Source: Spirosoma montaniterrae (GTDB lineage Bacteria; Bacteroidota; Bacteroidia; Cytophagales; Spirosomataceae). Taken from it: a stretch of DNA of 64,000 nucleotides. The stretch's first letter is position 1, and each line of letters starts with the position of its first letter. The stretch is taken from the NCBI RefSeq assembly GCF_001988955.1, contig NZ_CP014263.1, positions 2,914,001 to 2,978,000 of the forward strand, written 5' to 3'. Under the pieces are notes generated by a model. The model ran no database searches. It saw only the letters and a program-made list of their open reading frames with translations, and had not been told where the DNA came from. Both the position numbers and the translations under genes were made by a program. Shown here in pieces: positions 1 through 64,000 of this stretch.

Positions 1-551
1 TTTTGTAGCCCGGCCAGAAATGAAATCATAAAATAGCCCGACGTAGTCCAGATGTTGAGCATCATAATCGATACCAGCACCGTGTTGGGGTTGGTTAACC
101 AATCGATGTTCGAGGTGATGCCGATTTGGCTGAGCAGATAATTGAGCAGCCCGGGCTTCGAGTATATCCAGACGAAAATGATAGACGTAACAACCGACGA
201 CGTGATGGCGGGGAGGTAAAACGCCGTTCGGAACAGCACCCGCCCCGGAAATTTCTGGTTCATCAGAAACGCCAGGATCAACGCCAGCAACGTCTGCGTC
301 GGCACTACGCCGAGCGTATAAATTACGGTGTTGCGGAACGCCTTCCGAAACACGGGGTCCTGAAACACGTCGATGTAGTTTGCCAGCCCTACAAACGGCT
401 TGTCGGGCAGCAGCAGGTTCCAGTCAAAGAAGCTGACGAAGAAAGCGAACAGAATCGGGAAGAACACAAACACCGTCAGCAGCAGCATCGGCGCGGCCAG
501 AAACACCCAGGCCCAGAAGGTTTGTTCGCGGTTAGAGCTTTTAAATTGCAT
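1..551 (-). CDS. Sugar ABC transporter permease, MalF/UgpA type (3' part cut by window edge)
   Basis: Read on the minus strand from an ATG at 551, the frame stays open to base 1 (183 codons). It opens with a short polar segment, then a hydrophobic helix (AAPMLLLTVFVFFPILFAF), a periplasmic stretch with SFFDWNLL and FVGLANYIDVF, and more helices containing LFRTAFYLPAITSSVV. This order is that of inner-membrane permeases of the carbohydrate uptake family 1 ABC transporters. It lies downstream of the solute-binding lipoprotein gene on the same strand, separated by a long hairpin, so the two probably share one transcript. The other permease and the ATPase would lie beyond the window. The substrate cannot be read from the sequence. 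Confidence 0.88.
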   Translation of the reverse strand, partial: MQFKSSNREQTFWAWVFLAAPMLLLTVFVFFPILFAFFVSFFDWNLLLPDKPFVGLANYIDVFQDPVFRKAFRNTVIYTLGVVPTQTLLALILAFLMNQKFPGRVLFRTAFYLPAITSSVVTSIIFVWIYSKPGLLNYLLSQIGITSNIDWLTNPNTVLVSIMMLNIWTTSGYFMISFLAGLQ

Positions 552-563
552 ATCTTTTGAAGG

Positions 564-671
564 GGAACACGGATTTAACGGATAAGACGGATTGACACGG
601 ATTTATTTTCTGTCGTTACGGAGTAAATGAAAATCCGTGTTTATCCGCAGAATCCGTAAAATCCGCGTTCC
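564..671. repeat. Long imperfect inverted repeat between binding protein and permease genes
   Basis: Left arm 564-604 and right arm 631-671, both 41 nt, pair with only a few mismatches. Each arm is made of repeated short words around cggat. The right arm stops one base before the stop codon of the binding-protein gene. It can fold in the transcript between the two genes. Confidence 0.85.
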
Positions 672-672
672 A

Positions 673-1896
673 TCAATCTTTTAGTTTCAGTTTTTCCAGT
701 TTCGGAGCCAGTTTCTGCATGGCTTCGTGGGGGTCGGCACCACTGTAGAAAATAGATTGGAGCGATGCACTCGCTTCATCGAACCACCGCTCGGAGTAGT
801 TGACAAACAGCGGCTTGGCAAACGGAATGCTTTCCATGAACACCCGATACGTAGGATGCTGGTAAAAGCCGTTGGCGTTGGCTACACTCTGCCGCGTCGG
901 AAAGGCCAGCCCGGTTTTGGTCCACTCGGTCATACCCTCTTTTCCAGCGAAGTACGACAGCATCTTCCAGGCTTCGGCGGGCCGTTTGGCTTCTTTCGGA
1001 ATTACATAAGCAGTAGAAAACGCCAGCGTGGCTTTCACTTTGCCCTGTGGCAGCGGAGCCACGCCGTATTGCACGGTTGGGTAGCCATCTTTCAAATAGG
1101 GAATCAGCCAGCCGCCCGAAATGACCATTGCGGCATTTTGTCGGCCAAACACGTCGCCGTTCCAGCCCGCGCCTACGTCGGTTGGCATGGTCGCAATTTT
1201 TTTGCGGTATAAGCCTACGTAATAGTCCAGCGCACCCAGAAAAGCGGGTTCGGTCACTTTGGGGTTTCCGGCTTCATCGTGCAGGTTGCCACCGTTCTGA
1301 TGAACAAACGGCATGAGCATTTCCGGCACCGGCTCTACCACCATACCGAACTGGTCAATTTTACCATCACCGTTGGTGTCTTTTGTAAGCTTGCGGGCCG
1401 TTTGTTCGAGTTCCTGCCAGTTGGTGGGTGGTCGGCTGATACCCGCTTTGGCAAACATCGCCTTGTTGTAAAACAGCACGTAGACGTTGAAATCTTTGGC
1501 AAAACCGTAATACTTCCCCTTGTATTTATAGGCATCCCGGAAAAGCGGGAAGTAGTCGTTCAGATTAAACGACGTATCGTTCGCCACGTAGGCATCGAGT
1601 GGAGCCAGGGTATTGAAGCGCAGATAAGCGGGTGAGGTGTAGTCTTTTAGCCAGAACAGGTCGGGCGGCTGATGCGTACCGAGCATCAATTGTATTTTCT
1701 CGGAATAATTACCCGGAATGGGTTCATACTTAAACGGCACGTCGGGGTGAGCCTGCTGGAAGCTCCTCATCATACCGCGCATCAGTTTTTCTTCGGTCGG
1801 GCTTGATTGCCAGCTCGAAAATCGCGTTGCGGGCGCATCCTGCGAACAACTGCCGCAAATCAAAATCAGCAACGAACACAGGCCCACCATCTTCAT
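673..1896 (-). CDS. Extracellular solute-binding lipoprotein of a sugar ABC transporter (family 1)
   Basis: A 407-residue protein with a lipoprotein signal: hydrophobic N-terminus ending in ICGSC, with Cys17 as the likely lipidated residue. The body fits family 1 sugar-binding proteins: an early SFQQAHPDVPFKYEP segment, then LMLGTHQPPDLFWLKD, PPTNWQELEQTARKLT and the late AWKMLSYFAGKEGMTEW. It would bind a sugar or oligosaccharide in the periplasm and hand it to the permease encoded downstream at 551. It is transcribed divergently from an AraC-type gene at 2080, a likely local regulator. A TAnnTTTG box lies 26 bp upstream of the start. The ligand is unknown. Confidence 0.9.
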   Translation of the reverse strand: MKMVGLCSLLILICGSCSQDAPATRFSSWQSSPTEEKLMRGMMRSFQQAHPDVPFKYEPIPGNYSEKIQLMLGTHQPPDLFWLKDYTSPAYLRFNTLAPLDAYVANDTSFNLNDYFPLFRDAYKYKGKYYGFAKDFNVYVLFYNKAMFAKAGISRPPTNWQELEQTARKLTKDTNGDGKIDQFGMVVEPVPEMLMPFVHQNGGNLHDEAGNPKVTEPAFLGALDYYVGLYRKKIATMPTDVGAGWNGDVFGRQNAAMVISGGWLIPYLKDGYPTVQYGVAPLPQGKVKATLAFSTAYVIPKEAKRPAEAWKMLSYFAGKEGMTEWTKTGLAFPTRQSVANANGFYQHPTYRVFMESIPFAKPLFVNYSERWFDEASASLQSIFYSGADPHEAMQKLAPKLEKLKLKD

Positions 1897-1921
1897 AGAA
1901 CTATACGGATTAGAATTTGTA

Positions 1922-1929
1922 CAAAACTA
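1922..1929 (-). promoter_or_regulatory. Candidate -7 box (TAGTTTTG) for the ABC transporter operon
   Basis: On the minus strand TAGTTTTG matches the Bacteroidota TAnnTTTG consensus. It lies 26 bp before the start codon at 1896. No good TTG box is seen at the expected distance upstream, so the site may need an activator such as the divergent AraC protein. Confidence 0.45.
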
Positions 1930-2023
1930 ATGTACTAAAAAGTAGGGGATATGTTCTGGTTTTGCCAAAAACTTTATTTTTTTTGCATGAAATAGATGTT
2001 ATTTGATTTGTATAAGCTAATTG

Positions 2024-2066
2024 ATGGAACACGGCTTGTACGGATGCCGTACAAGCCGTGTTCCAT
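2024..2066. repeat. Perfect inverted repeat (20-bp arms, 3-nt loop) upstream of the AraC gene
   Basis: Arms 2024-2043 and 2047-2066 are exact reverse complements around the loop atg. The element starts about 130 bp upstream of the binding-protein gene start and ends 14 bp before the chosen AraC start. It falls inside the longest open frame of the AraC gene, which is a reason to reject the upstream start. It could be an operator or a leader hairpin. Confidence 0.9.
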
Positions 2067-2079
2067 TTTCCCTTCGTAT

Positions 2080-2937
2080 ATGAAGCCCAGCCTGCAATCG
2101 CTCCGCCCCGACACTACCGATTCGTCGTTTGCCAGCTACTGGATAAAGGTATCGCACTTTGGTTTCCACTGGCACTACCATCCTGAAGTTGAACTTTGCT
2201 ACATTCATCGGGGCAGCGGTACGCGTATGGTAGGCGACAGCGTACACGAGTTTTCGGACGGCGACCTGGTGCTGTTGGGTGCTAATCTACCACACACCTG
2301 GATCAGTCAGCAGTACGCCAACGAAGCCACCGACAACATGCAGGTGTATGTGATTCAGTTTCTGCCCGAACTACTCACCAAAACGCTGCTGGGCCTGCCC
2401 GAATTTGCGGCTGTCGATACGTTGCTCAGGCGGGCGTCGCGGGGGCTTGCGTTTTCGGATGGAGGTCGGTATTACACGCGTTTCGAGCAGTTGACCGGGC
2501 AGCAGGGTCTTGCCAGATTTCTGACCTTGCTGTCAATTCTGGATGAATTAGCCACTACATCAGAAGCCGAGACGTTAGCCAGTCCGAAGCATTCGCCCCT
2601 GCTGAGTCGGCAGAATGAGAAGCGGATGCAGGACGTTTTCGGCTATATTCACAATCATTTCGCGAACGAGCTGAGTCTGGGGCAAATCGCTGACATTGCG
2701 TGTATGAATGAGGCTTCTTTTTGCCGATACTTCAGGAAAGCTACCGGCCAAACCCTCACCAGCTATATCAATGACCTGCGCATCGGGCAGGCTTGTCAGT
2801 TGCTGATAGAAACGCAACAGCCCATCACAGCCATTGCCCAACAGGTAGGCTTTAACAGCTTCGCGAATTTCAACAAGAGCTTCACGCAACGTAAAGGTCT
2901 GCTACCCAGAGCGTTCCGACGGAAGATGAGCCGGTAA
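2080..2937 (+). CDS. AraC-family transcriptional regulator with N-terminal cupin domain
   Basis: A 285-residue protein counted from the ATG at 2080. An in-frame start at 1996 is less likely because the 28 extra codons run through a perfect palindrome and look nothing like the family. Residues of about 20-100 form a cupin-like sensor (HFGFHWHYHPEVELCYIHRG, then DLVLLGANLPHTW). The last 100 residues carry two helix-turn-helix units (LSLGQIADIACMNEASFCRY and ITAIAQQVGFNSFANFNKSF), the typical AraC DNA-binding domain. Divergent placement next to a sugar ABC operon suggests that it controls that operon in response to its substrate. That role is inferred. Confidence 0.88.
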   Translation: MKPSLQSLRPDTTDSSFASYWIKVSHFGFHWHYHPEVELCYIHRGSGTRMVGDSVHEFSDGDLVLLGANLPHTWISQQYANEATDNMQVYVIQFLPELLTKTLLGLPEFAAVDTLLRRASRGLAFSDGGRYYTRFEQLTGQQGLARFLTLLSILDELATTSEAETLASPKHSPLLSRQNEKRMQDVFGYIHNHFANELSLGQIADIACMNEASFCRYFRKATGQTLTSYINDLRIGQACQLLIETQQPITAIAQQVGFNSFANFNKSFTQRKGLLPRAFRRKMSR

Positions 2938-2964
2938 GTAAACCAACCTACCGTTGTCTCTTTT

Positions 2965-2999
2965 ATTGAGCCAGTTCTTTCAGAATTGATCTATTTTTG
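2965..2999 (+). promoter_or_regulatory. Candidate promoter of the CotH-like gene (TTG, 23 nt, TATTTTTG)
   Basis: ATTG at 2965-2968 and TATTTTTG at 2992-2999 match the Bacteroidota -33 and -7 elements with a 23-nt spacer, slightly long. Transcription would start near 3006. That makes the upstream ATG at 2986 unusable and supports the start at 3043. Confidence 0.5.
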
Positions 3000-3042
3000 C
3001 CGAATTACTTACTTATCCGTATGTAAAACCACACCTGAAATT

Positions 3043-5565
3043 ATGCACATGTTTATTCGCTACACCTGCTCATGGCTGATGAGCGTTGCCATGCTCATCG
3101 CCAGCCTGTCTGCCACTGAGGCCCAGACCCTTACCCAATCTAACCTACCTATCGTTGTCATTAATACAACTGGTGGGCAAACCATTCCGAACGAGCCGGG
3201 CATTCTGGCCGACATCTTTATTTACGACAAGCCGGGAGCATCGGTCATTAACGACATTACCATCGACACGCCCACCTACACCGGCAAAATTGACATTGAG
3301 ACACGCGGTAATTCGTCGCAGTTCTTCCCTAAAAAATCATTCGGTTTTGAAACCAAAGATGCTTCTGGAACTACCGATATTAATGTGTCGCTATTTGGTA
3401 TGCCCGCCGAAGAAGACTGGATTCTGAATGCGTCTTATGCCGACAAAACCTTTATGCGCGACATGCTTACCCACCACATGGCCCGGCGCATGGGTTCGTA
3501 TTCGCCACGAACGAAACACGTTGAGGTTATTGTAAATGGTCAGTATCAGGGCATTTACATTGCGATGGAAAAAATAAAGCGCAACGCCGAGCGCGTTAAT
3601 ATCAGCCGTTTGCGAACCACCGACATTAGCGGAGATGATCTCACGGGAGGATATATCCTCAAAATCGACGCAGCCGTGGGCGGCAGTAGCCCCAGTTGGA
3701 CGTCGCCTTACCCGGCTCTGGGCCAGACCAGCAACAATCCAACGATTCTGATCGAGTACCCCAATGCTGAAGATATTCAACCACAACAGCAAACCTACAT
3801 TCAGAATCATGTGACCGCTTTTGAAAACGCACTGAACGGCACGTCGTTTAAAGACCCCGCAACTGGCTACCGAAAGTATTTAGACGTTGACCGCGCCGTT
3901 GATTACTTTCTGATTCAGGAAATTAGCAAGAACGTAGATGCGTGGCGGCTTAGTTTTTTCTTTTACAAAGAGAAAATTACGCGGGGTGGTTTACTGAAAT
4001 TCGGCCCACCCTGGGATTTCGACCGTAGCTATGGAAATATGCAATGGTGTTACCTTAATTCGGTCTTACCTACCGGTAGCTGGGCCTGGGAGTATAATTT
4101 AAACTGCCCCTCCCGGCCTCCCCTGGCACCCTTCTGGCCCAAACGTTTGCTGGAAGATTGCTACTTCGTAGAGAAACTTCGCACCCGGTATCAAACGTTG
4201 CGGCAGTCGTTTCTTCGCACCGATTCGCTCCATGCCTTTGTCGACAGCAACGTGGCCCGGCTTACAGTGGGGAGCCCCAGCCCGCAGTCGCGTAATTTTC
4301 AGAAGTGGCCTATTCTAACCGAAGAAATTTTCTACAACGAAGTGTATGGCAACGTGTCGTTCGCGGGCGAAGTGGCCGACCTTAAAAACTGGCTATCCGA
4401 CCACTTGACGTGGATGGACGCCAACATCGGCCTGATTGGGCTGTCTCCGCGCCCAACGGCTACGCTGGCCGGTAACGCAACGGTTGTTTCGGGGCAAACA
4501 ACTCCCCTGTCGCTGTCGTTTACGGGCGAGTCTCCGTGGCAATACACGCTGTCGGGCGGCATTAGCGGCACAGCTACCAGCAGCCCAACGGTAGTGTCGG
4601 TCAGCCCGGCGCAAACGCAGAGTTATACGCTAACATCGGTGCAGAATGCCTGCGGCAGCGGCACGGCCACCGGAACAGCGTTGGTGACCGTGCAGTCCAG
4701 CCAGGCCGATCTGTCAGTAAATATGGTGTTCGCCAATCGTAGTCCCGCCGTTAACGCCCCGGTCGATGTATCGCTGGTGGTGAGCAATGCGGGGCCGCAA
4801 AACAGCGAAGGCGTTATACTCCGCAATCGACTACCCGATAACCTGAATTTTGTAAACACTTCAAGTCCGGCCATCAGCCACACAGCCGGGGTCATTTCCG
4901 TACAGGTGCGCGACCTGGCTCCCGGTGAACAGGAGGTCTACACCTTTACGGCCCAACCCACACAGCCCGGTTATTATCAAAACGCCGTTGAGGTCTCTGC
5001 CGCCACCACTACCGACCCCGACAGCCAGCCTAACTCCGGCACGGGCGACGGACAGGACGACGCGGCCCTGGCCGACCTTCGCACGCAGACCAGCGGCATC
5101 GGCACGTTTGCTTCGCCCAATCCTAACCAAACGCCGTTGCCAGCCGTACAAGCAAACCAGCCCGCTCCCAATCCTGCCCGCGTTGATTTACAACTGAATA
5201 TGGCACTTGCCAGTCGTACACTAACCGATAACCCGGTTAACCTGAGCGTTGTGGTACTGAATCGGGGAGGGCTGACCGCAACGGGCGTTACGGTTGAACT
5301 ACAACTACCTGCCGGGGCTGTGGCCGAACCGATGAGCGGGCTGGCGCAGGCGGGTTCATTGCTGACGTTAACGTTTCCCAGCATAGCGGCTGACATACAG
5401 CATACGCAGACTGTTCGGTTTCAGTTTACCGCCAGCCCGCCCAACGAGGGTGTTATTCTGGCGCAGGTGAAACAGTGTAATCAGGCAGATAGCGACTCAA
5501 CGGCGGGCAACGGCTTCGAAAACGGCGAAGATGATACTGCCCAAACCGACTGGCGACGCCCGTAA
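3043..5565 (+). CDS. Secreted CotH kinase-family protein with two DUF11 repeats
   Basis: 840 residues from the ATG at 3043, which is followed directly by a signal peptide ending near TEAQ. The central domain matches CotH-like proteins: PKKSFGFETKD, EEDWILNASYADKTFMRDML, QGIYIAMEKIKRNAERVN and the late PPWDFDRSYGN, comparable to the acidic active-site motifs of CotH kinases. Behind it are an Ig-like segment and two DUF11-type beta-sandwich repeats (ADLSVNMVFANRSPAVNAPV and VDLQLNMALASRTLTDNPVN), common in cell-surface proteins. No C-terminal type IX sorting domain is visible. The stop is 3 bp from the stop of the convergent kinase gene. Whether it phosphorylates proteins is unknown. Confidence 0.82.
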   Translation: MHMFIRYTCSWLMSVAMLIASLSATEAQTLTQSNLPIVVINTTGGQTIPNEPGILADIFIYDKPGASVINDITIDTPTYTGKIDIETRGNSSQFFPKKSFGFETKDASGTTDINVSLFGMPAEEDWILNASYADKTFMRDMLTHHMARRMGSYSPRTKHVEVIVNGQYQGIYIAMEKIKRNAERVNISRLRTTDISGDDLTGGYILKIDAAVGGSSPSWTSPYPALGQTSNNPTILIEYPNAEDIQPQQQTYIQNHVTAFENALNGTSFKDPATGYRKYLDVDRAVDYFLIQEISKNVDAWRLSFFFYKEKITRGGLLKFGPPWDFDRSYGNMQWCYLNSVLPTGSWAWEYNLNCPSRPPLAPFWPKRLLEDCYFVEKLRTRYQTLRQSFLRTDSLHAFVDSNVARLTVGSPSPQSRNFQKWPILTEEIFYNEVYGNVSFAGEVADLKNWLSDHLTWMDANIGLIGLSPRPTATLAGNATVVSGQTTPLSLSFTGESPWQYTLSGGISGTATSSPTVVSVSPAQTQSYTLTSVQNACGSGTATGTALVTVQSSQADLSVNMVFANRSPAVNAPVDVSLVVSNAGPQNSEGVILRNRLPDNLNFVNTSSPAISHTAGVISVQVRDLAPGEQEVYTFTAQPTQPGYYQNAVEVSAATTTDPDSQPNSGTGDGQDDAALADLRTQTSGIGTFASPNPNQTPLPAVQANQPAPNPARVDLQLNMALASRTLTDNPVNLSVVVLNRGGLTATGVTVELQLPAGAVAEPMSGLAQAGSLLTLTFPSIAADIQHTQTVRFQFTASPPNEGVILAQVKQCNQADSDSTAGNGFENGEDDTAQTDWRRP

Positions 5566-5568
5566 CGC

Positions 5569-8307
5569 CTACGCGGGCAGCAACAGCCGGAACGTTGCCC
5601 CCTCACCCAGTCGACCTTCGGCAGTGATATAACCCTGGTGATTCTCGATAACGCGTTGCACAATGGCGAGTCCGATGCCCGTACCAGCGTATTCGCTCCG
5701 GCTATGGAGCCGCTGAAAAACCTGAAAAATACGCTCGGCATGGTGCGGCTCAAAACCAATACCGTTGTCGACAACATCAATCTGGTAGAACTTACGGTCA
5801 AGGTCGGCAGGTAGTACGCGAATTTTCGCCTGTCGTCCTGTTACTACCTCGTTGGTTATGCGCAGATCGGGTAGTTGACCGGGCTTCATAAATTTCAGCG
5901 CGTTGCTAATCAGGTTTTGGAAAACCTGTCGTAGCTGAGCGGCATCGCCCGAAACCGTTGGCATTGGATCGACCTGCACGAACGCCCGTTTTTCGCTGAT
6001 TGCCGTTTCCAGATCACCCACCACGTCACGAACAATGTGGTTGAGATCGACGGGTTGATTGGCTTCTCGCCGGGTGGCAATGCGGGAATAAGCCAGCACG
6101 TCTTTGATCAGAATCTGCATTCGCTGTGCCGACGAGGTCATGCGCCGGATCAGGTCGCTCCCCTCCTGCCCCAGCAACGGCGCGTATTGAGTCTCGATAA
6201 TGTCGCCGAATGCCTGGATTTTACGCAGCGGCTCCTGTAAATCGTGGCTGGCAACATAGGCAAACTGCTCCAGATTTCGGTTCGAGCGTTGCAGGTCGAT
6301 CACCGTGTTTTCTAATTGCTGCTGAAGTTGCTTGAGCGATGTGTAATCGGCAAACGTTACCAACACCTCATCACCCATTTTGGTGGCCATAATATCAAGC
6401 CAAACGTCGATTCCGTCGGTATCGTAGTGAAAATCGAATCGTTGCGCTTCGCCTGTCAGGTATGTTTTCAGATAGTTTTCAAACAGCCCGTTGCTTTTGT
6501 AGCCCGGAAACCAGCGGCTTCCCAGTTCGCCCACCACCGCATTCGGCTCCTGCCCTACATAGGCCGCCAGCATTCGGTTTGCCACCCGAAACCGGAAATC
6601 AACCACCTCACCCTGTTCATTGCGAATAGGCGTAAACAGAAAAATACCCGTCTGCGATGTGTCGATTACAGTTTGCAGCTCTTCTGCCGACTGCTCAAGG
6701 GCTTTGGCGGCCCGTTTCATAATCGACGTATCGTTAAATGTCACGACGAAGCCATCGCCCAGCTTACGGGCCGAAATGTCGAGCCAGAAATCCAGCCCGT
6801 CGAGGTTGTAGTACGTTTCGGTGCGCGAGGGTTCGCCCGTTTCAACAGTGCGAACGTATAACGCGAACAGGCCCGTATCGACATTGCCGGGAAACAGGCT
6901 CAGGAGCGTTTGCCCGTAGATAGCGGAGAGCGGCATGTTTAAAATGCGCTCGCAGGCATCGTTGACTGTCACGAATCGAAAATCAATGATTCGCCCGTTT
7001 TCGTCGCGAATCGACTCGAACGACATGATGCCACTGATTGAGCTGTTCAGTACGCTATTGAGCAGCTCGGCCTGTCGGGTCATGTCGGTCAGCCGTTGCT
7101 CATCGGCCTGTTGGGCTTTTTTCAGCGCCGTGTAGTCAGTAAACGTCACCAGCACGTCTTGCCCAAGCCTGACCGACTGCACGTCGAACCAGACATCGAA
7201 GCCGTCGACATTGTAATTGATATCGAACCGGCTTTCTTCGCCCGTCTCAAAAGTGCGTTTATAGTGGCCGAATATTTCCGTATCGCGGTAACTGATGAAC
7301 CAGTCAGAGGCAGGCGTACCGGTTAGCACGTCGGGCGTTTGCCCAACCAGCGCAGCCACCATCCGGTTGATAGCTTTGAACCGAAAATCGACAAGTTGAC
7401 CGGCGTCGTCATATATGGGGCTGAACACGAAAATCCCCGTTTGCGAATTATCGATTACGGCCTGCAATTCGGCTGCCGAGCGTTCGACGGCTTGCTGGGC
7501 ACGGCGGGCATCGGTAGTATTGGCAAAAGTCAGTACGATACCATAGCCTGTACCGGGCGATGTTTGCCGAACGGCGGAGACTTCAAACCAGCCCTGTAGT
7601 TCGGCATCTTCGTAATAATTTTCTTTCCGCTCAGCCACCCCCGTTGCCAGCACCCGACAGTACAGATCAAAAAAACCACTTTCTCTATAACCCGGATACA
7701 CGGCCTGCATAGTTTGCCCGATGGTTGTGCTGGGGTCAACGCCCGTGTGCGCCTTAACCGCCGGATTGCTGCCCCGGATCGTAAAATCCAGTACGTGGCC
7801 CTGCTCATCATAGACAGGCTCAAGCAGCAAAATACCGTTCAGTGCACCATTGAGCATACTCTGAACTAAATCGTTCTCATGCTCAACGGATTGCTCCTGT
7901 CGTTTACGTTCGCTGATGTCTTTGGCCGTAACGGCAACGGCATCGACACCGTCGAGTTTGCTGGCCGACACTTCATACCATGCATCCAGCCCTTCGGCGC
8001 TGTAATACAGCTCATCGTGGTAAGGATGGCCCGAGTCGGCCACAACCGCAAACTGGGCAAATAGCCCAGCATCTACAGCACTTGGGTATAAACGTAGAAA
8101 CGTCGACTGCCGGAGCGTATGAGCCGAGTGACCGAACAATTCGGTGACTTTATTATTGGCGTGACTATAGCTGAAATCCAGAATAGCCCCCGCTTCGTTG
8201 CGAATCGCTGTTAAAACGAAGATAGCATCCTGTGACGCATTCAAAATTCCCATCAGCAGTGAGTCAGGGCCTGTATACGTCACATCGACGGGTGAAGTGG
8301 TCAGCAT
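5569..8307 (-). CDS. Cytoplasmic multi-PAS sensor histidine kinase
   Basis: 912 residues with no membrane segment. About five PAS domains follow one another; their starts are recognisable by the recurrent pattern in ILNASQDAIFVLTAIR, MLNGALNGILLLEPVYDEQG, VIDNSQTGIFVFSPIYDDAG, VLNSSISGIMSFESIRDENG and VIDTSQTGIFLFTPIRNEQG. A short coiled coil leads into the dimerisation and phosphoacceptor region FAYVASHDLQEPLRK, with His688 as the likely phosphorylated residue. The ATP-binding domain shows an N box around FQNLISNALKF, then DNGIGF and GTGIGLAIVQRV. No response regulator is adjacent, so it is an orphan kinase with an unknown partner. It ends 3 bp from the convergent CotH-like gene. Confidence 0.92.
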   Translation of the reverse strand: MLTTSPVDVTYTGPDSLLMGILNASQDAIFVLTAIRNEAGAILDFSYSHANNKVTELFGHSAHTLRQSTFLRLYPSAVDAGLFAQFAVVADSGHPYHDELYYSAEGLDAWYEVSASKLDGVDAVAVTAKDISERKRQEQSVEHENDLVQSMLNGALNGILLLEPVYDEQGHVLDFTIRGSNPAVKAHTGVDPSTTIGQTMQAVYPGYRESGFFDLYCRVLATGVAERKENYYEDAELQGWFEVSAVRQTSPGTGYGIVLTFANTTDARRAQQAVERSAAELQAVIDNSQTGIFVFSPIYDDAGQLVDFRFKAINRMVAALVGQTPDVLTGTPASDWFISYRDTEIFGHYKRTFETGEESRFDINYNVDGFDVWFDVQSVRLGQDVLVTFTDYTALKKAQQADEQRLTDMTRQAELLNSVLNSSISGIMSFESIRDENGRIIDFRFVTVNDACERILNMPLSAIYGQTLLSLFPGNVDTGLFALYVRTVETGEPSRTETYYNLDGLDFWLDISARKLGDGFVVTFNDTSIMKRAAKALEQSAEELQTVIDTSQTGIFLFTPIRNEQGEVVDFRFRVANRMLAAYVGQEPNAVVGELGSRWFPGYKSNGLFENYLKTYLTGEAQRFDFHYDTDGIDVWLDIMATKMGDEVLVTFADYTSLKQLQQQLENTVIDLQRSNRNLEQFAYVASHDLQEPLRKIQAFGDIIETQYAPLLGQEGSDLIRRMTSSAQRMQILIKDVLAYSRIATRREANQPVDLNHIVRDVVGDLETAISEKRAFVQVDPMPTVSGDAAQLRQVFQNLISNALKFMKPGQLPDLRITNEVVTGRQAKIRVLPADLDRKFYQIDVVDNGIGFEPHHAERIFQVFQRLHSRSEYAGTGIGLAIVQRVIENHQGYITAEGRLGEGATFRLLLPA

Positions 8308-8455
8308 TCGGGCTATGTGGTTGAAAAGATTAGGCGAAATTAATCGAATTCCATGAAAACATCTTCATGTTTGCAAGCGAAAACCCCTGTTCATCTGCGT
8401 CCGTATTTCGGGTTTTCCGTATCTTTAGGCTTCTACTCATAAACTACGCTGCTTC

Positions 8456-10915
8456 ATGTTGTGTTTACGTCTATCGCGCACAATGCTGACAATCTGTTGG
8501 TTCGCCACTATTTCGGTTACGGGCCACGCGCAGGATGCCGCCACCTACCAAACACCTCCCAAACCCTTAGCCGATCTGGTAACGGTGCCGCCCACACCGG
8601 GCGTTAGCGTCAATAGCCGGGGCGACGTATTGCTGATTCTCGAACAGGCGTCGGCTCCGTCCATCGCCGAGCTATCGCAGCCCGAACTGCGGCTGGCCGG
8701 TGTACGCATCAACCCGGCCAACAATGGCCCTACCCGGATGCGCTATCTCACGAACCTGAAAATCAAGCGATTACCTGCTGGTGCAGAAGTCGCCGTAACG
8801 GGTTTGCCCGCGCAGCCACTCATTAGCTATGTGCAATGGTCGCCGGATGAATCGAAAATTGCGTTCGCTCACTCGGCTGCTGACCGGATCACTTTATACG
8901 TTGTCGATGTGGCTACGGCGGCAGCCCGGCCCGTTGGTACGGTTGCGCTGAATGCTACGCTTGGTACGCCCTATCAGTGGGTTTCAGATAATCAAAGCCT
9001 GATTGTGCGGGCCGTGCCTGCCAACCGGGGAGCGGCTCCTACTGTTAATCGCGTACCGACCGGTCCCACCGCGCAGGAGAACATTGGCGGCAAACGCGGG
9101 CAGGCACCTACCTATCAGGATTTGCTCAAAAACACGTCCGACGAACAGCAGTTTCTGTACTACGCCACAGCGCAGGTGATGCGGTTGGGGTTAGATGGCT
9201 CGGCCCGGCCCATCGGCGAACCGGGTGTCATTACGGGTGCTATGCCTTCGCCCGATGGTCGCTATGTGCTGACCGAAACGGCCCACCGACCATTCTCGTA
9301 TTTAGTGCCGATCTACCGTTTCCCGCTTCGTACCGACGTGTTCAGCATTGACGGAACGCTGGTGAAAACCCTGGCCGACACGCCTTTGCAGGAGAGCGTA
9401 CCCTATAGCCCCGACGGTGCCCCCACTGGCCCGCGCGACTATGCCTGGCGCAACGACGCTCCGGCCTCGGTTTGGTATACCGAAGCACAGGACAACGGCG
9501 ACCCGAAAGTGAAAGCCGACATTCGCGACAAAGTGTATTTAATCGATGCGCCCTTTACCGCCCAGCCGAAAGAAATCTACGCGGCTGCGTATCGGTTTCA
9601 GGGGTTCGAGTGGGGCGACAACAACACGGCCCTTGCCAGCGAATTCTGGTGGCAGACCCGGAAAACTATCACCAAACTCGTGAACCCCACCAACTGGCAG
9701 GCTACTACGCTCTTCGACCGTTCGTATGAAGACCGCTACAGCGACCCCGGCGACCCCGATACCAAACGCAACCAATACGGTCGGTCGGTGCTGAATTTGC
9801 TGCCATCGGGCGAGGTATTTATGATTAATGCACAAGGAGCCTCACCCGATGGCGACCGCCCGTTTGTGAGCCTGCTCAACCTGAAAACCCGCCAAACCCG
9901 CGAACTCTGGCGGTCGCAGGCTCCATATTTCGAGAAGCCGGTTGCCGTGCTCGATGCCGCCCGGCAGGTGATTCTGACCACCCGCGAAACGCCCGACGAA
10001 AACCCGAATTACTTTATCCGAAACCTCCGCGCCCGTATTGCGCCCATTCAGGTTACGAACTTCCCGCACCCGTATCCGCAGTTGAAAGGCGTTCAGAAAC
10101 AACAACTTCGCTACAAACGCGCCGACGGTGTTGACCTGACCGCCACGCTTTACTTACCTGCCGATTATAAAAAAGAGCAGGGGCCATTACCAACATTTTT
10201 GTGGGCCTATCCTGCCGAGTTCAAAAGCAAAGATGCCGCCGGGCAGGTGTCGGGGTCGAAGTACCAGTTCAACCGCATCAGCTACTGGGGCGCGGCTGCC
10301 TTCGTAACAATGGGCTACGCCATTCTCGACAACGCCAGCATCCCGATTGTGGGCGAAGGCGACAAAGAGCCGAACGATACCTACGTAGAGCAACTCGTGG
10401 CAAGTGCGAAAGCGGCCATTGACGAGGGCGTTCGGCTGGGCGTAACCGATTCGAGTCGGGTGGGCGTTGGCGGGCATTCGTATGGCGCATTCATGACCGC
10501 CAACTTACTGACCCATAGCCGTTTGTTTAAGGGAGGCATTGCCCGCAGCGGGGCTTACAACCGCACCCTCACGCCCTTCGGTTTCCAGAACGAGCAGCGC
10601 ACTTATTGGCAGGCTCCGCAGGTGTACAACGCGATGTCGCCGTTTATGAACGCCGACAAAATGAAGACGCCCCTGCTGCTGATTCACGGCGAGGCCGACA
10701 ACAACACCGGCACCTTCCCCATTCAGTCGGAACGGTATTACAACGCGTTGAAAGGGTTCGGGGCTACCACGCGCTTTGTGCTGCTACCCTACGAGAGCCA
10801 CGGCTACACGGCCAAAGAATCGCTGCTGCACATGCTCTGGGAAATGAACAACTGGCTCGATGCTTACGTAAAAAACCCCAAAGCCACAGCAAGTAAGTTG
10901 AGTGGCGGCAAGTAG
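8456..10915 (+). CDS. Secreted prolyl oligopeptidase-family (S9) serine peptidase
   Basis: 819 residues with a signal peptide ending near GHAQ. The N-terminal two thirds read as a beta-propeller (repeated stretches such as QWSPDESKIAFAH and MPSPDGRYVLTE). The C-terminal alpha/beta-hydrolase domain has the catalytic triad of family S9: Ser675 in GVGGHSYGAF, Asp748 in HGEADNNTG and His782 in ESHGYT. It would cleave peptides in the periplasm or outside the cell. A likely relative is the glutamyl-endopeptidase-like branch of S9, but the specificity cannot be fixed from the sequence. Confidence 0.9.
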   Translation: MLCLRLSRTMLTICWFATISVTGHAQDAATYQTPPKPLADLVTVPPTPGVSVNSRGDVLLILEQASAPSIAELSQPELRLAGVRINPANNGPTRMRYLTNLKIKRLPAGAEVAVTGLPAQPLISYVQWSPDESKIAFAHSAADRITLYVVDVATAAARPVGTVALNATLGTPYQWVSDNQSLIVRAVPANRGAAPTVNRVPTGPTAQENIGGKRGQAPTYQDLLKNTSDEQQFLYYATAQVMRLGLDGSARPIGEPGVITGAMPSPDGRYVLTETAHRPFSYLVPIYRFPLRTDVFSIDGTLVKTLADTPLQESVPYSPDGAPTGPRDYAWRNDAPASVWYTEAQDNGDPKVKADIRDKVYLIDAPFTAQPKEIYAAAYRFQGFEWGDNNTALASEFWWQTRKTITKLVNPTNWQATTLFDRSYEDRYSDPGDPDTKRNQYGRSVLNLLPSGEVFMINAQGASPDGDRPFVSLLNLKTRQTRELWRSQAPYFEKPVAVLDAARQVILTTRETPDENPNYFIRNLRARIAPIQVTNFPHPYPQLKGVQKQQLRYKRADGVDLTATLYLPADYKKEQGPLPTFLWAYPAEFKSKDAAGQVSGSKYQFNRISYWGAAAFVTMGYAILDNASIPIVGEGDKEPNDTYVEQLVASAKAAIDEGVRLGVTDSSRVGVGGHSYGAFMTANLLTHSRLFKGGIARSGAYNRTLTPFGFQNEQRTYWQAPQVYNAMSPFMNADKMKTPLLLIHGEADNNTGTFPIQSERYYNALKGFGATTRFVLLPYESHGYTAKESLLHMLWEMNNWLDAYVKNPKATASKLSGGK

Positions 10916-10985
10916 AAACAGGCACTACCACAGATTTTAATCTCTGTTTGCCCTACACATAACCCGTGTTTTTCTTTCTAACTCT

Positions 10986-11624
10986 ATGAAAACCCTCAAT
11001 CTTTTCCTGCTTTTCTGCTTTTGCGTAACCCTTTCGTTCGGTCAGAAAAAAGACGCCGACGGCTGGGTAAGCCTGTTCGACGGTAAAACCTTTACCGGCT
11101 GGAAACCTGCCGAAAATCCTGCTACGTTCACCATTGAAGATGGAGCGATTGTGGTGTTCGGGCCACGGGCACACCTGTTCTACGAGGGACCGGTGGGCAA
11201 TCATAATTTCAAAAATTTCGAGTGGAAAGCGCAGGTAAAAACCATGCCCGGCTCCAACTCCGGCATGTTCATTCACACGGAATACCAGAACACTGGCTGG
11301 CCCGCCAAAGGCTACGAAATTCAGGTTAATCAAACTCATACCGACTGGCGCAAAACGGGCAGCGTCTATTCATTTCAGGATGTGAAAGACGTGTTCGTGA
11401 AAGACGAAGAATGGTACACAGAACACATCATTGTGCAGGGCAAAAAGATTACCGTGAAAGTAAACGATCAGGTTATCAATGAGTATACAGAACCCGACAC
11501 GGGCGGGCGCACAGGCGGTAATGCCGGACGTAAGCTGAGCAGCGGCACGGTAGCCTTGCAGGGCCACGACCCGAAAAGCAAGGTTTATTACAAAGATGTC
11601 ATGATTCGGATACTACCGGATTGA
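10986..11624 (+). CDS. Secreted DUF1080 (3-keto-disaccharide hydrolase-like) protein
   Basis: 212 residues with a signal peptide (MKTLNLFLLFCFCVTLSFG). The mature part starts with GWVSLFDGKTFTGWKPAE, the hallmark opening of DUF1080, and continues with NSGMFIHTE and KGYEIQVNQTH, typical of its concanavalin-like beta sandwich. The family includes enzymes acting on 3-keto sugars and many uncharacterised secreted proteins. It lies between the peptidase and the regulator of the fructan locus but has its own flanking gaps, so a link to fructan use is not shown. Confidence 0.88.
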   Translation: MKTLNLFLLFCFCVTLSFGQKKDADGWVSLFDGKTFTGWKPAENPATFTIEDGAIVVFGPRAHLFYEGPVGNHNFKNFEWKAQVKTMPGSNSGMFIHTEYQNTGWPAKGYEIQVNQTHTDWRKTGSVYSFQDVKDVFVKDEEWYTEHIIVQGKKITVKVNDQVINEYTEPDTGGRTGGNAGRKLSSGTVALQGHDPKSKVYYKDVMIRILPD

Positions 11625-11663
11625 CATTGTGAACAATAGACTTTTTTCCTGATTTTTTATGCA

Positions 11664-11671
11664 TATTTTTG
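11664..11671 (+). promoter_or_regulatory. Candidate -7 box (TATTTTTG) of the hybrid regulator gene
   Basis: TATTTTTG fits the TAnnTTTG consensus and lies 51 bp before the ATG at 11723. The upstream element is only a run of T, so the match is partial. Confidence 0.4.
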
Positions 11672-11675
11672 AGTA

Positions 11676-11714
11676 CAGAAAGTTGCCCTATCAATGCATA
11701 GCAGCAACTTTCTG
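11676..11714 (+). repeat. Inverted repeat in the leader of the hybrid regulator
   Basis: Arms 11676-11686 and 11704-11714 (cagaaagttgc and its exact complement) are separated by 17 nt and end 8 bp before the start codon. In mRNA the hairpin could limit translation of the regulator; as DNA it could be an operator. Confidence 0.6.
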
Positions 11715-11722
11715 TCTCTCTT

Positions 11723-14500
11723 ATGTACGTTTCCTCTACTTTTTCAAGATACTATCGACGCTTTCGGGTTTTCCTCCGGCTGCTTCTGCCTGTAGCTGGT
11801 TTGGGAATCGGCATGACCGGCTGTGCCGACACAGAGCAGAAAGCTACCTTCCGCATCGGATTCTCCCAGCGCACTACCGCCGACACCTGGCGCAAATCGA
11901 TGCGGGAGAGCATGAATCAGGAGTTATCGTTCAGCCCCGACGTTGACTTTGTTGTTAAAGACGCGGGTGGTCAAAGCGCGACGCAGGTTCGGCAAATTGA
12001 TGAATTGATTCGGCAACGAGTTGATTTACTGATTGTTTCGCCCAATTCAGCCCGCCCCATTACGCCTGTTGTTGAGCGAGCGTATCAGCAGGGTATCCCG
12101 GTTATTGTTCTCGACCGGCGCACGGCTTCCGACCAATACACAGCCTACGTAGGAGCCGATAATGTGGAAGTGGGCCGCACGGCGGGTATTTGCGCCAACA
12201 CGCTCCTGAAAGGTACGGGCAATATTATCGAGATTGGCGAGTCGCCGGGGTCATCGGCAGATATTGACCGGCACCGGGGCTTTGCCGAGGTTGTTCGCCA
12301 GCATCCGGGGCTTCGGTTGGTCAGAAAGTTAGAAGGCGACTGGGATAAGCGTTCCTTTGCCGCCGAGCTAACCCATCTGCTCAAAACCGGGCCGAGCATT
12401 CAACTTATCTTCGCCCAGAACGACCGCACCGCCCTGAAAGCATTTCGTATTTGTCAGCGGCTGGGGTCAGAAAAACAAATCAAATTTATTGGCGTCGATG
12501 GCTTGCCCGGCCCCAACGAAGGTATCGACCTCGTAAATCGCGGCATTCTGAGTGCCACGGTGCTGTACCCGACAGGCGGTAAAGAGGCTATCCGCACGGC
12601 TCTCGCTATCCTGAAAAAACAACCCTTCAAACGCGAAAACCGCCTGCCCATCACGCTCATCGACTCCACAAACGTGCGGATTATGAAGCTGCAAAGCGAC
12701 AAGCTGATTGAACAGCAGGTAGATATTGACCGGCAGCAACAGCGAATTGCCGACCTCAGCCGTACCTACGCATCGCAGCGCAACCGGCTGTACGTCACGC
12801 TGGTAAGCTTGCTCATTGTGGTTGTTCTGGGAGCCTACGCGCTCTATTTGGTGCAGGAGAAACAAGCCGCTTACCGCCGACTGGCCGTGCAGAACGACGA
12901 AATCCGGCAGCAGAAAGATCAGATTGAAGCCGTGTCGAAACAGGCCCGACTGGCAACGGAAGAAAAACTCCGCTTTTACTCCTACATCTCGCACGAGTTC
13001 AACACGCCCCTAAGCCTGATTCTAACGCCAACCGAAGAACTCCTGACCCGCAAACACGTTGACGAACGCGAACTCAAAAATAGCCTGTCGCTGGTACAGA
13101 AAAATGCACACCGGCTGCTTCGCTTAGTCGATCAGATGCTCGATTTGCGAAAAGCCGACGCCGGAAAACTACTGCTGAAAGCGCAGGAAGAAGACGTTGT
13201 TGCGTTTGTGCGCGACATTGTGCAGGATTTCCGGGGTAAGGCCGACAAACGCCGGATTGATCTGCGGTTTGTGTCGACACCGCCTGCGCTGCCACTCTGG
13301 TTCGACCGCGAAAAGTTGGACAAAGTGCTGTTCAATTTGCTCTCGAACGCCTTTAAGTACACGCCCAAAAGTGGCTTTATTCACGTTCGGTTAGACCACG
13401 ACAACGTAAGCGTGTGCATTCAGGTGCAGGACAACGGCGCAGGCATGACCGCCGATGAGCAGACGCATATTTTTGATTTGTTCTACACCGGTACATCGCA
13501 GTTCACGCTCGGCAACGGGCTGGGTTTAGCCCTCTCGCGCGAGTTTGTTACCCTGCACCATGGCGAAATCAGTGTGCAGTCGGAACAGGGGCGCGGCACC
13601 CTCTTTACGGTACAACTGCCACTGGGCAACGCTCATCTGGACCCATCCGAAATTAGCCCAACCGCACCCACCCGCACGAGTTTGCCCGTTGACGAAGAAT
13701 GGGCACAGGCTGGCGAAGCCGTTCCGACACTGCCTCGCCAAAAGTTGGGAACGCTGCTCGTAATCGAAGACCACGACGAACTGCGTGAGTACCTGACCCT
13801 GCGCCTGAGCGACCGGTTTGAGGTGCTGGCCGAATCGTCAGCCGAACGCGGTTGGGAACTTGCGCTGGACATCGTACCCGATCTGGTTATCAGCGACATT
13901 ATGCTACCCGGCATGGATGGTATTCAGTTTACGCAGCAGCTAAAAGCCGACTTTCGCACCTCCACCATTCCGGTTATTTTGCTAACGGCCAAAGGGCAGA
14001 TGGAACACCGTCTTGAAGGCACCCGCGCCGGGGCCGACGCCTACATTGCCAAGCCGTTTCAGATGACCTATCTGCTCGAAATTATCAACACTACCCTCGC
14101 CAACCGCGCCAAGTGGCAGAACCGCTACACGAGCGATTACCTCGTTAAAACCGAAAACCGGCAGGAAAAGAAATTCCTCAACGAAATGACCGCGCTCATT
14201 GAGCAGCACCTCACCGATTCGTCGTTTGGCGTGGAGCAACTCAGCCGCGAAATGGGGCTGTCGCGGGTGCAGCTTTATCGCAAGGCGCAGACGCTGCTGG
14301 GCAAAAACGTTACCGATTATTTTACCGAAATCAGGCTAAAAAAAGCCAAAATGCTGCTGACCGAAACCACTAAACCCATCGCTGAAATCGCCTGCGAAAC
14401 GGGCTTCAGTTCGCCCGCCTACTTCACCACGTTCTTTAAACAACATACCCGGCATACGCCTTCCGAATTTCGTAAATCGCCGGAGGTACGAGCGGTTTAA
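11723..14500 (+). CDS. Hybrid two-component regulator with periplasmic-binding-protein sensor (fructan-locus type)
   Basis: 925 residues carrying sensor, kinase, receiver and DNA-binding output in one chain. Residues of about 45-335 match ribose/LacI-type sugar-binding folds (FRIGFSQRTTADTWRKSM, IVSPNSARPITPVVERAY, IPVIVLDRR). One membrane helix lies near 353-377. His424 in YISHEFNTPLSL is the phosphoacceptor, followed by the ATPase boxes LLSNAFKYTP, DNGAGM and LGNGLGLAL. A receiver has Asp725 in ISDIMLPGMDG. An AraC helix-turn-helix ends the protein. In Bacteroides thetaiotaomicron BT1754 has this layout, binds fructose and switches on a fructan locus. The genes just downstream match that locus. 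The N-terminus also shows a possible lipobox (MTGC). Confidence 0.93.
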   Translation: MYVSSTFSRYYRRFRVFLRLLLPVAGLGIGMTGCADTEQKATFRIGFSQRTTADTWRKSMRESMNQELSFSPDVDFVVKDAGGQSATQVRQIDELIRQRVDLLIVSPNSARPITPVVERAYQQGIPVIVLDRRTASDQYTAYVGADNVEVGRTAGICANTLLKGTGNIIEIGESPGSSADIDRHRGFAEVVRQHPGLRLVRKLEGDWDKRSFAAELTHLLKTGPSIQLIFAQNDRTALKAFRICQRLGSEKQIKFIGVDGLPGPNEGIDLVNRGILSATVLYPTGGKEAIRTALAILKKQPFKRENRLPITLIDSTNVRIMKLQSDKLIEQQVDIDRQQQRIADLSRTYASQRNRLYVTLVSLLIVVVLGAYALYLVQEKQAAYRRLAVQNDEIRQQKDQIEAVSKQARLATEEKLRFYSYISHEFNTPLSLILTPTEELLTRKHVDERELKNSLSLVQKNAHRLLRLVDQMLDLRKADAGKLLLKAQEEDVVAFVRDIVQDFRGKADKRRIDLRFVSTPPALPLWFDREKLDKVLFNLLSNAFKYTPKSGFIHVRLDHDNVSVCIQVQDNGAGMTADEQTHIFDLFYTGTSQFTLGNGLGLALSREFVTLHHGEISVQSEQGRGTLFTVQLPLGNAHLDPSEISPTAPTRTSLPVDEEWAQAGEAVPTLPRQKLGTLLVIEDHDELREYLTLRLSDRFEVLAESSAERGWELALDIVPDLVISDIMLPGMDGIQFTQQLKADFRTSTIPVILLTAKGQMEHRLEGTRAGADAYIAKPFQMTYLLEIINTTLANRAKWQNRYTSDYLVKTENRQEKKFLNEMTALIEQHLTDSSFGVEQLSREMGLSRVQLYRKAQTLLGKNVTDYFTEIRLKKAKMLLTETTKPIAEIACETGFSSPAYFTTFFKQHTRHTPSEFRKSPEVRAV

Positions 14501-14535
14501 ACCGTTTTCTTACCCTGCAATGGCCTCTCGTTGGC

Positions 14536-14557
14536 AATCATTTTCAAAATCATTTTC
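14536..14557 (+). promoter_or_regulatory. Direct repeat of 10 bp upstream of the fructan operon (possible operator)
   Basis: aatcattttc occurs at 14536-14545 and again at 14548-14557. It lies in the 272-bp gap between the regulator gene and the first operon gene, upstream of the candidate -7 box. AraC-type domains often bind direct repeats. The assignment is a guess. Confidence 0.25.
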
Positions 14558-14732
14558 CGGTCACGTTCAACCCCTTACGGAAGCCTGATACGAAATCAAA
14601 AATAGCCGTATCAAAATCGAAATCCGCCCGCAATCACCTCGTTTCAACTACTTGATTATCATATGTTTAATTCATAAATTCATTTCATAACTATCTGAAC
14701 GATTTCCGTAATTCATCCAGATTATAACTCCA

Positions 14733-14740
14733 TAGCTTTG
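14733..14740 (+). promoter_or_regulatory. Candidate -7 box (TAGCTTTG) of the fructan-utilisation operon
   Basis: TAGCTTTG fits TAnnTTTG exactly and lies 32 bp before the MFS transporter start. No TTG is seen 19-23 nt upstream, which fits a promoter that depends on an activator. Confidence 0.45.
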
Positions 14741-14772
14741 GCTCATTACTTCGACGTTTTCTCCTGTCAGTT

Positions 14773-16107
14773 ATGCGCCAACAGCAACGTATTTTTCTCT
14801 GGTCGATCACAGCGGCTTTGGGTGGTTTTCTTTTCGGCTTCGACACCGCCGTTATCTCCGGTGTGGAGCAGGCTCTGCAAGGACTGTGGCACCTGAGCGT
14901 GTGGGAACACGGCCTGACCGTTTCGATGGCCCTCGTCGGTACGGTACTCGGTGCCATGCTGGGCGGTATTCCTGCCGAGCGTCTCGGCAGACGCAAAACA
15001 CTCTTCTGGATTGCCGTTCTCTACCTGGTATCGTCGCTGGGGTCGGCGCTGGCAATGGACTGGAGTTTGTTCCTTATTTTCCGGTTTCTGGGTGGGTTAG
15101 GCGTGGGCGCATCGTCGGTAGCGGCACCGATGTACATCACTGAGATTTCGCCCGCCAAATCGCGGGGGCGGTTGGTGGCTCTGTTCCAGTTCAATGTGGT
15201 GCTGGGCATTCTCATTGCCTACCTTTCCAATTATCTCTTGCAGGATATTGGCGATAATGCCTGGCGGTGGATGCTGGGCATACAGGCCCTGCCGTCGCTG
15301 CTGTTTCTGCTGGCCGTGCTGACTATTCCCGAAAGTCCGCGCTGGCTGTTGCTCCGCAAAGGCAACGTAGCCGAAGCCCGCGACGTGCTGCGACTCATCG
15401 ACCCCGACACCGCCGAGCAAACCCTCGACGCCCTGCGCCATACTGCCGAGCAGCAGACGCTGGCCCACGAACCGGCCCGGCTCTTTTCGGCCCGCTACAA
15501 AACGCCCGTGCTGCTGGCCGTCCTGTTTGCCATCTTCAATCAGGTGTCGGGCATCAACGCCATTATCTACTACGCGCCCCGCATTTTCGAGATGGCTGGT
15601 TTGGGCAAAAGTTCGGCTCTGCTGTCGTCGGCGGGTGTAGGTGTAGTGAACCTGCTGTTTACGCTGCTGGCGGTTAACCTCATCGACCGCTTTGGTCGGC
15701 GCACCCTGATGCTCATTGGGTCGCTGGGGCTGATTGCCACGCTTGGACTGGTTGCCCGTGCTTTCTACGTCGAAGATTTCGGTGGCATGGCTGTGCCGGT
15801 ATTGCTATTCGTGTACATCGCCTTCTTCGCTTTCTCGCAGGGCGGGGTTATCTGGGTGTTCATCTCCGAAATCTTCCCCAATGAAGTCCGCGCCAACGGG
15901 CAGGCTTTAGGCAGTTTCACCCACTGGCTCATGGCCGCGCTCATCACGTTCTCGTTTCCGTGGTTCGCCGAGAAACTGGGCGGAGCCTACACCTTCCTGT
16001 TCTTCTGCCTGATGATGGTGCTGCAACTCGTGTTTGTGCTTCGGCTCATGCCCGAAACCAAAGGCACCAGCTTAGAGCAGGTCGAGAAAACGTTTGTCGT
16101 ACACTGA
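14773..16107 (+). CDS. MFS sugar porter, probable fructose importer
   Basis: 444 residues and about 12 membrane helices. Sugar-porter family signatures are present: GGFLFGFDTAVISGV in helix 1, ERLGRRKTLFW between helices 2 and 3, PESPRWLL after helix 6, NQVSGINAIIYYAP in helix 7, DRFGRRTLM, and PETKGTSLE after helix 12. It is the first gene of the fructan operon, followed by the fructokinase gene. It would bring the free sugar made by GH32 across the inner membrane, as the MFS importer does in the B. thetaiotaomicron fructan locus. Fructose as substrate is inferred from this setting. Confidence 0.9.
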   Translation: MRQQQRIFLWSITAALGGFLFGFDTAVISGVEQALQGLWHLSVWEHGLTVSMALVGTVLGAMLGGIPAERLGRRKTLFWIAVLYLVSSLGSALAMDWSLFLIFRFLGGLGVGASSVAAPMYITEISPAKSRGRLVALFQFNVVLGILIAYLSNYLLQDIGDNAWRWMLGIQALPSLLFLLAVLTIPESPRWLLLRKGNVAEARDVLRLIDPDTAEQTLDALRHTAEQQTLAHEPARLFSARYKTPVLLAVLFAIFNQVSGINAIIYYAPRIFEMAGLGKSSALLSSAGVGVVNLLFTLLAVNLIDRFGRRTLMLIGSLGLIATLGLVARAFYVEDFGGMAVPVLLFVYIAFFAFSQGGVIWVFISEIFPNEVRANGQALGSFTHWLMAALITFSFPWFAEKLGGAYTFLFFCLMMVLQLVFVLRLMPETKGTSLEQVEKTFVVH

Positions 16108-16198
16108 CCCCACCCCAACCCCTCCCTAACGGGGAGGGGCAAAGCAAAACGCTTACGCGGGTAAGTCCCTCCCTAACGGGGAGGGGTTGGGGTGGGGT
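16107..16198. repeat. G/C-rich nested inverted repeat, copy 1
   Basis: Left arm 16107-16139 and right arm 16167-16198 pair closely. Each arm also contains its own small palindrome, cccctccctaacggggagg and onward. The middle can form a further small hairpin. The left arm begins on the last base of the transporter stop codon. A sister copy lies at 39316-39413. Confidence 0.88.
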
Positions 16199-16212
16199 AA
16201 ATATTAACTGCT

Positions 16213-17103
16213 ATGATAACCTGCTTCGGTGAAATTCTCTGGGACGTGCTGCCAACGGGCAAACAAGCGGGCGGTGCGCCGATGAACGTAGCCCTGCACC
16301 TGCGCAACTTCGGGCTGGATGCCCAACTCATCAGCCGTGTCGGCAGCGACGATCTGGGCCGTGAACTGCTCGATTTTCTGCACCAGAAAGGTATACCGAC
16401 CAGCTATGTACAGGTGGGACAGTCGCACCTGACGGGCGTGGCAAAGGCTAACGTATCAGATGCCAACGAAGTGACGTACAAGCTTGTACAACCGGTGGCG
16501 TGGGATTACATCATGCCGGAGCCGGGCCTGACGGAGTTGGTTCGGCAAAGCGATCTGTTCGTATACGGCAGCCTGGCTGCGCGAAGTCCGCAAACCCGCG
16601 AAACGCTGCTGGGCTTGCTGGAGGTTGCCAACCGCCGGGTGTTCGACGTGAACTTACGCGCTCCTCATTACGAGCGGGCCACGGTCGAAGACCTGCTACA
16701 CCGGGCCGACATTGCCAAGCTGAATGAACACGAACTGGCCGAATTGGCCGGCTGGCACGACTTCGTCAGCGACGACCTGCATCAAACAATGGCCCAAGTC
16801 CGCGACCGTTACGCCCTTCAAACGCTCTGCGTGACGCTGGGTGCCGACGGTGCCGCCCTGCTCGACCCGTCGGGTTTTTACCGGCAACCCGGTTTTTCGG
16901 TCGAGGTGGCCGATACCATCGGGAGTGGCGACGCGTTTCTGGCGGCTTTTCTGCACAAGATGGTACAGGGCGAAACGCCCCACAACACCCTCGCCTTTGC
17001 CTGCGCCACAGGAGCCTACGTAGCCACGCAGCGCGGAGCCACTCCGCCATTTTCCGAGCAAACCATTCTACATCAATCGTTTTTGCTGCCTTTTTCTGAA
17101 TAA
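16213..17103 (+). CDS. Fructokinase, PfkB family
   Basis: 296 residues. The N-terminus CFGEILWDVLPTGKQAGGAP gives the sugar-binding glycine segment of PfkB kinases. The C-terminal signature DTIGSGDAFLAAF holds the catalytic base Asp240 in the GSGD motif. It would phosphorylate fructose with ATP in the cytoplasm and feed glycolysis. It sits between the MFS importer and SusC in the fructan operon, as its counterpart does in B. thetaiotaomicron. Another sugar as substrate is possible, but the GH32 gene and the regulator type favour fructose. Confidence 0.9.
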   Translation: MITCFGEILWDVLPTGKQAGGAPMNVALHLRNFGLDAQLISRVGSDDLGRELLDFLHQKGIPTSYVQVGQSHLTGVAKANVSDANEVTYKLVQPVAWDYIMPEPGLTELVRQSDLFVYGSLAARSPQTRETLLGLLEVANRRVFDVNLRAPHYERATVEDLLHRADIAKLNEHELAELAGWHDFVSDDLHQTMAQVRDRYALQTLCVTLGADGAALLDPSGFYRQPGFSVEVADTIGSGDAFLAAFLHKMVQGETPHNTLAFACATGAYVATQRGATPPFSEQTILHQSFLLPFSE

Positions 17104-17125
17104 TCAACTCAAAACGTGTTCGCTA

Positions 17126-20100
17126 ATGAAAAACTGTTTATTAGTTTTAGCCATGCTGCTGATGACGGTGTCGCTGGCCCTGGCGCAACGCACCCTCACA
17201 GGAAGCGTTGTCGACGACAAAACCAACGAAGCCCTGCCCGGTGCCAACATCCTGATTGTGGGCACCAACAGCGGTACTACTACCGATGCCAAAGGCGCGT
17301 TCAGCATCACTGTACCGGCCTCGGCCACAGCCCTGCAAGTTTCGTTTATCGGGTATGCCAATCAGCAAATTTCGATTGGCAATCAAAGCAATATTGCCGT
17401 TCGGCTGGTAGCCGGAGGGCAATTGGCGGAGGTGGTTGTGCTGGGCTACACCACCGCCCGGCGGCAGGACCTGACCGGAGCCGTTGCCATCATTGAACCG
17501 GCAGTAACGAAAGCCACCAGTTCGGGCAACCCGCTTCAGGCGTTACAGGGCCGCACACCGGGGCTGTACATCGAAAAAACCGGTACGCCTTCTGGTGAGG
17601 CCAGCCGTATCCTGATTCGGGGAGCCAACACGCTCGGCAACAACGACCCGCTGTTTATCATCGACGGTGTGCCCACCAAACGCCCGCAGGTGTTTCAAAG
17701 CCTGAACCCCACTACCATTCAATCGGTGCAGGTACTGAAAGATGCATCGTCGGCGTCGATTTATGGAGCACGGGCATCGAATGGCGTTATCGTTGTAACG
17801 ACCAACAACGGCTCGAACGCTAACGGAAAGCTGAACGTACAGTTCAACACCAGTATCACGGCGCAAACCGAACGGCCCGAACGCTATAAAATGCTGAACG
17901 CCGTTAACCGGGGCCGCGCCCTCTGGCAGGCATCGGTCAACGACCGCGTCGATCCGGCATCGGCTTACGGTGAAATTTATACGTTCAACTGGAACAGAGA
18001 TTTTAATAACCCGCAACTGACCAGCGTAACGCCGAACCCATTCGTAGGCGGCAACCCAAATGTGCCCGTTGGCGATACCGACTGGCAGAACGAACTCTAC
18101 CAAACGGCCTACGTCACCAACAACGACCTGACCATTTCGGGCGGCACTAAAAACTCCTCGCTGTTGGTCAACCTGAGTTATTTCAACAATTCGGGTTTGG
18201 TGAAATTCACCGGCTACAACCGGCTGACGGGCCGCATCAACGGCGTGACGGGCCTGTATGACGGGCGATTTAAACTCGGCGTGAACCTGCAACTGACCAC
18301 CTCGCGCGAAACTCCCGTGACAACCGACCTGGGCGGAGCACCCACGCCCGGCCTGGCCGTTACGCTGGCACCCACAATTCCGATGTTTACCAAAACAGGC
18401 GAGTATGCCGGGCCGCTGGGGTCGGGTTATTCGGATCGTAACAACCCGGTATTTATGCAGTACATCAACCGCTGGGACAAAATCAACCGGACATTCGTGT
18501 TTGGCAACGTATATGCCGAACTGGAACCAATCCGGGGGTTGTTTCTGCGGTCGTCGCTCGGCATGGATAATGCGGGTTTTACGAACAAAAACATCGAGCA
18601 GTCGTTCCAGAACGGATTTATCGCCCGGTCGCTCAACAGCCTTACGCTCAACAACAACCGTTTCCTGAGCCTGACCTGGACCAACACGGCCCGCTACAAT
18701 TTTGCCCTCGGCAATCACTCGTTCAACGTATTGGCGGGCATTGAGGCCATCCGCGATAATTTAGACGACATCGTTTCGTATCGCGAAAATTTCGCCGTGC
18801 AAACCGAAGATTTCTTCGTATTGAGCGCGGCTTCGGGCAACGCCAGCAGCACGGGTGGCTCAACCGGCAGTCGGCTGCTCTCGCAGTTTGCCCGTATCGA
18901 CTACAATTTCAACGACCGCTATCTGGCCGCGCTGACGCTGCGCCGGGATGGCAGCAGCCGCTTCGGGGCCGATAATCGGTACGGCTTCTTCCCGGCAGCT
19001 TCAATTGGCTGGCGCATTGATAAAGAGTCGTTTATGGCAAATCAAAACCTGTTCAGCAACCTGAAACTGCGGGCAGGCGTGGGCCGCATCGGGAATCAGG
19101 ACATTGGCGATCTGGCCCGGTTTGGGTTGTTCGAGCCGCGTTACGGCACGCTGGCGTCGCAGGTGCCGAACGGGCATAACGGCTTTTTCGACCAGTACTG
19201 GAACGTGGGCACGGCCTACGACCTGAACGGCACCAATTCGGGTACGCTACCGTCGGGGTTTGTGCAGACGCAGGGCGAAAACACGGCTCTCCGCTGGGAA
19301 ACTACCGACGAGTTGAACGTTGGACTCGATTTTGCCTTTCTGAACGGCAGCTTAGTCGGTTCGTTCGATTATTTCACACGCCAAACCCGCGACATTCTCA
19401 TTAAGCCGCCCGTGGCATCGGCAGTGGGCGAAGGGCAGTTGAAATTCGTAAATGGAGCCACCAAAACCAACAAAGGCTTTGAGTTGCTGCTGACTTACTA
19501 TGGCAAACCCAAAGGCGATTTTACCTACAACGTGTCGGCCAATTTTGCCCGCTTCCGCGACCGCATCACCGTACTGCCCGAAGAAGTTCGCTCGGCCTTT
19601 GCCGGTAACGCCGTAACGACCATCATTGGCCGGTCGCAGTTCGACTTGTTCGGTTATCGCACCGATGGTATTTTCCAGAGTCAGGCCGAAGTCGATGCGC
19701 ATGCGCGGCAGGTGGGCGCGGCTCCGGGCCGCATCCGTTACCGCGACCTCAATGGCGATAATCGCATCGACGCACTCGATCAGGAGTTTTACGGCACCAC
19801 GCTGCCCGCCCTCGAATATGGCACCCGCTTCGAGTTTGGCTATAAAAACTTCGACCTGTCGATTTTCGGATCGGGTGTGGCCGGGCGTACAGGCTTCGAT
19901 CCGTACACGTTCTATAACAACTTCATCCGAGGCCGCGACAACGTGGGGCCGGGCGTATTCGATGCCTGGACACCGCAGAATACCGCATCGCGGATTCCGG
20001 CTCTGACGCTGTCGGATGGCAACAATGAAACCCGCCCATCCGATTATTTCAACGTCAACACCTCGTACTACAAATTACGGAATGCGCAGTTGGGCTACAC

Positions 20101-20278
20101 TTTCCGACGCGAAACGGTAGGCCGTATCGGGCTGTCGGGCGTGCGGGTGTTCCTGATGGGCGAGAATCTGTTCTGGATCAAAAGTGGAAGCTTTTTAGGC
20201 CCTGACCCGGAGCGCGTCGACGTTAACACGGTGCCGGTGCCGCGTGCCTTCACGCTTGGTTTAAACGTATCTCTGTAG
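17126..20278 (+). CDS. susC: SusC/RagA-type TonB-dependent outer-membrane transporter
   Basis: 1050 residues. A signal peptide ends near LALAQ, then comes a carboxypeptidase-regulatory-like domain of about 80 residues (LTGSVVDDKTNEALPGANIL). The plug domain follows with NPLQALQGRTPGLYIEKTG, RILIRGANTLGNNDPLFIID and VLKDASSASIYGARASNGV, and then a long beta-barrel with the usual aromatic-rich end (PRAFTLGLNVSL). It imports oligosaccharides through the outer membrane with TonB energy and pairs with the SusD protein encoded 18 bp downstream. A long antisense frame inside it is a shadow. Confidence 0.95.
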   Translation: MKNCLLVLAMLLMTVSLALAQRTLTGSVVDDKTNEALPGANILIVGTNSGTTTDAKGAFSITVPASATALQVSFIGYANQQISIGNQSNIAVRLVAGGQLAEVVVLGYTTARRQDLTGAVAIIEPAVTKATSSGNPLQALQGRTPGLYIEKTGTPSGEASRILIRGANTLGNNDPLFIIDGVPTKRPQVFQSLNPTTIQSVQVLKDASSASIYGARASNGVIVVTTNNGSNANGKLNVQFNTSITAQTERPERYKMLNAVNRGRALWQASVNDRVDPASAYGEIYTFNWNRDFNNPQLTSVTPNPFVGGNPNVPVGDTDWQNELYQTAYVTNNDLTISGGTKNSSLLVNLSYFNNSGLVKFTGYNRLTGRINGVTGLYDGRFKLGVNLQLTTSRETPVTTDLGGAPTPGLAVTLAPTIPMFTKTGEYAGPLGSGYSDRNNPVFMQYINRWDKINRTFVFGNVYAELEPIRGLFLRSSLGMDNAGFTNKNIEQSFQNGFIARSLNSLTLNNNRFLSLTWTNTARYNFALGNHSFNVLAGIEAIRDNLDDIVSYRENFAVQTEDFFVLSAASGNASSTGGSTGSRLLSQFARIDYNFNDRYLAALTLRRDGSSRFGADNRYGFFPAASIGWRIDKESFMANQNLFSNLKLRAGVGRIGNQDIGDLARFGLFEPRYGTLASQVPNGHNGFFDQYWNVGTAYDLNGTNSGTLPSGFVQTQGENTALRWETTDELNVGLDFAFLNGSLVGSFDYFTRQTRDILIKPPVASAVGEGQLKFVNGATKTNKGFELLLTYYGKPKGDFTYNVSANFARFRDRITVLPEEVRSAFAGNAVTTIIGRSQFDLFGYRTDGIFQSQAEVDAHARQVGAAPGRIRYRDLNGDNRIDALDQEFYGTTLPALEYGTRFEFGYKNFDLSIFGSGVAGRTGFDPYTFYNNFIRGRDNVGPGVFDAWTPQNTASRIPALTLSDGNNETRPSDYFNVNTSYYKLRNAQLGYTFRRETVGRIGLSGVRVFLMGENLFWIKSGSFLGPDPERVDVNTVPVPRAFTLGLNVSL

Positions 20279-20296
20279 ACCCAACATCTCACAACT

Positions 20297-22015
20297 ATGA
20301 AAACGAAACTACTTATATCGAGCCTGCTGCTGATGGGTGCAGGTTTCTTCTCGTCCTGTACTGATTTCTTAGAATACCAGCCGCAGGGTACGCTCTCGTC
20401 GGACAATGTGAAGAGTGCCGAAAACGCCGACGCCCTCGTTACGGCGGCCTATGCTTCGCTGGGCAACGGCGAAATGATTGGCCCCATTGCCAGTATGTGG
20501 GTCTATGGCAGCGTTCGGTCCGACGACGCGCACAAAGGGGGCGGGGGCGTAGCTGACCTCGAAGACATTAACTTCTACGAACAGCACGTACTGACACAGC
20601 CCCAGCAGGGCGGAGGTTTTTATCATCCCTTCACCTGGGAAAACTATTACAAAGCCATTTCCCGCGCCAACGTGGCCCTGCGCTCGATTAACGACCTGAA
20701 CGAAACGGCGTTTCCGCTCAAGAAAACGCGGCAGGGCGAACTGCGGTTTCTGCGCGGCCATGCCCATTTTATGCTGAAAATGCTGTTCAAGTGGGTGCCG
20801 TATATCGATGAAACCCTGAGCAACGACCAGATTCTGACAATCTCGAACCGGCAGTTCACCAACGACCAGCTTTGGGACAAAATCGGGGCAGATTTTCAGT
20901 TTGCGGTCGATAACCTGCCCGAAACGCAACCGCAGAAAGCGCGGGCCAGCAAGTTTACGGCGGCTGCGTATTTAGCCAAACTGCGGCTCTATCAGGCGTA
21001 TGAGCAGGACGATAACAACAAGGTTACGAGCATTAACCCGGCCAAATTGCAGGAAGTCGTGCGGCTCACCGATCTGGTCATCAACTCCGGTAAATATAGC
21101 CTTCAACCCGATTTTGCCGAGAACTTTCTGCCCGAATTCGACAATGGTGTGGAGTCGGTATTTGCGGTACAGTACTCTATTAACGATGGTACGACGCTGG
21201 GGCGGCTCAACTTTGAAACCGGCCTGAACTACCCGCACGGTGCCCCGCAATACGGCTGCTGCGGTTTTCACCAGCCCACGCAGAACTTAGCCAACGCCTT
21301 CGGCACCGACGCCAGCGGCCTGCCCAGATTCGACACGTATAACGACGCGAACATCGACTTTAAAACCGCCACCGTCGATCCGCGCGTCGATCACACGATT
21401 GGCATCGACGGGCATCCATACAAGTACAATGCGGCTCTGCCCTTCAGCAACAGTTGGGTGCGTGATCCGGGCGTGTATGGCTTTTTTCAGACCATGAAAG
21501 AACAGCAGTTGGCAACCAGTTCGTCGTACAAAAAGCAGGGGCCATTTATGGGTACGTCGAAAAACATCGACATCATCCGCTATGCCGACGTGCTGCTGTT
21601 TAAAGCTGAGGCTCTAATTGAACTGGGGCAACAGGCGCAGGCATTGCCGCTGATTAATCAGCTTCGCGACCGGGCTGCCCGCAGCACCGCCCGCACCAAA
21701 AAAGCCGACGGCACCGACCCCTCGAACTATCTGATTCGGCCTTACACTGCCACCGGCTGGACGCAGGCGTATGCACGGCGGGCCTTGCAGTGGGAACGGC
21801 GATTAGAGTTTGCCACCGAAGGGCCGCGCTTCTTCGATCTGGTGCGCTGGGGCATTGCCGAACCAACCCTGAACGCCTACATTACCAAAGAGAAAACGCG
21901 CCGGTCGTTTCTGAACGGAGCACGGTTTACGGCGGGCCGGGACGAATATTTGCCCATTCCGCAACGGGAGATCAACTTCACCAAAGGCTTATACAAGCAA
22001 AACCCCGGATTTTAA
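20297..22015 (+). CDS. susD: SusD/RagB-type outer-membrane glycan-binding lipoprotein
   Basis: 572 residues with a lipoprotein signal (LLMGAGFFSSC). Family features follow: TDFLEYQPQGTLSS directly after the lipid site, YYKAISRANVALRSIND, LRFLRGHAHFMLK, and near the end RRALQWERRLEFATEGPRFF, FDLVRWG and YLPIPQREI. It forms the lid over the SusC pore and binds the glycan. The gene follows susC by 18 bp. Its own ligand cannot be read, but the neighbouring GH32 and fructokinase genes point to a fructan. Confidence 0.95.
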   Translation: MKTKLLISSLLLMGAGFFSSCTDFLEYQPQGTLSSDNVKSAENADALVTAAYASLGNGEMIGPIASMWVYGSVRSDDAHKGGGGVADLEDINFYEQHVLTQPQQGGGFYHPFTWENYYKAISRANVALRSINDLNETAFPLKKTRQGELRFLRGHAHFMLKMLFKWVPYIDETLSNDQILTISNRQFTNDQLWDKIGADFQFAVDNLPETQPQKARASKFTAAAYLAKLRLYQAYEQDDNNKVTSINPAKLQEVVRLTDLVINSGKYSLQPDFAENFLPEFDNGVESVFAVQYSINDGTTLGRLNFETGLNYPHGAPQYGCCGFHQPTQNLANAFGTDASGLPRFDTYNDANIDFKTATVDPRVDHTIGIDGHPYKYNAALPFSNSWVRDPGVYGFFQTMKEQQLATSSSYKKQGPFMGTSKNIDIIRYADVLLFKAEALIELGQQAQALPLINQLRDRAARSTARTKKADGTDPSNYLIRPYTATGWTQAYARRALQWERRLEFATEGPRFFDLVRWGIAEPTLNAYITKEKTRRSFLNGARFTAGRDEYLPIPQREINFTKGLYKQNPGF

Positions 22016-22019
22016 CATT

Positions 22020-22097
22020 TTTTGACAGGATTAACAGGATAAAACAGGATTTAGATACCTATGAAAATCCTGTTTTATCCTGTTAATCCTGTCAAAA
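22020..22097. repeat. Perfect inverted repeat of the aatcctgt family between susD and the GH32 gene
   Basis: Arms 22020-22052 and 22065-22097 are exact reverse complements of 33 bp with a 12-nt loop. The words aacaggat/atcctgtt repeat about every 10-11 nt. It lies 5 bp after the susD stop and ends 20 bp before the chosen GH32 start. Related copies are at 51464-51598 and 57242-57305. Confidence 0.92.
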
Positions 22098-22117
22098 CCA
22101 TTCAATCCTGTCTGCAT

Positions 22118-23686
22118 ATGCAACGACCGACTAAAATGCTGGCTCTGCTGGCCTGTTTGTGGCAACCATTGTTTGGGCAGACGACGCCCGATTATCGGCC
22201 TCAATACCATTTTACACCCCCAAAAAACTGGATCAACGACCCCAACGGATTAGTGTATCACGAGGGTGAGTACCACTTATTTTATCAGCACAACCCGTTT
22301 GACAATAAGTGGGGGCACATGAGCTGGGGCCATGCCGTAAGCAAAGACCTGCTGCGCTGGGAACACCTGCCACTGGCAATACCCGAATTCACCCACGCCG
22401 ATGGCAATACGAAAACGGCCATTTTTTCGGGTAGCGCGGTTATCGACAAAGGCAACAAAAACGGCCTTTGCCCGCCCGGCACCAAAGACTGTATGGTAGC
22501 CGTTTACACCGGCAACGTGTCGAAAGACGACAAGCAGACGAATCAATATCAGAACCTGGCCTACAGTGCCGACCGGGGCCGCACGTTCACGCAATACGAC
22601 AAAAACCCGATTATCGACATCGGCAGCAAAGAGTTTCGCGACCCGAACGTATTCTGGTATGCACCCCAGCAGAAATGGGTGATGGCAACCGTGAAAGCAA
22701 AGGAACACCGGGCGGCTTTCTACGCATCGAAAGACCTGAAAAAATGGGAGTTTCTAAGCCATTTCGGCCCCACTGGCGACACCTCGAAAGTTTGGGAATG
22801 CCCGGCCCTGATGCAGGTGCCCGTTCAGGGAGAGTCGGGGCAATCGCGGTGGGTGCTGTTTATTTCGGCGGGCCACCCCCAGCCCGATTACGTTGGTATG
22901 CAGTATTTTGTTGGCAACTTCGACGGCACAACGTTCACCCTCGACCCGGCCCATCCGAAGCCGATTTCAGGAAATTCCTACGCCGGAGCCGTGGTTGACT
23001 GGGGCAAAGATTACTATGCGGCTATTCAGTACAACGATTTGCCCGGTTCGCAGCCCGGACCGGTTATGGTGGGCTGGCTCAACAACTGGGCCTATGCTAA
23101 CGACCTGCCGACAATGCCCTTTAAAGGAGCCATGTCGCTGCCCCGGCAAATCAGCCTGAAACGCACGGCTTCGGGTTTACAGCTTGTGCAACAGCCCATT
23201 ACGAGCGTTCGTACTCTGCGCGGCCCGGCCAGCAACGTAGCAACTATGCGGCTAAACAACGAGAGCCGGGTATGGCAGAAAAACACCGATAATACTTACG
23301 AACTGGAGCTTACGCTTCGGCCTGGCACAGCCAAAACGGCGGGCATCAGACTGGCGAAAGGCTCTAACGAAGAAACTCTTGTGCAATATGTTGATGGCAA
23401 ATTACAGGTAGACCGTCGGCGGTCGGGCAATGTAGCGTTTAACAAACGATTTGCCAGCGTTGACGAGGCTCCCGTAGCATTGCAGAACGGCGCGGTGAAG
23501 CTGCGCATCTTCGTTGATAAGTCAATTGTAGAAGTGTTCATCAACGATGGTGAGCGCGTACTTACCGACCAGATTTTCCCAACTGAAACGGCGGGCGGCA
23601 TCGAGTTATTCGCTGAGGGCGGCACCGCCGAGTTTAGCGGCCTGACCCTATGGCCGATAAAGCCAGTTGTCCGGGTTTCGGAGTAA
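22118..23686 (+). CDS. Glycoside hydrolase family 32 exo-fructanase (levanase/inulinase type)
   Basis: 522 residues from the ATG at 22118; an in-frame ATG at 22061 lies inside the inverted repeat and is rejected. The signal peptide contains LLAC and ends near LFGQ, so lipidation is possible. GH32 active-site boxes are clear: NWINDPNGLV with nucleophile Asp41, FRDPNVF with Asp175, and WECPAL with acid/base Glu227. FSGSAV and MSWGHAVS also fit. A C-terminal beta-sandwich with VDKSIVEVFINDGE completes the family layout. It would release fructose from levan, inulin or sucrose in the periplasm or at the surface, closing the fructan operon. Confidence 0.94.
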   Translation: MQRPTKMLALLACLWQPLFGQTTPDYRPQYHFTPPKNWINDPNGLVYHEGEYHLFYQHNPFDNKWGHMSWGHAVSKDLLRWEHLPLAIPEFTHADGNTKTAIFSGSAVIDKGNKNGLCPPGTKDCMVAVYTGNVSKDDKQTNQYQNLAYSADRGRTFTQYDKNPIIDIGSKEFRDPNVFWYAPQQKWVMATVKAKEHRAAFYASKDLKKWEFLSHFGPTGDTSKVWECPALMQVPVQGESGQSRWVLFISAGHPQPDYVGMQYFVGNFDGTTFTLDPAHPKPISGNSYAGAVVDWGKDYYAAIQYNDLPGSQPGPVMVGWLNNWAYANDLPTMPFKGAMSLPRQISLKRTASGLQLVQQPITSVRTLRGPASNVATMRLNNESRVWQKNTDNTYELELTLRPGTAKTAGIRLAKGSNEETLVQYVDGKLQVDRRRSGNVAFNKRFASVDEAPVALQNGAVKLRIFVDKSIVEVFINDGERVLTDQIFPTETAGGIELFAEGGTAEFSGLTLWPIKPVVRVSE

Positions 23687-23698
23687 CGCTTCCCCCGT

Positions 23699-23750
23699 CT
23701 TTCCGCTGATTTTAGTACGCCGATTCGCGCAGACTAAAATCAGCGGAAAG
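23699..23750. terminator. Perfect 18-bp hairpin after the fructan operon
   Basis: Arms 23699-23716 and 23733-23750 are exact complements around a 16-nt loop. It starts 12 bp after the GH32 stop and lies well before parA, so it may end the operon transcript, although no clear T run follows. Confidence 0.6.
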
Positions 23751-23863
23751 CTGCGAGAAAATAGGATAGGTATGTATGCTTGCTGTTAGCGAGTTATCCC
23801 GCCAAAGTAGAGTCAATGTTCGTGCAGTTGATTGATTACCCTATCATTAATTCCTTACCTATT

Positions 23864-23883
23864 GTGAAACATTCCGTGGAACA
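23864..23883 (+). promoter_or_regulatory. Two parS-like half sites upstream of parA
   Basis: GTGAAACA at 23864-23871 and GTGGAACA at 23876-23883 each match the right half of the bacterial parS palindrome. They are in the same direction, 12 bp apart, just before the parA promoter. No full palindrome is present, so binding by ParB is only a suggestion. Confidence 0.3.
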
Positions 23884-23887
23884 CCGC

Positions 23888-23918
23888 TTGGAATCGTGAA
23901 ATCTATCCGGCATCTTTG
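23888..23918 (+). promoter_or_regulatory. Candidate parA promoter (TTG, 20 nt, CATCTTTG)
   Basis: TTG at 23888-23890 and CATCTTTG at 23911-23918 give a 20-nt spacer. The -7 box differs from TAnnTTTG at one position. The ATG follows 20 bp later. Confidence 0.4.
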
Positions 23919-23938
23919 GGTCTGCAACGCACAGACCC

Positions 23939-24721
23939 ATGGGTAAAGTCATTGCTATCGCCAACCAAAAAGGGGGCGTCGGTAAAACAACAACAACAAT
24001 CAACTTAGCCGCCAGTTTGGCCGCCCTCGAATTTCAAACGCTCATCGTTGACGCTGATCCACAAGCCAACTCAACGTCGGGCCTGGGGTATAACCCCAAA
24101 GAAATCGAGAACAGTATTTATGAATGTATGGTCGAGGGGGTTCGACCGCAGGACGCGATTATCCAGACGGATTTTCCGAACTTAGACCTGCTACCCTCAC
24201 ACATTGACCTTGTCGGTGCTGAAATTGAGATGATCAATCTTCAGAACCGCGAGGACAAGATGAAAAATGCGCTCGACAGCATCCGCGATTCGTATGACTT
24301 TGTCATTATCGACTGTTCGCCTTCGCTGGGTCTTATTACCATTAATAGTCTCACAGCCGCCGACTCAGTTATAATTCCCGTACAGTGTGAATATTTCGCG
24401 CTCGAAGGCTTGGGTAAGTTATTGAATACCATCAAGATCATTCAGTCGAGGCTAAACACGAACCTGTCTATTGAAGGCATTTTGCTGACAATGTACGACC
24501 TGCGCGTGCGGCTATCGAATCAGGTGGTAGGTGAAGTAACGAGCCATTTTCAACAAATGGTGTTCAATACCATTATTCCCCGCAATATCCGGCTGAGTGA
24601 GTCGCCCAGTTTTGGCGTACCTGCTTTGGCGCAGGATGCCGACAGCAAAGGCGCGGTAAGTTATTTGAACCTCGCCCGCGAGATTTTGATTAAAAACGGC
24701 CTGATGCCACAGGAAGCCTAA
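23939..24721 (+). CDS. parA: ParA/Soj-type chromosome-partitioning ATPase
   Basis: 260 residues. The deviant Walker A motif [19 protein letters not shown] starts at residue 10. [16 protein letters not shown] and [12 protein letters not shown] give the Walker A' and B regions. Length and lack of an N-terminal DNA-binding domain fit the chromosomal Soj type rather than plasmid ParA. It works with ParB, encoded 62 bp downstream, in origin segregation. The order parA-parB-DUF5683-dapB-lepB recurs in Bacteroidota chromosomes. Confidence 0.95.
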
Positions 24722-24723
24722 GC

Positions 24724-24777
24724 AACGCGGGTGGAAGCCCGTGATTTCTTCCAACACTGCGGGTTTTTACCCGCGTT
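24724..24777. repeat. Double-hairpin inverted repeat between parA and parB
   Basis: Arms 24724-24741 and 24760-24777 pair over 18 bp with two or three mismatches. Each arm is also a small hairpin by itself (cgggtggaagcccg and cgggtttttacccg). It fills the gap between the parA stop and the parB start. Confidence 0.8.
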
Positions 24778-24783
24778 ACAGGT

Positions 24784-25710
24784 ATGGAAAACGCGAACAC
24801 CAAAGCACCAAATAAGAAAATGATTGGCTTGGGCCGGGGGTTGGGTGCGCTGTTGCACGACAGCGAATCCGTAAACCGGCAAAGTAAGCCGTCGCCTTTC
24901 GAGGCCATCAGCACGATGACCGAGATTGGGCTGTCGCTGATTGAAACCAACCCGTTCCAGCCGCGTACCCGTTTTGATGAAGAAGCTCTTCAGGAACTGG
25001 CCGAATCGATTCGGGTGCAGGGTATTATTCAGCCTATTACGGTTCGGCAACTCGGCAAAGATCGCTACCAGCTTATTTCGGGCGAACGCCGGTTGCAGGC
25101 TTCCAAGCTGATTGGGATGGTCACCATCCCGGCCTATGTGCGCACGGCCAACGACCAGCAAATGCTGGAAATGGCACTGATCGAGAACATTCAGCGCGAA
25201 AACCTCAACTCCATCGAAATTGCCCTCAGCTATCAGCGGCTCATTACCGAATGTAGTCTGAAACAGGAAGAACTGGGCGAACGCGTAGGGAAGAATCGCA
25301 CAACGGTCAATAATTACATTCGGCTGCTGAAACTGCCGCCCGTAATTCAGGCCGCCCTCCGCGACAACCTCATCTCGATGGGCCACGCCCGCGCCATTAT
25401 TAATATCGACAACCCCGACACGCAAATTCGGCTGTTCAACCGGGCCGTCGATGAAGAATGGTCGGTGCGGAAGGTAGAGGAAGCCGTTCGTAACCTTGCC
25501 GATGAGGCCAATCAGCCCACTACTACCCGGCGTGTTACGCTGCCCAAGCAGGAAATGCGCAGTTTGCAATTCAAACTGTCGTCGTTGTTTGGCACGAAAG
25601 TATCTATTAAAGCCGATGAGAAACACAAAGGCGAGATTAAGATACCATTCACCTCGCAGGAAGAACTAACCAAAATTCTGGAGGTGCTGAACTCGCAGGG
25701 GCAGGGGTAA
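24784..25710 (+). CDS. parB: ParB/Spo0J-type chromosome-partitioning protein
   Basis: 308 residues. The start has GLGRGLGALLHD, typical of chromosomal ParB. The nuclease-like CTP-binding domain shows NPFQPRTRFDEEALQELAES, LISGERRLQASKLIG and MALIENIQRENLNSIEIALS. The helix-turn-helix is EELGERVGKNRTTVNNYIRL, followed by MGHARAII. A basic C-terminal dimer domain ends the protein. It binds parS and loads onto DNA near the origin together with ParA. Confidence 0.95.
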   Translation: MENANTKAPNKKMIGLGRGLGALLHDSESVNRQSKPSPFEAISTMTEIGLSLIETNPFQPRTRFDEEALQELAESIRVQGIIQPITVRQLGKDRYQLISGERRLQASKLIGMVTIPAYVRTANDQQMLEMALIENIQRENLNSIEIALSYQRLITECSLKQEELGERVGKNRTTVNNYIRLLKLPPVIQAALRDNLISMGHARAIINIDNPDTQIRLFNRAVDEEWSVRKVEEAVRNLADEANQPTTTRRVTLPKQEMRSLQFKLSSLFGTKVSIKADEKHKGEIKIPFTSQEELTKILEVLNSQGQG

Positions 25711-25777
25711 GCGTGTTAAATTTTCGTAACGACGCACCGAACCAATCAAAACGCGCCGTTCGGGACGTTGTGTAAGC

Positions 25778-26590
25778 ATGAAGCAATTTGTTGTCGCTCT
25801 TCGTATTACGCTGTTGCTGCTTGCGTCGATTCGGTTTTCGTGGGCGCAGCAACCTGCCATTACGCCAGCTCCTACGCCCGCAGCCGTTGATTCTACCCAA
25901 ATCGATACGGACAGCATTCCCGTTCCTGCCGGGCAGGTCATTCGTGTGGGTCAATCCGAACTAATAAGCGATTCAAGTGCATTGGTCCGGCCCGACACAG
26001 CCCGCCTGACAGCAAAACAGGAAGCTCAGATTCGCAGGATTGTTCCGCGCGTTGCTACGCTTCGGTCGCTGATGCTGCCCGGTTTGGGGCAAGCCTATAA
26101 CAGGCAGTATTATAAGATTCCGTTCATCTACGCCGGTTTCGGAGTGATGGGCTATTTGTTTGTGCGGTATCGGGGCCTGGCCCGTGAAGCCGCCGAAGGT
26201 TATCGACTCCTGCTGTTCGGCAACATGATTCGGCCCGAGCAACGAGCCACGCTTAGTCCTACGCAGGTGCCGGGTATTTTGATTAATCCGGCCGAAGTAA
26301 AGATACCTGCCGTGTACGACAAACCCGAACAGGTGATAATTGGCGAGGGGGTTTTTCGGTCGGCAGCCAATGCAAAAAATGCCTATGATACATATCGCCG
26401 GTATCGCGACCTGAACGTAATTTTGTCTATCGCACTCTACGCGCTCAATGCCGTTGAAGCCAACGTATCGGCGCACCTAAAAACCTTTGACCTCTCTGAC
26501 GACATTTCGATGCGCGTCGAACCCAGCATATTGCCCATGCCCAGCACCGGCCTCGTTCCCGGTGTTCGGGTTGCACTAACATTCAAATGA
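25778..26590 (+). CDS. DUF5683 membrane protein of the parAB-dapB cluster
   Basis: 270 residues with a signal peptide (ends near RFSWAQ) and a proline-rich linker. The core LRSLMLPGLGQAYNRQYYKI and IYAGFGVMGYLFVRYR form membrane-associated hairpins, and YDTYRRYRDLNVILSIALYA and LNAVEANVSAHLKTFD follow. These are typical of DUF5683, a family regularly found between parB and dapB in Bacteroidota. Its function is unknown. Its stop codon is also the first three bases of an inverted repeat. Confidence 0.85.
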   Translation: MKQFVVALRITLLLLASIRFSWAQQPAITPAPTPAAVDSTQIDTDSIPVPAGQVIRVGQSELISDSSALVRPDTARLTAKQEAQIRRIVPRVATLRSLMLPGLGQAYNRQYYKIPFIYAGFGVMGYLFVRYRGLAREAAEGYRLLLFGNMIRPEQRATLSPTQVPGILINPAEVKIPAVYDKPEQVIIGEGVFRSAANAKNAYDTYRRYRDLNVILSIALYALNAVEANVSAHLKTFDLSDDISMRVEPSILPMPSTGLVPGVRVALTFK

Positions 26591-26674
26591 AAAATGTAGA
26601 ATGAAAAATGAAAAATGTTATAGTCTTTCACTAAAGCATTGGTAATCCCTTCACTTTTCATTCTACATTTTTCA
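26588..26674. repeat. Inverted repeat of the gaaaaatg family between DUF5683 and dapB
   Basis: Arms 26588-26612 and 26650-26674 (25 bp, one mismatch) are built from the word gaaaaatg/gaaaagtg. The first three bases are the stop codon of the upstream gene and the right arm ends 13 bp before the dapB ATG. Relatives lie at 44356-44435 and 52382-52461. Confidence 0.88.
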
Positions 26675-26687
26675 CTTTTCATTACCT

Positions 26688-27440
26688 ATGAATATTCTTC
26701 TTCTTGGCTACGGTAAAATGGGGAAAACCATTGAGCAGATTGCGCTCGACCGGGGCCATCAGATTGCAGCCCGCATTGACGTCAACAACCGTGCTGATCT
26801 GGAAACCCTGCCCGCCGATGCTGTTGATGCGGTCATTGAATTCAGTTCGCCCGAATCGGCGGTCGAAAACATCAAAATCTGCCTGACACGCGGCTGGCCC
26901 GTAGTCTGCGGCACAACCGGCTGGCTCAGCCACCGTGCCGAAGTCGAGCAGTTGTGCCGCGATACAAACGGCGCATTTTTTTATGCGTCGAACTACAGCA
27001 TTGGCGTAAACCTGTTTTTCCGGCTCAACAAAACGCTGGCGAAGTTCATGCGCGATTATCCGTCGTATCGGGCATCGATGACCGAAATTCATCATACCGA
27101 GAAAAAAGACGCGCCCAGTGGCACGGCCATTACACTGGCAGAAGGATTGCTGGAACACTTACCACACAAAAGCCGTTGGACGCTTAAAGAAACCGACCAT
27201 CCAAATTTGGGTGAAAATCAGGCCGATGCGGTTGAAATTGAGTCGCTGCGCGAAGGCGCGGTGCCCGGTACGCATACCGTCCGGTTCGATTCGGACGTTG
27301 ACCTGATAGAAATTACGCACGTCGCCCACAGCCGACAGGGCTTTGCGCTCGGTGCCGTTGTGGCTGCCGAGTGGCTCGCTGGCCGCGAAGGCGTGTTTGG
27401 GATGGATGATCTGTTAGGAGTGATGAGTGATGAACGATGA
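26688..27440 (+). CDS. dapB: 4-hydroxy-tetrahydrodipicolinate reductase
   Basis: 250 residues. The NAD(P)-binding loop is GYGKMGKTI. The substrate-binding and catalytic segment is EIHHTEKKDAPSGTAITLAE, with the conserved His-His and Lys. HTVRFDSDVDLIEITHVAHS is also typical. It reduces the dihydrodipicolinate precursor in lysine and peptidoglycan diaminopimelate synthesis. The last six codons (VMSDER and stop) are written in an inverted repeat that follows MDDLLG, the normal end of the protein, so the tail looks acquired. Confidence 0.94.
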   Translation: MNILLLGYGKMGKTIEQIALDRGHQIAARIDVNNRADLETLPADAVDAVIEFSSPESAVENIKICLTRGWPVVCGTTGWLSHRAEVEQLCRDTNGAFFYASNYSIGVNLFFRLNKTLAKFMRDYPSYRASMTEIHHTEKKDAPSGTAITLAEGLLEHLPHKSRWTLKETDHPNLGENQADAVEIESLREGAVPGTHTVRFDSDVDLIEITHVAHSRQGFALGAVVAAEWLAGREGVFGMDDLLGVMSDER

Positions 27441-27517
27441 GTGATGAGTTTGCTGACGCCAGGTCATTTCTTGTGTAGCACTCATCGTTCATCATTCATC
27501 ACTCATCGTTCATCACT
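27426..27517. repeat. Inverted repeat of tgatgagtgatgaacgatga type overlapping the dapB end
   Basis: Arms 27426-27447 and 27496-27517 are exact complements of 22 bp. The arms are built from tgatga/cgatga words of 6-8 nt. The left arm contains the last codons and stop of dapB; the right arm ends 18 bp before the lepB start. Confidence 0.88.
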
Positions 27518-27535
27518 TATAACTTGTAGAATACT

Positions 27536-28708
27536 GTGTCTGAAGTAAAAACTCGTGCCGACGTGAAGCCGGCCAAAGCTAAAAAATCGGCCATCCGCGA
27601 ATGGTTCGACTCGGTTCTGTTTGCCGTTGTGGCCGCAACACTCATTCGGTGGCTGTTTATGGAAGCCTTTACGATTCCAACGCCTTCGATGGAGAATAGC
27701 CTGATGGTGGGCGATTTTCTGTTTGTCAGCAAACTCCACTACGGCACCCGAACACCCCGGACGCCCCTGCAAGTGCCACTAACGCACCAGAAAATCTGGG
27801 GCACCAACATTCCGTCGTATAGCACGGCCATTCAGTTGCCGTCGTACCGCCTGCCGGGCTTCACAAGCGTTAAGAATGGCGACGTGGTCGTATTTAACGT
27901 GCCGCCCAAATACCTGAACGAAAACATCGACTACCCTGTCGATTTGAAAACCAACTATATCAAACGCTGCATCGGCATTCCGGGCGACGTTCTCGAAATA
28001 AAGCAGCGCGTGGTGTACGTAAACGGCAAAGAGTTTCCGAAGCCACCCCGCTCCGAGTATAAATTTTTCATCAAAACGACTGAGGTGCTCGACGCGAATT
28101 TCTTCCGTAAATACGACATCGTGAATGACTACCGCGACCCGAACCAGCCTACCGAGAACTGGAAACCGCAGGAGCAATATAACGATTCGACCAAAACAAC
28201 GGCTTTGGTTGGCTACGTACTTAATACCACAGAAGACGTTATTGCTCAGTTCAAAAACTTTGATTGGGTGAAAGGTATCGAGCCGCTCGTCGACAAGCCG
28301 GGCGAAACCATGCCGGGCATTTACGGTACGCCAACGTTTAACTGGAATCACGATAATTTTGGTCCGATTACCGTTCCGAAAAAGGGTGCAACCATTCAAA
28401 TTGATGCCAAAACGGTTGCGCTCTACGGCCCGGTCATTGAACTTTATGAGGGTAACGAAAAGGTAGAGACCACCCCCACGAGCATCAAAATCAACGGTCA
28501 GCCGATTACGTCGTACACGTTTAAGCAGGATTATTACTTCATGATGGGCGACAACCGCGACAACTCGCTCGATTCGCGGTTTTGGGGCTTTGTACCCGAA
28601 GACCACATTGTTGGTAAAGCGGTATTCGTCTGGATGTCGCTCGACCCCAATCCAGCTAACATCTGGAACAAAATCCGCTGGAACCGCCTGTTCAGAACGA
28701 TAGACTAA
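27536..28708 (+). CDS. lepB: Signal peptidase I (GTG start)
   Basis: 390 residues starting at GTG. One N-terminal membrane helix (WFDSVLFAVVAATLIRWLFM) is followed by the catalytic Ser51 in TIPTPSMENSL and Lys143 in YIKRCIGIPGDV. Box E is YFMMGDNRDNSLDSRFWGFV. About 150 extra residues between these boxes make it longer than the E. coli enzyme, as is common in Bacteroidota. It removes signal peptides from exported proteins. It is the last gene of the parAB cluster and is convergent with ung. Confidence 0.95.
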   Translation: MSEVKTRADVKPAKAKKSAIREWFDSVLFAVVAATLIRWLFMEAFTIPTPSMENSLMVGDFLFVSKLHYGTRTPRTPLQVPLTHQKIWGTNIPSYSTAIQLPSYRLPGFTSVKNGDVVVFNVPPKYLNENIDYPVDLKTNYIKRCIGIPGDVLEIKQRVVYVNGKEFPKPPRSEYKFFIKTTEVLDANFFRKYDIVNDYRDPNQPTENWKPQEQYNDSTKTTALVGYVLNTTEDVIAQFKNFDWVKGIEPLVDKPGETMPGIYGTPTFNWNHDNFGPITVPKKGATIQIDAKTVALYGPVIELYEGNEKVETTPTSIKINGQPITSYTFKQDYYFMMGDNRDNSLDSRFWGFVPEDHIVGKAVFVWMSLDPNPANIWNKIRWNRLFRTID

Positions 28709-28711
28709 AAA

Positions 28712-28812
28712 AGTTGTATAGTTATAAAGTTACAGGGTTGTAAAGTTAGCTGGCGCGTTCAGAAACCGGCGGAGCCAACTTTACAACCCTGTAACTTTAT
28801 AACGCAATAACT
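28712..28812. repeat. Long inverted repeat filling the lepB-ung gap
   Basis: Arms 28712-28750 and 28774-28812 (39 nt); the inner 30 bp pair with a single mismatch. Words ataaagttacagg and ttgtaaagtt recur within the arm. It starts 4 bp after the lepB stop and overlaps the ung stop by two bases, so it could end transcription in both directions. Confidence 0.9.
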
Positions 28813-29476
28813 ACCATTCTATCGGCTTCAGCCCCTTGCTTTCGAGGTATTCATTGGCCTGGCTGAAGTGTTTGTTGCCGAACCAGCCTCCCCACTGTGC
28901 AGCCATTGGGGAAGGATGTTTAGCTTTCAGAATCAGGTGCTTTTTGCTGTTGATAACCGCGCCTTTCTTTTGGGCGTAGGCTCCCCAAAGCATGAACACC
29001 ACGTTCTCTTTCTCGTCGGATATTAATTTAATCACGGCGTCGGTGAACGTCTCCCAGCCTTTGCCCTGATGCGATCCGGCCTGCCCTGCACGCACGGTCA
29101 GTGTAGCATTGAGCAGCATTACGCCCTGACTCGCCCAGCGTTCGAGATTACCTGATTTCGGTATGGGTTTCCCTAAATCGTCCTGAATCTCCTTAAAAAT
29201 ATTGACGAGCGATGGTGGTTTTTGGATGCCATCGGCCACTGAAAACGCCAATCCGTTGGCTTGCCCTTCGCCGTGATAGGGGTCCTGACCTAAAATAACG
29301 ACCCGTGTATCGTCGAAACTGCATTTGTCGAACGCGTTGAAAATCAGCCGTCCCGGAGGGAACACACGTTGCGTACTATATTCGTGCCGCAGAAATTCGG
29401 CTAACTGAACAAAGTACGGCTTATCAAATTCGGCTTGTAGCCGCAACTGCCAGGACTCGGCGATAGATACTTTCAT
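28811..29476 (-). CDS. ung: Uracil-DNA glycosylase, family 1
   Basis: 221 residues. The water-activating motif VVILGQDPYHGEGQANGLAF holds Asp65. The C-terminal motif HPSPMAAQWGGWFGNKHF is the DNA-intercalating loop, although it reads HPSPMAA rather than the common HPSPLSA. LLNATLTVRAGQAGSHQGKG is also conserved. It removes uracil from DNA in base-excision repair. Length is normal for the family. Confidence 0.96.
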   Translation of the reverse strand: MKVSIAESWQLRLQAEFDKPYFVQLAEFLRHEYSTQRVFPPGRLIFNAFDKCSFDDTRVVILGQDPYHGEGQANGLAFSVADGIQKPPSLVNIFKEIQDDLGKPIPKSGNLERWASQGVMLLNATLTVRAGQAGSHQGKGWETFTDAVIKLISDEKENVVFMLWGAYAQKKGAVINSKKHLILKAKHPSPMAAQWGGWFGNKHFSQANEYLESKGLKPIEW

Positions 29477-29554
29477 GAGTAAACGAATGCGTGAACGGAT
29501 TGTCTATACGTAAACAAGACAGAATTAGCTGCAAAAATTTTTTGGAGCGGGTTC

Positions 29555-29585
29555 TTGCGTAACAGAACTAATCAACTTAATTTTC
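29555..29585 (+). promoter_or_regulatory. Candidate apaG promoter (TTG, 20 nt, TAATTTTC)
   Basis: TTG at 29555-29557 and TAATTTTC at 29578-29585 have a 20-nt spacer. The -7 box has one mismatch to TAnnTTTG. The predicted transcript start near 29592 fits the ATG at 29616. Confidence 0.4.
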
Positions 29586-29615
29586 GTTGTAAGGTTGCCA
29601 AACGACACGAATTTT

Positions 29616-30002
29616 ATGGTATCGTCCGTCACAGAAGGCGTAAAAGTTAGCGTGAAGACCGAGTACCAGTCGGATTATTCAAGCCCGATGCAGGCACATT
29701 ACGTGTTTACGTACCGGATCACGATTGAAAACGCAAGCGACTACACCATCCAGTTGCTTCGGCGGCATTGGCTGATTTTTGACTCGAACGGCACTGTTCG
29801 CGAGGTAGAAGGTGAAGGGGTAGTGGGTTTGCAGCCCGTACTTGAACCCGGCGAAGTGCATGAGTACGTGTCGGGTTGCAATTTGCGCTCAAGTATGGGC
29901 AAAATGACCGGTACTTACCTCATCGAACGCATCATCGACGGCAAACAGGTACGCGTTACCATTCCCGAATTCACGATGATTGCGCCGTTTAAACTGAATT
30001 AA
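29616..30002 (+). CDS. apaG: ApaG domain protein
   Basis: 128 residues from the ATG at 29616; a TTG seven codons upstream is possible but the family begins with MVSSVTEGVKVSVKTEYQ-like text. The single ApaG beta-sandwich domain is complete (FTYRITIENASDYTIQLLRR, HWLIFDSNG, GEGVVGLQPVLEPGE and the late SSMGKMTGTYLIER). The E. coli homologue was linked to cobalt and magnesium sensitivity; the molecular role is unclear. The next gene follows after one base, so they are probably cotranscribed. Confidence 0.92.
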   Translation: MVSSVTEGVKVSVKTEYQSDYSSPMQAHYVFTYRITIENASDYTIQLLRRHWLIFDSNGTVREVEGEGVVGLQPVLEPGEVHEYVSGCNLRSSMGKMTGTYLIERIIDGKQVRVTIPEFTMIAPFKLN

Positions 30003-30003
30003 G

Positions 30004-30783
30004 TTGTTTCTCGCTTATCTCCGCTATCTCGCCCGCGCCCGCGACGAGCATTCTCTTCATTCGCCGTTTTTATTTTCGCTCTACACTACTGTTATCCGTG
30101 CCGACAATCGGCGCGAAGCGGCTTTCCGCCCAATTCGTGCACTGCGGCAACGGCTCCTGAACAACCGCCATTCCATTCAGATTACCGACTACGGAGCCGG
30201 TTCGCGCCTGAACCGTTCTAACCGCCGACGTATTAGCGATATTGCCCGTACCTCGCAAAAATCTGAACGCTTTGGACGACTGTTGTTTCGGCTTCTCCGG
30301 CATTCTGAAGCGCGAACGGTACTTGAACTGGGCACGTCGCTCGGTCTGACTACGGCATATTTAGCCGAAGCCGTTCGCCCGCAACAGGGCCGTGTGTTGA
30401 CGTTTGAGGGATGCCCGCAAACAGCCACCGTAGCACGTCGAAACGTTGACGAACTAAATCTATCAAACGTAGAAATTATAGTAGGCAACCTCGACCAAAC
30501 ACTAATCCAGCAAACGGCAGGGTTATCAATGGTTGACCTGGTATTTTTCGATGCCAACCACCGCTACGAACCGACTGTCCGGTATTTTGAAACGCTCCTC
30601 CCCTACGCGCACAATGACACTGTGTTTGTGTTTGACGACATTCACTGGTCAGCCGATATGGAACGAGCCTGGACCTATTTAAAAACTCACCCTGCTGTTA
30701 CGGTCACGGTCGATTTATTCTGGGTTGGGCTTGTCTTTTTCAGAAAAGAGCAGCCAAAGCAGGATTTCGTGTTGCGGTTTTGA
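30004..30783 (+). CDS. Class I SAM-dependent methyltransferase (TTG start)
   Basis: 259 residues. TTG at 30004 is the only plausible start because there is no early ATG and the first residues (FLAYLRYLARARDEHSLHSP) already match Bacteroidota relatives. The SAM-binding motif is VLELGTSLGLTTAYLAEA, followed by LTFEGCPQTATVARRN and VDLVFFDANHRYEPTVRYFE, as in small O-methyltransferases. The substrate is unknown. The start is one base after the apaG stop. Confidence 0.85.
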   Translation: MFLAYLRYLARARDEHSLHSPFLFSLYTTVIRADNRREAAFRPIRALRQRLLNNRHSIQITDYGAGSRLNRSNRRRISDIARTSQKSERFGRLLFRLLRHSEARTVLELGTSLGLTTAYLAEAVRPQQGRVLTFEGCPQTATVARRNVDELNLSNVEIIVGNLDQTLIQQTAGLSMVDLVFFDANHRYEPTVRYFETLLPYAHNDTVFVFDDIHWSADMERAWTYLKTHPAVTVTVDLFWVGLVFFRKEQPKQDFVLRF

Positions 30784-30787
30784 CTGA

Positions 30788-30848
30788 GTTTTCCATAAAA
30801 AGCGAATGCCATTACTTGACGTAATGGCATTCGCTTTTTATGGAAAAC
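30788..30848. terminator. Perfect 28-bp hairpin between convergent methyltransferase and helicase genes
   Basis: Arms 30788-30815 and 30821-30848 are exact complements with a 5-nt loop (ttgac). A and T runs inside the stem (ccataaaaagcg) give weak poly-U on both strands. It lies 4 bp after one stop and 14 bp before the other, a good bidirectional terminator. Confidence 0.85.
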
Positions 30849-30862
30849 CAGCAACGGTTTGA

Positions 30863-33055
30863 TTACCGCGCAATTTCAACGTTCACTCGGCGACCTTTGA
30901 TGGTGTTGCCTTCCATAGCATCGACCACCCGATTAGCCACGTCTTTCGGTACGTCAACGTAGGTGTGCTTGTCGAAGATATCGATGCTCCCGATGGTGTT
31001 GCCAGGAATGTTAGCCTCACCGGCAATGGCACCGACAATATCGCCCGGACGCACAAAATCACGCCGACCAATGCTCACCATCAGGCGGGTCATGTTGGCT
31101 TCGCGCTCGCGCGGAGCCCGCTTCTCGTTACGGTCGCGATCTCCCCCACGGCGATCCTCGCGGTCGCCAAAGCGCGGGCGATCTGCTCCCTCACTACGGC
31201 CAAAACGGCCCTGATCACGGTCATTACCCCGGCCCCGGTCGTCGCGGTCGCCGAAACGGCCCCGACCTTCAGCGCGGTCGCCAAAACGGCCACGGCCTTC
31301 GGTGCGGTCGCCGAAACGCCCTCCCCGGTCATCGCGGTCGCCGTAGCGATCTCCTCCCCGACGGTCTGGTCCTTCGCGACGGCGGTCGTCGTCAAGGCCA
31401 AGATTCTGGTCGGCGAATTCGTTTTTCTCTAAGCCCATGCTGCGTTTCACGAGCGCGGCCACAACCTGCTCGGTCGAGAAACCGGCGTGGTGCAACTGCG
31501 TCAGCGTATCTTCATAGAGGTTCAAATCCTTGCTCTCCTGAATGGTTTGCTGAACCTGCTCGATAAAGCGGGCTTTGCGCACACCCACGATGTCTTCAAA
31601 CGACGGAATAACGCCCTTTTCGACCCGTACTTTGGTATACGACTGAATTTCGCGGAAACGGTATTTTTCGTCACGACCTACCATCGAGAACGCCCGGCCC
31701 GACTTACCCGCCCGGCCTGTACGGCCAATACGGTGTACGTAATATTCTTCATCGAGCGGAATATCGAAGTTGATAACCGCGTCGACATCGTCGACGTCGA
31801 TACCGCGTGCCGCTACGTCGGTGGCAACCAGAATGCTGGTTGTACCTGAGCGGAACTTGCCCATTACGTTATTACGCTGTGCCTGCCGCAGATCGCCGTG
31901 CAAGCCTTCGGCCTGATAGCCCCGAATTTGCAGGTCTTCAACAATCTCATCGACTTTGCGCTTTGTATTACAGAACACCAGCATCAGTTTGAGGTCGTAC
32001 ATGTCGATCAACCGGCACATCACCTCAACTTTAGCTTTCGGCTTCACTTCAAAATAGACCTGCTCGATGTTGGTGTTGGTCAGTTCTCTCTTGACCACCT
32101 TCACCAACACAGGGTCTTTCTGAAATTTCTGCGTAATCTGCATAATCGGCTTCGACATCGTAGCCGAGAACAGGATTGTCTGCCGCTCTTCGGGCATATC
32201 TTCCAGTATGCTTTCAATATCTTCACGGAAGCCCATGTCCAGCATTTCGTCGGCCTCGTCAAGAATCATCATCTTCACGTTGTCGAGCTTGAGCGTGTTA
32301 CGCTCCATGTGGTCCATAACACGGCCTGGCGTACCAATCACGATGTGTACGCCCGACTTGAGTGAGCGAATCTGACGTTCGATAGAATCACCGCCGTAGA
32401 TAGCTTCGATACGTACACCGCGCTTGTATTTAGCAAGCTTACGGATTTCCTCCGACACCTGTAGGGCCAGTTCGCGGGTAGGGCAAAGAACAAGCACCTG
32501 CACCGAACGGTCCTGCGTATCGATCAAATCGAGAGCAGGAATACCGAATGCGGCTGTTTTACCCGTTCCCGTCTGGGCCTGACCAATTACATCGCGACCA
32601 GCCAGAATGGGCGGAATCGCTTCGGCCTGAATCGGCGACGGGCTAACGAAGCCCATATCGGTCACGGCCTGCAAAATTTCGTCTGAAATGGCAAGGTCAG
32701 AGAACAGCGGCACAGCCGGTTCGGTTTTGGCCGGAGCCGTTGCCGAAGCAACTGGCTGTGCTATTAAAACGGGCGACACTTCGGCCTGTACGGGTTCAGT
32801 CTGAACTAATTCTTCCTGAACTTGCTCAGCCTGAACTGGCTCGTTTTCAACAATTTCCGCCATCGGCATTTCGTCGATTGCGGGGGTGTCCTCCGTTTTT
32901 TTAGTGCGGGGTTTAGCTGCTTTTTTCTTTGGCGTTTCGGCAGTAGCGTCGGTTGCGGGCGTAGCGGCAGCGGCCATTTGCTGGGCTACCTGTTCAATTT
33001 GGTCGAGCGTCAGGAGATCGTCCTGTGCATCGGCCTTTGTTTTTTTCGTTTTCAT
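30863..33055 (-). CDS. DEAD-box RNA helicase with DbpA-type RNA-binding end
   Basis: 730 residues from the ATG at 33055 (MKTKKTKADAQDDLLTLDQI). A longer frame to 33139 runs into the leader and is rejected. About 130 N-terminal residues are rich in Ala, Glu and Pro. The core has AQTGTGKTAAFGIPALDLID, PTRELALQV, DEADEMLDMGF, SATMSKP, VATDVAARGIDVDDVDAVIN and HRIGRTGRAGKSG. A long Arg-Gly-Asp-rich stretch follows, and the last 75 residues match the DbpA RNA-binding domain. It resembles DeaD/CsdA helicases of ribosome assembly and cold adaptation. A promoter about 310 bp upstream implies a long leader. Confidence 0.93.
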   Translation of the reverse strand: MKTKKTKADAQDDLLTLDQIEQVAQQMAAAATPATDATAETPKKKAAKPRTKKTEDTPAIDEMPMAEIVENEPVQAEQVQEELVQTEPVQAEVSPVLIAQPVASATAPAKTEPAVPLFSDLAISDEILQAVTDMGFVSPSPIQAEAIPPILAGRDVIGQAQTGTGKTAAFGIPALDLIDTQDRSVQVLVLCPTRELALQVSEEIRKLAKYKRGVRIEAIYGGDSIERQIRSLKSGVHIVIGTPGRVMDHMERNTLKLDNVKMMILDEADEMLDMGFREDIESILEDMPEERQTILFSATMSKPIMQITQKFQKDPVLVKVVKRELTNTNIEQVYFEVKPKAKVEVMCRLIDMYDLKLMLVFCNTKRKVDEIVEDLQIRGYQAEGLHGDLRQAQRNNVMGKFRSGTTSILVATDVAARGIDVDDVDAVINFDIPLDEEYYVHRIGRTGRAGKSGRAFSMVGRDEKYRFREIQSYTKVRVEKGVIPSFEDIVGVRKARFIEQVQQTIQESKDLNLYEDTLTQLHHAGFSTEQVVAALVKRSMGLEKNEFADQNLGLDDDRRREGPDRRGGDRYGDRDDRGGRFGDRTEGRGRFGDRAEGRGRFGDRDDRGRGNDRDQGRFGRSEGADRPRFGDREDRRGGDRDRNEKRAPREREANMTRLMVSIGRRDFVRPGDIVGAIAGEANIPGNTIGSIDIFDKHTYVDVPKDVANRVVDAMEGNTIKGRRVNVEIAR
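31105..31390 (-). repeat. Coding repeat: RFGDR-rich tail of the helicase
   Basis: The helicase tail repeats units such as GRFGDR and RGRFGDR about five times, with Asp/Arg spacers. The DNA shows matching near-repeats of ggccgtttcggcgaccgc type. Such tails usually bind RNA without sequence preference. The repeats could change in number by slippage. Confidence 0.75.
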
Positions 33056-33367
33056 AAACTTGGAAAAATAGATAATAAACCCTCCAAGCGAAGACGAGTG
33101 TGTACCGGTGAACGGCGCGATACTGCGAGAATTGCCCAACGAACGATGCCCAACGACCCAACAAGGACCAACAGCCCCCTAACCAACCACGGGGGAGAAG
33201 ACAGCGAAAATTGACGATTAGCCCACGCGCAAGTGTTCCGTCACAGCGGAACGTCCACACAGAAAACCCATCCAGTACATCCGTACAGTAGTTCTGGCAG
33301 ACCCAACTCAGCGTGTAAAACAGGAGAAGACCAGAAACGCGACGGATGTCGCTTGTAAAATCTGGTG
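33056..33367 (-). promoter_or_regulatory. Long 5' leader of the DEAD-box helicase gene
   Basis: The 462-bp gap 33056-33517 holds no convincing gene. The candidate promoter at 33368-33399 would give an untranslated leader of about 305 nt before the helicase ATG. A small GC hairpin (33175-33179 with 33191-33195) lies inside. Long leaders are known in cold-shock mRNAs including helicases, so a regulatory role is plausible. Confidence 0.45.
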
Positions 33368-33399
33368 CAAAATTAAGAAGAATATCTTTAAATTGCAAA
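33368..33399 (-). promoter_or_regulatory. Helicase promoter (TTTG, 20 nt, TAATTTTG)
   Basis: On the minus strand TTTG (33396-33399) is followed after 20 nt by TAATTTTG (33368-33375). Both boxes and the spacer fit the Bacteroidota consensus exactly. This is the best promoter match in the window. Confidence 0.65.
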
Positions 33400-33517
33400 T
33401 AAGCGTTTGTTATTGTTGTATTATTTTGAGAAACCCCGAATGATCGGCAAAACTATCATGCTCTTCGGAGTCGCGCTGTTGTTACCTGCCCTGTCGTAAG
33501 CCTTCTGCTGAACGTCA

Positions 33518-35080
33518 TTATCGCTCTGGTCCGTCGTTTTTTCGGGTCGTAGCTTCCGCTGGCTTGGCAGGCGCATTGATGCTGTAGGTAAGTTTATTCA
33601 GGTAAAAAACCTCACGCTGAGGTGCGTTTGGGCGGTTTTGGGCAATCTTCTGAAAGCCACAGGCCAGAAAATACCGGTCGTACCACGCCATTACGTTTTC
33701 CTGCGCCGAAAACGTAACCCGTTCGTTTTCGATGTTTGTTTGTAGCTTGAACGTTTCCGTCTGTCGGAGTACCTCGCTGCCCTGAATTACCGACGTTGTA
33801 ATTTGCCCGTCGTTGGGGTATGCCAGTACCATACGGTCGTCCTGTTGCGAAAGCTGCACCATCTCAGCCAGATCAGGACTTACCAATTCTTTGATTGGCA
33901 GGCAGTTGTCCCACAGTAAATTCCCCTGTTTGTCAAATCCACAGACAAATGCGTGCGTGAATCGAAACCCGTCGTAGCGGTCGGCTCCGCGCAGGTAGCC
34001 ACCATACATAATCGAGTTACCCCGATACTGCGGGTAATAAACTTCAGCAATGAGCGTCAGACCGTTGGGCGAGGGTTGCAGATCATGAACCAGCAGCCGA
34101 TACCGAAATTTATAGTCTTTCCCCTCTTCTTTTTTCTTTTGAGCTTTCGCCAGTATTTTTTGCTGCCGGTTGGGTTTCAGGTAGTTGAAAAAATTCTGCA
34201 ATTGCGAAAATTCGACGTACCGGATATTGCGGGCCGCTTCGTCGGCAGCATCGGCAGAGTCGGTATGGCGAATGCGAGTTACGTAAATACCCTGCGAGAA
34301 TGGTGTGCAGTCGGTTGAGTAGTTACCTACCAACATTGATTCCTGCTCGTTGATGGGCAGTAGTTTACCCGAAATCAGGTTATGTTTGGGGTCGTTGAAA
34401 TCAACCGTTCGGGTTAGTTTGCCGTCGTAGTTGTAGGTTCGGATCGAGAATGTACACCGTCGGCGCGATGAATGCACCAGCACGTTGATTTCGCGCCGGG
34501 CGTCGTCAACTTCTACGCTGTTCAGTTCCATGTTGTTGACATACATGCCGGGCAGCACTTTGGCCGTGTGGTCGAAAAACGAGAACGACATCACCACGGG
34601 CCGCCCGTGCCGGTAGCCGCCCACATACGCCTGACTACCCATTACCTTAAACTGCTGTACATCGAATTGATCGAGCAAATGGCCCTGATGCGTTTCCACG
34701 CTGCCATCATCGAGATTAAGTTGCAGAAACTCGAATTCATTGCTGTCGTAATTGCGTAGCAAATGGTACTCATACTGCTCGTTATGGTACGACAACAGAG
34801 GCCGAAACCGAATATCCTGCGTGACTTTGCGTTTCCAGATGAGTTTCAGGTTTTTATCGAACCGCTGAAAATGAAACCGGGTTGGCGTATTATCAACAAT
34901 GCCGCCCGTCCGCACGGTCATCAGCAAACCGCGTTCGGCCAATGGCAGCACGTCGAAGGCTTCGGCTTCGTTGGGATCGGCGGGCACCTCAACCCGAACG
35001 GCCTGCGCCAACTGCGCCCGCACCAGACCAATGGGCAGGTTTAACAGAACGAGGCAGAGAAAAAGTTGGACATGACGCAT
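33518..35080 (-). CDS. Exported protein of unknown function, possible beta-propeller
   Basis: 520 residues with a signal peptide (MRHVQLFLCLVLLNLPIGLVR, cleaved near VRAQ). I do not recognise the family. The mature part alternates short beta-type stretches such as LPLAERGLLMTVRTGG, FHFQRFDKNLKLIWKRKV, YEYHLLRNYDSNEFEF and AFVCGFDKQGNLLWDNCLPI, which recall WD- or PQQ-like blade motifs. No enzymatic motif is seen. It is expressed alone, divergent from the membrane glycosyltransferase at 35200. It probably acts in the periplasm. Confidence 0.8.
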   Translation of the reverse strand: MRHVQLFLCLVLLNLPIGLVRAQLAQAVRVEVPADPNEAEAFDVLPLAERGLLMTVRTGGIVDNTPTRFHFQRFDKNLKLIWKRKVTQDIRFRPLLSYHNEQYEYHLLRNYDSNEFEFLQLNLDDGSVETHQGHLLDQFDVQQFKVMGSQAYVGGYRHGRPVVMSFSFFDHTAKVLPGMYVNNMELNSVEVDDARREINVLVHSSRRRCTFSIRTYNYDGKLTRTVDFNDPKHNLISGKLLPINEQESMLVGNYSTDCTPFSQGIYVTRIRHTDSADAADEAARNIRYVEFSQLQNFFNYLKPNRQQKILAKAQKKKEEGKDYKFRYRLLVHDLQPSPNGLTLIAEVYYPQYRGNSIMYGGYLRGADRYDGFRFTHAFVCGFDKQGNLLWDNCLPIKELVSPDLAEMVQLSQQDDRMVLAYPNDGQITTSVIQGSEVLRQTETFKLQTNIENERVTFSAQENVMAWYDRYFLACGFQKIAQNRPNAPQREVFYLNKLTYSINAPAKPAEATTRKNDGPER

Positions 35081-35160
35081 GTATCAAATGTACGAAGTAC
35101 GCATGATGATAGTAACTATCCAGCCGCAAAATTGATGCCTCATACATAAAGCCGGGCAAC

Positions 35161-35168
35161 TATCTTTG
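35161..35168 (+). promoter_or_regulatory. Candidate -7 box (TATCTTTG) of the membrane glycosyltransferase gene
   Basis: TATCTTTG matches TAnnTTTG and lies 31 bp before the ATG. An upstream TTG (35132-35134) is 26 nt away, somewhat too far. Confidence 0.4.
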
Positions 35169-35199
35169 TCTTGAACTGGTATTATCTGGCTATTATCAC

Positions 35200-36627
35200 A
35201 TGCCCCACGCGTTGATTTCGCAGCGAAACGTATCTATACTGCTTTCTTTTTTTATTGTTCTGACGGGTCTGACATACTGGCATCGCTACCCAACGGGCGA
35301 TGATGCCTGGTTTGCCGAGCAGTCGTACTGGCTGCAAAAAGAGGGCGTAATCCGATCAGAGTTTTTCAGGGGCATCCTGGGTTGGGAGAACCAGCTCTTG
35401 GTCAGCCATAAACTTTTCCTGCTGTTCGGGGCGGGGCTGATTCGGCTGTTTGGGTATCAATTGCCAACGGTTCAGTTTGTAGGTTTTATCTGCTTTTGCG
35501 TGCTGGTGGCCCAACTGATCTATTACGTCCGGCAACACGAACGCAACAACACCGGCTGGTATGTTCTGGCGGTTTTGGTACTCGTTTTCGCCAACCGGGT
35601 AATGGTGCGTATGAGTTTCGAGAACCGCCCGGAACTAATGCTGGCCGCTTTTGGCTTCGGCTCGTTTCTCTGTCTACAAAGCCGACCAACCACACCCGTC
35701 AAAACCGTATTGGCCGCTATGCTGGCGGGCATGGCAATGCTGGCTCACCTCAACGGGGTTATTTATTTGATTGCTGGCTTTGGGCTGCTCCTTTACCAGC
35801 GGCAGTATAAAAACGGGTTGATTTTTGCCGTAGCAGGTGGGTTAACTGGACTGCTGTATTTTGTTGACGTGATGCAGGCCACCAACGGATTTTCAGTGTG
35901 GTACTACCAATTTCGGAACGACCCCGCCACGCAGGATGCGTTTGGGCTAATGGCGAAGCTGCTGGTCATGCTCACGTATCCGAAGCTGTTTTTCGAATCG
36001 CCCGAACAGGCCGCGCTATCGCTGCTGCTGGTGTTCCTGCTTTGGCACCAACGCCGGTTATTAAGCCGTATCAATCAGCCGCTACGGGTATATGCACTTA
36101 TTTTGCTGGTCTCATTCTGGCTACTAACCAAGAAAGGTTCCGGCACGTACCTGCCGCTGTTCATGCCGTTTATGTTTGCCCTGATTTATGAGCTATACCG
36201 CGTAAACCCATTCAAAAAGACAGCCCTATATGTGGTTTTAGCCGTGTACTTCATTATTGGCATCTACGGGACCGTGGAAATTATCTATAAAAATTTCTCT
36301 CAGCAGTATCTGCCTGTCGCCTACGAACGCCTACGTGCCAAGATTTCGCCGGGCCAAACGGGGCTGGTTCCACTAACCTTTTTTTTCAACGAGTATGAAC
36401 ACTATTCTCATCTGCTCAGCAACGAGAATTACAAACATCACGCCACACCCACAACCAACCCGGCGGCTGACATGGCGACATGGGCGTATGAGCGTGATGT
36501 AGATTTTATTCTGATGGATTACACGTACCGGCGCGAAGACTTCTATCCCGAATTAGGCACAGAACAGTTGCCCCATTACAAGCTTTCTTACGTTGATAAC
36601 AGATTCGCCATCTACAAACGCCAGTAG
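35200..36627 (+). CDS. Polytopic membrane protein, probable GT39/ArnT-like glycosyltransferase
   Basis: 475 residues with about ten hydrophobic helices. The first periplasmic loop has HRYPTGDDAWFAEQSYWLQK, an acidic motif placed as in membrane glycosyltransferases of the GT-C fold (PMT/ArnT). A soluble C-terminal part of about 90 residues follows the last helix (ALYVVLAVYFIIGIYGTVEI). It would transfer a sugar from a lipid carrier on the outer face of the inner membrane. The family assignment rests on topology and the loop motif, so it is moderate. The acceptor is unknown. Confidence 0.6.
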   Translation: MPHALISQRNVSILLSFFIVLTGLTYWHRYPTGDDAWFAEQSYWLQKEGVIRSEFFRGILGWENQLLVSHKLFLLFGAGLIRLFGYQLPTVQFVGFICFCVLVAQLIYYVRQHERNNTGWYVLAVLVLVFANRVMVRMSFENRPELMLAAFGFGSFLCLQSRPTTPVKTVLAAMLAGMAMLAHLNGVIYLIAGFGLLLYQRQYKNGLIFAVAGGLTGLLYFVDVMQATNGFSVWYYQFRNDPATQDAFGLMAKLLVMLTYPKLFFESPEQAALSLLLVFLLWHQRRLLSRINQPLRVYALILLVSFWLLTKKGSGTYLPLFMPFMFALIYELYRVNPFKKTALYVVLAVYFIIGIYGTVEIIYKNFSQQYLPVAYERLRAKISPGQTGLVPLTFFFNEYEHYSHLLSNENYKHHATPTTNPAADMATWAYERDVDFILMDYTYRREDFYPELGTEQLPHYKLSYVDNRFAIYKRQ

Positions 36628-36658
36628 CTGTTTATTGCCCCGTCTACACGCAAAACAC

Positions 36659-37468
36659 TCAGACACTCCAGCGTTTCTTCAGGAAATCTTTCATAAACAC
36701 GTTAATATCCCACTGACTCGCCACGGGCTGATTGGTATAGGGCAGCGTTGGTAAGTAGCCCGGTGCGGGGCCAAATTCGCAGGTAACGGTCAGTGCGGGA
36801 GCATTGGCCCGTTGTAGACGGGTGCGGATGGCATCCCACCACCTGGCGTGCGTTTCGAGGGCGTTGGCCCACTCCGGCGCACGCGGGTCCGATACCTGCG
36901 GAGCTTCGGGTTGCCCCACACGGCAGTGGACGTGGTCGCTGACGGCGATAGCCCGGTTCACGTTCTCGGCCTGATCGGTCAGGTATGATTCGGCCACGTT
37001 GACCCAGTGAGAATAATCGGCGGTCAGGCGCAGATTGGGCAGTTTCAGCAGGTAATACTGAATGGCGGGCGCACTGTAGCTGAAGCGGCCCCGGTGGGTT
37101 TCGTGCAGAATTTTCACGCCCGTTTGCTTTGCCACCTCGTCGGCCACCTGAATCAGTTCGGCGTTTTGCTCGAAGGTGAAATAATCGTGGCCGGTGTGCG
37201 AGTTGATAAACAGCGGCTTGTTTGACGCCACGTCGAGCAGGTCGTCGCGAAATTTCTGTTTGTGTTCGGCGAAGTCAGCCCCGCCACCGAAAGCCATCAG
37301 AATAACTTCCAGGCCATTATCACGCATGGTCTGAACGGCTTCTTTGCGCTTGCCGGGTCCGGCAGCAATTTCCATGCCGTCGTATCCGGCAGTTTTTACA
37401 CGTTTGGCCGCTTCGGCGAAGGGCAGGCTTTCCATGCCCCACATCGGGCAGAAGAATTGGGTTTTCAT
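36659..37468 (-). CDS. Sugar phosphate isomerase/epimerase-like TIM-barrel protein
   Basis: 269 residues from the ATG at 37468; the frame extends to 37531, but the family starts with MKTQFFCPMWGMESLPFAEA. Segments KTAGYDGMEIAAG, FINSHTGHDYFTFEQN, KILHETHRGRFSYSA, LRLTADYSHWVNVAE and VTCEFGPAPGY place acidic and His residues where AP-endonuclease-2/xylose-isomerase-like barrels bind a metal. It likely isomerises or epimerises a sugar in the cytoplasm. The substrate is unknown. Its 3' end is 31 bp from the convergent glycosyltransferase gene and no hairpin is present there. Confidence 0.85.
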   Translation of the reverse strand: MKTQFFCPMWGMESLPFAEAAKRVKTAGYDGMEIAAGPGKRKEAVQTMRDNGLEVILMAFGGGADFAEHKQKFRDDLLDVASNKPLFINSHTGHDYFTFEQNAELIQVADEVAKQTGVKILHETHRGRFSYSAPAIQYYLLKLPNLRLTADYSHWVNVAESYLTDQAENVNRAIAVSDHVHCRVGQPEAPQVSDPRAPEWANALETHARWWDAIRTRLQRANAPALTVTCEFGPAPGYLPTLPYTNQPVASQWDINVFMKDFLKKRWSV

Positions 37469-37554
37469 GCAGAAAAATAAGCAAAAATTTATACGATAAG
37501 CTCTTTTGCACGGAAAGCCGGGCTTTTCCACGTACTTATATCATCTTGAGTTAA

Positions 37555-37669
37555 CTATGGCGTATTGCTGACGCGAGTGAGACGCAAAGGGTTGCGTCTC
37601 TACGCCGGACGGTCAACTGTAGAGACGCAACCCTTTGCGTCTCAGCCATGCGTCAGCAATACGGCATAG
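37555..37669. repeat. Long inverted repeat of the gagacgcaa family in a divergent promoter region
   Basis: Arms 37555-37603 and 37619-37669 (49-51 nt) pair well, with small mismatches near the middle. Inner units gagacgcaaa and tttgcgtctc form further short hairpins. It lies between two genes that point away from each other, so it is not a terminator. A relative lies at 48388-48491. Confidence 0.88.
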
Positions 37670-37702
37670 GCGATTCCATTTGGTATTACTATATTCGTTG
37701 CT

Positions 37703-38068
37703 ATGAACCGCTCTATTCTTCTTCTATTACTTCTGTACTCCGGCCTGACCTCGGCGCAGGTTGTCGTTAACGGCAAAGACATCAACAAGTTGCCTGATGT
37801 TGAGTACATTGAGTTAATACAGGATCAGCGGCCATTTATGCAGCGGCAGGTTTTCGCCGTGATCGATTATGGTCAAACGATTCGGTGGTTAGAATTACGA
37901 CTGCACCGGATTCAGGACGAAAACGGTGGCGACAAACTCTTTGGCAGCGAAATGGATATCTTCAATTTTCTACACCGAAACGGCTGGGTTCACGAAACTA
38001 CCTATGCCCGAGAATCCTGCGTGTATCACATTTTTCGGCGGCAAAAAGCAGTACCCGCCGAACGATAA
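37703..38068 (+). CDS. Small exported protein of unknown function
   Basis: 121 residues with a clear signal peptide (MNRSILLLLLLYSGLTSAQ). The mature part is about 100 residues, mixed alpha/beta, with INKLPDVEYIELIQDQRPF near its start and one Cys near the end. I do not recognise the family. The gene stands alone between a divergent isomerase and fbaA. Confidence 0.7.
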   Translation: MNRSILLLLLLYSGLTSAQVVVNGKDINKLPDVEYIELIQDQRPFMQRQVFAVIDYGQTIRWLELRLHRIQDENGGDKLFGSEMDIFNFLHRNGWVHETTYARESCVYHIFRRQKAVPAER

Positions 38069-38172
38069 TATGGTCCTTCTGTCGTTAGGTTAGGTCCGAA
38101 CCGTGCAGCTATCTGCTGTTCTATTGAAAATTCGTACTTTGCGCCATCATTCGCTCCGCACTTCGTCTGAAC

Positions 38173-38180
38173 TATCTTTG
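38173..38180 (+). promoter_or_regulatory. Candidate -7 box (TATCTTTG) of fbaA
   Basis: TATCTTTG fits TAnnTTTG and lies 41 bp before the ATG at 38222. No TTG is found at the ideal distance upstream. Confidence 0.45.
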
Positions 38181-38221
38181 ACTTAATTTTTTCTGTTCAT
38201 AGTTCAAAAATCAGTATTTGT

Positions 38222-39301
38222 ATGTCTGAAGTAGCCACCCGCTTTGCGCCCGGTGTTGTGACCGGCGAAGGCGTTTCTGAGATTTTCCGGCACGCCAACG
38301 AAAACGATTATGCCCTGCCCGCCGTGAACGTGGTCGGCACCAACTCGGTAAACGCAGTTCTCGAAACAGCCAAAGCCGTCAACTCGCCCGTTATTATTCA
38401 ATTCTCGAACGGGGGCGGTATTTTTTACGCCGGTAAATCGCTCTCGAACGAAGGCCAGAAAGCGGCCATTGCCGGGTCGGTGTCGGGTGCGCTGCACATT
38501 CACAATATCGCCGAATTATATGGCGTACCCGTGATTTTGCATACCGACCACTGCGCCAAAAAACTATTACCCTGGATCGACGGTCTGCTGACGGCCTCCG
38601 AACGGCATTTCGACCAAACAGGCAAGCCGCTTTTTTCGTCGCACATGCTCGACCTGTCGGAAGAACCTATCGAAGAAAACATCGAAATTTCGTGCCAGTA
38701 TTTCGAGCGCATGGCGAAAATGGGCATGACGCTTGAGATCGAACTCGGCGTAACGGGTGGCGAAGAAGACGGCGTTGACAATTCCGACGTTGACGACTCC
38801 AAACTGTACACGCAGCCGTCGGAAGTGGCGTATGCCTACGAACACCTGAACAAAATTTCGCCCAATTTCACCATTGCGGCTGCATTCGGCAACGTACACG
38901 GCGTGTATAAACCCGGCAACGTGAAGCTGTCGCCCATTATCCTGAAAAACTCGCAGGATTATATTCAGGAGAAATTTGGTACGAGTCCGCTGCCGGTGAA
39001 TTTCGTCTTCCACGGCGGTTCGGGATCGAGCCGCGAAGAAATCCGCGAAGCCATTCAGTACGGTGCGATCAAAATGAACATCGATACCGACATGCAATGG
39101 TCTACCTGGGAAGGCGTGCTGAACTACTACAAAGCGAAAGAAGGCTATCTGCAGAGTCAGCTTGGCAACCCGGAAGGGTCCGACTCGCCGAACAAAAAAT
39201 ACTACGACCCGCGTGTGTGGCTCCGCAAAGGCGAAGAAAGCATGATAGCGCGGCTGAAACTGGCATTCGAGGATTTGAACTGCATCAACCGGCTGGCATA
39301 A
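38222..39301 (+). CDS. fbaA: Class II fructose-bisphosphate aldolase
   Basis: 359 residues, the length of the E. coli FbaA (class IIA) type. Zinc-binding and active-site segments are clear: VILHTDHCAKKLLPWIDGLL, ELGVTGGEEDGVDN, AAAFGNVHGVYKPGNV and NFVFHGGSGSS. INMDTDMQW-type residues are present as MNIDTDMQWSTWEGV. It splits fructose 1,6-bisphosphate in glycolysis and makes it in gluconeogenesis. It is monocistronic, ending in a strong G/C hairpin toward a convergent gene. Confidence 0.96.
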   Translation: MSEVATRFAPGVVTGEGVSEIFRHANENDYALPAVNVVGTNSVNAVLETAKAVNSPVIIQFSNGGGIFYAGKSLSNEGQKAAIAGSVSGALHIHNIAELYGVPVILHTDHCAKKLLPWIDGLLTASERHFDQTGKPLFSSHMLDLSEEPIEENIEISCQYFERMAKMGMTLEIELGVTGGEEDGVDNSDVDDSKLYTQPSEVAYAYEHLNKISPNFTIAAAFGNVHGVYKPGNVKLSPIILKNSQDYIQEKFGTSPLPVNFVFHGGSGSSREEIREAIQYGAIKMNIDTDMQWSTWEGVLNYYKAKEGYLQSQLGNPEGSDSPNKKYYDPRVWLRKGEESMIARLKLAFEDLNCINRLA

Positions 39302-39315
39302 GGCAATGATTGGCG

Positions 39316-39413
39316 TTCACCCCACCCCAACCCCTCCCCGTTAGGGAGGGGCTAAGCATAGATGCTTCCAGCGGAAGCCCCTCCCTAACGGGGAGGGGTT
39401 GGGGTGGGGTGAA
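39316..39413. repeat. Perfect 38-bp inverted repeat, G/C-rich family copy 2
   Basis: Arms 39316-39353 and 39376-39413 are exact complements. Each arm contains the palindromic core cccctcccgttagg-like text seen at 16107-16198. The 22-nt loop contains its own hairpin (aagcat/atgctt). It fills the gap between fbaA and the convergent gene, ending 12 bp from that gene's stop. Confidence 0.92.
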
Positions 39414-39424
39414 TACGTGGACTA

Positions 39425-40009
39425 TCAATACGTCCGCAACACACGCAGGCGATGATTTTTACCAATCCGGATACGCGGATTACTGAGTTTGTGAAAAATC
39501 AGCCCGCTAAGAGCCAAACCGCCTGCAATAGGCAACGTTCTCTTATCAAATATACCCTGATTGACCACGTCGGCCAATAAATAAAGCCCCCCGGCAATGG
39601 GAAAAAGCGTACCCGCAGCCGTGACAAACGGAATTCGGCGGTTGATATACACCTTCTGCACTTCAGAAATTTGGAACACAACGGGCTCATCGCGGTTCAT
39701 GACTTCATTTGCCATCAGCACCACAAACGTGCTGTCGGTCACTTCGTATAGTTCCTCCCGAAAGCGTTGCCCCCGCGCCCGGAACTGAATTTCATCTCCC
39801 TGAAAAAAACGATAACGCCGAAAGCCCCCCAGTCGGTAGTTGACGTCGAGAGCTAAATATTTCGACGGGTGTAATAAAGCGGCATAAGCTCCGCCTTTCC
39901 GTTGCAATAGTTGCTCAGTCGTAAGCGTGTCGCGGGGCTGGGCGGAACAGTAAACAGATAGCAGTGTACATTGAGCAATGAACAGCAGTTGGATAAGTCG
40001 GGTAGGCAT
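39425..40009 (-). CDS. Exported/membrane protein of unknown function
   Basis: 194 residues with a signal peptide ending near YCSAQ. A beta-rich middle (YRFFQGDEIQFRARGQRFRE, VTDSTFVVL, ISEVQKVYINRRIPF) is followed by two hydrophobic hairpins (VTAAGTLFPIAGGLYLLADV and LPIAGGLALSGLIFH). The pattern of a small regulatory-type beta domain plus two helices is frequent in uncharacterised Bacteroidota proteins. No function is proposed. Confidence 0.7.
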   Translation of the reverse strand: MPTRLIQLLFIAQCTLLSVYCSAQPRDTLTTEQLLQRKGGAYAALLHPSKYLALDVNYRLGGFRRYRFFQGDEIQFRARGQRFREELYEVTDSTFVVLMANEVMNRDEPVVFQISEVQKVYINRRIPFVTAAGTLFPIAGGLYLLADVVNQGIFDKRTLPIAGGLALSGLIFHKLSNPRIRIGKNHRLRVLRTY

Positions 40010-40082
40010 GGCGTTTACGGTAAAATTTTGCGAATAACGCTATTCAATCAATCACCATCTCGATTTTGCGAAATTTTAATCA

Positions 40083-40110
40083 CAAAAAAACCAGCCTGCT
40101 ACAGACTGGT
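40083..40110 (-). terminator. Terminator of the small lipoprotein gene
   Basis: On the minus strand a short stem (accag with ctggt, 40090-40094 and 40106-40110) is followed by seven T residues. It lies 29 bp past the stop at 40139. Confidence 0.45.
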
Positions 40111-40138
40111 CAATGAATGCTTTCGGTCAATTTTCAGC

Positions 40139-40381
40139 TTAATCGCGCTTATCCTTGATTGAATCGCGGACAGCTTCGCGGTAATCTTTACGAGCCGAGT
40201 CGAGTTCAGCCTGTTCTTCACGAACGTCTGACGTATCGCCCTCGCGTTGAGCATCAATTACGTCTTCTTTTTCGTCCTGTACCTCTTCGGCTTTGTTTTC
40301 CTTTTTTGAGTCGCAGCTCATCTGCGTGGCAGAACTGATTACCGCAAAGGCGAGGATGCCTGCTAATTGCTTGATTTTCAT
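40139..40381 (-). CDS. Small charged lipoprotein
   Basis: 80 residues from the ATG at 40381 (MKIKQLAGILAFAVISSATQ); the frame continues to 40450 without a better start. A lipoprotein-like signal ends at MSC. The mature part is almost entirely charged and probably helical (EEVQDEKEDVIDAQREGD, DSARKDYREAVRDSIKDK). I do not recognise it. Similar small lipoproteins are common in envelopes of this phylum. Confidence 0.65.
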   Translation of the reverse strand: MKIKQLAGILAFAVISSATQMSCDSKKENKAEEVQDEKEDVIDAQREGDTSDVREEQAELDSARKDYREAVRDSIKDKRD

Positions 40382-40513
40382 GATCAATAACGTTGTGATT
40401 ACAATAAAAACAGAGCCGTTTACCAGCCCCTCCGTACTAAAACCAGCCAACTATCTTTTTGTTCATTACCTGAGTCAGCGGCCTGACTGTGGGTTTTCCG
40501 TACTTTTGCGCCC

Positions 40514-41584
40514 ATGATTAGTGCATCTCAACTTCGTACTTATACCGAACAGATTTTCAACGCCATTGGCTGCTCCGATGCCGACGCCCGCTTAGCCGCC
40601 GACGTGCTGGTGTCTGCCGACCTGCGGGGCGTCGATTCGCATGGAGTGGCCCGGCTACCGGGCTATGTCCGGCTCTACGACCACGGGCGCGTAAATCCAC
40701 AGCCGCACATTCGCATCGTTCACGAAACACCCTCTACTGCCGTGGTCGATGGCGACCGGGGATTAGGGTTGGTGGTGGGGCCGTGGGCCATGAACGTAGC
40801 GATTGAAAAGGCCCGCACTGCCGGAACCGGCTGGGTAGCCGTGCGTAACTCCAATCACTTCGGCATTGCCGGATACCATGCTCTGCTGGCTACCCAACAC
40901 GACATGATTGGTCAGGCTATGACCCATGCGGCCCCACTGGTGGCACCAACGTTTTCGCTCGAAAAGATGCTTGGCACCAATCCTATTGCCGTAGCCATTC
41001 CGGCAGCTACCGAACCCACGTTTCTGGCCGATTTTGCCAGTACCGCTGTGGCCTATGGTAAACTCGAAATTCTGCAACGCAAAGGGCAGGACATTCCGGT
41101 CGGCTGGGCACAGGACGCCGACGGTCGGCCTACTACCGACGCTAACGCCATCCGCAACGGCGGAGCTTTGCTGCCGCTCGGTACTGACCGCGAACATGGC
41201 TCGCACAAAGGTTATGGGCTGGGCGCAGTGGTCGATATTTTTTCGGGCGTGCTGTCGGGCGCAAATTATGGGCCGTGGGTGCCACCCTTTGCCACGGCGG
41301 GCTTCATGGCCGCCAACGAGGGTGTTGGAGCCGGAACAGGCCATTTTTTCGGAGCTATGCGCATCGATGCTTTCCGGCCTGCCGACGAGTTTAAAGCGCA
41401 CATGGATATGTGGATTCAGCGGTTTCGGCAGGCAAAAGCCGTTGACGGTCAGCGCGTACTGATTCCTGGCGATCCCGAACGGCTGATAGAAGCCGACCGG
41501 CTCGCCAACGGTATTCCGCTGCTGGAGCCGGTCGTGCAGAGTTTGCAGGAGTTGGGCGAACGGTTCGGGGTATCGATTATGTGA
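40514..41584 (+). CDS. Ldh-family (malate/L-lactate type) NAD(P)-dependent oxidoreductase
   Basis: 356 residues. The family opening is present: ADARLAADVLVSADLRGVDS followed by HGVARLPGY. NSNHFGIAGYHALLA carries the conserved Asn-His-Phe near the nicotinamide, and GTNPIAVAIP and HKGYGLGAVVDIFSGVLSGA also fit. The family covers malate, lactate, ureidoglycolate and diketogulonate dehydrogenases, and the exact substrate cannot be told. No neighbour indicates a pathway. A TACTTTTG box only 6 bp before the ATG is discussed under rejected items. Confidence 0.92.
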   Translation: MISASQLRTYTEQIFNAIGCSDADARLAADVLVSADLRGVDSHGVARLPGYVRLYDHGRVNPQPHIRIVHETPSTAVVDGDRGLGLVVGPWAMNVAIEKARTAGTGWVAVRNSNHFGIAGYHALLATQHDMIGQAMTHAAPLVAPTFSLEKMLGTNPIAVAIPAATEPTFLADFASTAVAYGKLEILQRKGQDIPVGWAQDADGRPTTDANAIRNGGALLPLGTDREHGSHKGYGLGAVVDIFSGVLSGANYGPWVPPFATAGFMAANEGVGAGTGHFFGAMRIDAFRPADEFKAHMDMWIQRFRQAKAVDGQRVLIPGDPERLIEADRLANGIPLLEPVVQSLQELGERFGVSIM

Positions 41585-41638
41585 TGCATTTCAACCCTTT
41601 CACTGCTGATTGGGTCATGTCGTAAAATGACTCATTGG

Positions 41639-42055
41639 ATGAAAAAACTATTCGGCTTATGCGTCGGGGCCGCGCTGCTGACTGGATGCCAGACCAAAAA
41701 TCCAGTTGCCCCTTCAGGAATAGTAGGCGGCTGTGCTGTTTGCGGCACGTGGACCTACGATAGCTTCGAGCAACGTACTCCCAATCAGTACGTGACCATC
41801 TATCGGCGGACCAACGAGTTCACCAATGCGGCTGGTTTGCGGTTTTTGAATACGGGACAGTTCTTGGAGCGGGCTAATGCCGGCTGGTGCGGCACCCCAC
41901 CCATCGCCTATGCTGATTATCCCGACCAATGGAGAACCGAAGGTGACTCGCTGGCTATCGACGGTCAATTCTGGGGCGGTTCTCAACGCTCGAAGATTGC
42001 TGTTCTCTCAGTTGACGACACCCGCCTGATTATCCAGCGGGTATACAAACGATAG
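41639..42055 (+). CDS. Lipoprotein of unknown function
   Basis: 138 residues from the ATG at 41639 (MKKLFGLCVGAALLTGC); a start four codons upstream is also possible. LLTGC is a good lipobox. The mature part has an early CAVCGTWTYDSFEQR segment and a late IAVLSVDDTRLIIQRVY, as in small lipocalin-like lipoproteins of Bacteroidota. The family is not certain. It converges on the next gene across a perfect hairpin. Confidence 0.7.
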   Translation: MKKLFGLCVGAALLTGCQTKNPVAPSGIVGGCAVCGTWTYDSFEQRTPNQYVTIYRRTNEFTNAAGLRFLNTGQFLERANAGWCGTPPIAYADYPDQWRTEGDSLAIDGQFWGGSQRSKIAVLSVDDTRLIIQRVYKR

Positions 42056-42059
42056 AAAG

Positions 42060-42094
42060 CAACTGAGGAGAGAAAGATTTTCTCTCCTCAGTTG
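42060..42094. terminator. Perfect 16-bp hairpin between convergent genes
   Basis: Arms 42060-42075 and 42079-42094 are exact complements with a 3-nt loop. It spans the whole gap between the stops at 42055 and 42095. It is a likely bidirectional terminator. Confidence 0.75.
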
Positions 42095-42670
42095 TTACTT
42101 CTTCCCAAAGTATACCTGAAAGCCCAGGTTGAAGTTTATCGACTCGGGTATGGCAGGCGTCAGCGAGTTGAGACCACCGCCTAAAAGGGAGTTGACGGCT
42201 ACGGTTTCGCCCCCGGTGTAGGTCAGGCCCAGATCGAAACTAACCGACTGATTGATGAAAAACGCCAGCCCTCCCGAAACACTGTAAATGCCATTCGTCG
42301 ATGGATCTGCGTTGCCCGTACCACGACCTGAAAGTGAGGTGTTGATAACCCCCACTGACGCTCCCAGAAACGGTTTTACGTTCGATGGACCGATGTAATA
42401 GCGAGCAAACGGCGTAATGCCAATCTGCGTAACACGCGTTCCGCTGGCTCCGACCGAAAAAAACGGTACACCAACGCCTACAGCCAGATTATTGCCCACA
42501 AACCAGCCTATTGCCGGTTGCAGCCCGATGATAGAACCACCCCCACCCGACGTTGGGAATGTGAGATTTCCGACTTGAGCACCAACCAGTTTACTGCCTT
42601 TTTCCGTTTGTGCCGAAACCGTTGTAACTGCGCCCACACACAGGGCGATAACCAGGAGATAAGCCTTCAT
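42095..42670 (-). CDS. Outer-membrane beta-barrel protein
   Basis: 191 residues from MKAYLLVIALCVGAV at 42670; an ATG three codons upstream is equally possible. The signal peptide ends near VSAQ. The mature part alternates hydrophobic and polar residues in strands such as IGLQPAIGWFVGNNLAVGVG, IGITPFARYYI, VKPFLGASVGV and ends with INFNLGFQVYFGK, the aromatic-rich last strand of small 8-stranded barrels. No ligand is known. Confidence 0.8.
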   Translation of the reverse strand: MKAYLLVIALCVGAVTTVSAQTEKGSKLVGAQVGNLTFPTSGGGGSIIGLQPAIGWFVGNNLAVGVGVPFFSVGASGTRVTQIGITPFARYYIGPSNVKPFLGASVGVINTSLSGRGTGNADPSTNGIYSVSGGLAFFINQSVSFDLGLTYTGGETVAVNSLLGGGLNSLTPAIPESINFNLGFQVYFGKK

Positions 42671-42813
42671 AGCAAACAATGATTATTTGTTCATTCTTCG
42701 CAAGAATACAGCAAAAACAAAATAAATGCTGATTATAGTGACATTAAATTTATTGAGTGACAAATTGCGCTGAAGACCACGACACATAAACCGCACCTGC
42801 CACAACTGATTAT

Positions 42814-42846
42814 TTTGCCAGTCACCTAATTTACCATATATTGTTG
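42814..42846 (+). promoter_or_regulatory. Candidate promoter (TTTG, 21 nt, TATTGTTG)
   Basis: TTTG at 42814-42817 and TATTGTTG at 42839-42846, one mismatch from TAnnTTTG, with a 21-nt spacer. The ATG of the ATP-grasp gene follows after 20 bp. Confidence 0.45.
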
Positions 42847-42866
42847 GCTTAATAGAAAATAGTACC

Positions 42867-44354
42867 ATGCAAAATCAATCACAGACGCTCAACGGCATGA
42901 CCCAGTCTCAGGGACAGCTTTCAGGCAACTTCTCGTTTAGTGATTACCAGACTGAAAACTTTTTCGATGAAATGTTCGACGGGCAAACGCAGGTACGGGC
43001 CGGATATGCCCCGTTCCGTCAGCGCGTTGAGCAGTTGAGCCGTGAAGATATTGTAGCACGACAGCACGCAGCCGAACGAGCGTTGATGAGCATGGGCATC
43101 ACGTTCAACGTTTATTCTGAAGGCGAAGGCACCGAGCGCATCATGCCTATCGACATCATTCCGCGCGTGATCGAATCTGCCGAGTGGGACCGTATGGAAG
43201 CCGGTTTAGTGCAACGGATTAAAGCCCTGAACCTGTTCATCGACGATGTTTACAATGAACAGCGGATTTTGAACGACGGCGTTGTGCCCCGCGAGCTGAT
43301 CGAAACCAGCAAATCGTTTCTCAAACCCTGCCTCGGCGTGAAGCCCCCCAAAGACATTTGGTGCCACATTACCGGCACCGACCTGATTCGGGGCGACGAC
43401 GGGCAGTTTATGGTGCTGGAAGATAACCTCCGCTGCCCGTCGGGGGTATCGTACATGCTCGAAAACCGCGAACTTACCAAGCAGACGTTCCCCGAAGTGC
43501 TGGCCCAAACGGGTGTTCGGCCTGTGTCGGACTACCCCATGCGGCTGCTCCAAATGCTCCAGTTTATCGCCGACCGGCCTAATCCAACGGTGGTAGTACT
43601 GACGCCGGGCATTTACAACTCGGCCTATTTCGAGCATTCGTATCTGGCCCAGCAAATGGGCGTCGAACTGGTTGAAGCGCGGGATTTGGTTGTATCGGGC
43701 GGTTATGTGAAAATGCGCACAACCAAAGGTTTCCAAATCGTTGACGTGATTTACCGGCGCATCGATGACACGTTTCTGGACCCGAAAGCCTTCAATCCTG
43801 ACTCGATGATTGGCGTTCCGGGCATTTTTGAGGTGTATAAGAAAGGTCGCGTTGCGCTGGCCAATGCCCCCGGCACGGGCGTGGCCGACGATAAAGTGAT
43901 TTACGCTTACGTGCCGCGCATTATTCAATACTACCTCGGCGAAGAACCCATTATCCCGAACGTGCGGACGTATATCTGCGGTGAAGACGAAGACTGCCAG
44001 TATGTACTCGATAACATCGCGCAACTGGTGGTAAAAGAAGCCAACGAAGCGGGCGGCTATGGCATGTTGATCGGCCCGAAAGCATCGGCAGAAGAACACG
44101 AACTGTTTCGGGATAAAATCAGAGCCAACCCACGTAACTACATCGCCCAACCCACTATTTCGCTCTCGCGGGTGCCAACCCTTGTGGGCGACCATGCCGA
44201 AGGCCGGCACGTTGACCTGCGTCCATACATTCTTTACGGCGACGGCGTCAACGTAATTCCCGGTGGCCTTACCCGCGTGGCCTTGCGCAAAGGTTCGCTT
44301 GTGGTCAACTCCTCGCAGGGCGGTGGCGGAAAAGATACGTGGGTGCTGTACTGA
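42867..44354 (+). CDS. Circularly permuted ATP-grasp type 2 protein
   Basis: 495 residues. Family signatures are clear: YAPFRQRVEQLSREDIVARQ, ERIMPIDIIPRVIESAEWDR, NLFIDDVYNEQRIL, LVLEDNLR-like VLEDNLRCPSGVSYMLENRE, and late GGYGMLIGPKAS and ISLSRVPTLVGDHAEGRHVD. These proteins are thought to make amide or peptide bonds with ATP. They usually sit with an alpha-E protein, a transglutaminase-like protein or an NTN-hydrolase gene. None of these is next to it here, where a glycosyltransferase follows, so the substrate is open. Confidence 0.92.
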   Translation: MQNQSQTLNGMTQSQGQLSGNFSFSDYQTENFFDEMFDGQTQVRAGYAPFRQRVEQLSREDIVARQHAAERALMSMGITFNVYSEGEGTERIMPIDIIPRVIESAEWDRMEAGLVQRIKALNLFIDDVYNEQRILNDGVVPRELIETSKSFLKPCLGVKPPKDIWCHITGTDLIRGDDGQFMVLEDNLRCPSGVSYMLENRELTKQTFPEVLAQTGVRPVSDYPMRLLQMLQFIADRPNPTVVVLTPGIYNSAYFEHSYLAQQMGVELVEARDLVVSGGYVKMRTTKGFQIVDVIYRRIDDTFLDPKAFNPDSMIGVPGIFEVYKKGRVALANAPGTGVADDKVIYAYVPRIIQYYLGEEPIIPNVRTYICGEDEDCQYVLDNIAQLVVKEANEAGGYGMLIGPKASAEEHELFRDKIRANPRNYIAQPTISLSRVPTLVGDHAEGRHVDLRPYILYGDGVNVIPGGLTRVALRKGSLVVNSSQGGGGKDTWVLY

Positions 44355-44355
44355 G

Positions 44356-44435
44356 TGAAAAATGAAAAGTGAAGAATGAAAAGTGAGTCAACATTGCTTA
44401 CTTTTCGCTTTTCATTCTTCACTTTTCATTTTTCA
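44356..44435. repeat. Inverted repeat of the gaaaaatgaaaagtgaa family
   Basis: Arms 44356-44386 and 44405-44435 (31 bp, one mismatch). The word of 7 nt (gaaaaat, gaaaagt, gaagaat) repeats along each arm. The left arm starts one base after a stop codon and the right arm ends 8 bp before the TTG start of the next gene. Confidence 0.9.
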
Positions 44436-44443
44436 TTCTTCAC

Positions 44444-45424
44444 TTGTACGACCTCAGCATCATCATCGTCAATTACAAAACGCCCCGGCTGATTCTGGAC
44501 TGTCTGGCATCGGTACATGAACACACACGAGGCATTTCGTTCGAGGTTCTTATTGTCGATAACCAATCGGGCGACAATAGCCGGGCGCAGATTCAGGCTG
44601 TTTACTCCGACGTGCGCTGGTTCGACATGGGCTATAACGCGGGGTTTGCACGGGCCAACAACCTCGGAATTCGCCACGCGCAGGGCCGGAATATCTTGCT
44701 GCTCAACTCCGATACACTCCTGATCGACAACTTGTTGGCGCGTTGTGTTCAAGCACTTGACACCCAGCCCGACGTGGCGGCTGTGGGGGCGCAGCAGTTG
44801 AGTCGCGACCGGCAACTTCGGCCCAATCTCTACACAACGTTTGGGCAGATGCGTCGGGCTTTCTACATTCTGCCGCCCGGTCAGCGCACCGATAACTGGC
44901 TGCAACGGCAATTTCCCGATCCTGTATTTACTGACCCCAATCAGGTAGAATGGATTTCGGGCGCGTTTTTGATGACTCGCCCCCGAACCATTGCCCGCGC
45001 CGGTGCGCTCGATGAGTCGTTTTTTATGTATGGTGAAGATGTAGAATGGGGCTACCGGCTGGGCAAGCAGGGACGATTGCTGCTGCTGCCGGGCGCGCAA
45101 TTTATTCATCTGGAATACGGTAGCAGCGATACGCATCAGCAACACGTTGTTACGCACATCAACCGGTTTAAGCCGCAGGTGCAGGTATCGCAATTGGTAT
45201 GGATTCGGAAGCAATACGGTGTTGGGGCTTATTTGGTGCTGATTCTGCATTACATACTGCTGATACCTATTGTCTTCGCCGGGAAAATAGCCATCAACCT
45301 GAAAAACAGACAAAGTCCGTTTACCGGCCTGAGCAATCAGCGCGAATTTGCCCGGCAGGTAGGCATATTTTTACGCTTCTTCTGGAAGACATTGCTCAAC
45401 AAACCGGGGTTTTACAAAGTATAA
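44444..45424 (+). CDS. Glycosyltransferase family 2 (TTG start)
   Basis: 326 residues; TTG at 44444 opens the protein directly with YDLSIIIVNYKTPRLILDCL, the family start. The nucleotide-sugar site is VLIVDNQSGDNS, the metal-binding region NILLLNSDTLL, and the acceptor region ends in WISGAFLMTRPRTIARAGAL and DESFFMYGEDVEWGYRL. These match rhamnosyltransferase-like GT2 enzymes. A C-terminal membrane helix (ILHYILLIPIVFAGKIAI) ties it to the inner membrane. It likely builds a surface glycan; the sugar is unknown. Confidence 0.9.
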   Translation: MYDLSIIIVNYKTPRLILDCLASVHEHTRGISFEVLIVDNQSGDNSRAQIQAVYSDVRWFDMGYNAGFARANNLGIRHAQGRNILLLNSDTLLIDNLLARCVQALDTQPDVAAVGAQQLSRDRQLRPNLYTTFGQMRRAFYILPPGQRTDNWLQRQFPDPVFTDPNQVEWISGAFLMTRPRTIARAGALDESFFMYGEDVEWGYRLGKQGRLLLLPGAQFIHLEYGSSDTHQQHVVTHINRFKPQVQVSQLVWIRKQYGVGAYLVLILHYILLIPIVFAGKIAINLKNRQSPFTGLSNQREFARQVGIFLRFFWKTLLNKPGFYKV

Positions 45425-45478
45425 CAGAATCATACCTGTTTTCTGCCCCAAATCGTTGTTGTAAAAACGCGTTTCCTC

Positions 45479-48391
45479 ATGCGATTTACGTGTACTAATG
45501 GGCTGTTCGCCCTTTTTTTGACGGCTTTGACGTGGCCTATGGTTAGTCAGGCTACGCACCTGCGGGCGGGCGAAATCACGACCCGGCGCCTGTCGGCTAC
45601 TTCACTCACCTATGAAATAACGTTCACTGGATATTATGACGAAACCCCCGGTGGAGGGCGAGCCGCAGCCGATCAGCAAACATCTGTGTGGTTTTGTTTC
45701 GGTGATGATACGTCTGTAGAAGTACAGCGTCTATCACGGACATTTATCAACAACCGGACGTCATCGATCAACGTCTACCGGGTGGTGCATACGTATCCGG
45801 GGCCAGGACCTTACACGATTGGCGTAACAATTCCCAATCGAAACAACGACACGAAAAATCTGCCCCCTCCTGATAGGTCAGATGAAATCCGTTTCTACGT
45901 TTCGACAACGATTCTGATCAACGCGGCTCTACAGGTCAACTCCACGCCCGTCATGCTCAACCCACCGTTGGACTCGGGCCGCGTTGGTCAACGCTTCTGC
46001 CACAACCCGGCTGCCTTCGACGCCGATGGCGACTCGCTCGCCTTCCGCCTGAGCGTACCTAAAGAAGGCCGTGAAGACCGATGCCCCCGCAGTCGCGACA
46101 TTCCGGCCTACCAGGACCCCACCCGCTTCTCCCGCACCAGCGAGACCGGCGGCTCCCCCACCTTCACCATCGACCCCCGAACCGGCGAGTTGTGCTGGGA
46201 CGCCCCCGGCGAAGAAGGCCAGTTCAACTTCGCCTTCATCGTCGAAGAATGGCGAAACGGCGTGCTCATCGGCGAGATCACCCGCGACATGCAGATCATC
46301 GTCGTCGACCAGACCAACCGCAGACCCCTCCTCCAGCCACTGCCCGAACTCTGCCGCGAAGCTGGCTCGCTCATCTCCGTGCCCGTATCAGCCGCCGACC
46401 CCGACAACAACCGCGTCATCATCTCGGGATTCGGGGGCGTCTTCAACGTCGGACCCGATGGACGACCCCTGGCTGCGGGCGAGCTGATCGCCCCCGACTA
46501 CGCCCGACTTTCCAGCAACGGCCTGCCCCAGAACCAGCCCGCCACCTCGACCTTCACCTGGCAGACCAACTGCAACCACATCCGCAGTGCCCCCTACGAC
46601 GTCACCTTCAAGGTCGGTGACGTGCCCACCAGCCGCTCGGCCACCAGTCTGGTCGCCTTCCAGACCCTGCGCATCCGCATCGTGGGGCCCTCGGTCAAAA
46701 ACCTCACCGCCCGCCCCACGGCCACCACCCAGGGCCGGGCCATCCAGCTTAGCTGGTCGCCCTACGCCTGCGCCCCCACCGGAGCCGAGGGCCAGCCCAC
46801 CCGCCTGCTCGTCTACCGCCGGGAAGGCTGTACCCCCGTAACGTCGGAGACGTGCACCACCGGCCCGCCACCGGGCTACAGTCAGATCGCTGAGCTGCCC
46901 GTCACGGCCACCACCTTCACCGACACGGCCAGCCTGCGCCGGGGCATCGCCTACAGCTACGTGCTGGTGGCCCGCTACCCCGACCGCAACGGCGGCTTCA
47001 ACGGCGGCATGAGCCTGCCCTCGGCCCCCGTCTGCCAGCAACTGCCCCTGCTCATGCCCGTCATCACCCAGGTCACCATCGACTCCACCGACGCCCAGCG
47101 CGGCCAGATCACCCTCCGCTGGTCGAGACCCATCGGCCTGGCCCCCGGCGACCTGACCGGCCCCTTCCAGTACCGCATCCAGCGCGCCACCGGCCTCGAC
47201 GGCACCGCCTTCCAGCCCCTGACGACCATCACCACCACCCTCGAGCCGACCACCGTCGATACCGTCTTTGTCGACAGGGGCAGCAGCACCTCGGCCCTCA
47301 ACACCACGGCCAACGCCTACCGCTACCGGATCGAGTTCTTCTACACCACCAACGGCCAGTTCACCCGGCTCGACGTCACCGAAGCCGCCAGCAGCGTGCG
47401 GCTCAGCAGCGGCCCCGGCCCCCAGCGCAGCATCGCCCTGCGCTGGCAAACCAACACCCCCTGGTCCAACGACAACCAGCCCCACCGCATCTTCCGCAGC
47501 CGCAGCGGCCCCAACGGGCCCTTCAACGAAATCGCCCAGGTCAACGTCCAGGCACCGCCCAGCTACGTCTTCACCGACGATGGCTCCGACCGCATCACTG
47601 CCGACGGCAACACCAGCCGCCCCCTCTCCGCCGACTCTGCCTACTGCTACCGGGTGCTGACCCGGGGCCGCTACACCGATGCCCAACTGACGGGCTTAGG
47701 CTCGCTGACCAACCTCAGCCAGACGCTCTGCGCCCAGCCCGCCGACACCACCCGCCCCTGCCCGCCCGCCCTGCGGCTCGACAGTCTCAACTGCGCCAGT
47801 GTGCAGGCCGAGCAGTTCTGCACCCAGACTAATTTCCAGAACCAACTCCGGTGGAGTGCCACCAGCGGCCCCACCTGCGACAGCCAGGTGGTGGGCTACC
47901 GCATCTACTACGGTCGCTACGAGCAGGACAGTCTGCGGCTGCTGACGGAGGTGGCCACGCCTACCACCAGCTACGCCCACCAGAACCTGACGACGGTCTC
48001 GGGCTGCTACTACGTGACGGCCCTGAGCCGACGGGGCCAGGAGAGCCGCCCCTCCAACCGGGTCTGCAACAACGCCTGTGCGGTGTTTGCCCTGCCGAAT
48101 GTGTTCACCCCCAACGGGGATGGCAAGAATGATGTCTTCAGTGCGTTGCGCTGCCCGGCTTTTGTGGAGGAGGTGCGACTGGTGGTCTACAACCGGTGGG
48201 GGGCCAAAGTCTATGAAGGAACCAGCCGGGAGCTAAGCTGGGATGGCAGAAGCAGCGAGGGGCGGGAGTTGCCCACGGGTTTGTACTACTACGAGGTGCA
48301 GGTGCGGTTCAGTTATGTAGACCGCAACGCCCCGCCCAACGTCTACAAGGGCTGGGTGCAAATCCTCAGAGAAGGCAACACCCAGGGGTAG
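45479..48391 (+). CDS. Giant secreted protein with type B (gliding-motility-associated) sorting domain, copy 1
   Basis: 970 residues. A signal peptide ends before ATHLRAGEITTRR. The first 200 residues contain a PKD-like segment (SSINVYRVVHTYPGPGPYTI), followed by cadherin-like AFDADGDSLAFRLS, fibronectin-type-III-like repeats, and a C-terminal domain starting NVFTPNGDGKNDVF and ending LPTGLYYYEVQVRF. The last is the type B sorting domain for the type IX secretion system. From residue 207 to the stop it is nearly identical to copy 2. Bases after 46099 are markedly richer in G and C, with C in most third positions. It is probably an adhesin or surface filament component. Confidence 0.88.
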   Translation: MRFTCTNGLFALFLTALTWPMVSQATHLRAGEITTRRLSATSLTYEITFTGYYDETPGGGRAAADQQTSVWFCFGDDTSVEVQRLSRTFINNRTSSINVYRVVHTYPGPGPYTIGVTIPNRNNDTKNLPPPDRSDEIRFYVSTTILINAALQVNSTPVMLNPPLDSGRVGQRFCHNPAAFDADGDSLAFRLSVPKEGREDRCPRSRDIPAYQDPTRFSRTSETGGSPTFTIDPRTGELCWDAPGEEGQFNFAFIVEEWRNGVLIGEITRDMQIIVVDQTNRRPLLQPLPELCREAGSLISVPVSAADPDNNRVIISGFGGVFNVGPDGRPLAAGELIAPDYARLSSNGLPQNQPATSTFTWQTNCNHIRSAPYDVTFKVGDVPTSRSATSLVAFQTLRIRIVGPSVKNLTARPTATTQGRAIQLSWSPYACAPTGAEGQPTRLLVYRREGCTPVTSETCTTGPPPGYSQIAELPVTATTFTDTASLRRGIAYSYVLVARYPDRNGGFNGGMSLPSAPVCQQLPLLMPVITQVTIDSTDAQRGQITLRWSRPIGLAPGDLTGPFQYRIQRATGLDGTAFQPLTTITTTLEPTTVDTVFVDRGSSTSALNTTANAYRYRIEFFYTTNGQFTRLDVTEAASSVRLSSGPGPQRSIALRWQTNTPWSNDNQPHRIFRSRSGPNGPFNEIAQVNVQAPPSYVFTDDGSDRITADGNTSRPLSADSAYCYRVLTRGRYTDAQLTGLGSLTNLSQTLCAQPADTTRPCPPALRLDSLNCASVQAEQFCTQTNFQNQLRWSATSGPTCDSQVVGYRIYYGRYEQDSLRLLTEVATPTTSYAHQNLTTVSGCYYVTALSRRGQESRPSNRVCNNACAVFALPNVFTPNGDGKNDVFSALRCPAFVEEVRLVVYNRWGAKVYEGTSRELSWDGRSSEGRELPTGLYYYEVQVRFSYVDRNAPPNVYKGWVQILREGNTQG
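46099..48391 (+). repeat. Near-identical 2.29-kb tandem duplicate segment, copy 1
   Basis: Positions 46099-48391 align to 49171-51463 with constant offset 3072 and no gaps. Only about six residues differ over 764. Homology ends exactly at the stop codon on the 3' side. Confidence 0.93.
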
Positions 48392-48491
48392 AGACGCAAG
48401 ATGTTGCGTCTCCCTCGCGTCAGCCCTTCGTGTCTCTCTGGCGTCAGCAGGAACCATCCGGCACCAGAGACGCAACATCTTGCGTCTCTAC
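48388..48491. repeat. Inverted repeat of the gagacgcaa family after copy 1
   Basis: Arms 48388-48412 and 48467-48491 are exact complements of 25 bp. The stop codon of the first giant gene lies in the left arm. Two gcgtcagc words lie in the loop, as at 37555-37669. Confidence 0.92.
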
Positions 48492-48553
48492 TTTTTTGCT
48501 TTTGAATATACTTTTATACCTCCAATTCGTTGTACTACAAACGCGGTTTCAGT

Positions 48554-51463
48554 ATGCGATTTATCTATACAATCGGGCTATTCGCTCTTTTTTTAGTGGC
48601 TTTGGTTGAGCCAGTTACCAGTTATGCCACGCACGTTCGGGCAGGCGAAATTACAACCCGACGTATATCGGCCACGTCGCTTACCTACGAGATTACTCTG
48701 ACGGCCTATTACGATGAGGTAGATGGTGCATTAGCTGCGGCACAGGGAGCGGACGAATATACTATATGCTTTGGCGATGGTACATCGGCACTGGTTCGGC
48801 GAGATCCAAAGCGATTTATCAATGGCCGGACGTCATCGATCAACGTCTACCGGGTGGTGCATACCTATCCGGGGCCGGATACATATACGGTTAGTGTGAC
48901 GATTCCCAACCGAAACAACGACACGAAAAATCTGCCGCCAGCCAATCAGTCGCAGAATATTTCTTTTCACGTTTCGACAACGATTCTGATCAACCCCGGC
49001 CTGGGGCTCAACTCCACGCCCGTCATGCTCAACCCGCCCTTGGACTCCGGGCGCGTCGGCCAACGATTCTGCCACAACCCGGCTGCCTTCGACGCCGATG
49101 GCGACTCGCTCGCCTTCCGCCTGAGCGTGCCCAAAGAAGGACTGGCCGAGACCTGCCCCCGTAGCCGCAACATTCCGGCCTACCAGGACCCCACCCGCTT
49201 CTCCCGCACCAGCGAGACCGGCGGCTCCCCCACCTTCACCATCGACCCCCGAACCGGCGAGTTGTGCTGGGACGCCCCCGGCGAAGAAGGCCAGTTCAAC
49301 TTCGCCTTCATCGTCGAAGAATGGCGAAACGGCGTGCTCATCGGCGAGATCACCCGCGACATGCAGATCATCGTCGTCGACCAGACCAACCGCAGACCCC
49401 TCCTCCAGCCACTGCCCGAACTCTGCCGCGAAGCTGGCTCGCTCATCTCCGTGCCCGTATCAGCCGCCGACCCCGACAACAACCGCGTCATCATCTCGGG
49501 ATTCGGGGGCGTCTTCAACGTCGGACCCGATGGACGACCCCTGGCTGCGGGCGAGCTGATCGCCCCCGACTACGCCCGACTTTCCAGCAACGGCCTGCCC
49601 CAGAACCAGCCCGCCACCTCGACCTTCACCTGGCAGACCAACTGCAACCACATCCGCAGTGCCCCCTACGACGTCACCTTCAAGGTCGGCGACGTACCCA
49701 CCAGCCGCTCGGCCACCAGTCTGGTCGCTTTCCAGACCCTGCGCATCCGCATCGTGGGGCCCTCGGTCAAAAACCTCACCGCCCGCCCCACGGCCACCAC
49801 CCAGGGCCGGGCCATCCAGCTTAGCTGGTCGCCCTACGCCTGCGCCCCCACCGGAGCCGAAGGCCAGCCCACCCGCCTGCTCGTCTACCGCCGGGAGGGC
49901 TGTACCCCCGTAACGTCGGAGACGTGCACCACCGGCCCGCCACCGGGCTACAGTCAGATCGCTGAGCTGCCCGTCACGGCCACCACCTTCACCGACACGG
50001 CCAGCCTGCGCCGGGGCGTCGCCTACAGCTACGTGCTGGTGGCCCGCTACCCCGACCGCAACGGCGGCTTCAACGGCGGCATGAGCCTGCCCTCGGCCCC
50101 CGTCTGCCAGCAACTGCCCCTGCTCATGCCCGTCATCACCCAGGTCACCATCGACTCCACCGACGCCCAGCGCGGCCAGATCACCCTCCGCTGGTCGAGA
50201 CCCATCGGCCTGGCCCCCGGCGACCTGACCGGCCCCTTCCAGTACCGCATCCAGCGCGCCACCGGCCTCGACGGCACCGCCTTCCAGCCCCTGACAACCA
50301 TCACCACCACCCTCGAGCCGACCACCGTCGATACCGTCTTTGTCGACAAAGGCAGCAGCACCTCGGCCCTCAACACCACGGCCAACGCCTACCGCTACCG
50401 GATCGAGTTCTTCTACACCACCAACGGCCAGTTCACCCGGCTCGACGTCACCGAAGCCGCCAGCAGCGTGCGGCTCAGCAGCGGCCCCGGCCCCCAGCGC
50501 AGCATCGCCCTGCGCTGGCAAACCAACACCCCCTGGTCCAACGACAACCAGCCCCACCGCATCTTCCGCAGCCGCAGCGGCCCCAACGGGCCCTTCAACG
50601 AAATCGCCCAGGTCAACGTCCAGGCACCGCCCACCTACGTCTTCACCGACGATGGCTCCGACCGCATCAGTGCCGATGGCAACACCAGCCGCCCCCTCTC
50701 CGCCGACTCTGCCTACTGCTACCGGGTGCTGACCCGGGGCCGCTACACCGACGCCCAACTGACGGGCTTAGGCTCGCTGACCAACCTCAGCCAGACGCTC
50801 TGCGCCCAGCCCGCCGACACCACCCGTCCCTGCCCGCCCGCCCTGCGGCTCGACAGTCTCAACTGCGCCAGTGTGCAGGCCGAGCAGTTCTGCACCCAGA
50901 CTAATTTCCAGAACCAGCTCCGGTGGAGTGCCACCAGCGGCCCCACCTGCGACAGTCAGGTGGTGGGCTACCGCATCTACTACGGTCGCTACGAGCAGGA
51001 CAGTCTGCGGCTGCTGACGGAGGTGGCCACGCCTACCACCAGCTACGCCCACCAGAACCTGACGACGGTCTCGGGCTGCTACTACGTGACGGCCCTGAGC
51101 CGACGGGGCCAGGAGAGCCGCCCCTCCAACCGGGTCTGCAACAACGCCTGTGCGGTGTTCGCCCTGCCGAATGTGTTCACCCCCAACGGGGATGGCAAAA
51201 ATGACGTCTTCAGTGCGTTGCGCTGTGCGGCTTTTGTGGAAGAGGTGCGACTGGTGGTCTACAACCGGTGGGGGGCCAAAGTCTATGAAGGAACCAGCCG
51301 GGAGCTAAGCTGGGATGGCAGAAGCAGCGAGGGGCGGGAGTTGCCCACGGGTTTGTACTACTACGAGGTGCAGGTGCGGTTTAGTTATGTAGACCGCAAC
51401 GCCCCGCCCAACGTCTACAAGGGCTGGGTGCAGATCCTCAGAGAAGGCAACACCCAGGGGTAG
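48554..51463 (+). CDS. Giant secreted protein with type B sorting domain, copy 2
   Basis: 969 residues from the ATG at 48554 (MRFIYTIGLFALFLVALVEP), matching the start of copy 1; the frame extends eight codons upstream. The domain order is that of copy 1, and the sorting domain again begins NVFTPNGDGKNDVF. The N-terminal 200 residues are only about 70 percent identical to copy 1, including a different stretch around EVDGALAAAQGADEYTICFG. From residue 206 onward they are almost the same. Different N-termini on a shared stalk and sorting end suggest different ligands. Confidence 0.88.
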   Translation: MRFIYTIGLFALFLVALVEPVTSYATHVRAGEITTRRISATSLTYEITLTAYYDEVDGALAAAQGADEYTICFGDGTSALVRRDPKRFINGRTSSINVYRVVHTYPGPDTYTVSVTIPNRNNDTKNLPPANQSQNISFHVSTTILINPGLGLNSTPVMLNPPLDSGRVGQRFCHNPAAFDADGDSLAFRLSVPKEGLAETCPRSRNIPAYQDPTRFSRTSETGGSPTFTIDPRTGELCWDAPGEEGQFNFAFIVEEWRNGVLIGEITRDMQIIVVDQTNRRPLLQPLPELCREAGSLISVPVSAADPDNNRVIISGFGGVFNVGPDGRPLAAGELIAPDYARLSSNGLPQNQPATSTFTWQTNCNHIRSAPYDVTFKVGDVPTSRSATSLVAFQTLRIRIVGPSVKNLTARPTATTQGRAIQLSWSPYACAPTGAEGQPTRLLVYRREGCTPVTSETCTTGPPPGYSQIAELPVTATTFTDTASLRRGVAYSYVLVARYPDRNGGFNGGMSLPSAPVCQQLPLLMPVITQVTIDSTDAQRGQITLRWSRPIGLAPGDLTGPFQYRIQRATGLDGTAFQPLTTITTTLEPTTVDTVFVDKGSSTSALNTTANAYRYRIEFFYTTNGQFTRLDVTEAASSVRLSSGPGPQRSIALRWQTNTPWSNDNQPHRIFRSRSGPNGPFNEIAQVNVQAPPTYVFTDDGSDRISADGNTSRPLSADSAYCYRVLTRGRYTDAQLTGLGSLTNLSQTLCAQPADTTRPCPPALRLDSLNCASVQAEQFCTQTNFQNQLRWSATSGPTCDSQVVGYRIYYGRYEQDSLRLLTEVATPTTSYAHQNLTTVSGCYYVTALSRRGQESRPSNRVCNNACAVFALPNVFTPNGDGKNDVFSALRCAAFVEEVRLVVYNRWGAKVYEGTSRELSWDGRSSEGRELPTGLYYYEVQVRFSYVDRNAPPNVYKGWVQILREGNTQG
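49171..51463 (+). repeat. Near-identical 2.29-kb tandem duplicate segment, copy 2
   Basis: Partner of 46099-48391. Differences include GVAYS for GIAYS, DKGSS for DRGSS, PTYVF for PSYVF, and CAAF for CPAF. Confidence 0.93.
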
Positions 51464-51598
51464 TCAGAACCAGGATTAGCCCCGATTGACAAGATTAATG
51501 CAAGATTCTACGTTGCGCTTATTAGGCAACAGAGCAGCAAATAAGCGCAGCGTAGAATCCTGTTTAATCCTGAAAATCCCTGCTAATCCTGGTTCTGA
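51464..51598. repeat. 60-bp-arm inverted repeat filling the gap between copy 2 and yebC
   Basis: Left arm 51464-51523 (60 nt) and right arm 51540-51598 (59 nt) pair with scattered mismatches. Words around aatcctg recur, as at 22020-22097. It begins on the base after one stop codon and ends one base before the other, convergent one. Confidence 0.9.
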
Positions 51599-51599
51599 T

Positions 51600-52364
51600 T
51601 TATTTCATGTTATGATATACCGTCTGAACATCGTCGTCCTCTTCGATGCGTTCGATGAGTTTTTCGGCGTCGGCGGCTTCTTCGTCGGTTAGCTCTTTAT
51701 AATCGTTCGGAATGCGCTCGAATTCGGCCTGATTAATGGGGATTTTACGGGCTTCAAGTGCTTTCTGCAAGGCACTAAACGACTCAAACGGTGCGTAGAT
51801 GATATACTGATGCACCTCTTCCTTTCGGGCGTCTTCTTTGCGCTGCTCAATCGAATCATCTAACGCTTCCTGATCGAATACGATTTCCTCGGCCCCTTCA
51901 TCGATGAGTTCGAGCAGCAGTTCGTCGGGGTCGATGCCCTGTACCGGAATCCGAAATACGCTCTTGCGCTCAAACAGGAAGTTGTGCATGCCCGACGTAC
52001 CCAAACTACCGCCGAGTTTGTTGAAATAACTGCGAATGTTGGCAACGGTGCGGTTATGGTTGTCAGTGGCGGTTTCAATCACCAGTGCAATGCCGTGCGG
52101 AGCCATGCCTTCATACACAATCTCTTTGTAATCTTCCTGATCTTTCGAGGTCGCCTTTTTAATTGCCCGTTCAACGTTTTCTTTGGGCATGTTGGCGGCT
52201 TTGGCATTCTGGATAATGGCCCGCAGCCGCCCGTTGGTGTCGGGGTCGGGGCCAGCCGCTTTCACGGCAATCACGATGTCTTTACCAATGCGGGTGAAGG
52301 TCTTCGCCATTTGCCCCCACCGCTTCATTTTCCGGGCTTTCCGGTATTCAAATGCGCGTCCCAT
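51600..52364 (-). CDS. yebC: YebC/PmpR-family protein
   Basis: 254 residues. The start MGRAFEYRKARKMKRWGQMA replaces the common AGHSKW opening. It is followed by FTRIGKDIVIAVKAAG, RLRAIIQNAKAANMPKENVE and RAIKKATS, all typical. YEGMAPHGIALVIETATDNH and LGTSGMHNFLFERK mark the later domains. Members are known as DNA-binding regulators and, in some species, as factors helping ribosomes through proline runs. It lies downstream of lysA on the same strand with a hairpin between, so it may share the transcript. Confidence 0.93.
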   Translation of the reverse strand: MGRAFEYRKARKMKRWGQMAKTFTRIGKDIVIAVKAAGPDPDTNGRLRAIIQNAKAANMPKENVERAIKKATSKDQEDYKEIVYEGMAPHGIALVIETATDNHNRTVANIRSYFNKLGGSLGTSGMHNFLFERKSVFRIPVQGIDPDELLLELIDEGAEEIVFDQEALDDSIEQRKEDARKEEVHQYIIYAPFESFSALQKALEARKIPINQAEFERIPNDYKELTDEEAADAEKLIERIEEDDDVQTVYHNMK

Positions 52365-52381
52365 TATTTTAAAGTGAAAAA

Positions 52382-52461
52382 TGAAAAGTTAAGAGTGAAA
52401 AGTGAGCTATTGATGAAGAAGCGTTTGTTCTAACATTTCACTTTTCACTCTTAACTTTTCA
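52382..52461. repeat. Inverted repeat of the gaaaagtgaa family overlapping the lysA end
   Basis: Arms 52382-52405 and 52438-52461 are exact complements of 24 bp. The right arm lies inside the last codons of lysA; the left arm starts 17 bp from the yebC start. Confidence 0.9.
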
Positions 52462-53690
52462 CTAAAAATATCTACTTGCCCCCGAATTAAATCCTCGAAC
52501 GTTTCGCGTTGCCGAATCAGGTAGGGTTTGCCCTCGTATACCAGCACTTCGGCGGGGCGTTCGCGGGTGTTGTAATTCGAGGCCATACTGAATCCATACG
52601 CCCCGGCATTCTCCAGCGACAGCACGTCGCCGGGCCGTACTTCGGGCAGTTGCCGGTCAGCGGCAAACGTGTCGGTTTCGCAGATGTAGCCTACCACGTC
52701 GTAGCTTTTTTCGGTGCCAGTGGGGTTCGAGACGTTCAGAATAGTGTGCCAGGCGTCGTACATCATGGGCCGAATCAGGTGGTTCAACCCCGAATTAACC
52801 TGCACAAACGTCCGGGTTGGGTTTTCTTTCACCACGTTTACGCCCACTAACAGATGCCCGCTCTCGCTCACAAGCAGTTTGCCCGGCTCGAAACAAAGCT
52901 GAACTTCACGCCCATAGCGGTCGCAGAACGAGCGGAAAGCCGCCGATACTTTCGCGCCGAGGTCGGGCAGGTCCGTGAAATAATCACCCTCGCGATAGGC
53001 TACTTTGAAGCCGCTGCCGAAGTCGATAAACTGCAAATCAGGATAATCGGCAGCCATCTCGAACAGCACGTCGGCGATTTTCAGAAACGTGTTGCTGTCC
53101 TTAAAATCGGAGCCGGTATGCACGTGCAACCCAATAATTGGAATCCCATATTTGGTAGCAATGGCCCGAATCTGCGCGTTGTACTGGTTCGGAATGCCGA
53201 ATTTCGAGTTCTCGTGGCCGACCTGAATTTTAGCCATGCCGCCGTCGAGCAGGCTGGGGTTGATACGTAAAGCCACCGGGTAACGGTCGCCATAAGTTTG
53301 GCCGATTTGTTCGAGCAGTGGCAGGTTGTCGGCGTTGAGTTGTACGCCCAGTTCGAGAGCTTCCTGAATTTCGGGCCAGGCATTGCCGCTGGGGGTGTAC
53401 ATGACTTGTTCGGGCGCAAAGCCCGCCATCAGAGCAAGCCGCGCTTCGTTGACCGATACCACCTCCACGTCGATGCCCTGCAACTGCATCAGTTTCAGGA
53501 TGCTCAGGTTGGTCAGGGCCTTAGCCGCGTATTTTACCTTTAGATTAACGCCGTCGAACGCTGACCGGAGCGCATCTATTTTTTCGATAATTTTGTCGGC
53601 GTCGTACACGTACAGCGGTAAACCGAACTCATCGGCAATGTCCAACACGTTAACGCCCTGAATCTGATACGATTGATTGGTGAGTTGCAT
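52407..53690 (-). CDS. lysA: Diaminopimelate decarboxylase
   Basis: 427 residues from the ATG at 53690 (MQLTNQSYQIQGVNVLDIAD); the frame extends to 53747 but passes the promoter box. The PLP lysine is in LKVKYAAKALTNLS. GLHVHTGSDFKDSNTF, FIDFGSGFKVAYREGDYF and CFEPGKLLVSESGHL are conserved, and ENAGAYGFSMASNYNTR is near the end. It makes lysine from meso-diaminopimelate. The family normally ends near ETFEDLIRGQ; the last 18 residues (SEKLRVKSEMLEQTLLHQ) are written in an inverted repeat. Confidence 0.95.
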   Translation of the reverse strand: MQLTNQSYQIQGVNVLDIADEFGLPLYVYDADKIIEKIDALRSAFDGVNLKVKYAAKALTNLSILKLMQLQGIDVEVVSVNEARLALMAGFAPEQVMYTPSGNAWPEIQEALELGVQLNADNLPLLEQIGQTYGDRYPVALRINPSLLDGGMAKIQVGHENSKFGIPNQYNAQIRAIATKYGIPIIGLHVHTGSDFKDSNTFLKIADVLFEMAADYPDLQFIDFGSGFKVAYREGDYFTDLPDLGAKVSAAFRSFCDRYGREVQLCFEPGKLLVSESGHLLVGVNVVKENPTRTFVQVNSGLNHLIRPMMYDAWHTILNVSNPTGTEKSYDVVGYICETDTFAADRQLPEVRPGDVLSLENAGAYGFSMASNYNTRERPAEVLVYEGKPYLIRQRETFEDLIRGQVDIFSEKLRVKSEMLEQTLLHQ

Positions 53691-53708
53691 TCTGAACAAA
53701 TTAGGATG

Positions 53709-53716
53709 CAAATATA
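53709..53716 (-). promoter_or_regulatory. Candidate -7 box (TATATTTG) of lysA
   Basis: TATATTTG on the minus strand fits TAnnTTTG. It lies 19 bp before the chosen lysA start and inside the longest frame, which supports the shorter protein. The divergent phosphatase gene starts 31 bp away. Confidence 0.45.
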
Positions 53717-53746
53717 CGAGGTAATGCCAAACCGGGCAGCGGTTCA

Positions 53747-55072
53747 ATGACTATGCGACTTCTTACGCTTCTCTTTTTAACAATCCCAATTACTTCCTTC
53801 GCGCAATCGCCCCTGTTGCAGTCGGGGCCGATGGTGGGCTATTCTGACTTTCGCGAGGTAGCGCTCTGGGCACAAACCAAACAGCCCGCACGGGTGCAAA
53901 TCCGGTATCATGAAGTGGGCAAGCCGCAACCGGCTTACCTGACCAACGAAGTGCAGACCGACCGAAAAACGGCTTTTACCGCCCACCTGCTCGCCGATCA
54001 GGTGGAACCCGGAAAAAAATACGAATACGAACTGCTGATCGGGGGCCAGAAGGTGAGCCTGCCCTACCCGACCCGGTTCCAAACCCAAAACCTGTGGCAG
54101 TGGCGGACCGACCCGCCGACCTTTCGCTTCGGCGTCGGAAGCTGCACTTACGTTGGCGAGCCAGCAGTTGACCGCCCCGGTACGCCCTACGGCGGTGGCT
54201 ACGAGATTTTTACGGCCTTAACCGCCCAGAAACCCGATTTCATGCTCTGGACGGGCGACAACACCTACACCCGCGAGGTGGACTGGAACAGCCGCACAGG
54301 CGTACTGCGCCGGTACACCCACACGCGTTCGCTGCCCGAAATGCAGCCCCTTTTAGCTAATACGCACAATTACGCCATCTGGGACGATCACGATTACGGC
54401 CCCAACGACTCCGACCGCAGCTACTGGCTCAAGCCCGTGACGCTCGAAGCCTTTAAGCTGTTCTGGACCAATCCGAATTACGTGTTCGATGAAGGTTGTA
54501 CGGGTACTTTTTTCTGGAACGACTGCCAGTTTTTCCTGCTGGACGACCGCACCTTCCGCGCGCCCGACGAGATGCCCGACGGCCCCGACAAAATGTATTT
54601 CGGTGAAAAACAACTACAATGGTTCATCGACGCGCTGCGGTACAGCAAAGCCACGTTTAAGTTTGTAGTTACGGGCGGGCAGATTGTGAACCCCTCGGCC
54701 CTGTTTGAAAACTACGCCATCTACGCCACCGAACGCGACCGACTTTTCAAAGCCATTGCCGACGCCAAAATTCCGGGTGTGCTGTTCCTGACCGGCGACC
54801 GACACCACAGCATCCTGCACAAACTTGACCGGCCCGGCACCTACCCACTCTACGACCTGACGATTTCGCCCCTGACCTCCGGCCCCGCCAAAGCCCGCGA
54901 CGAAGAACTCAAACAACCCACCTATGTTGACGGTACGTATCTATCCGAGCGTAACTTCGGCATCCTTAGCGTCACCGGCCCACTACGCGACCGCGTTCTG
55001 ACGATTCAGATTTACGACCAGAAAGGCACTGAACGCTGGAAACGCGAGATTAAAGCCAGTGAATTGAAATGA
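53747..55072 (+). CDS. Exported PhoD-type alkaline phosphatase/phosphodiesterase
   Basis: 441 residues with a signal peptide ending near SFAQ. An N-terminal domain (GPMVGYSDFREVALWAQTKQ) precedes the metallophosphatase domain, with FRFGVGSCTYVG, FMLWTGDNTYTREVDW, YAIWDDHDYGPNDSDRSYWL and VLFLTGDRHHSILHKL giving the metal ligands. It would release phosphate from esters in the periplasm. The stop is one base before the nagB start, suggesting a shared transcript. It is divergent from lysA. Confidence 0.9.
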   Translation: MTMRLLTLLFLTIPITSFAQSPLLQSGPMVGYSDFREVALWAQTKQPARVQIRYHEVGKPQPAYLTNEVQTDRKTAFTAHLLADQVEPGKKYEYELLIGGQKVSLPYPTRFQTQNLWQWRTDPPTFRFGVGSCTYVGEPAVDRPGTPYGGGYEIFTALTAQKPDFMLWTGDNTYTREVDWNSRTGVLRRYTHTRSLPEMQPLLANTHNYAIWDDHDYGPNDSDRSYWLKPVTLEAFKLFWTNPNYVFDEGCTGTFFWNDCQFFLLDDRTFRAPDEMPDGPDKMYFGEKQLQWFIDALRYSKATFKFVVTGGQIVNPSALFENYAIYATERDRLFKAIADAKIPGVLFLTGDRHHSILHKLDRPGTYPLYDLTISPLTSGPAKARDEELKQPTYVDGTYLSERNFGILSVTGPLRDRVLTIQIYDQKGTERWKREIKASELK

Positions 55073-55073
55073 T

Positions 55074-55799
55074 ATGACCCTACAAACCTTTCCCACCCAC
55101 GACGAACTGTCGCAACGTGCTGCCGAACACATGGCGGCTTTGCTTACTCAGAAACCCGACGCGCTGCTGTGCGTGGCGTCGGGTGACACGCCCATTGAAA
55201 CCTACCGGCGGTTTGTAAAACTGGCGCAGGCGGGGCAGGTCGATGTGAGCCGCTGTCAGTTTGTGGGCTTAGACGAGTGGGTAGGCTTCGGCCCCGACGA
55301 CCTGGGGAGTTGTTCGTACTACATCTTCCGCGACCTGTTCCGGCCCCTCGGCCTGCGCCCCGACCAGATGCACGTTTTCGATGCCAAAGCCGACGACCTG
55401 CTGGACGAATGTGCCAAAATCGACGCTGTAATTGACCGGCACGGCGGGCTTGACTTGCTACTCGTCGGCATGGGCATGAACGGCCATATTGCTCTTAACG
55501 AACCTGGAACGCCCTTTACGAACGGTTGCCACGTTTCGGAACTGGCCGAAAGTACCATTACCGTCGGGCAGAAATACTTCGACAAACCCACTGAACTCTC
55601 ACGCGGCATCACGCTCGGTCTGCGCCATCTAACCCAGGCCCGCGACGTACTGCTGATGGTGAGTGGCGCAAAGAAAGCCCCCGTGTTGCGCGACGCCCTC
55701 ACCGGCCCCGTTACCGAACAGATGCCCGCCAGCATCGTACAAACCGTTCCTCAGGCACAGGTTTGGGTCGATGCCGGAGCAGCGAGTCTGCTCTCTTAG
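55074..55799 (+). CDS. nagB: Glucosamine-6-phosphate deaminase family protein
   Basis: 241 residues. LCVASGDTPIETYRRFVKL is the phosphosugar-binding start, FVGLDEWVGFGPDDLGSCSY gives the catalytic Asp region and LLVGMGMNGHIALNEPGTPF the catalytic His. These fit NagB better than 6-phosphogluconolactonase. It converts glucosamine 6-phosphate to fructose 6-phosphate plus ammonia. The start is one base after the phosphatase stop. It is shorter than E. coli NagB by about 25 residues at the end, so a close relative acting on another amino sugar phosphate is possible. Confidence 0.82.
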   Translation: MTLQTFPTHDELSQRAAEHMAALLTQKPDALLCVASGDTPIETYRRFVKLAQAGQVDVSRCQFVGLDEWVGFGPDDLGSCSYYIFRDLFRPLGLRPDQMHVFDAKADDLLDECAKIDAVIDRHGGLDLLLVGMGMNGHIALNEPGTPFTNGCHVSELAESTITVGQKYFDKPTELSRGITLGLRHLTQARDVLLMVSGAKKAPVLRDALTGPVTEQMPASIVQTVPQAQVWVDAGAASLLS

Positions 55800-55825
55800 C
55801 TCGGCGAGACATTTGCTTTGCTCGG

Positions 55826-55899
55826 CGAGACATTCGTCTCGTCGCAATTAACTGCGGATATATATCCGCTTTCAATACGTCGGGACATTTGTCCCGACG
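55826..55899. repeat. Cluster of three small hairpins between nagB and the purine permease gene
   Basis: Stem 1: cgagac 55826-55831 with gtctcg 55836-55841. Stem 2: palindrome gcggatatatatccgc at 55854-55869. Stem 3: cgtcgggac 55878-55886 with gtcccgacg 55891-55899. A direct repeat of ctcggcgagacatt lies at the start. The permease frame runs through it, but the real start is at 55922. Confidence 0.8.
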
Positions 55900-55921
55900 A
55901 GCCGATGACCCAACCCGAAGC

Positions 55922-57229
55922 ATGAGACCTGAAACAAACACGCGCACTGAAATCCTCGCTGGTATTTCAACCTTTCTGGCAACGATGTACATCATCGTGG
56001 TCAATCCGGCGATTTTGAGTCAGGCGGGTTTGCCATTTAGCGGAGTGCTGACAGCCACGGTACTGCTGTCATTTTTCTGTAGCCTGATGATGGGCCTGTA
56101 TGCCCGCAACCCACTGGTGGTGGCGCCGGGCATGGGCCTGAATGCGTTTTTCACGTTCACTGCCGTAAAAGGCATGGGCCTAACACCCGACGTTGCGCTG
56201 GGGGCTGTATTTTGGGCGGGCATACTGTTTCTGCTGCTGTCGCTGCTGAACGTTCGCTCGGCCATTGTCCGGATTATTCCGCTGCCGTTGCGCTACGCCG
56301 TTTCGGCGGGTATCGGGCTGTTTATCACCTTGATAGGGTTTGAGAACGCCAAGTTTATTGTGGCAAACCCGGCCACGCTCGTCGGTATTGCCCGCTTCAA
56401 CGACCCTATTGTGCTGACGTTTGTGTTTGGGTTGCTGCTCACGGCGGTGCTGGTGGTTCGGAACGTGCCGGGGGCTATTATCATTGGCATTGTGCTGACT
56501 ACGCTGGCGGCCTGGCCCATTGGGCGGTATTGGGGCGATTCATCGGCGGTGAATTTCGGGCTGAAAACCCTCGTCAATGTTCAGGGCATTGTGGCCGCGC
56601 CCGATTTTTCGCTGGTTGGCAAACTCGATCTGGTAGGCTCGCTGAAATGGTCGCTCTGGCCGGTTATTTTCGCCTTCGCCTTCACTGACCTCTTCGACAG
56701 CCTGAGTACCTTTGTGGGCGTAGCCGAAGCGGGTGGTTTGCAGGACGACAACGGCCAACCGCGTAACCTGAACCGCTCGCTGCTGACCGACGCCGTAGCG
56801 ACCACGCTGGCGGGGGTCTTCGGCACAAGTCCCGGCACGGCCTATATTGAGTCGGCGGTGGGCATTGCGCAGGGCGGGCGCACGGGGTTAACGGCCATTG
56901 TAGCGGGCTGTTGTTTTCTGCCGTTTCTGTTTCTATCGCCCCTGTTGTCAATGATTCCGGCCATCGCCACGGCTCCGGCTCTGGTACTGGTGGGTGCGTT
57001 CATGATCAAGCCCGTTACGCGCATCGACTGGAGTCAGTTAGACGATGCCCTGCCCGCGTTTCTGGCTTTAGTGCTGATTCCGTTCAGCTATTCTATCACG
57101 CAGGGGCTGATTTGGGGCTTTCTGTCGTGGACGGTTATAAAAGTGGCCGTTGGTAAAAGCCGCGACGTGCCACCCGGCCTGTGGTTGGTCGATGCCTTTT
57201 GCGTGCTGGCCCTAACAGCGGGGCATTGA
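55922..57229 (+). CDS. NCS2-family purine permease (AzgA-like)
   Basis: 435 residues from the ATG at 55922 (MRPETNTRTEILAGISTFLA); an upstream ATG would add residues encoded by hairpins. About 12-14 hydrophobic helices. Signatures include TMYIIVVNPAILSQAG, VVAPGMGLNAFFTFT, IFAFAFTDLFDSLSTFVGVA and GTSPGTAYIESAVGIAQGGR, all typical of adenine/guanine/hypoxanthine permeases. It would import a purine base with protons. The next gene encodes an exported nucleosidase that releases adenine, which fits. Confidence 0.93.
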   Translation: MRPETNTRTEILAGISTFLATMYIIVVNPAILSQAGLPFSGVLTATVLLSFFCSLMMGLYARNPLVVAPGMGLNAFFTFTAVKGMGLTPDVALGAVFWAGILFLLLSLLNVRSAIVRIIPLPLRYAVSAGIGLFITLIGFENAKFIVANPATLVGIARFNDPIVLTFVFGLLLTAVLVVRNVPGAIIIGIVLTTLAAWPIGRYWGDSSAVNFGLKTLVNVQGIVAAPDFSLVGKLDLVGSLKWSLWPVIFAFAFTDLFDSLSTFVGVAEAGGLQDDNGQPRNLNRSLLTDAVATTLAGVFGTSPGTAYIESAVGIAQGGRTGLTAIVAGCCFLPFLFLSPLLSMIPAIATAPALVLVGAFMIKPVTRIDWSQLDDALPAFLALVLIPFSYSITQGLIWGFLSWTVIKVAVGKSRDVPPGLWLVDAFCVLALTAGH

Positions 57230-57241
57230 TTTTCTTAGACA

Positions 57242-57305
57242 GGATTTACAGGATAAAACAGGATTTAGTTTTTGCCACAGTGCTCCTGTTTCATCCTGTA
57301 AACCC
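57242..57305. repeat. Inverted repeat of the aatcctgt family between permease and nucleosidase genes
   Basis: Arms 57242-57263 and 57284-57305 (22 bp, two mismatches). The word acaggata/atcctgta repeats in both arms, and an extra partial repeat continues to 57320. Confidence 0.8.
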
Positions 57306-57339
57306 TGTTAATCTTGTCAAAAAACGAATCCTGTAAATA

Positions 57340-58143
57340 ATGAAACATATACTTCTCCTGTTGCTTACATCTCCTATCGCTCTGGCGCAATCATATAAAA
57401 CAGAACCCGTAACGGCCCTGCTTGGTGCCTTTGGCGAAGAGGTGAAATTGGTTCAGCAGTCTGTTCAGAATCCAAAGACGCGCACTATCAATGGCATCTC
57501 ATTTACGACGGGCATGATTGGTAAACAGCGGGTCGTAGTTGCAGAAACAGGCATTGGTAAAGTAAACGCGGCTATGACAACAGCCTTCGTGCTGGCGCAT
57601 TTCCGACCGCAACGGGTCATTTTCACCGGCATTGCGGGCGGAGTAAATCCCGATTTGCAACCGGGCGACATTGTGATTGCGCAACAGACCGGCTACCACG
57701 ACTACCGCAGCGTTACGTTTTCGCAGCAACCTACGAGCCAAACCCTCGACCCCATCAGCAAACGCATGAATCCGGCTTATTTCCGTGCCGATTCGCTGCT
57801 CCTGTTGAAAGCACTTTCAGCCAGTAAAAAAGCTGATTTTGAAGCCATCCCGACCACCTCGCGCCCGCCCTCGGTTATTACGGGCACAGTCGTTACGGGC
57901 GATGAGTTCGTGAACTCGGAAGCGCGGGTAAATCAACTCCGCACCGACCACAACGCCGATGCCACTGAGATGGAGGGTGCCGCCGTGGCGCAGGTTTGTT
58001 ATCAGCAGGGCATTCCGTGTTTAGTTATCCGTAGCCTAAGCGATAAAGCCAACGGCAACGCCCGGCAAGACATGCTCACATTTTACAAAATTGCTGCCCG
58101 GAACTCAGCCAAGTTAGTGCTGGCTATTGTGGGCGAGAACTAA
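57340..58143 (+). CDS. mtnN: Exported MTA/SAH nucleosidase
   Basis: 267 residues. The first 17 residues (MKHILLLLLTSPIALAQ) are a clear signal peptide, unusual for this normally cytoplasmic enzyme. The rest is a full nucleosidase: LLGAFGEEVKLVQQ with Glu34 at the place of E. coli Glu12, VVAETGIGKVNAAM, FTGIAGGVNPDLQPGDIVIA, DATEMEGAAVAQVC with the ribose-binding Glu, and RSLSDKANG with the catalytic Asp. It would split methylthioadenosine or adenosylhomocysteine to adenine in the periplasm, next to a purine permease encoded upstream. Confidence 0.9.
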   Translation: MKHILLLLLTSPIALAQSYKTEPVTALLGAFGEEVKLVQQSVQNPKTRTINGISFTTGMIGKQRVVVAETGIGKVNAAMTTAFVLAHFRPQRVIFTGIAGGVNPDLQPGDIVIAQQTGYHDYRSVTFSQQPTSQTLDPISKRMNPAYFRADSLLLLKALSASKKADFEAIPTTSRPPSVITGTVVTGDEFVNSEARVNQLRTDHNADATEMEGAAVAQVCYQQGIPCLVIRSLSDKANGNARQDMLTFYKIAARNSAKLVLAIVGEN

Positions 58144-58222
58144 TGGAGGCATCCGCGTTCCATCATCAAAACAATTAGCCCGCAAATTTGCTTGTACAAC
58201 CATACAACTATGCACGTTCTCT

Positions 58223-58873
58223 ATGTCTACGATTGCAATTTTTGGCGCAACGGGCCGTACAGGTCTTCCATTGGTGCAGAAAGCCCTCGATGCGGGCCAC
58301 TCGGTGCGGGCGTTGGTCCGCAACCCGCAAAAAATGACCATTAAACACCCGAAGCTTACGCTGATTCAGGGCAGTAGTCTTGATGCGGCTAAAGTCGCCG
58401 AAACCGTTCGCGGTGCTGATGGCGTCATTAGCACGTTAGGGCCGGATAAAAATAGTCCTGCCGACCTGCAAACGCGCTCTACGCAACTCATTATTAACGC
58501 CATGAACCAATATGACCTGCGTCGGCTCATCAGTCTGACAGGTGGGGGCGTTCGCGATGAAACGAATGACAAACCGAAATTCATGGACCACGCTATCGTG
58601 TTCATCATGAAGAACATAGCTGGAAAAGGCGCGCGAAACGCCCTGCTCGACGGCATCAATCATGCCGACCTCATCCGCCGAACCAACATCGACTGGACTA
58701 TCGTGCGTGGCCCGGTGCTTACCGACGACCCGGCAAAAGGCCGCTATCAGGTGGGCTATGTCGGCACCGTTCCCGGTATTAAACTCACCCGCGCCGATCT
58801 CGCCGATTTCATGCTGAAAGCCTTCGAGAAAAAAACTCACGTCCGCGACATGCCGTTTGTAACGAATGGCTGA
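58223..58873 (+). CDS. NmrA-like NAD(P)-binding protein
   Basis: 216 residues from the ATG at 58223; the frame extends upstream into mtnN but the family begins with STIAIFGATGRTGLPLVQKA. The glycine-rich nucleotide-binding loop is GATGRTG, followed by VRALVRNPQKM and GADGVISTLGP. YDLRRLISLTGGGVRDET replaces the Tyr-Lys active site of classical short-chain dehydrogenases, as in atypical members that sense or reduce flavins or quinones. The substrate is unknown. Confidence 0.88.
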   Translation: MSTIAIFGATGRTGLPLVQKALDAGHSVRALVRNPQKMTIKHPKLTLIQGSSLDAAKVAETVRGADGVISTLGPDKNSPADLQTRSTQLIINAMNQYDLRRLISLTGGGVRDETNDKPKFMDHAIVFIMKNIAGKGARNALLDGINHADLIRRTNIDWTIVRGPVLTDDPAKGRYQVGYVGTVPGIKLTRADLADFMLKAFEKKTHVRDMPFVTNG

Positions 58874-58887
58874 TTACAGATGACGGT

Positions 58888-59000
58888 GGACAACGAGTAG
58901 CCAATAGTTAGGCATAAACAGTATGCCGCAATAGGGCGTTTATTACTGTAGCTTTCTGTCGAACAGCCCTCCTACTTAACTGTTGGTTGCTCGATGTTGG
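58888..59000. repeat. Degraded inverted repeat before the GH1-like gene
   Basis: A segment around 58888-58911 pairs with about 58976-59000 at roughly 16 of 22 positions (acgagtagccaatagtta against its partner). It may be a decayed copy of the long intergenic hairpins. The rest of this 141-bp gap shows nothing clear. Confidence 0.35.
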
Positions 59001-59014
59001 CTGTTCACTGAAAA

Positions 59015-60195
59015 ATGCTTAACGTTACTTCACTGACTATCAACCCGTTTCAATCGTTCTGGTGGGCGGGTTTTGAATGTACTGACCAACTCAACTGCTT
59101 TGGCAACCGGGTTGATTTCCTGCCACTAACGGGCCATTCACAACTGCTTCGGGAAGATTACGAACGACTTAACCCATTCAGGATTCTTACCGTGCGTGAA
59201 GGAATCCGGTGGAGTCAGGTGGAGCGAACGGCGTATCAGTATGATTTTAGTACGGTTGAAACCATGCTAACCGAAGGCCATCGGCAAGGCATTCAGCAGG
59301 TTTGGGACTTGTGTCATTTTGGCTACCCCGACGACCTGACGCCCCTGCACCCGATGTTTGCCCGGCGGTTTACCCACCTCTGCCGGGCATTTGTACGTTT
59401 CTACCGCGACCGCTATCCGACGAACCACTGATTGTTACGCCTATCAATGAAGTCAGTTTTATAGCCTGGCTGGGGGGCGATGCCTGCGGAACCTCACCTT
59501 ATTGCACCAAACAGGGCTGGGAAGTAAAGGTTGGGCTAATGCGAGCTTACATCGAGGGTGTAGCGGCCATGCGCGAAATCGACCCCGGCATCCGCATTTT
59601 AACGACCGAACCGCTGGTTCACATCGTGCCACCCCTGAACCCCACCCGGCAGCAGCGCATCGACGCGGCCAAAGCAGACGACAATCAGTTTCAGTCGGTC
59701 GATATGCTGGCAGGACGGCTCATGCCTGAGTTGGGTGGTTCGCCCGATTTCGTTGACATCGTGGGTCTTAACTACTATTACAATAACCAGTGGGAACAGG
59801 GTCCGCGCGATTTGCTGGGCTGGGCCGACACCATACCCGACCCACGCTGGGTGCCGCTTCGGAACCTGTTAACGAAAGCTTATCAGCGTTACAAACGCCC
59901 CATCGCGCTAACCGAAACCAGCCACCCCGGCATCGACCGGCCCCACTGGATTGAGATGATTGGGCATGAATGTGCGGCAGTGTTGGCTGCTGGCATACCA
60001 CTCTGGGGAGCCTGCATCTACCCCATTATCGACCGGCCCGACTGGGATCACCCGGAGCATTGGCACCGTTCAGGTTTGTGGGATGCCGACCTGACAACCA
60101 ACCCACCGGGCCGGGTGCTGGTGCCAGCCTATGCCGAAGCGTTGTGGCGAGCGCAGGAAGTGGTTGCTTCCCAACGGCAACAAGTTCATTCGTAA
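59015..60195 (+). pseudogene. GH1-like glycosidase-family gene split by a frameshift
   Basis: Frame one (59015-59431) encodes an N-terminal half with NPFQSFWWAGFECTDQLNCF, RILTVREGIRWSQVE and QQVWDLCHFGYPDDLTPLHP, then breaks at FYRDRYPTNH and a stop. The other half continues in the -1 frame at EPLIVTPINEVSFIAWLGGD and runs to 60195 with DIVGLNYYYNNQWEQ, IALTETSHPGIDRP and GACIYPIIDRPDWD. Together they would be about 393 residues of a GH1-like TIM barrel, with acid/base Glu in INEVSF and nucleophile Glu in LTETSH. No slippery site is seen near the break, so it is a recent pseudogene or a sequencing error. Confidence 0.8.
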
Positions 60196-60249
60196 CAATT
60201 TGCATTACAGTTGATTAAGCCATTATTCACCCTCGTACCTCTCCCCTTT

Positions 60250-61335
60250 ATGAAGCACCTTCTCACCTTCTCATTCTTTGTTCTATTCTCCTTCAATAGT
60301 CTGAGCCAACCCCTCAAGCCCGGTTTCGACAAAGTCGAATACATTGAGTTGCTGAAAGTATCGGCTCAATTTGGCGATTCGACCTACATCAACAACTTTC
60401 CTAAACCCGAACGGTATCGGATGGCCTACCGTTCGCCCGAAGTTGGTCTGGAAAATCGCTGGGATTTATGGAGCGACGGAGGAAATACCGCCGTTATCAG
60501 CGTGCGCGGCACTACGGCCAGTAGTGTAAGCTGGTTAGCCAATTTCTATGCAGCTATGATTCCGGCCAAAGGCGAACTAAAACTGTCGGATAAAGAAACC
60601 TTTACGTACCAACTGGCGTCTAATCCACGAGCAGCCGTACACGTTGGCTGGTTAGTGGCAACGGCTTTTCTGGCGAAAGACATACTGGCTAAGATAGATT
60701 CGTGTTACCGGAGCGGCACGAAAAATGCTTTGATTATCGGCCATAGTCAGGGCGGGGGTATTTCGTTTTTGCTGACGGCTTATCTGTACAACCTGCAAAA
60801 ACAGGGCAAACTACCTGCCGATCTGCGGCTTAAAACGTACTGTAGTGCGGGGCCAAAGCCGGGCAATCTGTATTTCGCCTATGAATACGAAGCCATGACA
60901 CAGGGCGGCTGGGCTTTCAACGTGGTGAACTCCGCCGACTGGGTGCCCGAAGTGCCGTTAACCGTGCAGACGCTCAACGATTTTAACGAAACGAATCCAT
61001 TTAAGGGCGCACCGGCTATGATTAAGCAACAAAAGTTTGGGCAGCGGCTGGTACTGAAGTACGTTTATAACAAGCTTAGCAAACCTTCGCTGAAAGCCCA
61101 GCGCAATTACCAGAAGTTTCTGGGACAATTTGCCTCGAAAAACGTGAGCAAAAACCTAACAGGTTTTACTGCCCCTACCAACTATTACCAAAGCAGCGAT
61201 TATGTCAGAACAGGCTCGCACATCGTACTACTCGCCGATGAAGCGTATTATAAACTGTATCCAGATGATGAGAAAAAGATTTTCGTTCATCACTTCCATC
61301 CGCCGTATTTGTATCTGACAGAAAAATTGCCATAG
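60250..61335 (+). CDS. Exported class 3-type lipase family protein
   Basis: 361 residues from the ATG at 60250 (MKHLLTFSFFVLFSFNSLSQ, a signal peptide); an in-frame ATG 13 codons upstream is less likely. The nucleophile Ser166 is in ALIIGHSQGGGISFLLT. ISVRGTTASSVSWLANF is the oxyanion-type strand of lipase_3 proteins, and NSADWVPEVPLT gives a likely catalytic Asp. It would hydrolyse an ester lipid in the periplasm or outside. The gene lies after the broken glycosidase. Confidence 0.85.
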   Translation: MKHLLTFSFFVLFSFNSLSQPLKPGFDKVEYIELLKVSAQFGDSTYINNFPKPERYRMAYRSPEVGLENRWDLWSDGGNTAVISVRGTTASSVSWLANFYAAMIPAKGELKLSDKETFTYQLASNPRAAVHVGWLVATAFLAKDILAKIDSCYRSGTKNALIIGHSQGGGISFLLTAYLYNLQKQGKLPADLRLKTYCSAGPKPGNLYFAYEYEAMTQGGWAFNVVNSADWVPEVPLTVQTLNDFNETNPFKGAPAMIKQQKFGQRLVLKYVYNKLSKPSLKAQRNYQKFLGQFASKNVSKNLTGFTAPTNYYQSSDYVRTGSHIVLLADEAYYKLYPDDEKKIFVHHFHPPYLYLTEKLP

Positions 61336-61364
61336 TATCAACCAACAACCATTCATTCGCGACC

Positions 61365-61850
61365 ATGAATCAATTCCTCAACCCCATTCTACTCGTAGGC
61401 GTGGCTTTGTTAGCCGCCTGTCAGGGCCAGAAGAAGACCGACGAAACTACTTCGACCACTGTGGCTACTGGCGAAACAACAGCCGCCGTCACTACGGCCC
61501 CCGCGCCCCAATGTTATGCTTATTACTCGGCGAAGGACACGGTCAGTGCCCAGCTTACGATGATGGACACTACGGTTGCCGGTACGCTGCTATATCGGCT
61601 GTCGGGTAAAGACGCCAATACCGGCACCCTGAGCGGGCGGATGATGGGCGACACGCTGATGGCGGATTACACTTTTATGTCGGAAGGGCAGGAATCCGTT
61701 CGGCAGGTGGCCTTTCTGGTGAAAAACAATGAACTCAGCGAGGGGTATGGCAACGTGAGTGAGCAAAACGGCAAAATGGTATTCAGCGATAAATCCGGGT
61801 TAAAATTTCCCGGCACGATGGTGCTGAAGAAAGTGGATTGCTCGAAGTAA
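61365..61850 (+). CDS. Lipoprotein of unknown function
   Basis: 161 residues. The lipobox LLAAC ends at Cys19, followed by a Thr-rich linker (KKTDETTSTTVATGETTAAV) of about 35 residues. The rest is a beta-rich domain with repeating turns (YRLSGKDANTGTLSGRMMGD, LMADYTFMSEGQESVRQV). I do not recognise the family. It follows the lipase gene by 29 bp and may be cotranscribed. Confidence 0.75.
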   Translation: MNQFLNPILLVGVALLAACQGQKKTDETTSTTVATGETTAAVTTAPAPQCYAYYSAKDTVSAQLTMMDTTVAGTLLYRLSGKDANTGTLSGRMMGDTLMADYTFMSEGQESVRQVAFLVKNNELSEGYGNVSEQNGKMVFSDKSGLKFPGTMVLKKVDCSK

Positions 61851-61982
61851 AATTCGTGAATGGATACGCGGGGCTGTCGCGCTGCTTATCCTCATTTTTC
61901 AAATTCCCTCCTCAATTATGAAACGAATCATACTCTTAGCCTCACAAAACGTTAATGAATACATTATCCTCACGGTTGTCGG

Positions 61983-64000
61983 TTAGTTGCGTTTCCGAAT
62001 CGCTTTATACACTTCAATCCAGCCCACACTAATCAGCGCGGCCAGACTACACCAGCCCAGAGCCAATGCCGACACGGGCGCGAATCCAAACAGCGTCCGC
62101 ACGCCCGGCACGAGCAGCGTAATTAGCAGTAGGGCGAGCGTCAGGCCCAACAGCAGGGTCATGATTGGGTTGGGCATCCGTAGTGTCTGAAACACTGACT
62201 GCGTGAACGACCGGTTTACCAGCGCGAGCAGGATATTGCCGACCACCAACGTGGTAAAAGTTAGCGTCCGAACAACGGTTACGGGTTCGCCCTGCTGCAT
62301 TCTGGCGTAATACACACCCAGCACCGCTGCTGCCATAACCAGCCCCTGCACAACGCTCCGGCCCAGTTCGGCCCCTGCCAGAAACGCATCGGGCTGCGGT
62401 CGGTCAGTAGCCTGGCGGGGCGGCTTTCGCATTTGTCCGGGTTCGGCGGGTTCGTTCTCGAAGGCAATAGAGCAGGTTGGCCCCATCACCAACTCCAGAA
62501 AAATGACGTGGATCGGGCTGAACAGGTTGGCCCACTGCCAGTTGGCCAACAATGGCACTGCCACCGTCAGGATAATCGGGATATGGATGGAAACGATGTA
62601 AGCAATCGCTTTTTTGAGGTTTTGATAAATCCGTCGCCCCTCGGCGATGGCCGCGACCATGCTGCTAAGATCGTCGTTGACCAGCACCAGCGATGCAGCT
62701 TGTTTAGCCACTTCGGTGCCACGCTTGCCCATTGCCACGCCGATGTGCGCGGCTTTTAGGGCCGGGCCGTCGTTGACCCCGTCGCCGGTCATGGCTACGA
62801 CCTCGCCGTTGGCTTTGAGCGCGTTCACGATCCGCAGTTTGGCCTCGGGGAACATCCGCGCAAATATCACTGTTTGCCCCGCCTGCTGCCGAAGCGTCGG
62901 CTCGTCCATGCTCATTACTTGTTGACCCGTCAGCAACGTATCAGCATTGGGCAAGCCCACTTGCCGGGCAATAGCCTGCGCTGTTTCGGGGAAATCGCCG
63001 GTAATCATCTTAACCCGGATGCCCGCGTCGGCAAAGGCCTGCATTACGGCTTTGGCATTGGGTTTGGGCGGATTTTCAAGGGCAATCAGGCCCAAAAACG
63101 ACCAGATAAACCCATCCTGTTCTGCCGGAAACGTGGGCGACACGTATGTGCCGCTCGCTACGCCCAGCACCCGAAATCCGGCTACTGAGAGTTCTTTCGT
63201 CACGGCGCGAATCCGTTCAGCTACAGCCGGCTGGAGATGGCAAACGGCCAGAATATGCTCTACGGCACCTTTCCCGGCCACCACGACCTCTCCCGCTGGC
63301 GACTGCCGAACGTGAGTCATCATGGGGGGCATACCAGCCAGCGGATACTCATGAATCAGTGGGTATGTATCAGCGGGCATGGTGCCAAACGCGGCAACGA
63401 TTGCTTTTTCCATCGGGTCGAAGGGGTCGGTTTCGCTGGCCCAGCGGGCATAGGCCAGCACCGATTTGGCCGTGTCCGGCAACACGTCGGACAACGGTAT
63501 TAGCGTGTCGGTGGCTCCGTCGTAGAGCTGACTGACGCTCATGCCCTCCTGGGTAATAGTGCCGGTTTTATCGGTGCAGATCACGGTGGCCGAGCCGAGA
63601 CTTTCGACCGTCTGCGGTTGTTTGGTTAGTACCCCGGCTCGGCTCAGGCGGGCGGCTCCCAGAGCCATGAAACTGCTGAACGCTACCGGAATTTCTTCGG
63701 GCAGAATCGACATGGCCAGTGTCAGGCCAAAAAGCAGGGCCGTAACCCAATTGCCGGAACGGGCATAGTTGACCCCACAAACCAGCACGAAGGCAACAAA
63801 GCCAATCCACGCCATTCGGCCCACAAATTGCCCTATTTGGCGTTGCAGAGGTGTTTTTTCGGTCGGAATGGTGGCCAGGCTCTGCCCAATTCGGCCCAGT
63901 TGGGTCTGCCCACCAACCGCCGATACGCTGAACCAGGCATTGCCCGACATGGCGTTCGTTCCCGCCAGAAGCAGGTCGCCCGGCTTCTTCGCAACGGCCA
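61983..64000 (-). CDS. P-type cation-transporting ATPase, calcium type (5' part beyond window)
   Basis: 672 codons are in the window; the frame stays open through base 64000, so the true start lies outside. The N-terminal end here is still in the actuator domain (AMSGNAWFSVSAVGGQTQLG). SILPEEIPVAFSSFMALGAA is the ion-binding helix 4, ICTDKTGTITQEGMSV holds the phosphorylated Asp, and MTGDGVNDGPALKAAHIGVA is the hinge. The Pro-Glu-Glu motif in helix 4 fits calcium or magnesium/manganese (type II) pumps rather than heavy-metal pumps. A window edge is the reason for truncation. Confidence 0.9.
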   Translation of the reverse strand, partial: AVAKKPGDLLLAGTNAMSGNAWFSVSAVGGQTQLGRIGQSLATIPTEKTPLQRQIGQFVGRMAWIGFVAFVLVCGVNYARSGNWVTALLFGLTLAMSILPEEIPVAFSSFMALGAARLSRAGVLTKQPQTVESLGSATVICTDKTGTITQEGMSVSQLYDGATDTLIPLSDVLPDTAKSVLAYARWASETDPFDPMEKAIVAAFGTMPADTYPLIHEYPLAGMPPMMTHVRQSPAGEVVVAGKGAVEHILAVCHLQPAVAERIRAVTKELSVAGFRVLGVASGTYVSPTFPAEQDGFIWSFLGLIALENPPKPNAKAVMQAFADAGIRVKMITGDFPETAQAIARQVGLPNADTLLTGQQVMSMDEPTLRQQAGQTVIFARMFPEAKLRIVNALKANGEVVAMTGDGVNDGPALKAAHIGVAMGKRGTEVAKQAASLVLVNDDLSSMVAAIAEGRRIYQNLKKAIAYIVSIHIPIILTVAVPLLANWQWANLFSPIHVIFLELVMGPTCSIAFENEPAEPGQMRKPPRQATDRPQPDAFLAGAELGRSVVQGLVMAAAVLGVYYARMQQGEPVTVVRTLTFTTLVVGNILLALVNRSFTQSVFQTLRMPNPIMTLLLGLTLALLLITLLVPGVRTLFGFAPVSALALGWCSLAALISVGWIEVYKAIRKRN

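What the first reader, a model, noticed from the sequence alone, without database searches (positions are those of the whole stretch)
564..57305. Most intergenic gaps hold long inverted repeats, often abutting or overlapping stop codons
At least eighteen gaps carry an inverted repeat, many with arms of 20-60 bp (for example 564-671, 22020-22097, 28712-28812, 30788-30848, 39316-39413, 51464-51598). Several arms are perfect. Five of eight convergent gene pairs have one, eleven or so lie between genes of the same direction, and two lie in divergent promoter regions. Simple terminators do not need such stems and do not belong in promoters. The elements may control mRNA ends, be targets of a nuclease or recombinase, or be short mobile repeats without a gene of their own. 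It resembles REP/MITE biology but the arms are not those of a known family that I recognise.
Basis: partly seen in the sequence, partly recalled or inferred. Interest (0 to 1): 0.75.

Follow-up and report, generated by a model that had tools for sequence, protein, structure and literature searches.

The report
Self-matching palindromes behind stop codons
Many gaps between genes in this bacterium hold DNA palindromes sitting right behind stop codons; they come from many unrelated repeat families, come and go between sister species, and their two halves appear to be kept alike by copying one from the other at the DNA level.

Summary
In detail: 17 long inverted repeats (IRs) in the window against 0-1 in each of ten shuffles, and 139 against 0 in 864 kb of the same genome, probably a Spirosoma. 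In the window 15 of 17 touch a stop codon. They are not one family: 61 of 139 overlap arrays of 7-10 bp tandem units (eight families), others are REP-doublet-like, a few are plain terminators. 115 of 134 unit arrays have an inward mirror arm, 0 an outward one. Across the genus the same stop codon carries different hairpins or none. In sister species G018/G001 both-arm compensatory changes are 15-fold above chance (30 v 1.9) and 4 of 15 loops are inverted; over both sister pairs 18 of 34 compensatory changes are transversions. Arm mismatches show no G.U preference (100 v 103 A.C). This fits DNA template switching between the arms better than RNA selection. Best reading: dispersed palindromes that settle behind stop codons, sometimes take a terminator's place, and are homogenised by template switching. 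RAYT transposases can explain only REP-like families. Not shown: how the tandem-unit families spread, or any effect on RNA.

The parts
564..671 (.). palindrome, family G (ACGGATT units)
2024..2066 (.). perfect 20-bp palindrome inside the start of an AraC-like gene; not at a stop codon
16107..16198 (.). palindrome, family I (CCCCAACCCCTCCC, inner GGGGAGGGG)
22020..22097 (.). palindrome of ACAGGAT units between susD-like and GH32 genes
23690..23759 (.). non-repetitive hairpin behind the GH32 stop
26585..26677 (.). palindrome, family A (AGTGAAA/AAATGAA heptads) between DUF5683 and dapB; contains the DUF5683 stop codon
27419..27524 (.). palindrome, family B (AGTGATG heptads); contains the dapB stop codon
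28712..28812 (.). palindrome, family C (GTTGTAAA octads), convergent gap between signal peptidase and UDG genes
30788..30848 (.). perfect non-repetitive hairpin, convergent gap
37533..37691 (.). composite palindrome, family J (GAGACGCAA..TTGCGTCTC with outer GCTGACGC), divergent gap
39316..39413 (.). palindrome, family I, perfect 38-bp arms, convergent gap
42060..42094 (.). short terminator-like hairpin, convergent gap
44353..44438 (.). palindrome, family A; overlaps the stop codon of the ATP-grasp gene
48388..48491 (.). family J palindrome behind the first of two near-identical CHU_C genes
51464..51598 (.). family F palindrome (CAGGATTA units), fills the convergent gap between the second CHU_C gene and yebC
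52382..52461 (.). family A palindrome containing the stop codon of the decarboxylase-like gene on the minus strand
57239..57308 (.). palindrome of ACAGGAT units

Best explanation
The hairpins are several families of short dispersed palindromes that accumulate directly behind stop codons (shown), are gained, lost and exchanged there between species (shown for positions; the act of moving is inferred), and sometimes occupy the place of the gene-end terminator (inferred). Once present, the two arms evolve in concert because DNA polymerase switches template between them during replication, so a change in one arm is copied into the other and the loop between them is now and then inverted (signature shown, enzymology inferred). 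Some families are REP doublets that RAYT-type transposases can have spread; how the tandem-unit families spread is unknown.
For: Stop anchoring: 55 of 79 co-directional IRs lie within 15 nt of the stop, 25 of 79 within 15 nt of the next start; in 26 roomy gaps 21 are nearer the stop, p=0.0025. IR per kb of remaining gap: convergent 2.89, co-directional 1.58, divergent 0.51; convergent v divergent gaps p=0.004. Fixed polarity: 115 of 134 non-redundant tandem-unit arrays (at 77 places; the two arms of one palindrome count as two arrays) have an inward mirror arm, 0 an outward one (by family). Turnover: behind yebC 19 of 23 genus genomes with enough flank have a hairpin, 8 plain and 11 long by a crude rule; between DUF5683 and dapB 6 of 18, others with gaps down to 1 bp. 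Sister species: of 39 G018 IRs 29 map to G001: 24 shared, 4 scored absent, 1 different; a clean filled/empty site is L229:5662-5754. Window paralogues 45479-48391 and 48554-51463 (96.95% over 2656 aligned bases) stop matching exactly at the stop codon, where one has a family J and the other a family F palindrome. Concerted arms: 30 compensatory pairs v 1.9 expected in G018/G001, 4 v 0.45 in G010/G007; 18 of 34 are transversions v 545 of 1758 changes in flanks, p=0.009. Loop inversion in G018/G001: 4 of 15 loops of at least 5 nt v 1 of 240 mismatched loop pairs, e.g. ACTCTGC v GCAGAGT at L233:19523. No RNA wobble bias in co-directional gaps: G.U 100, A.C 103.
Against: No tandem-unit element was seen to move, and target-site duplications were not scored. 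The 4 'absent' calls include one gap that still holds a single REP (G018 17927). At the level of gap counts, convergent plus co-directional v divergent is not significant (p=0.21). Arms within a copy are mostly not more alike than the best match to another copy, so arms are not remade at every copy. 16 of 77 unit-array places overlap no IR at my threshold, and of six exact CAGGATTWACAGGATT hits in the own genome one lies in such an IR: one-armed or decayed copies exist. Compensatory v single-arm transversion share is only p=0.09. In G010/G007 0 of 4 loops of at least 5 nt are inverted, with 1 of 16 in its control. One of the four inverted loops is only 5 nt (4 of 5 match). In divergent gaps, where no sense strand is defined, mismatches are G.U 16 v A.C 6 on the plus strand, p=0.05. 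Recombination or gene conversion between arms would leave similar marks.
Confidence: 0.65

Rival explanations
1. They are transcription terminators or 3'-end stabilising stems, kept by selection for RNA pairing; repeat content is incidental.
For: Position at stop codons; a hairpin behind yebC in 19 of 23 genomes, 8 of them plain stems; compensatory changes.
Against: G.U equals A.C mismatches on the sense strand of co-directional gaps (100 v 103); 18 of 34 compensatory changes are transversions; loops invert; only 13 of 79 co-directional IRs have a T-rich 3' edge; hairpins in the DUF5683-dapB gap come and go; 14 of 102 divergent gaps hold one.
Confidence: 0.25
2. All are REPINs or MITEs moved by RAYT (Y1) transposases.
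For: Three Y1_Tnp genes in the genome, each with REP-type hairpins beside it, one (L141) with hairpins on both sides; the hairpins beside a weakly matching Y1_Tnp gene of G006 (L343) resemble hairpins of G018 by eye.
Against: G001 and G018 have no Y1_Tnp match at E 0.001 yet carry 50 and 39 IRs per 400 kb with differences between them; tandem-unit arms hold no REP-like inner hairpin by eye. Past loss of the gene is possible.
Confidence: 0.2
3. The palindromes are made in place: a short tandem array behind a stop codon is copied inverted by template switching, with no mobile element.
For: Marks of template switching; many different unit sequences; arrays usually mirrored.
Against: Polarity is fixed (0 of 134 arrays have an outward mirror); in families E, F and G the best other copy resembles an arm more than its own mirror arm does (medians 85 v 62, 91 v 73, 92 v 75); family F-like hairpins are found in other genera and another class of the phylum.
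Confidence: 0.2
4. Chance or assembly artefact.
For: None found.
Against: 139 v 0 in a shuffle; present in separately sequenced relatives.
Confidence: 0.01

Closest known systems
REP / REPIN / BIME elements with RAYT transposases (PMC3116915, PMC3733652; passages read)
   Same: Short extragenic inverted pairs forming hairpins, several families per genome, some next to Y1_Tnp genes; GTAG REPs are reported to give stop codons to neighbouring genes, as here.
   Different: 61 of 139 IRs overlap arrays of 7-10 bp tandem units, with no inner hairpin by eye; two hairpin-rich species have no Y1_Tnp match; anchoring at stop codons, whereas REP doublets in Pseudomonas are described as randomly placed in extragenic space.
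Quasipalindrome template-switch mutation (PMC8604942 passages; PMC8794818 abstract and start of introduction)
   Same: Arm homogenisation, multi-base compensatory changes, loop (spacer) inversion.
   Different: Described there for yeast coding genes and for RNA genes; here in dispersed intergenic palindromes of a bacterium. PMC8604942 cites earlier work on short inverted repeats in proteobacteria (Lavi et al. 2018), which I could not read.
Intrinsic bidirectional terminators (recalled)
   Same: Position between convergent genes; some yebC hairpins are GC stems with A/T tracts.
   Different: Only 13 of 79 co-directional IRs have a T-rich 3' edge; median arm 35 nt; different sequences at the same site.
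Heptameric TAACTGA direct repeats of Beggiatoaceae, Cyanobacteria and some Bacteroidetes (PMC4679880; passages read)
   Same: Intergenic 7-bp tandem units, some overlapping stop codons.
   Different: Direct repeats, mostly just upstream of start codons; here inverted pairs behind stop codons.

Membership tests
REPIN | two inverted REPs forming a hairpin in extragenic DNA | tested here: met
   Families I-L, by eye; not met by the tandem-unit families
REPIN | linked or co-resident RAYT (Y1_Tnp) | tested here: inconclusive
   Met for family L and two further REP types in the own genome; 20 of 25 genus genomes have a match, G001, G003, G015, G018, G021 do not
REPIN | GTAG or CGTC tag at one end of the REP | tested here: inconclusive
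   By eye: family J reads GTAGAGACGC, one RAYT-side type reads CGTCGCG, family L begins GTAA; tandem-unit families show neither
MITE | target-site duplication and insertion into an empty site | tested here: inconclusive
   Filled/empty sites between sisters; duplications not scored
Intrinsic terminator | GC stem followed by a U tract | tested here: not met
   As a class: 13 of 79 co-directional IRs have at least 6 T in the 12 nt across the 3' edge; met by some yebC hairpins of relatives
Template-switching quasipalindrome | arm homogenisation beyond chance | tested here: met
   30 v 1.9 expected in G018/G001; 4 v 0.45 in G010/G007
Template-switching quasipalindrome | spacer inversion | tested here: met
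   4 of 15 loops v 1 of 240 mismatched pairs in G018/G001; 0 of 4 in G010/G007
Known Rfam RNA | match to an Rfam family | tested here: not met
   0 matches in the window at the gathering score

The most novel reading that the evidence does not exclude
A class of self-homogenising mobile palindromes, built from short tandem units with fixed inward polarity, settles at stop codons and replaces gene-end terminators, so that terminators of a whole genus are exchanged by unrelated repeats while the hairpin at the site persists.
Probability: 0.35. Interest if true: 0.75.

Novelty: new variant of a known kind. Interest (0 to 1): 0.58.

Why it matters
Compensatory changes are often read as proof of RNA structure. 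In this genus many intergenic stems covary, yet transversion-rich compensation, inverted loops and the lack of a G.U bias point to a DNA copying process, so the usual inference could mislead. The same set makes the turnover of gene ends, and the spread of tandem-unit palindromes without a known transposase, directly testable with several strains of one species.

Tried and rejected
1. 'Private barcode' idea (each copy's arms match only each other): rejected; the mirror arm beats the best other copy in only 11 of 26 (A), 7 of 19 (B), 5 of 16 (C), 8 of 25 (D), 2 of 15 (H), 1 of 13 (E), 0 of 11 (F), 1 of 11 (G) arrays (one mirror against the best of many others).

2. Arm periodicity as a definition of the tandem-unit class: only 47 of 139 arms are significantly periodic at p<=0.01 (periods 7: 18, 8: 18, 10: 9, 5: 2), so I used unit scans instead.

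3. SbcCD loss explains palindrome tolerance: 17 of 25 genus genomes have an SbcD match over the cut-off, the own genome not. IR density looked higher in the six samples without one (11.0-17.0 v 3.5-9.8 per 100 kb in three with one), but at three matched genes in 25 genomes it is equal (29.1 v 28.8 per 100 kb, p=0.91). Not supported.

4. Rfam: nothing at the gathering score. RAYT as the general mover: not enough. IR density around the GH32 relatives, mostly other taxa, is 0 to 10.6 per 100 kb (small samples); at the same three genes outside the genus 8.3 per 100 kb (23 loci).

5. Exact-motif searches in the phylum: CAGGATTWACAGGATT in 8 of 148 genomes, CWGAAYCAGGATTWRC in 19 of 198. Of 30 loci, 11 have an inward mirror, all from G049 and G054, one genus; the other 19 do not, and most look like chance hits. 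Of 17 loci, 6 have an IR at the site.

6. Papers: seven searches, of which I saw listings, showed no description of these hairpins in Spirosoma; they cover open-licence PMC only. PMC10434271 (inverted repeats in bacterial genomes; passages): its main text has no word beginning 'cytophag'. Lavi et al. 2018 (PMC5941160) is not held and was not read.
Full report
What is there. The window is G000:C1:2914001-2978000 of a 5.80-Mb one-contig genome. That it is Spirosoma is inferred: the best named relative of its GH32 protein is Spirosoma utsteinense (68%), followed by a Flavobacterium (66%) and a Spirosoma MAG (63%), and the same-genus genomes are 5.1-10.3 Mb. An einverted-like scan finds 17 IRs in the window against 0 or 1 in each of ten shuffles. 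In 864 kb of the same genome there are 139 against 0, median arm 35 nt, mean arm identity 0.91. 15 of the 17 window IRs touch a stop codon, and several overlap or contain it (26585, 27419, 44353, 48388, 52382).

Anatomy. The arms fall into many families (letters and grouping are mine, by eye). Tandem-unit families: A AGTGAAA and B AGTGATG (7 bp), C GTTGTAAA and D TTGAATGA (8 bp), E ACACAGAGATGC, F CAGGATTA, G ACGGATT (about 9-10 bp), H CAACAGT (7 bp). REP-doublet-like families, whose arms contain a smaller hairpin: I CCCCTCCCC..GGGGAGGGG, J GAGACGCAA..TTGCGTCTC, K TTCGGGAC.., L GTAACGCGGCTGG... Some are plain terminator stems. 47 of 139 arms are significantly periodic on their own. Scanning for the units without asking for a mirror finds 134 non-redundant arrays at 77 places in 864 kb; 115 arrays have an inward mirror arm and none an outward one; 61 of the 77 places overlap one of the IRs, and 61 of the 139 IRs overlap an array. 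So the units come mostly as two-armed elements of fixed polarity, with some one-armed or decayed copies. A module GCTGACGC recurs inside several families.

Position. 55 of 79 co-directional IRs lie within 15 nt of the upstream stop codon; in roomy gaps 21 of 26 are nearer the stop than the next start. Relative to remaining gap length, convergent gaps hold 2.89 per kb, co-directional 1.58 and divergent 0.51; by gap counts convergent v divergent is p=0.004, convergent plus co-directional v divergent p=0.21.

Turnover. Behind yebC, 19 of 23 genus genomes (own included; 24 loci given, one with too little flank) have a hairpin starting in the first 60 nt, from a plain GC stem with A/T tracts to heptad palindromes. 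Between DUF5683 and dapB 6 of 18 have one (19 given, one without DUF5683 in the locus), of different families, and others have gaps down to 1 bp. Behind lepB 11 of 18 have one (19 given). Inside the window two adjacent CHU_C proteins (94% identical; 96.95% over 2656 aligned DNA bases) stop matching exactly at the stop codon; one is followed by a family J palindrome, the other by a family F palindrome. Between G018 and G001, 29 of 39 G018 IRs could be mapped: 24 shared, 4 scored absent, 1 different; the reverse gives 30 of 50 mapped: 22 shared, 5 without hairpin, 3 different. In G010/G007, 9 of 12 mapped: 5 shared, 2 absent, 2 without hairpin; reverse 5 of 7: 4 shared, 1 without. Read in detail, one filled/empty site is clean (L229:5662-5754) and one 'absent' site still holds a single REP.

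Concerted arms. In the 24 shared G018/G001 hairpins, 499 pairs are unchanged, 51 changed in one arm, 30 changed in both arms and stayed complementary, 3 changed in both and did not, 6 were mismatched in both species and 4 fell in gaps; chance predicts 1.9 complementary double changes. In G010/G007 there are 4 against 0.45. 18 of the 34 compensatory changes are transversions, against 545 of 1758 changes in the flanks (p=0.009) and 24 of 69 single-arm changes (p=0.09). Of 15 G018/G001 loops of at least 5 nt, 4 are inverted, against 1 of 240 mismatched loop pairs; in G010/G007 0 of 4 against 1 of 16. The clearest are L233:19523 (ACTCTGC v GCAGAGT) and L233:7463 (17-18 nt); the others are L276:9071 and the short L232:2903. 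In the own genome, mismatches between arms of co-directional elements are G.U 100 times and A.C 103 times on the sense strand; convergent 27 v 25, divergent 16 v 6 on the plus strand. So pairing of the transcript does not seem to be what keeps the arms matched. Arm homogenisation with spacer inversion is the published mark of template switching between inverted repeats (PMC8604942, passages; PMC8794818, abstract). Recombination between the arms cannot be excluded.

Movers. The own genome has three Y1_Tnp genes. One (L141) has family L hairpins on both sides; the other two have other REP hairpins beside them. 20 of 25 genus genomes have a match, but G001 and G018 do not. REP doublets with a neighbouring RAYT are thus REPIN-like (PMC3116915, passages). 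The tandem-unit families have no mover that I could identify. Family F-like hairpins with a similar outer end are also found in two genomes of one genus in another class of the phylum, and a weaker one in G159, of the same class.

Verdict. Dispersed palindromes at gene ends, a known kind, in a new form: tandem-unit arms, fixed polarity, stop-codon anchoring, and arm homogenisation with loop inversion. Function in RNA is untested. The genus name, the terminator role and the spread of the tandem-unit families are inferences.

Noticed in passing
window 45479-48391 and 48554-51463: Two adjacent CHU_C (type IX secretion signal) proteins of 970 and 969 aa, 94% identical; nearly all differences lie in the first ~220 aa, and the DNA match begins only about 263 bases in.
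   Followed up: partly
G000:C1:5304953-5307499 (and G001, G015, G019): Four of the eight genus genomes without an SbcD match over the cut-off carry a frame of about 2500-2650 aa with weak SbcC similarity; possibly a replacement nuclease-ATPase.
   Followed up: no
L135:1366-1461: A GTCATGCTGAGCTTGTCGAAGCATCTC palindrome behind yebC in another family of the order; similar motifs appear in Hymenobacter loci L037 and L040 and in L188.
   Followed up: no
G003:C1:4374572-4375281: yebC of this relative matches in two overlapping pieces, one with an in-frame TGA.
   Followed up: no
window 31243-31343: 30-bp tandem repeat (3.4 copies) inside the open frame 30863-33139 on the minus strand.
   Followed up: no
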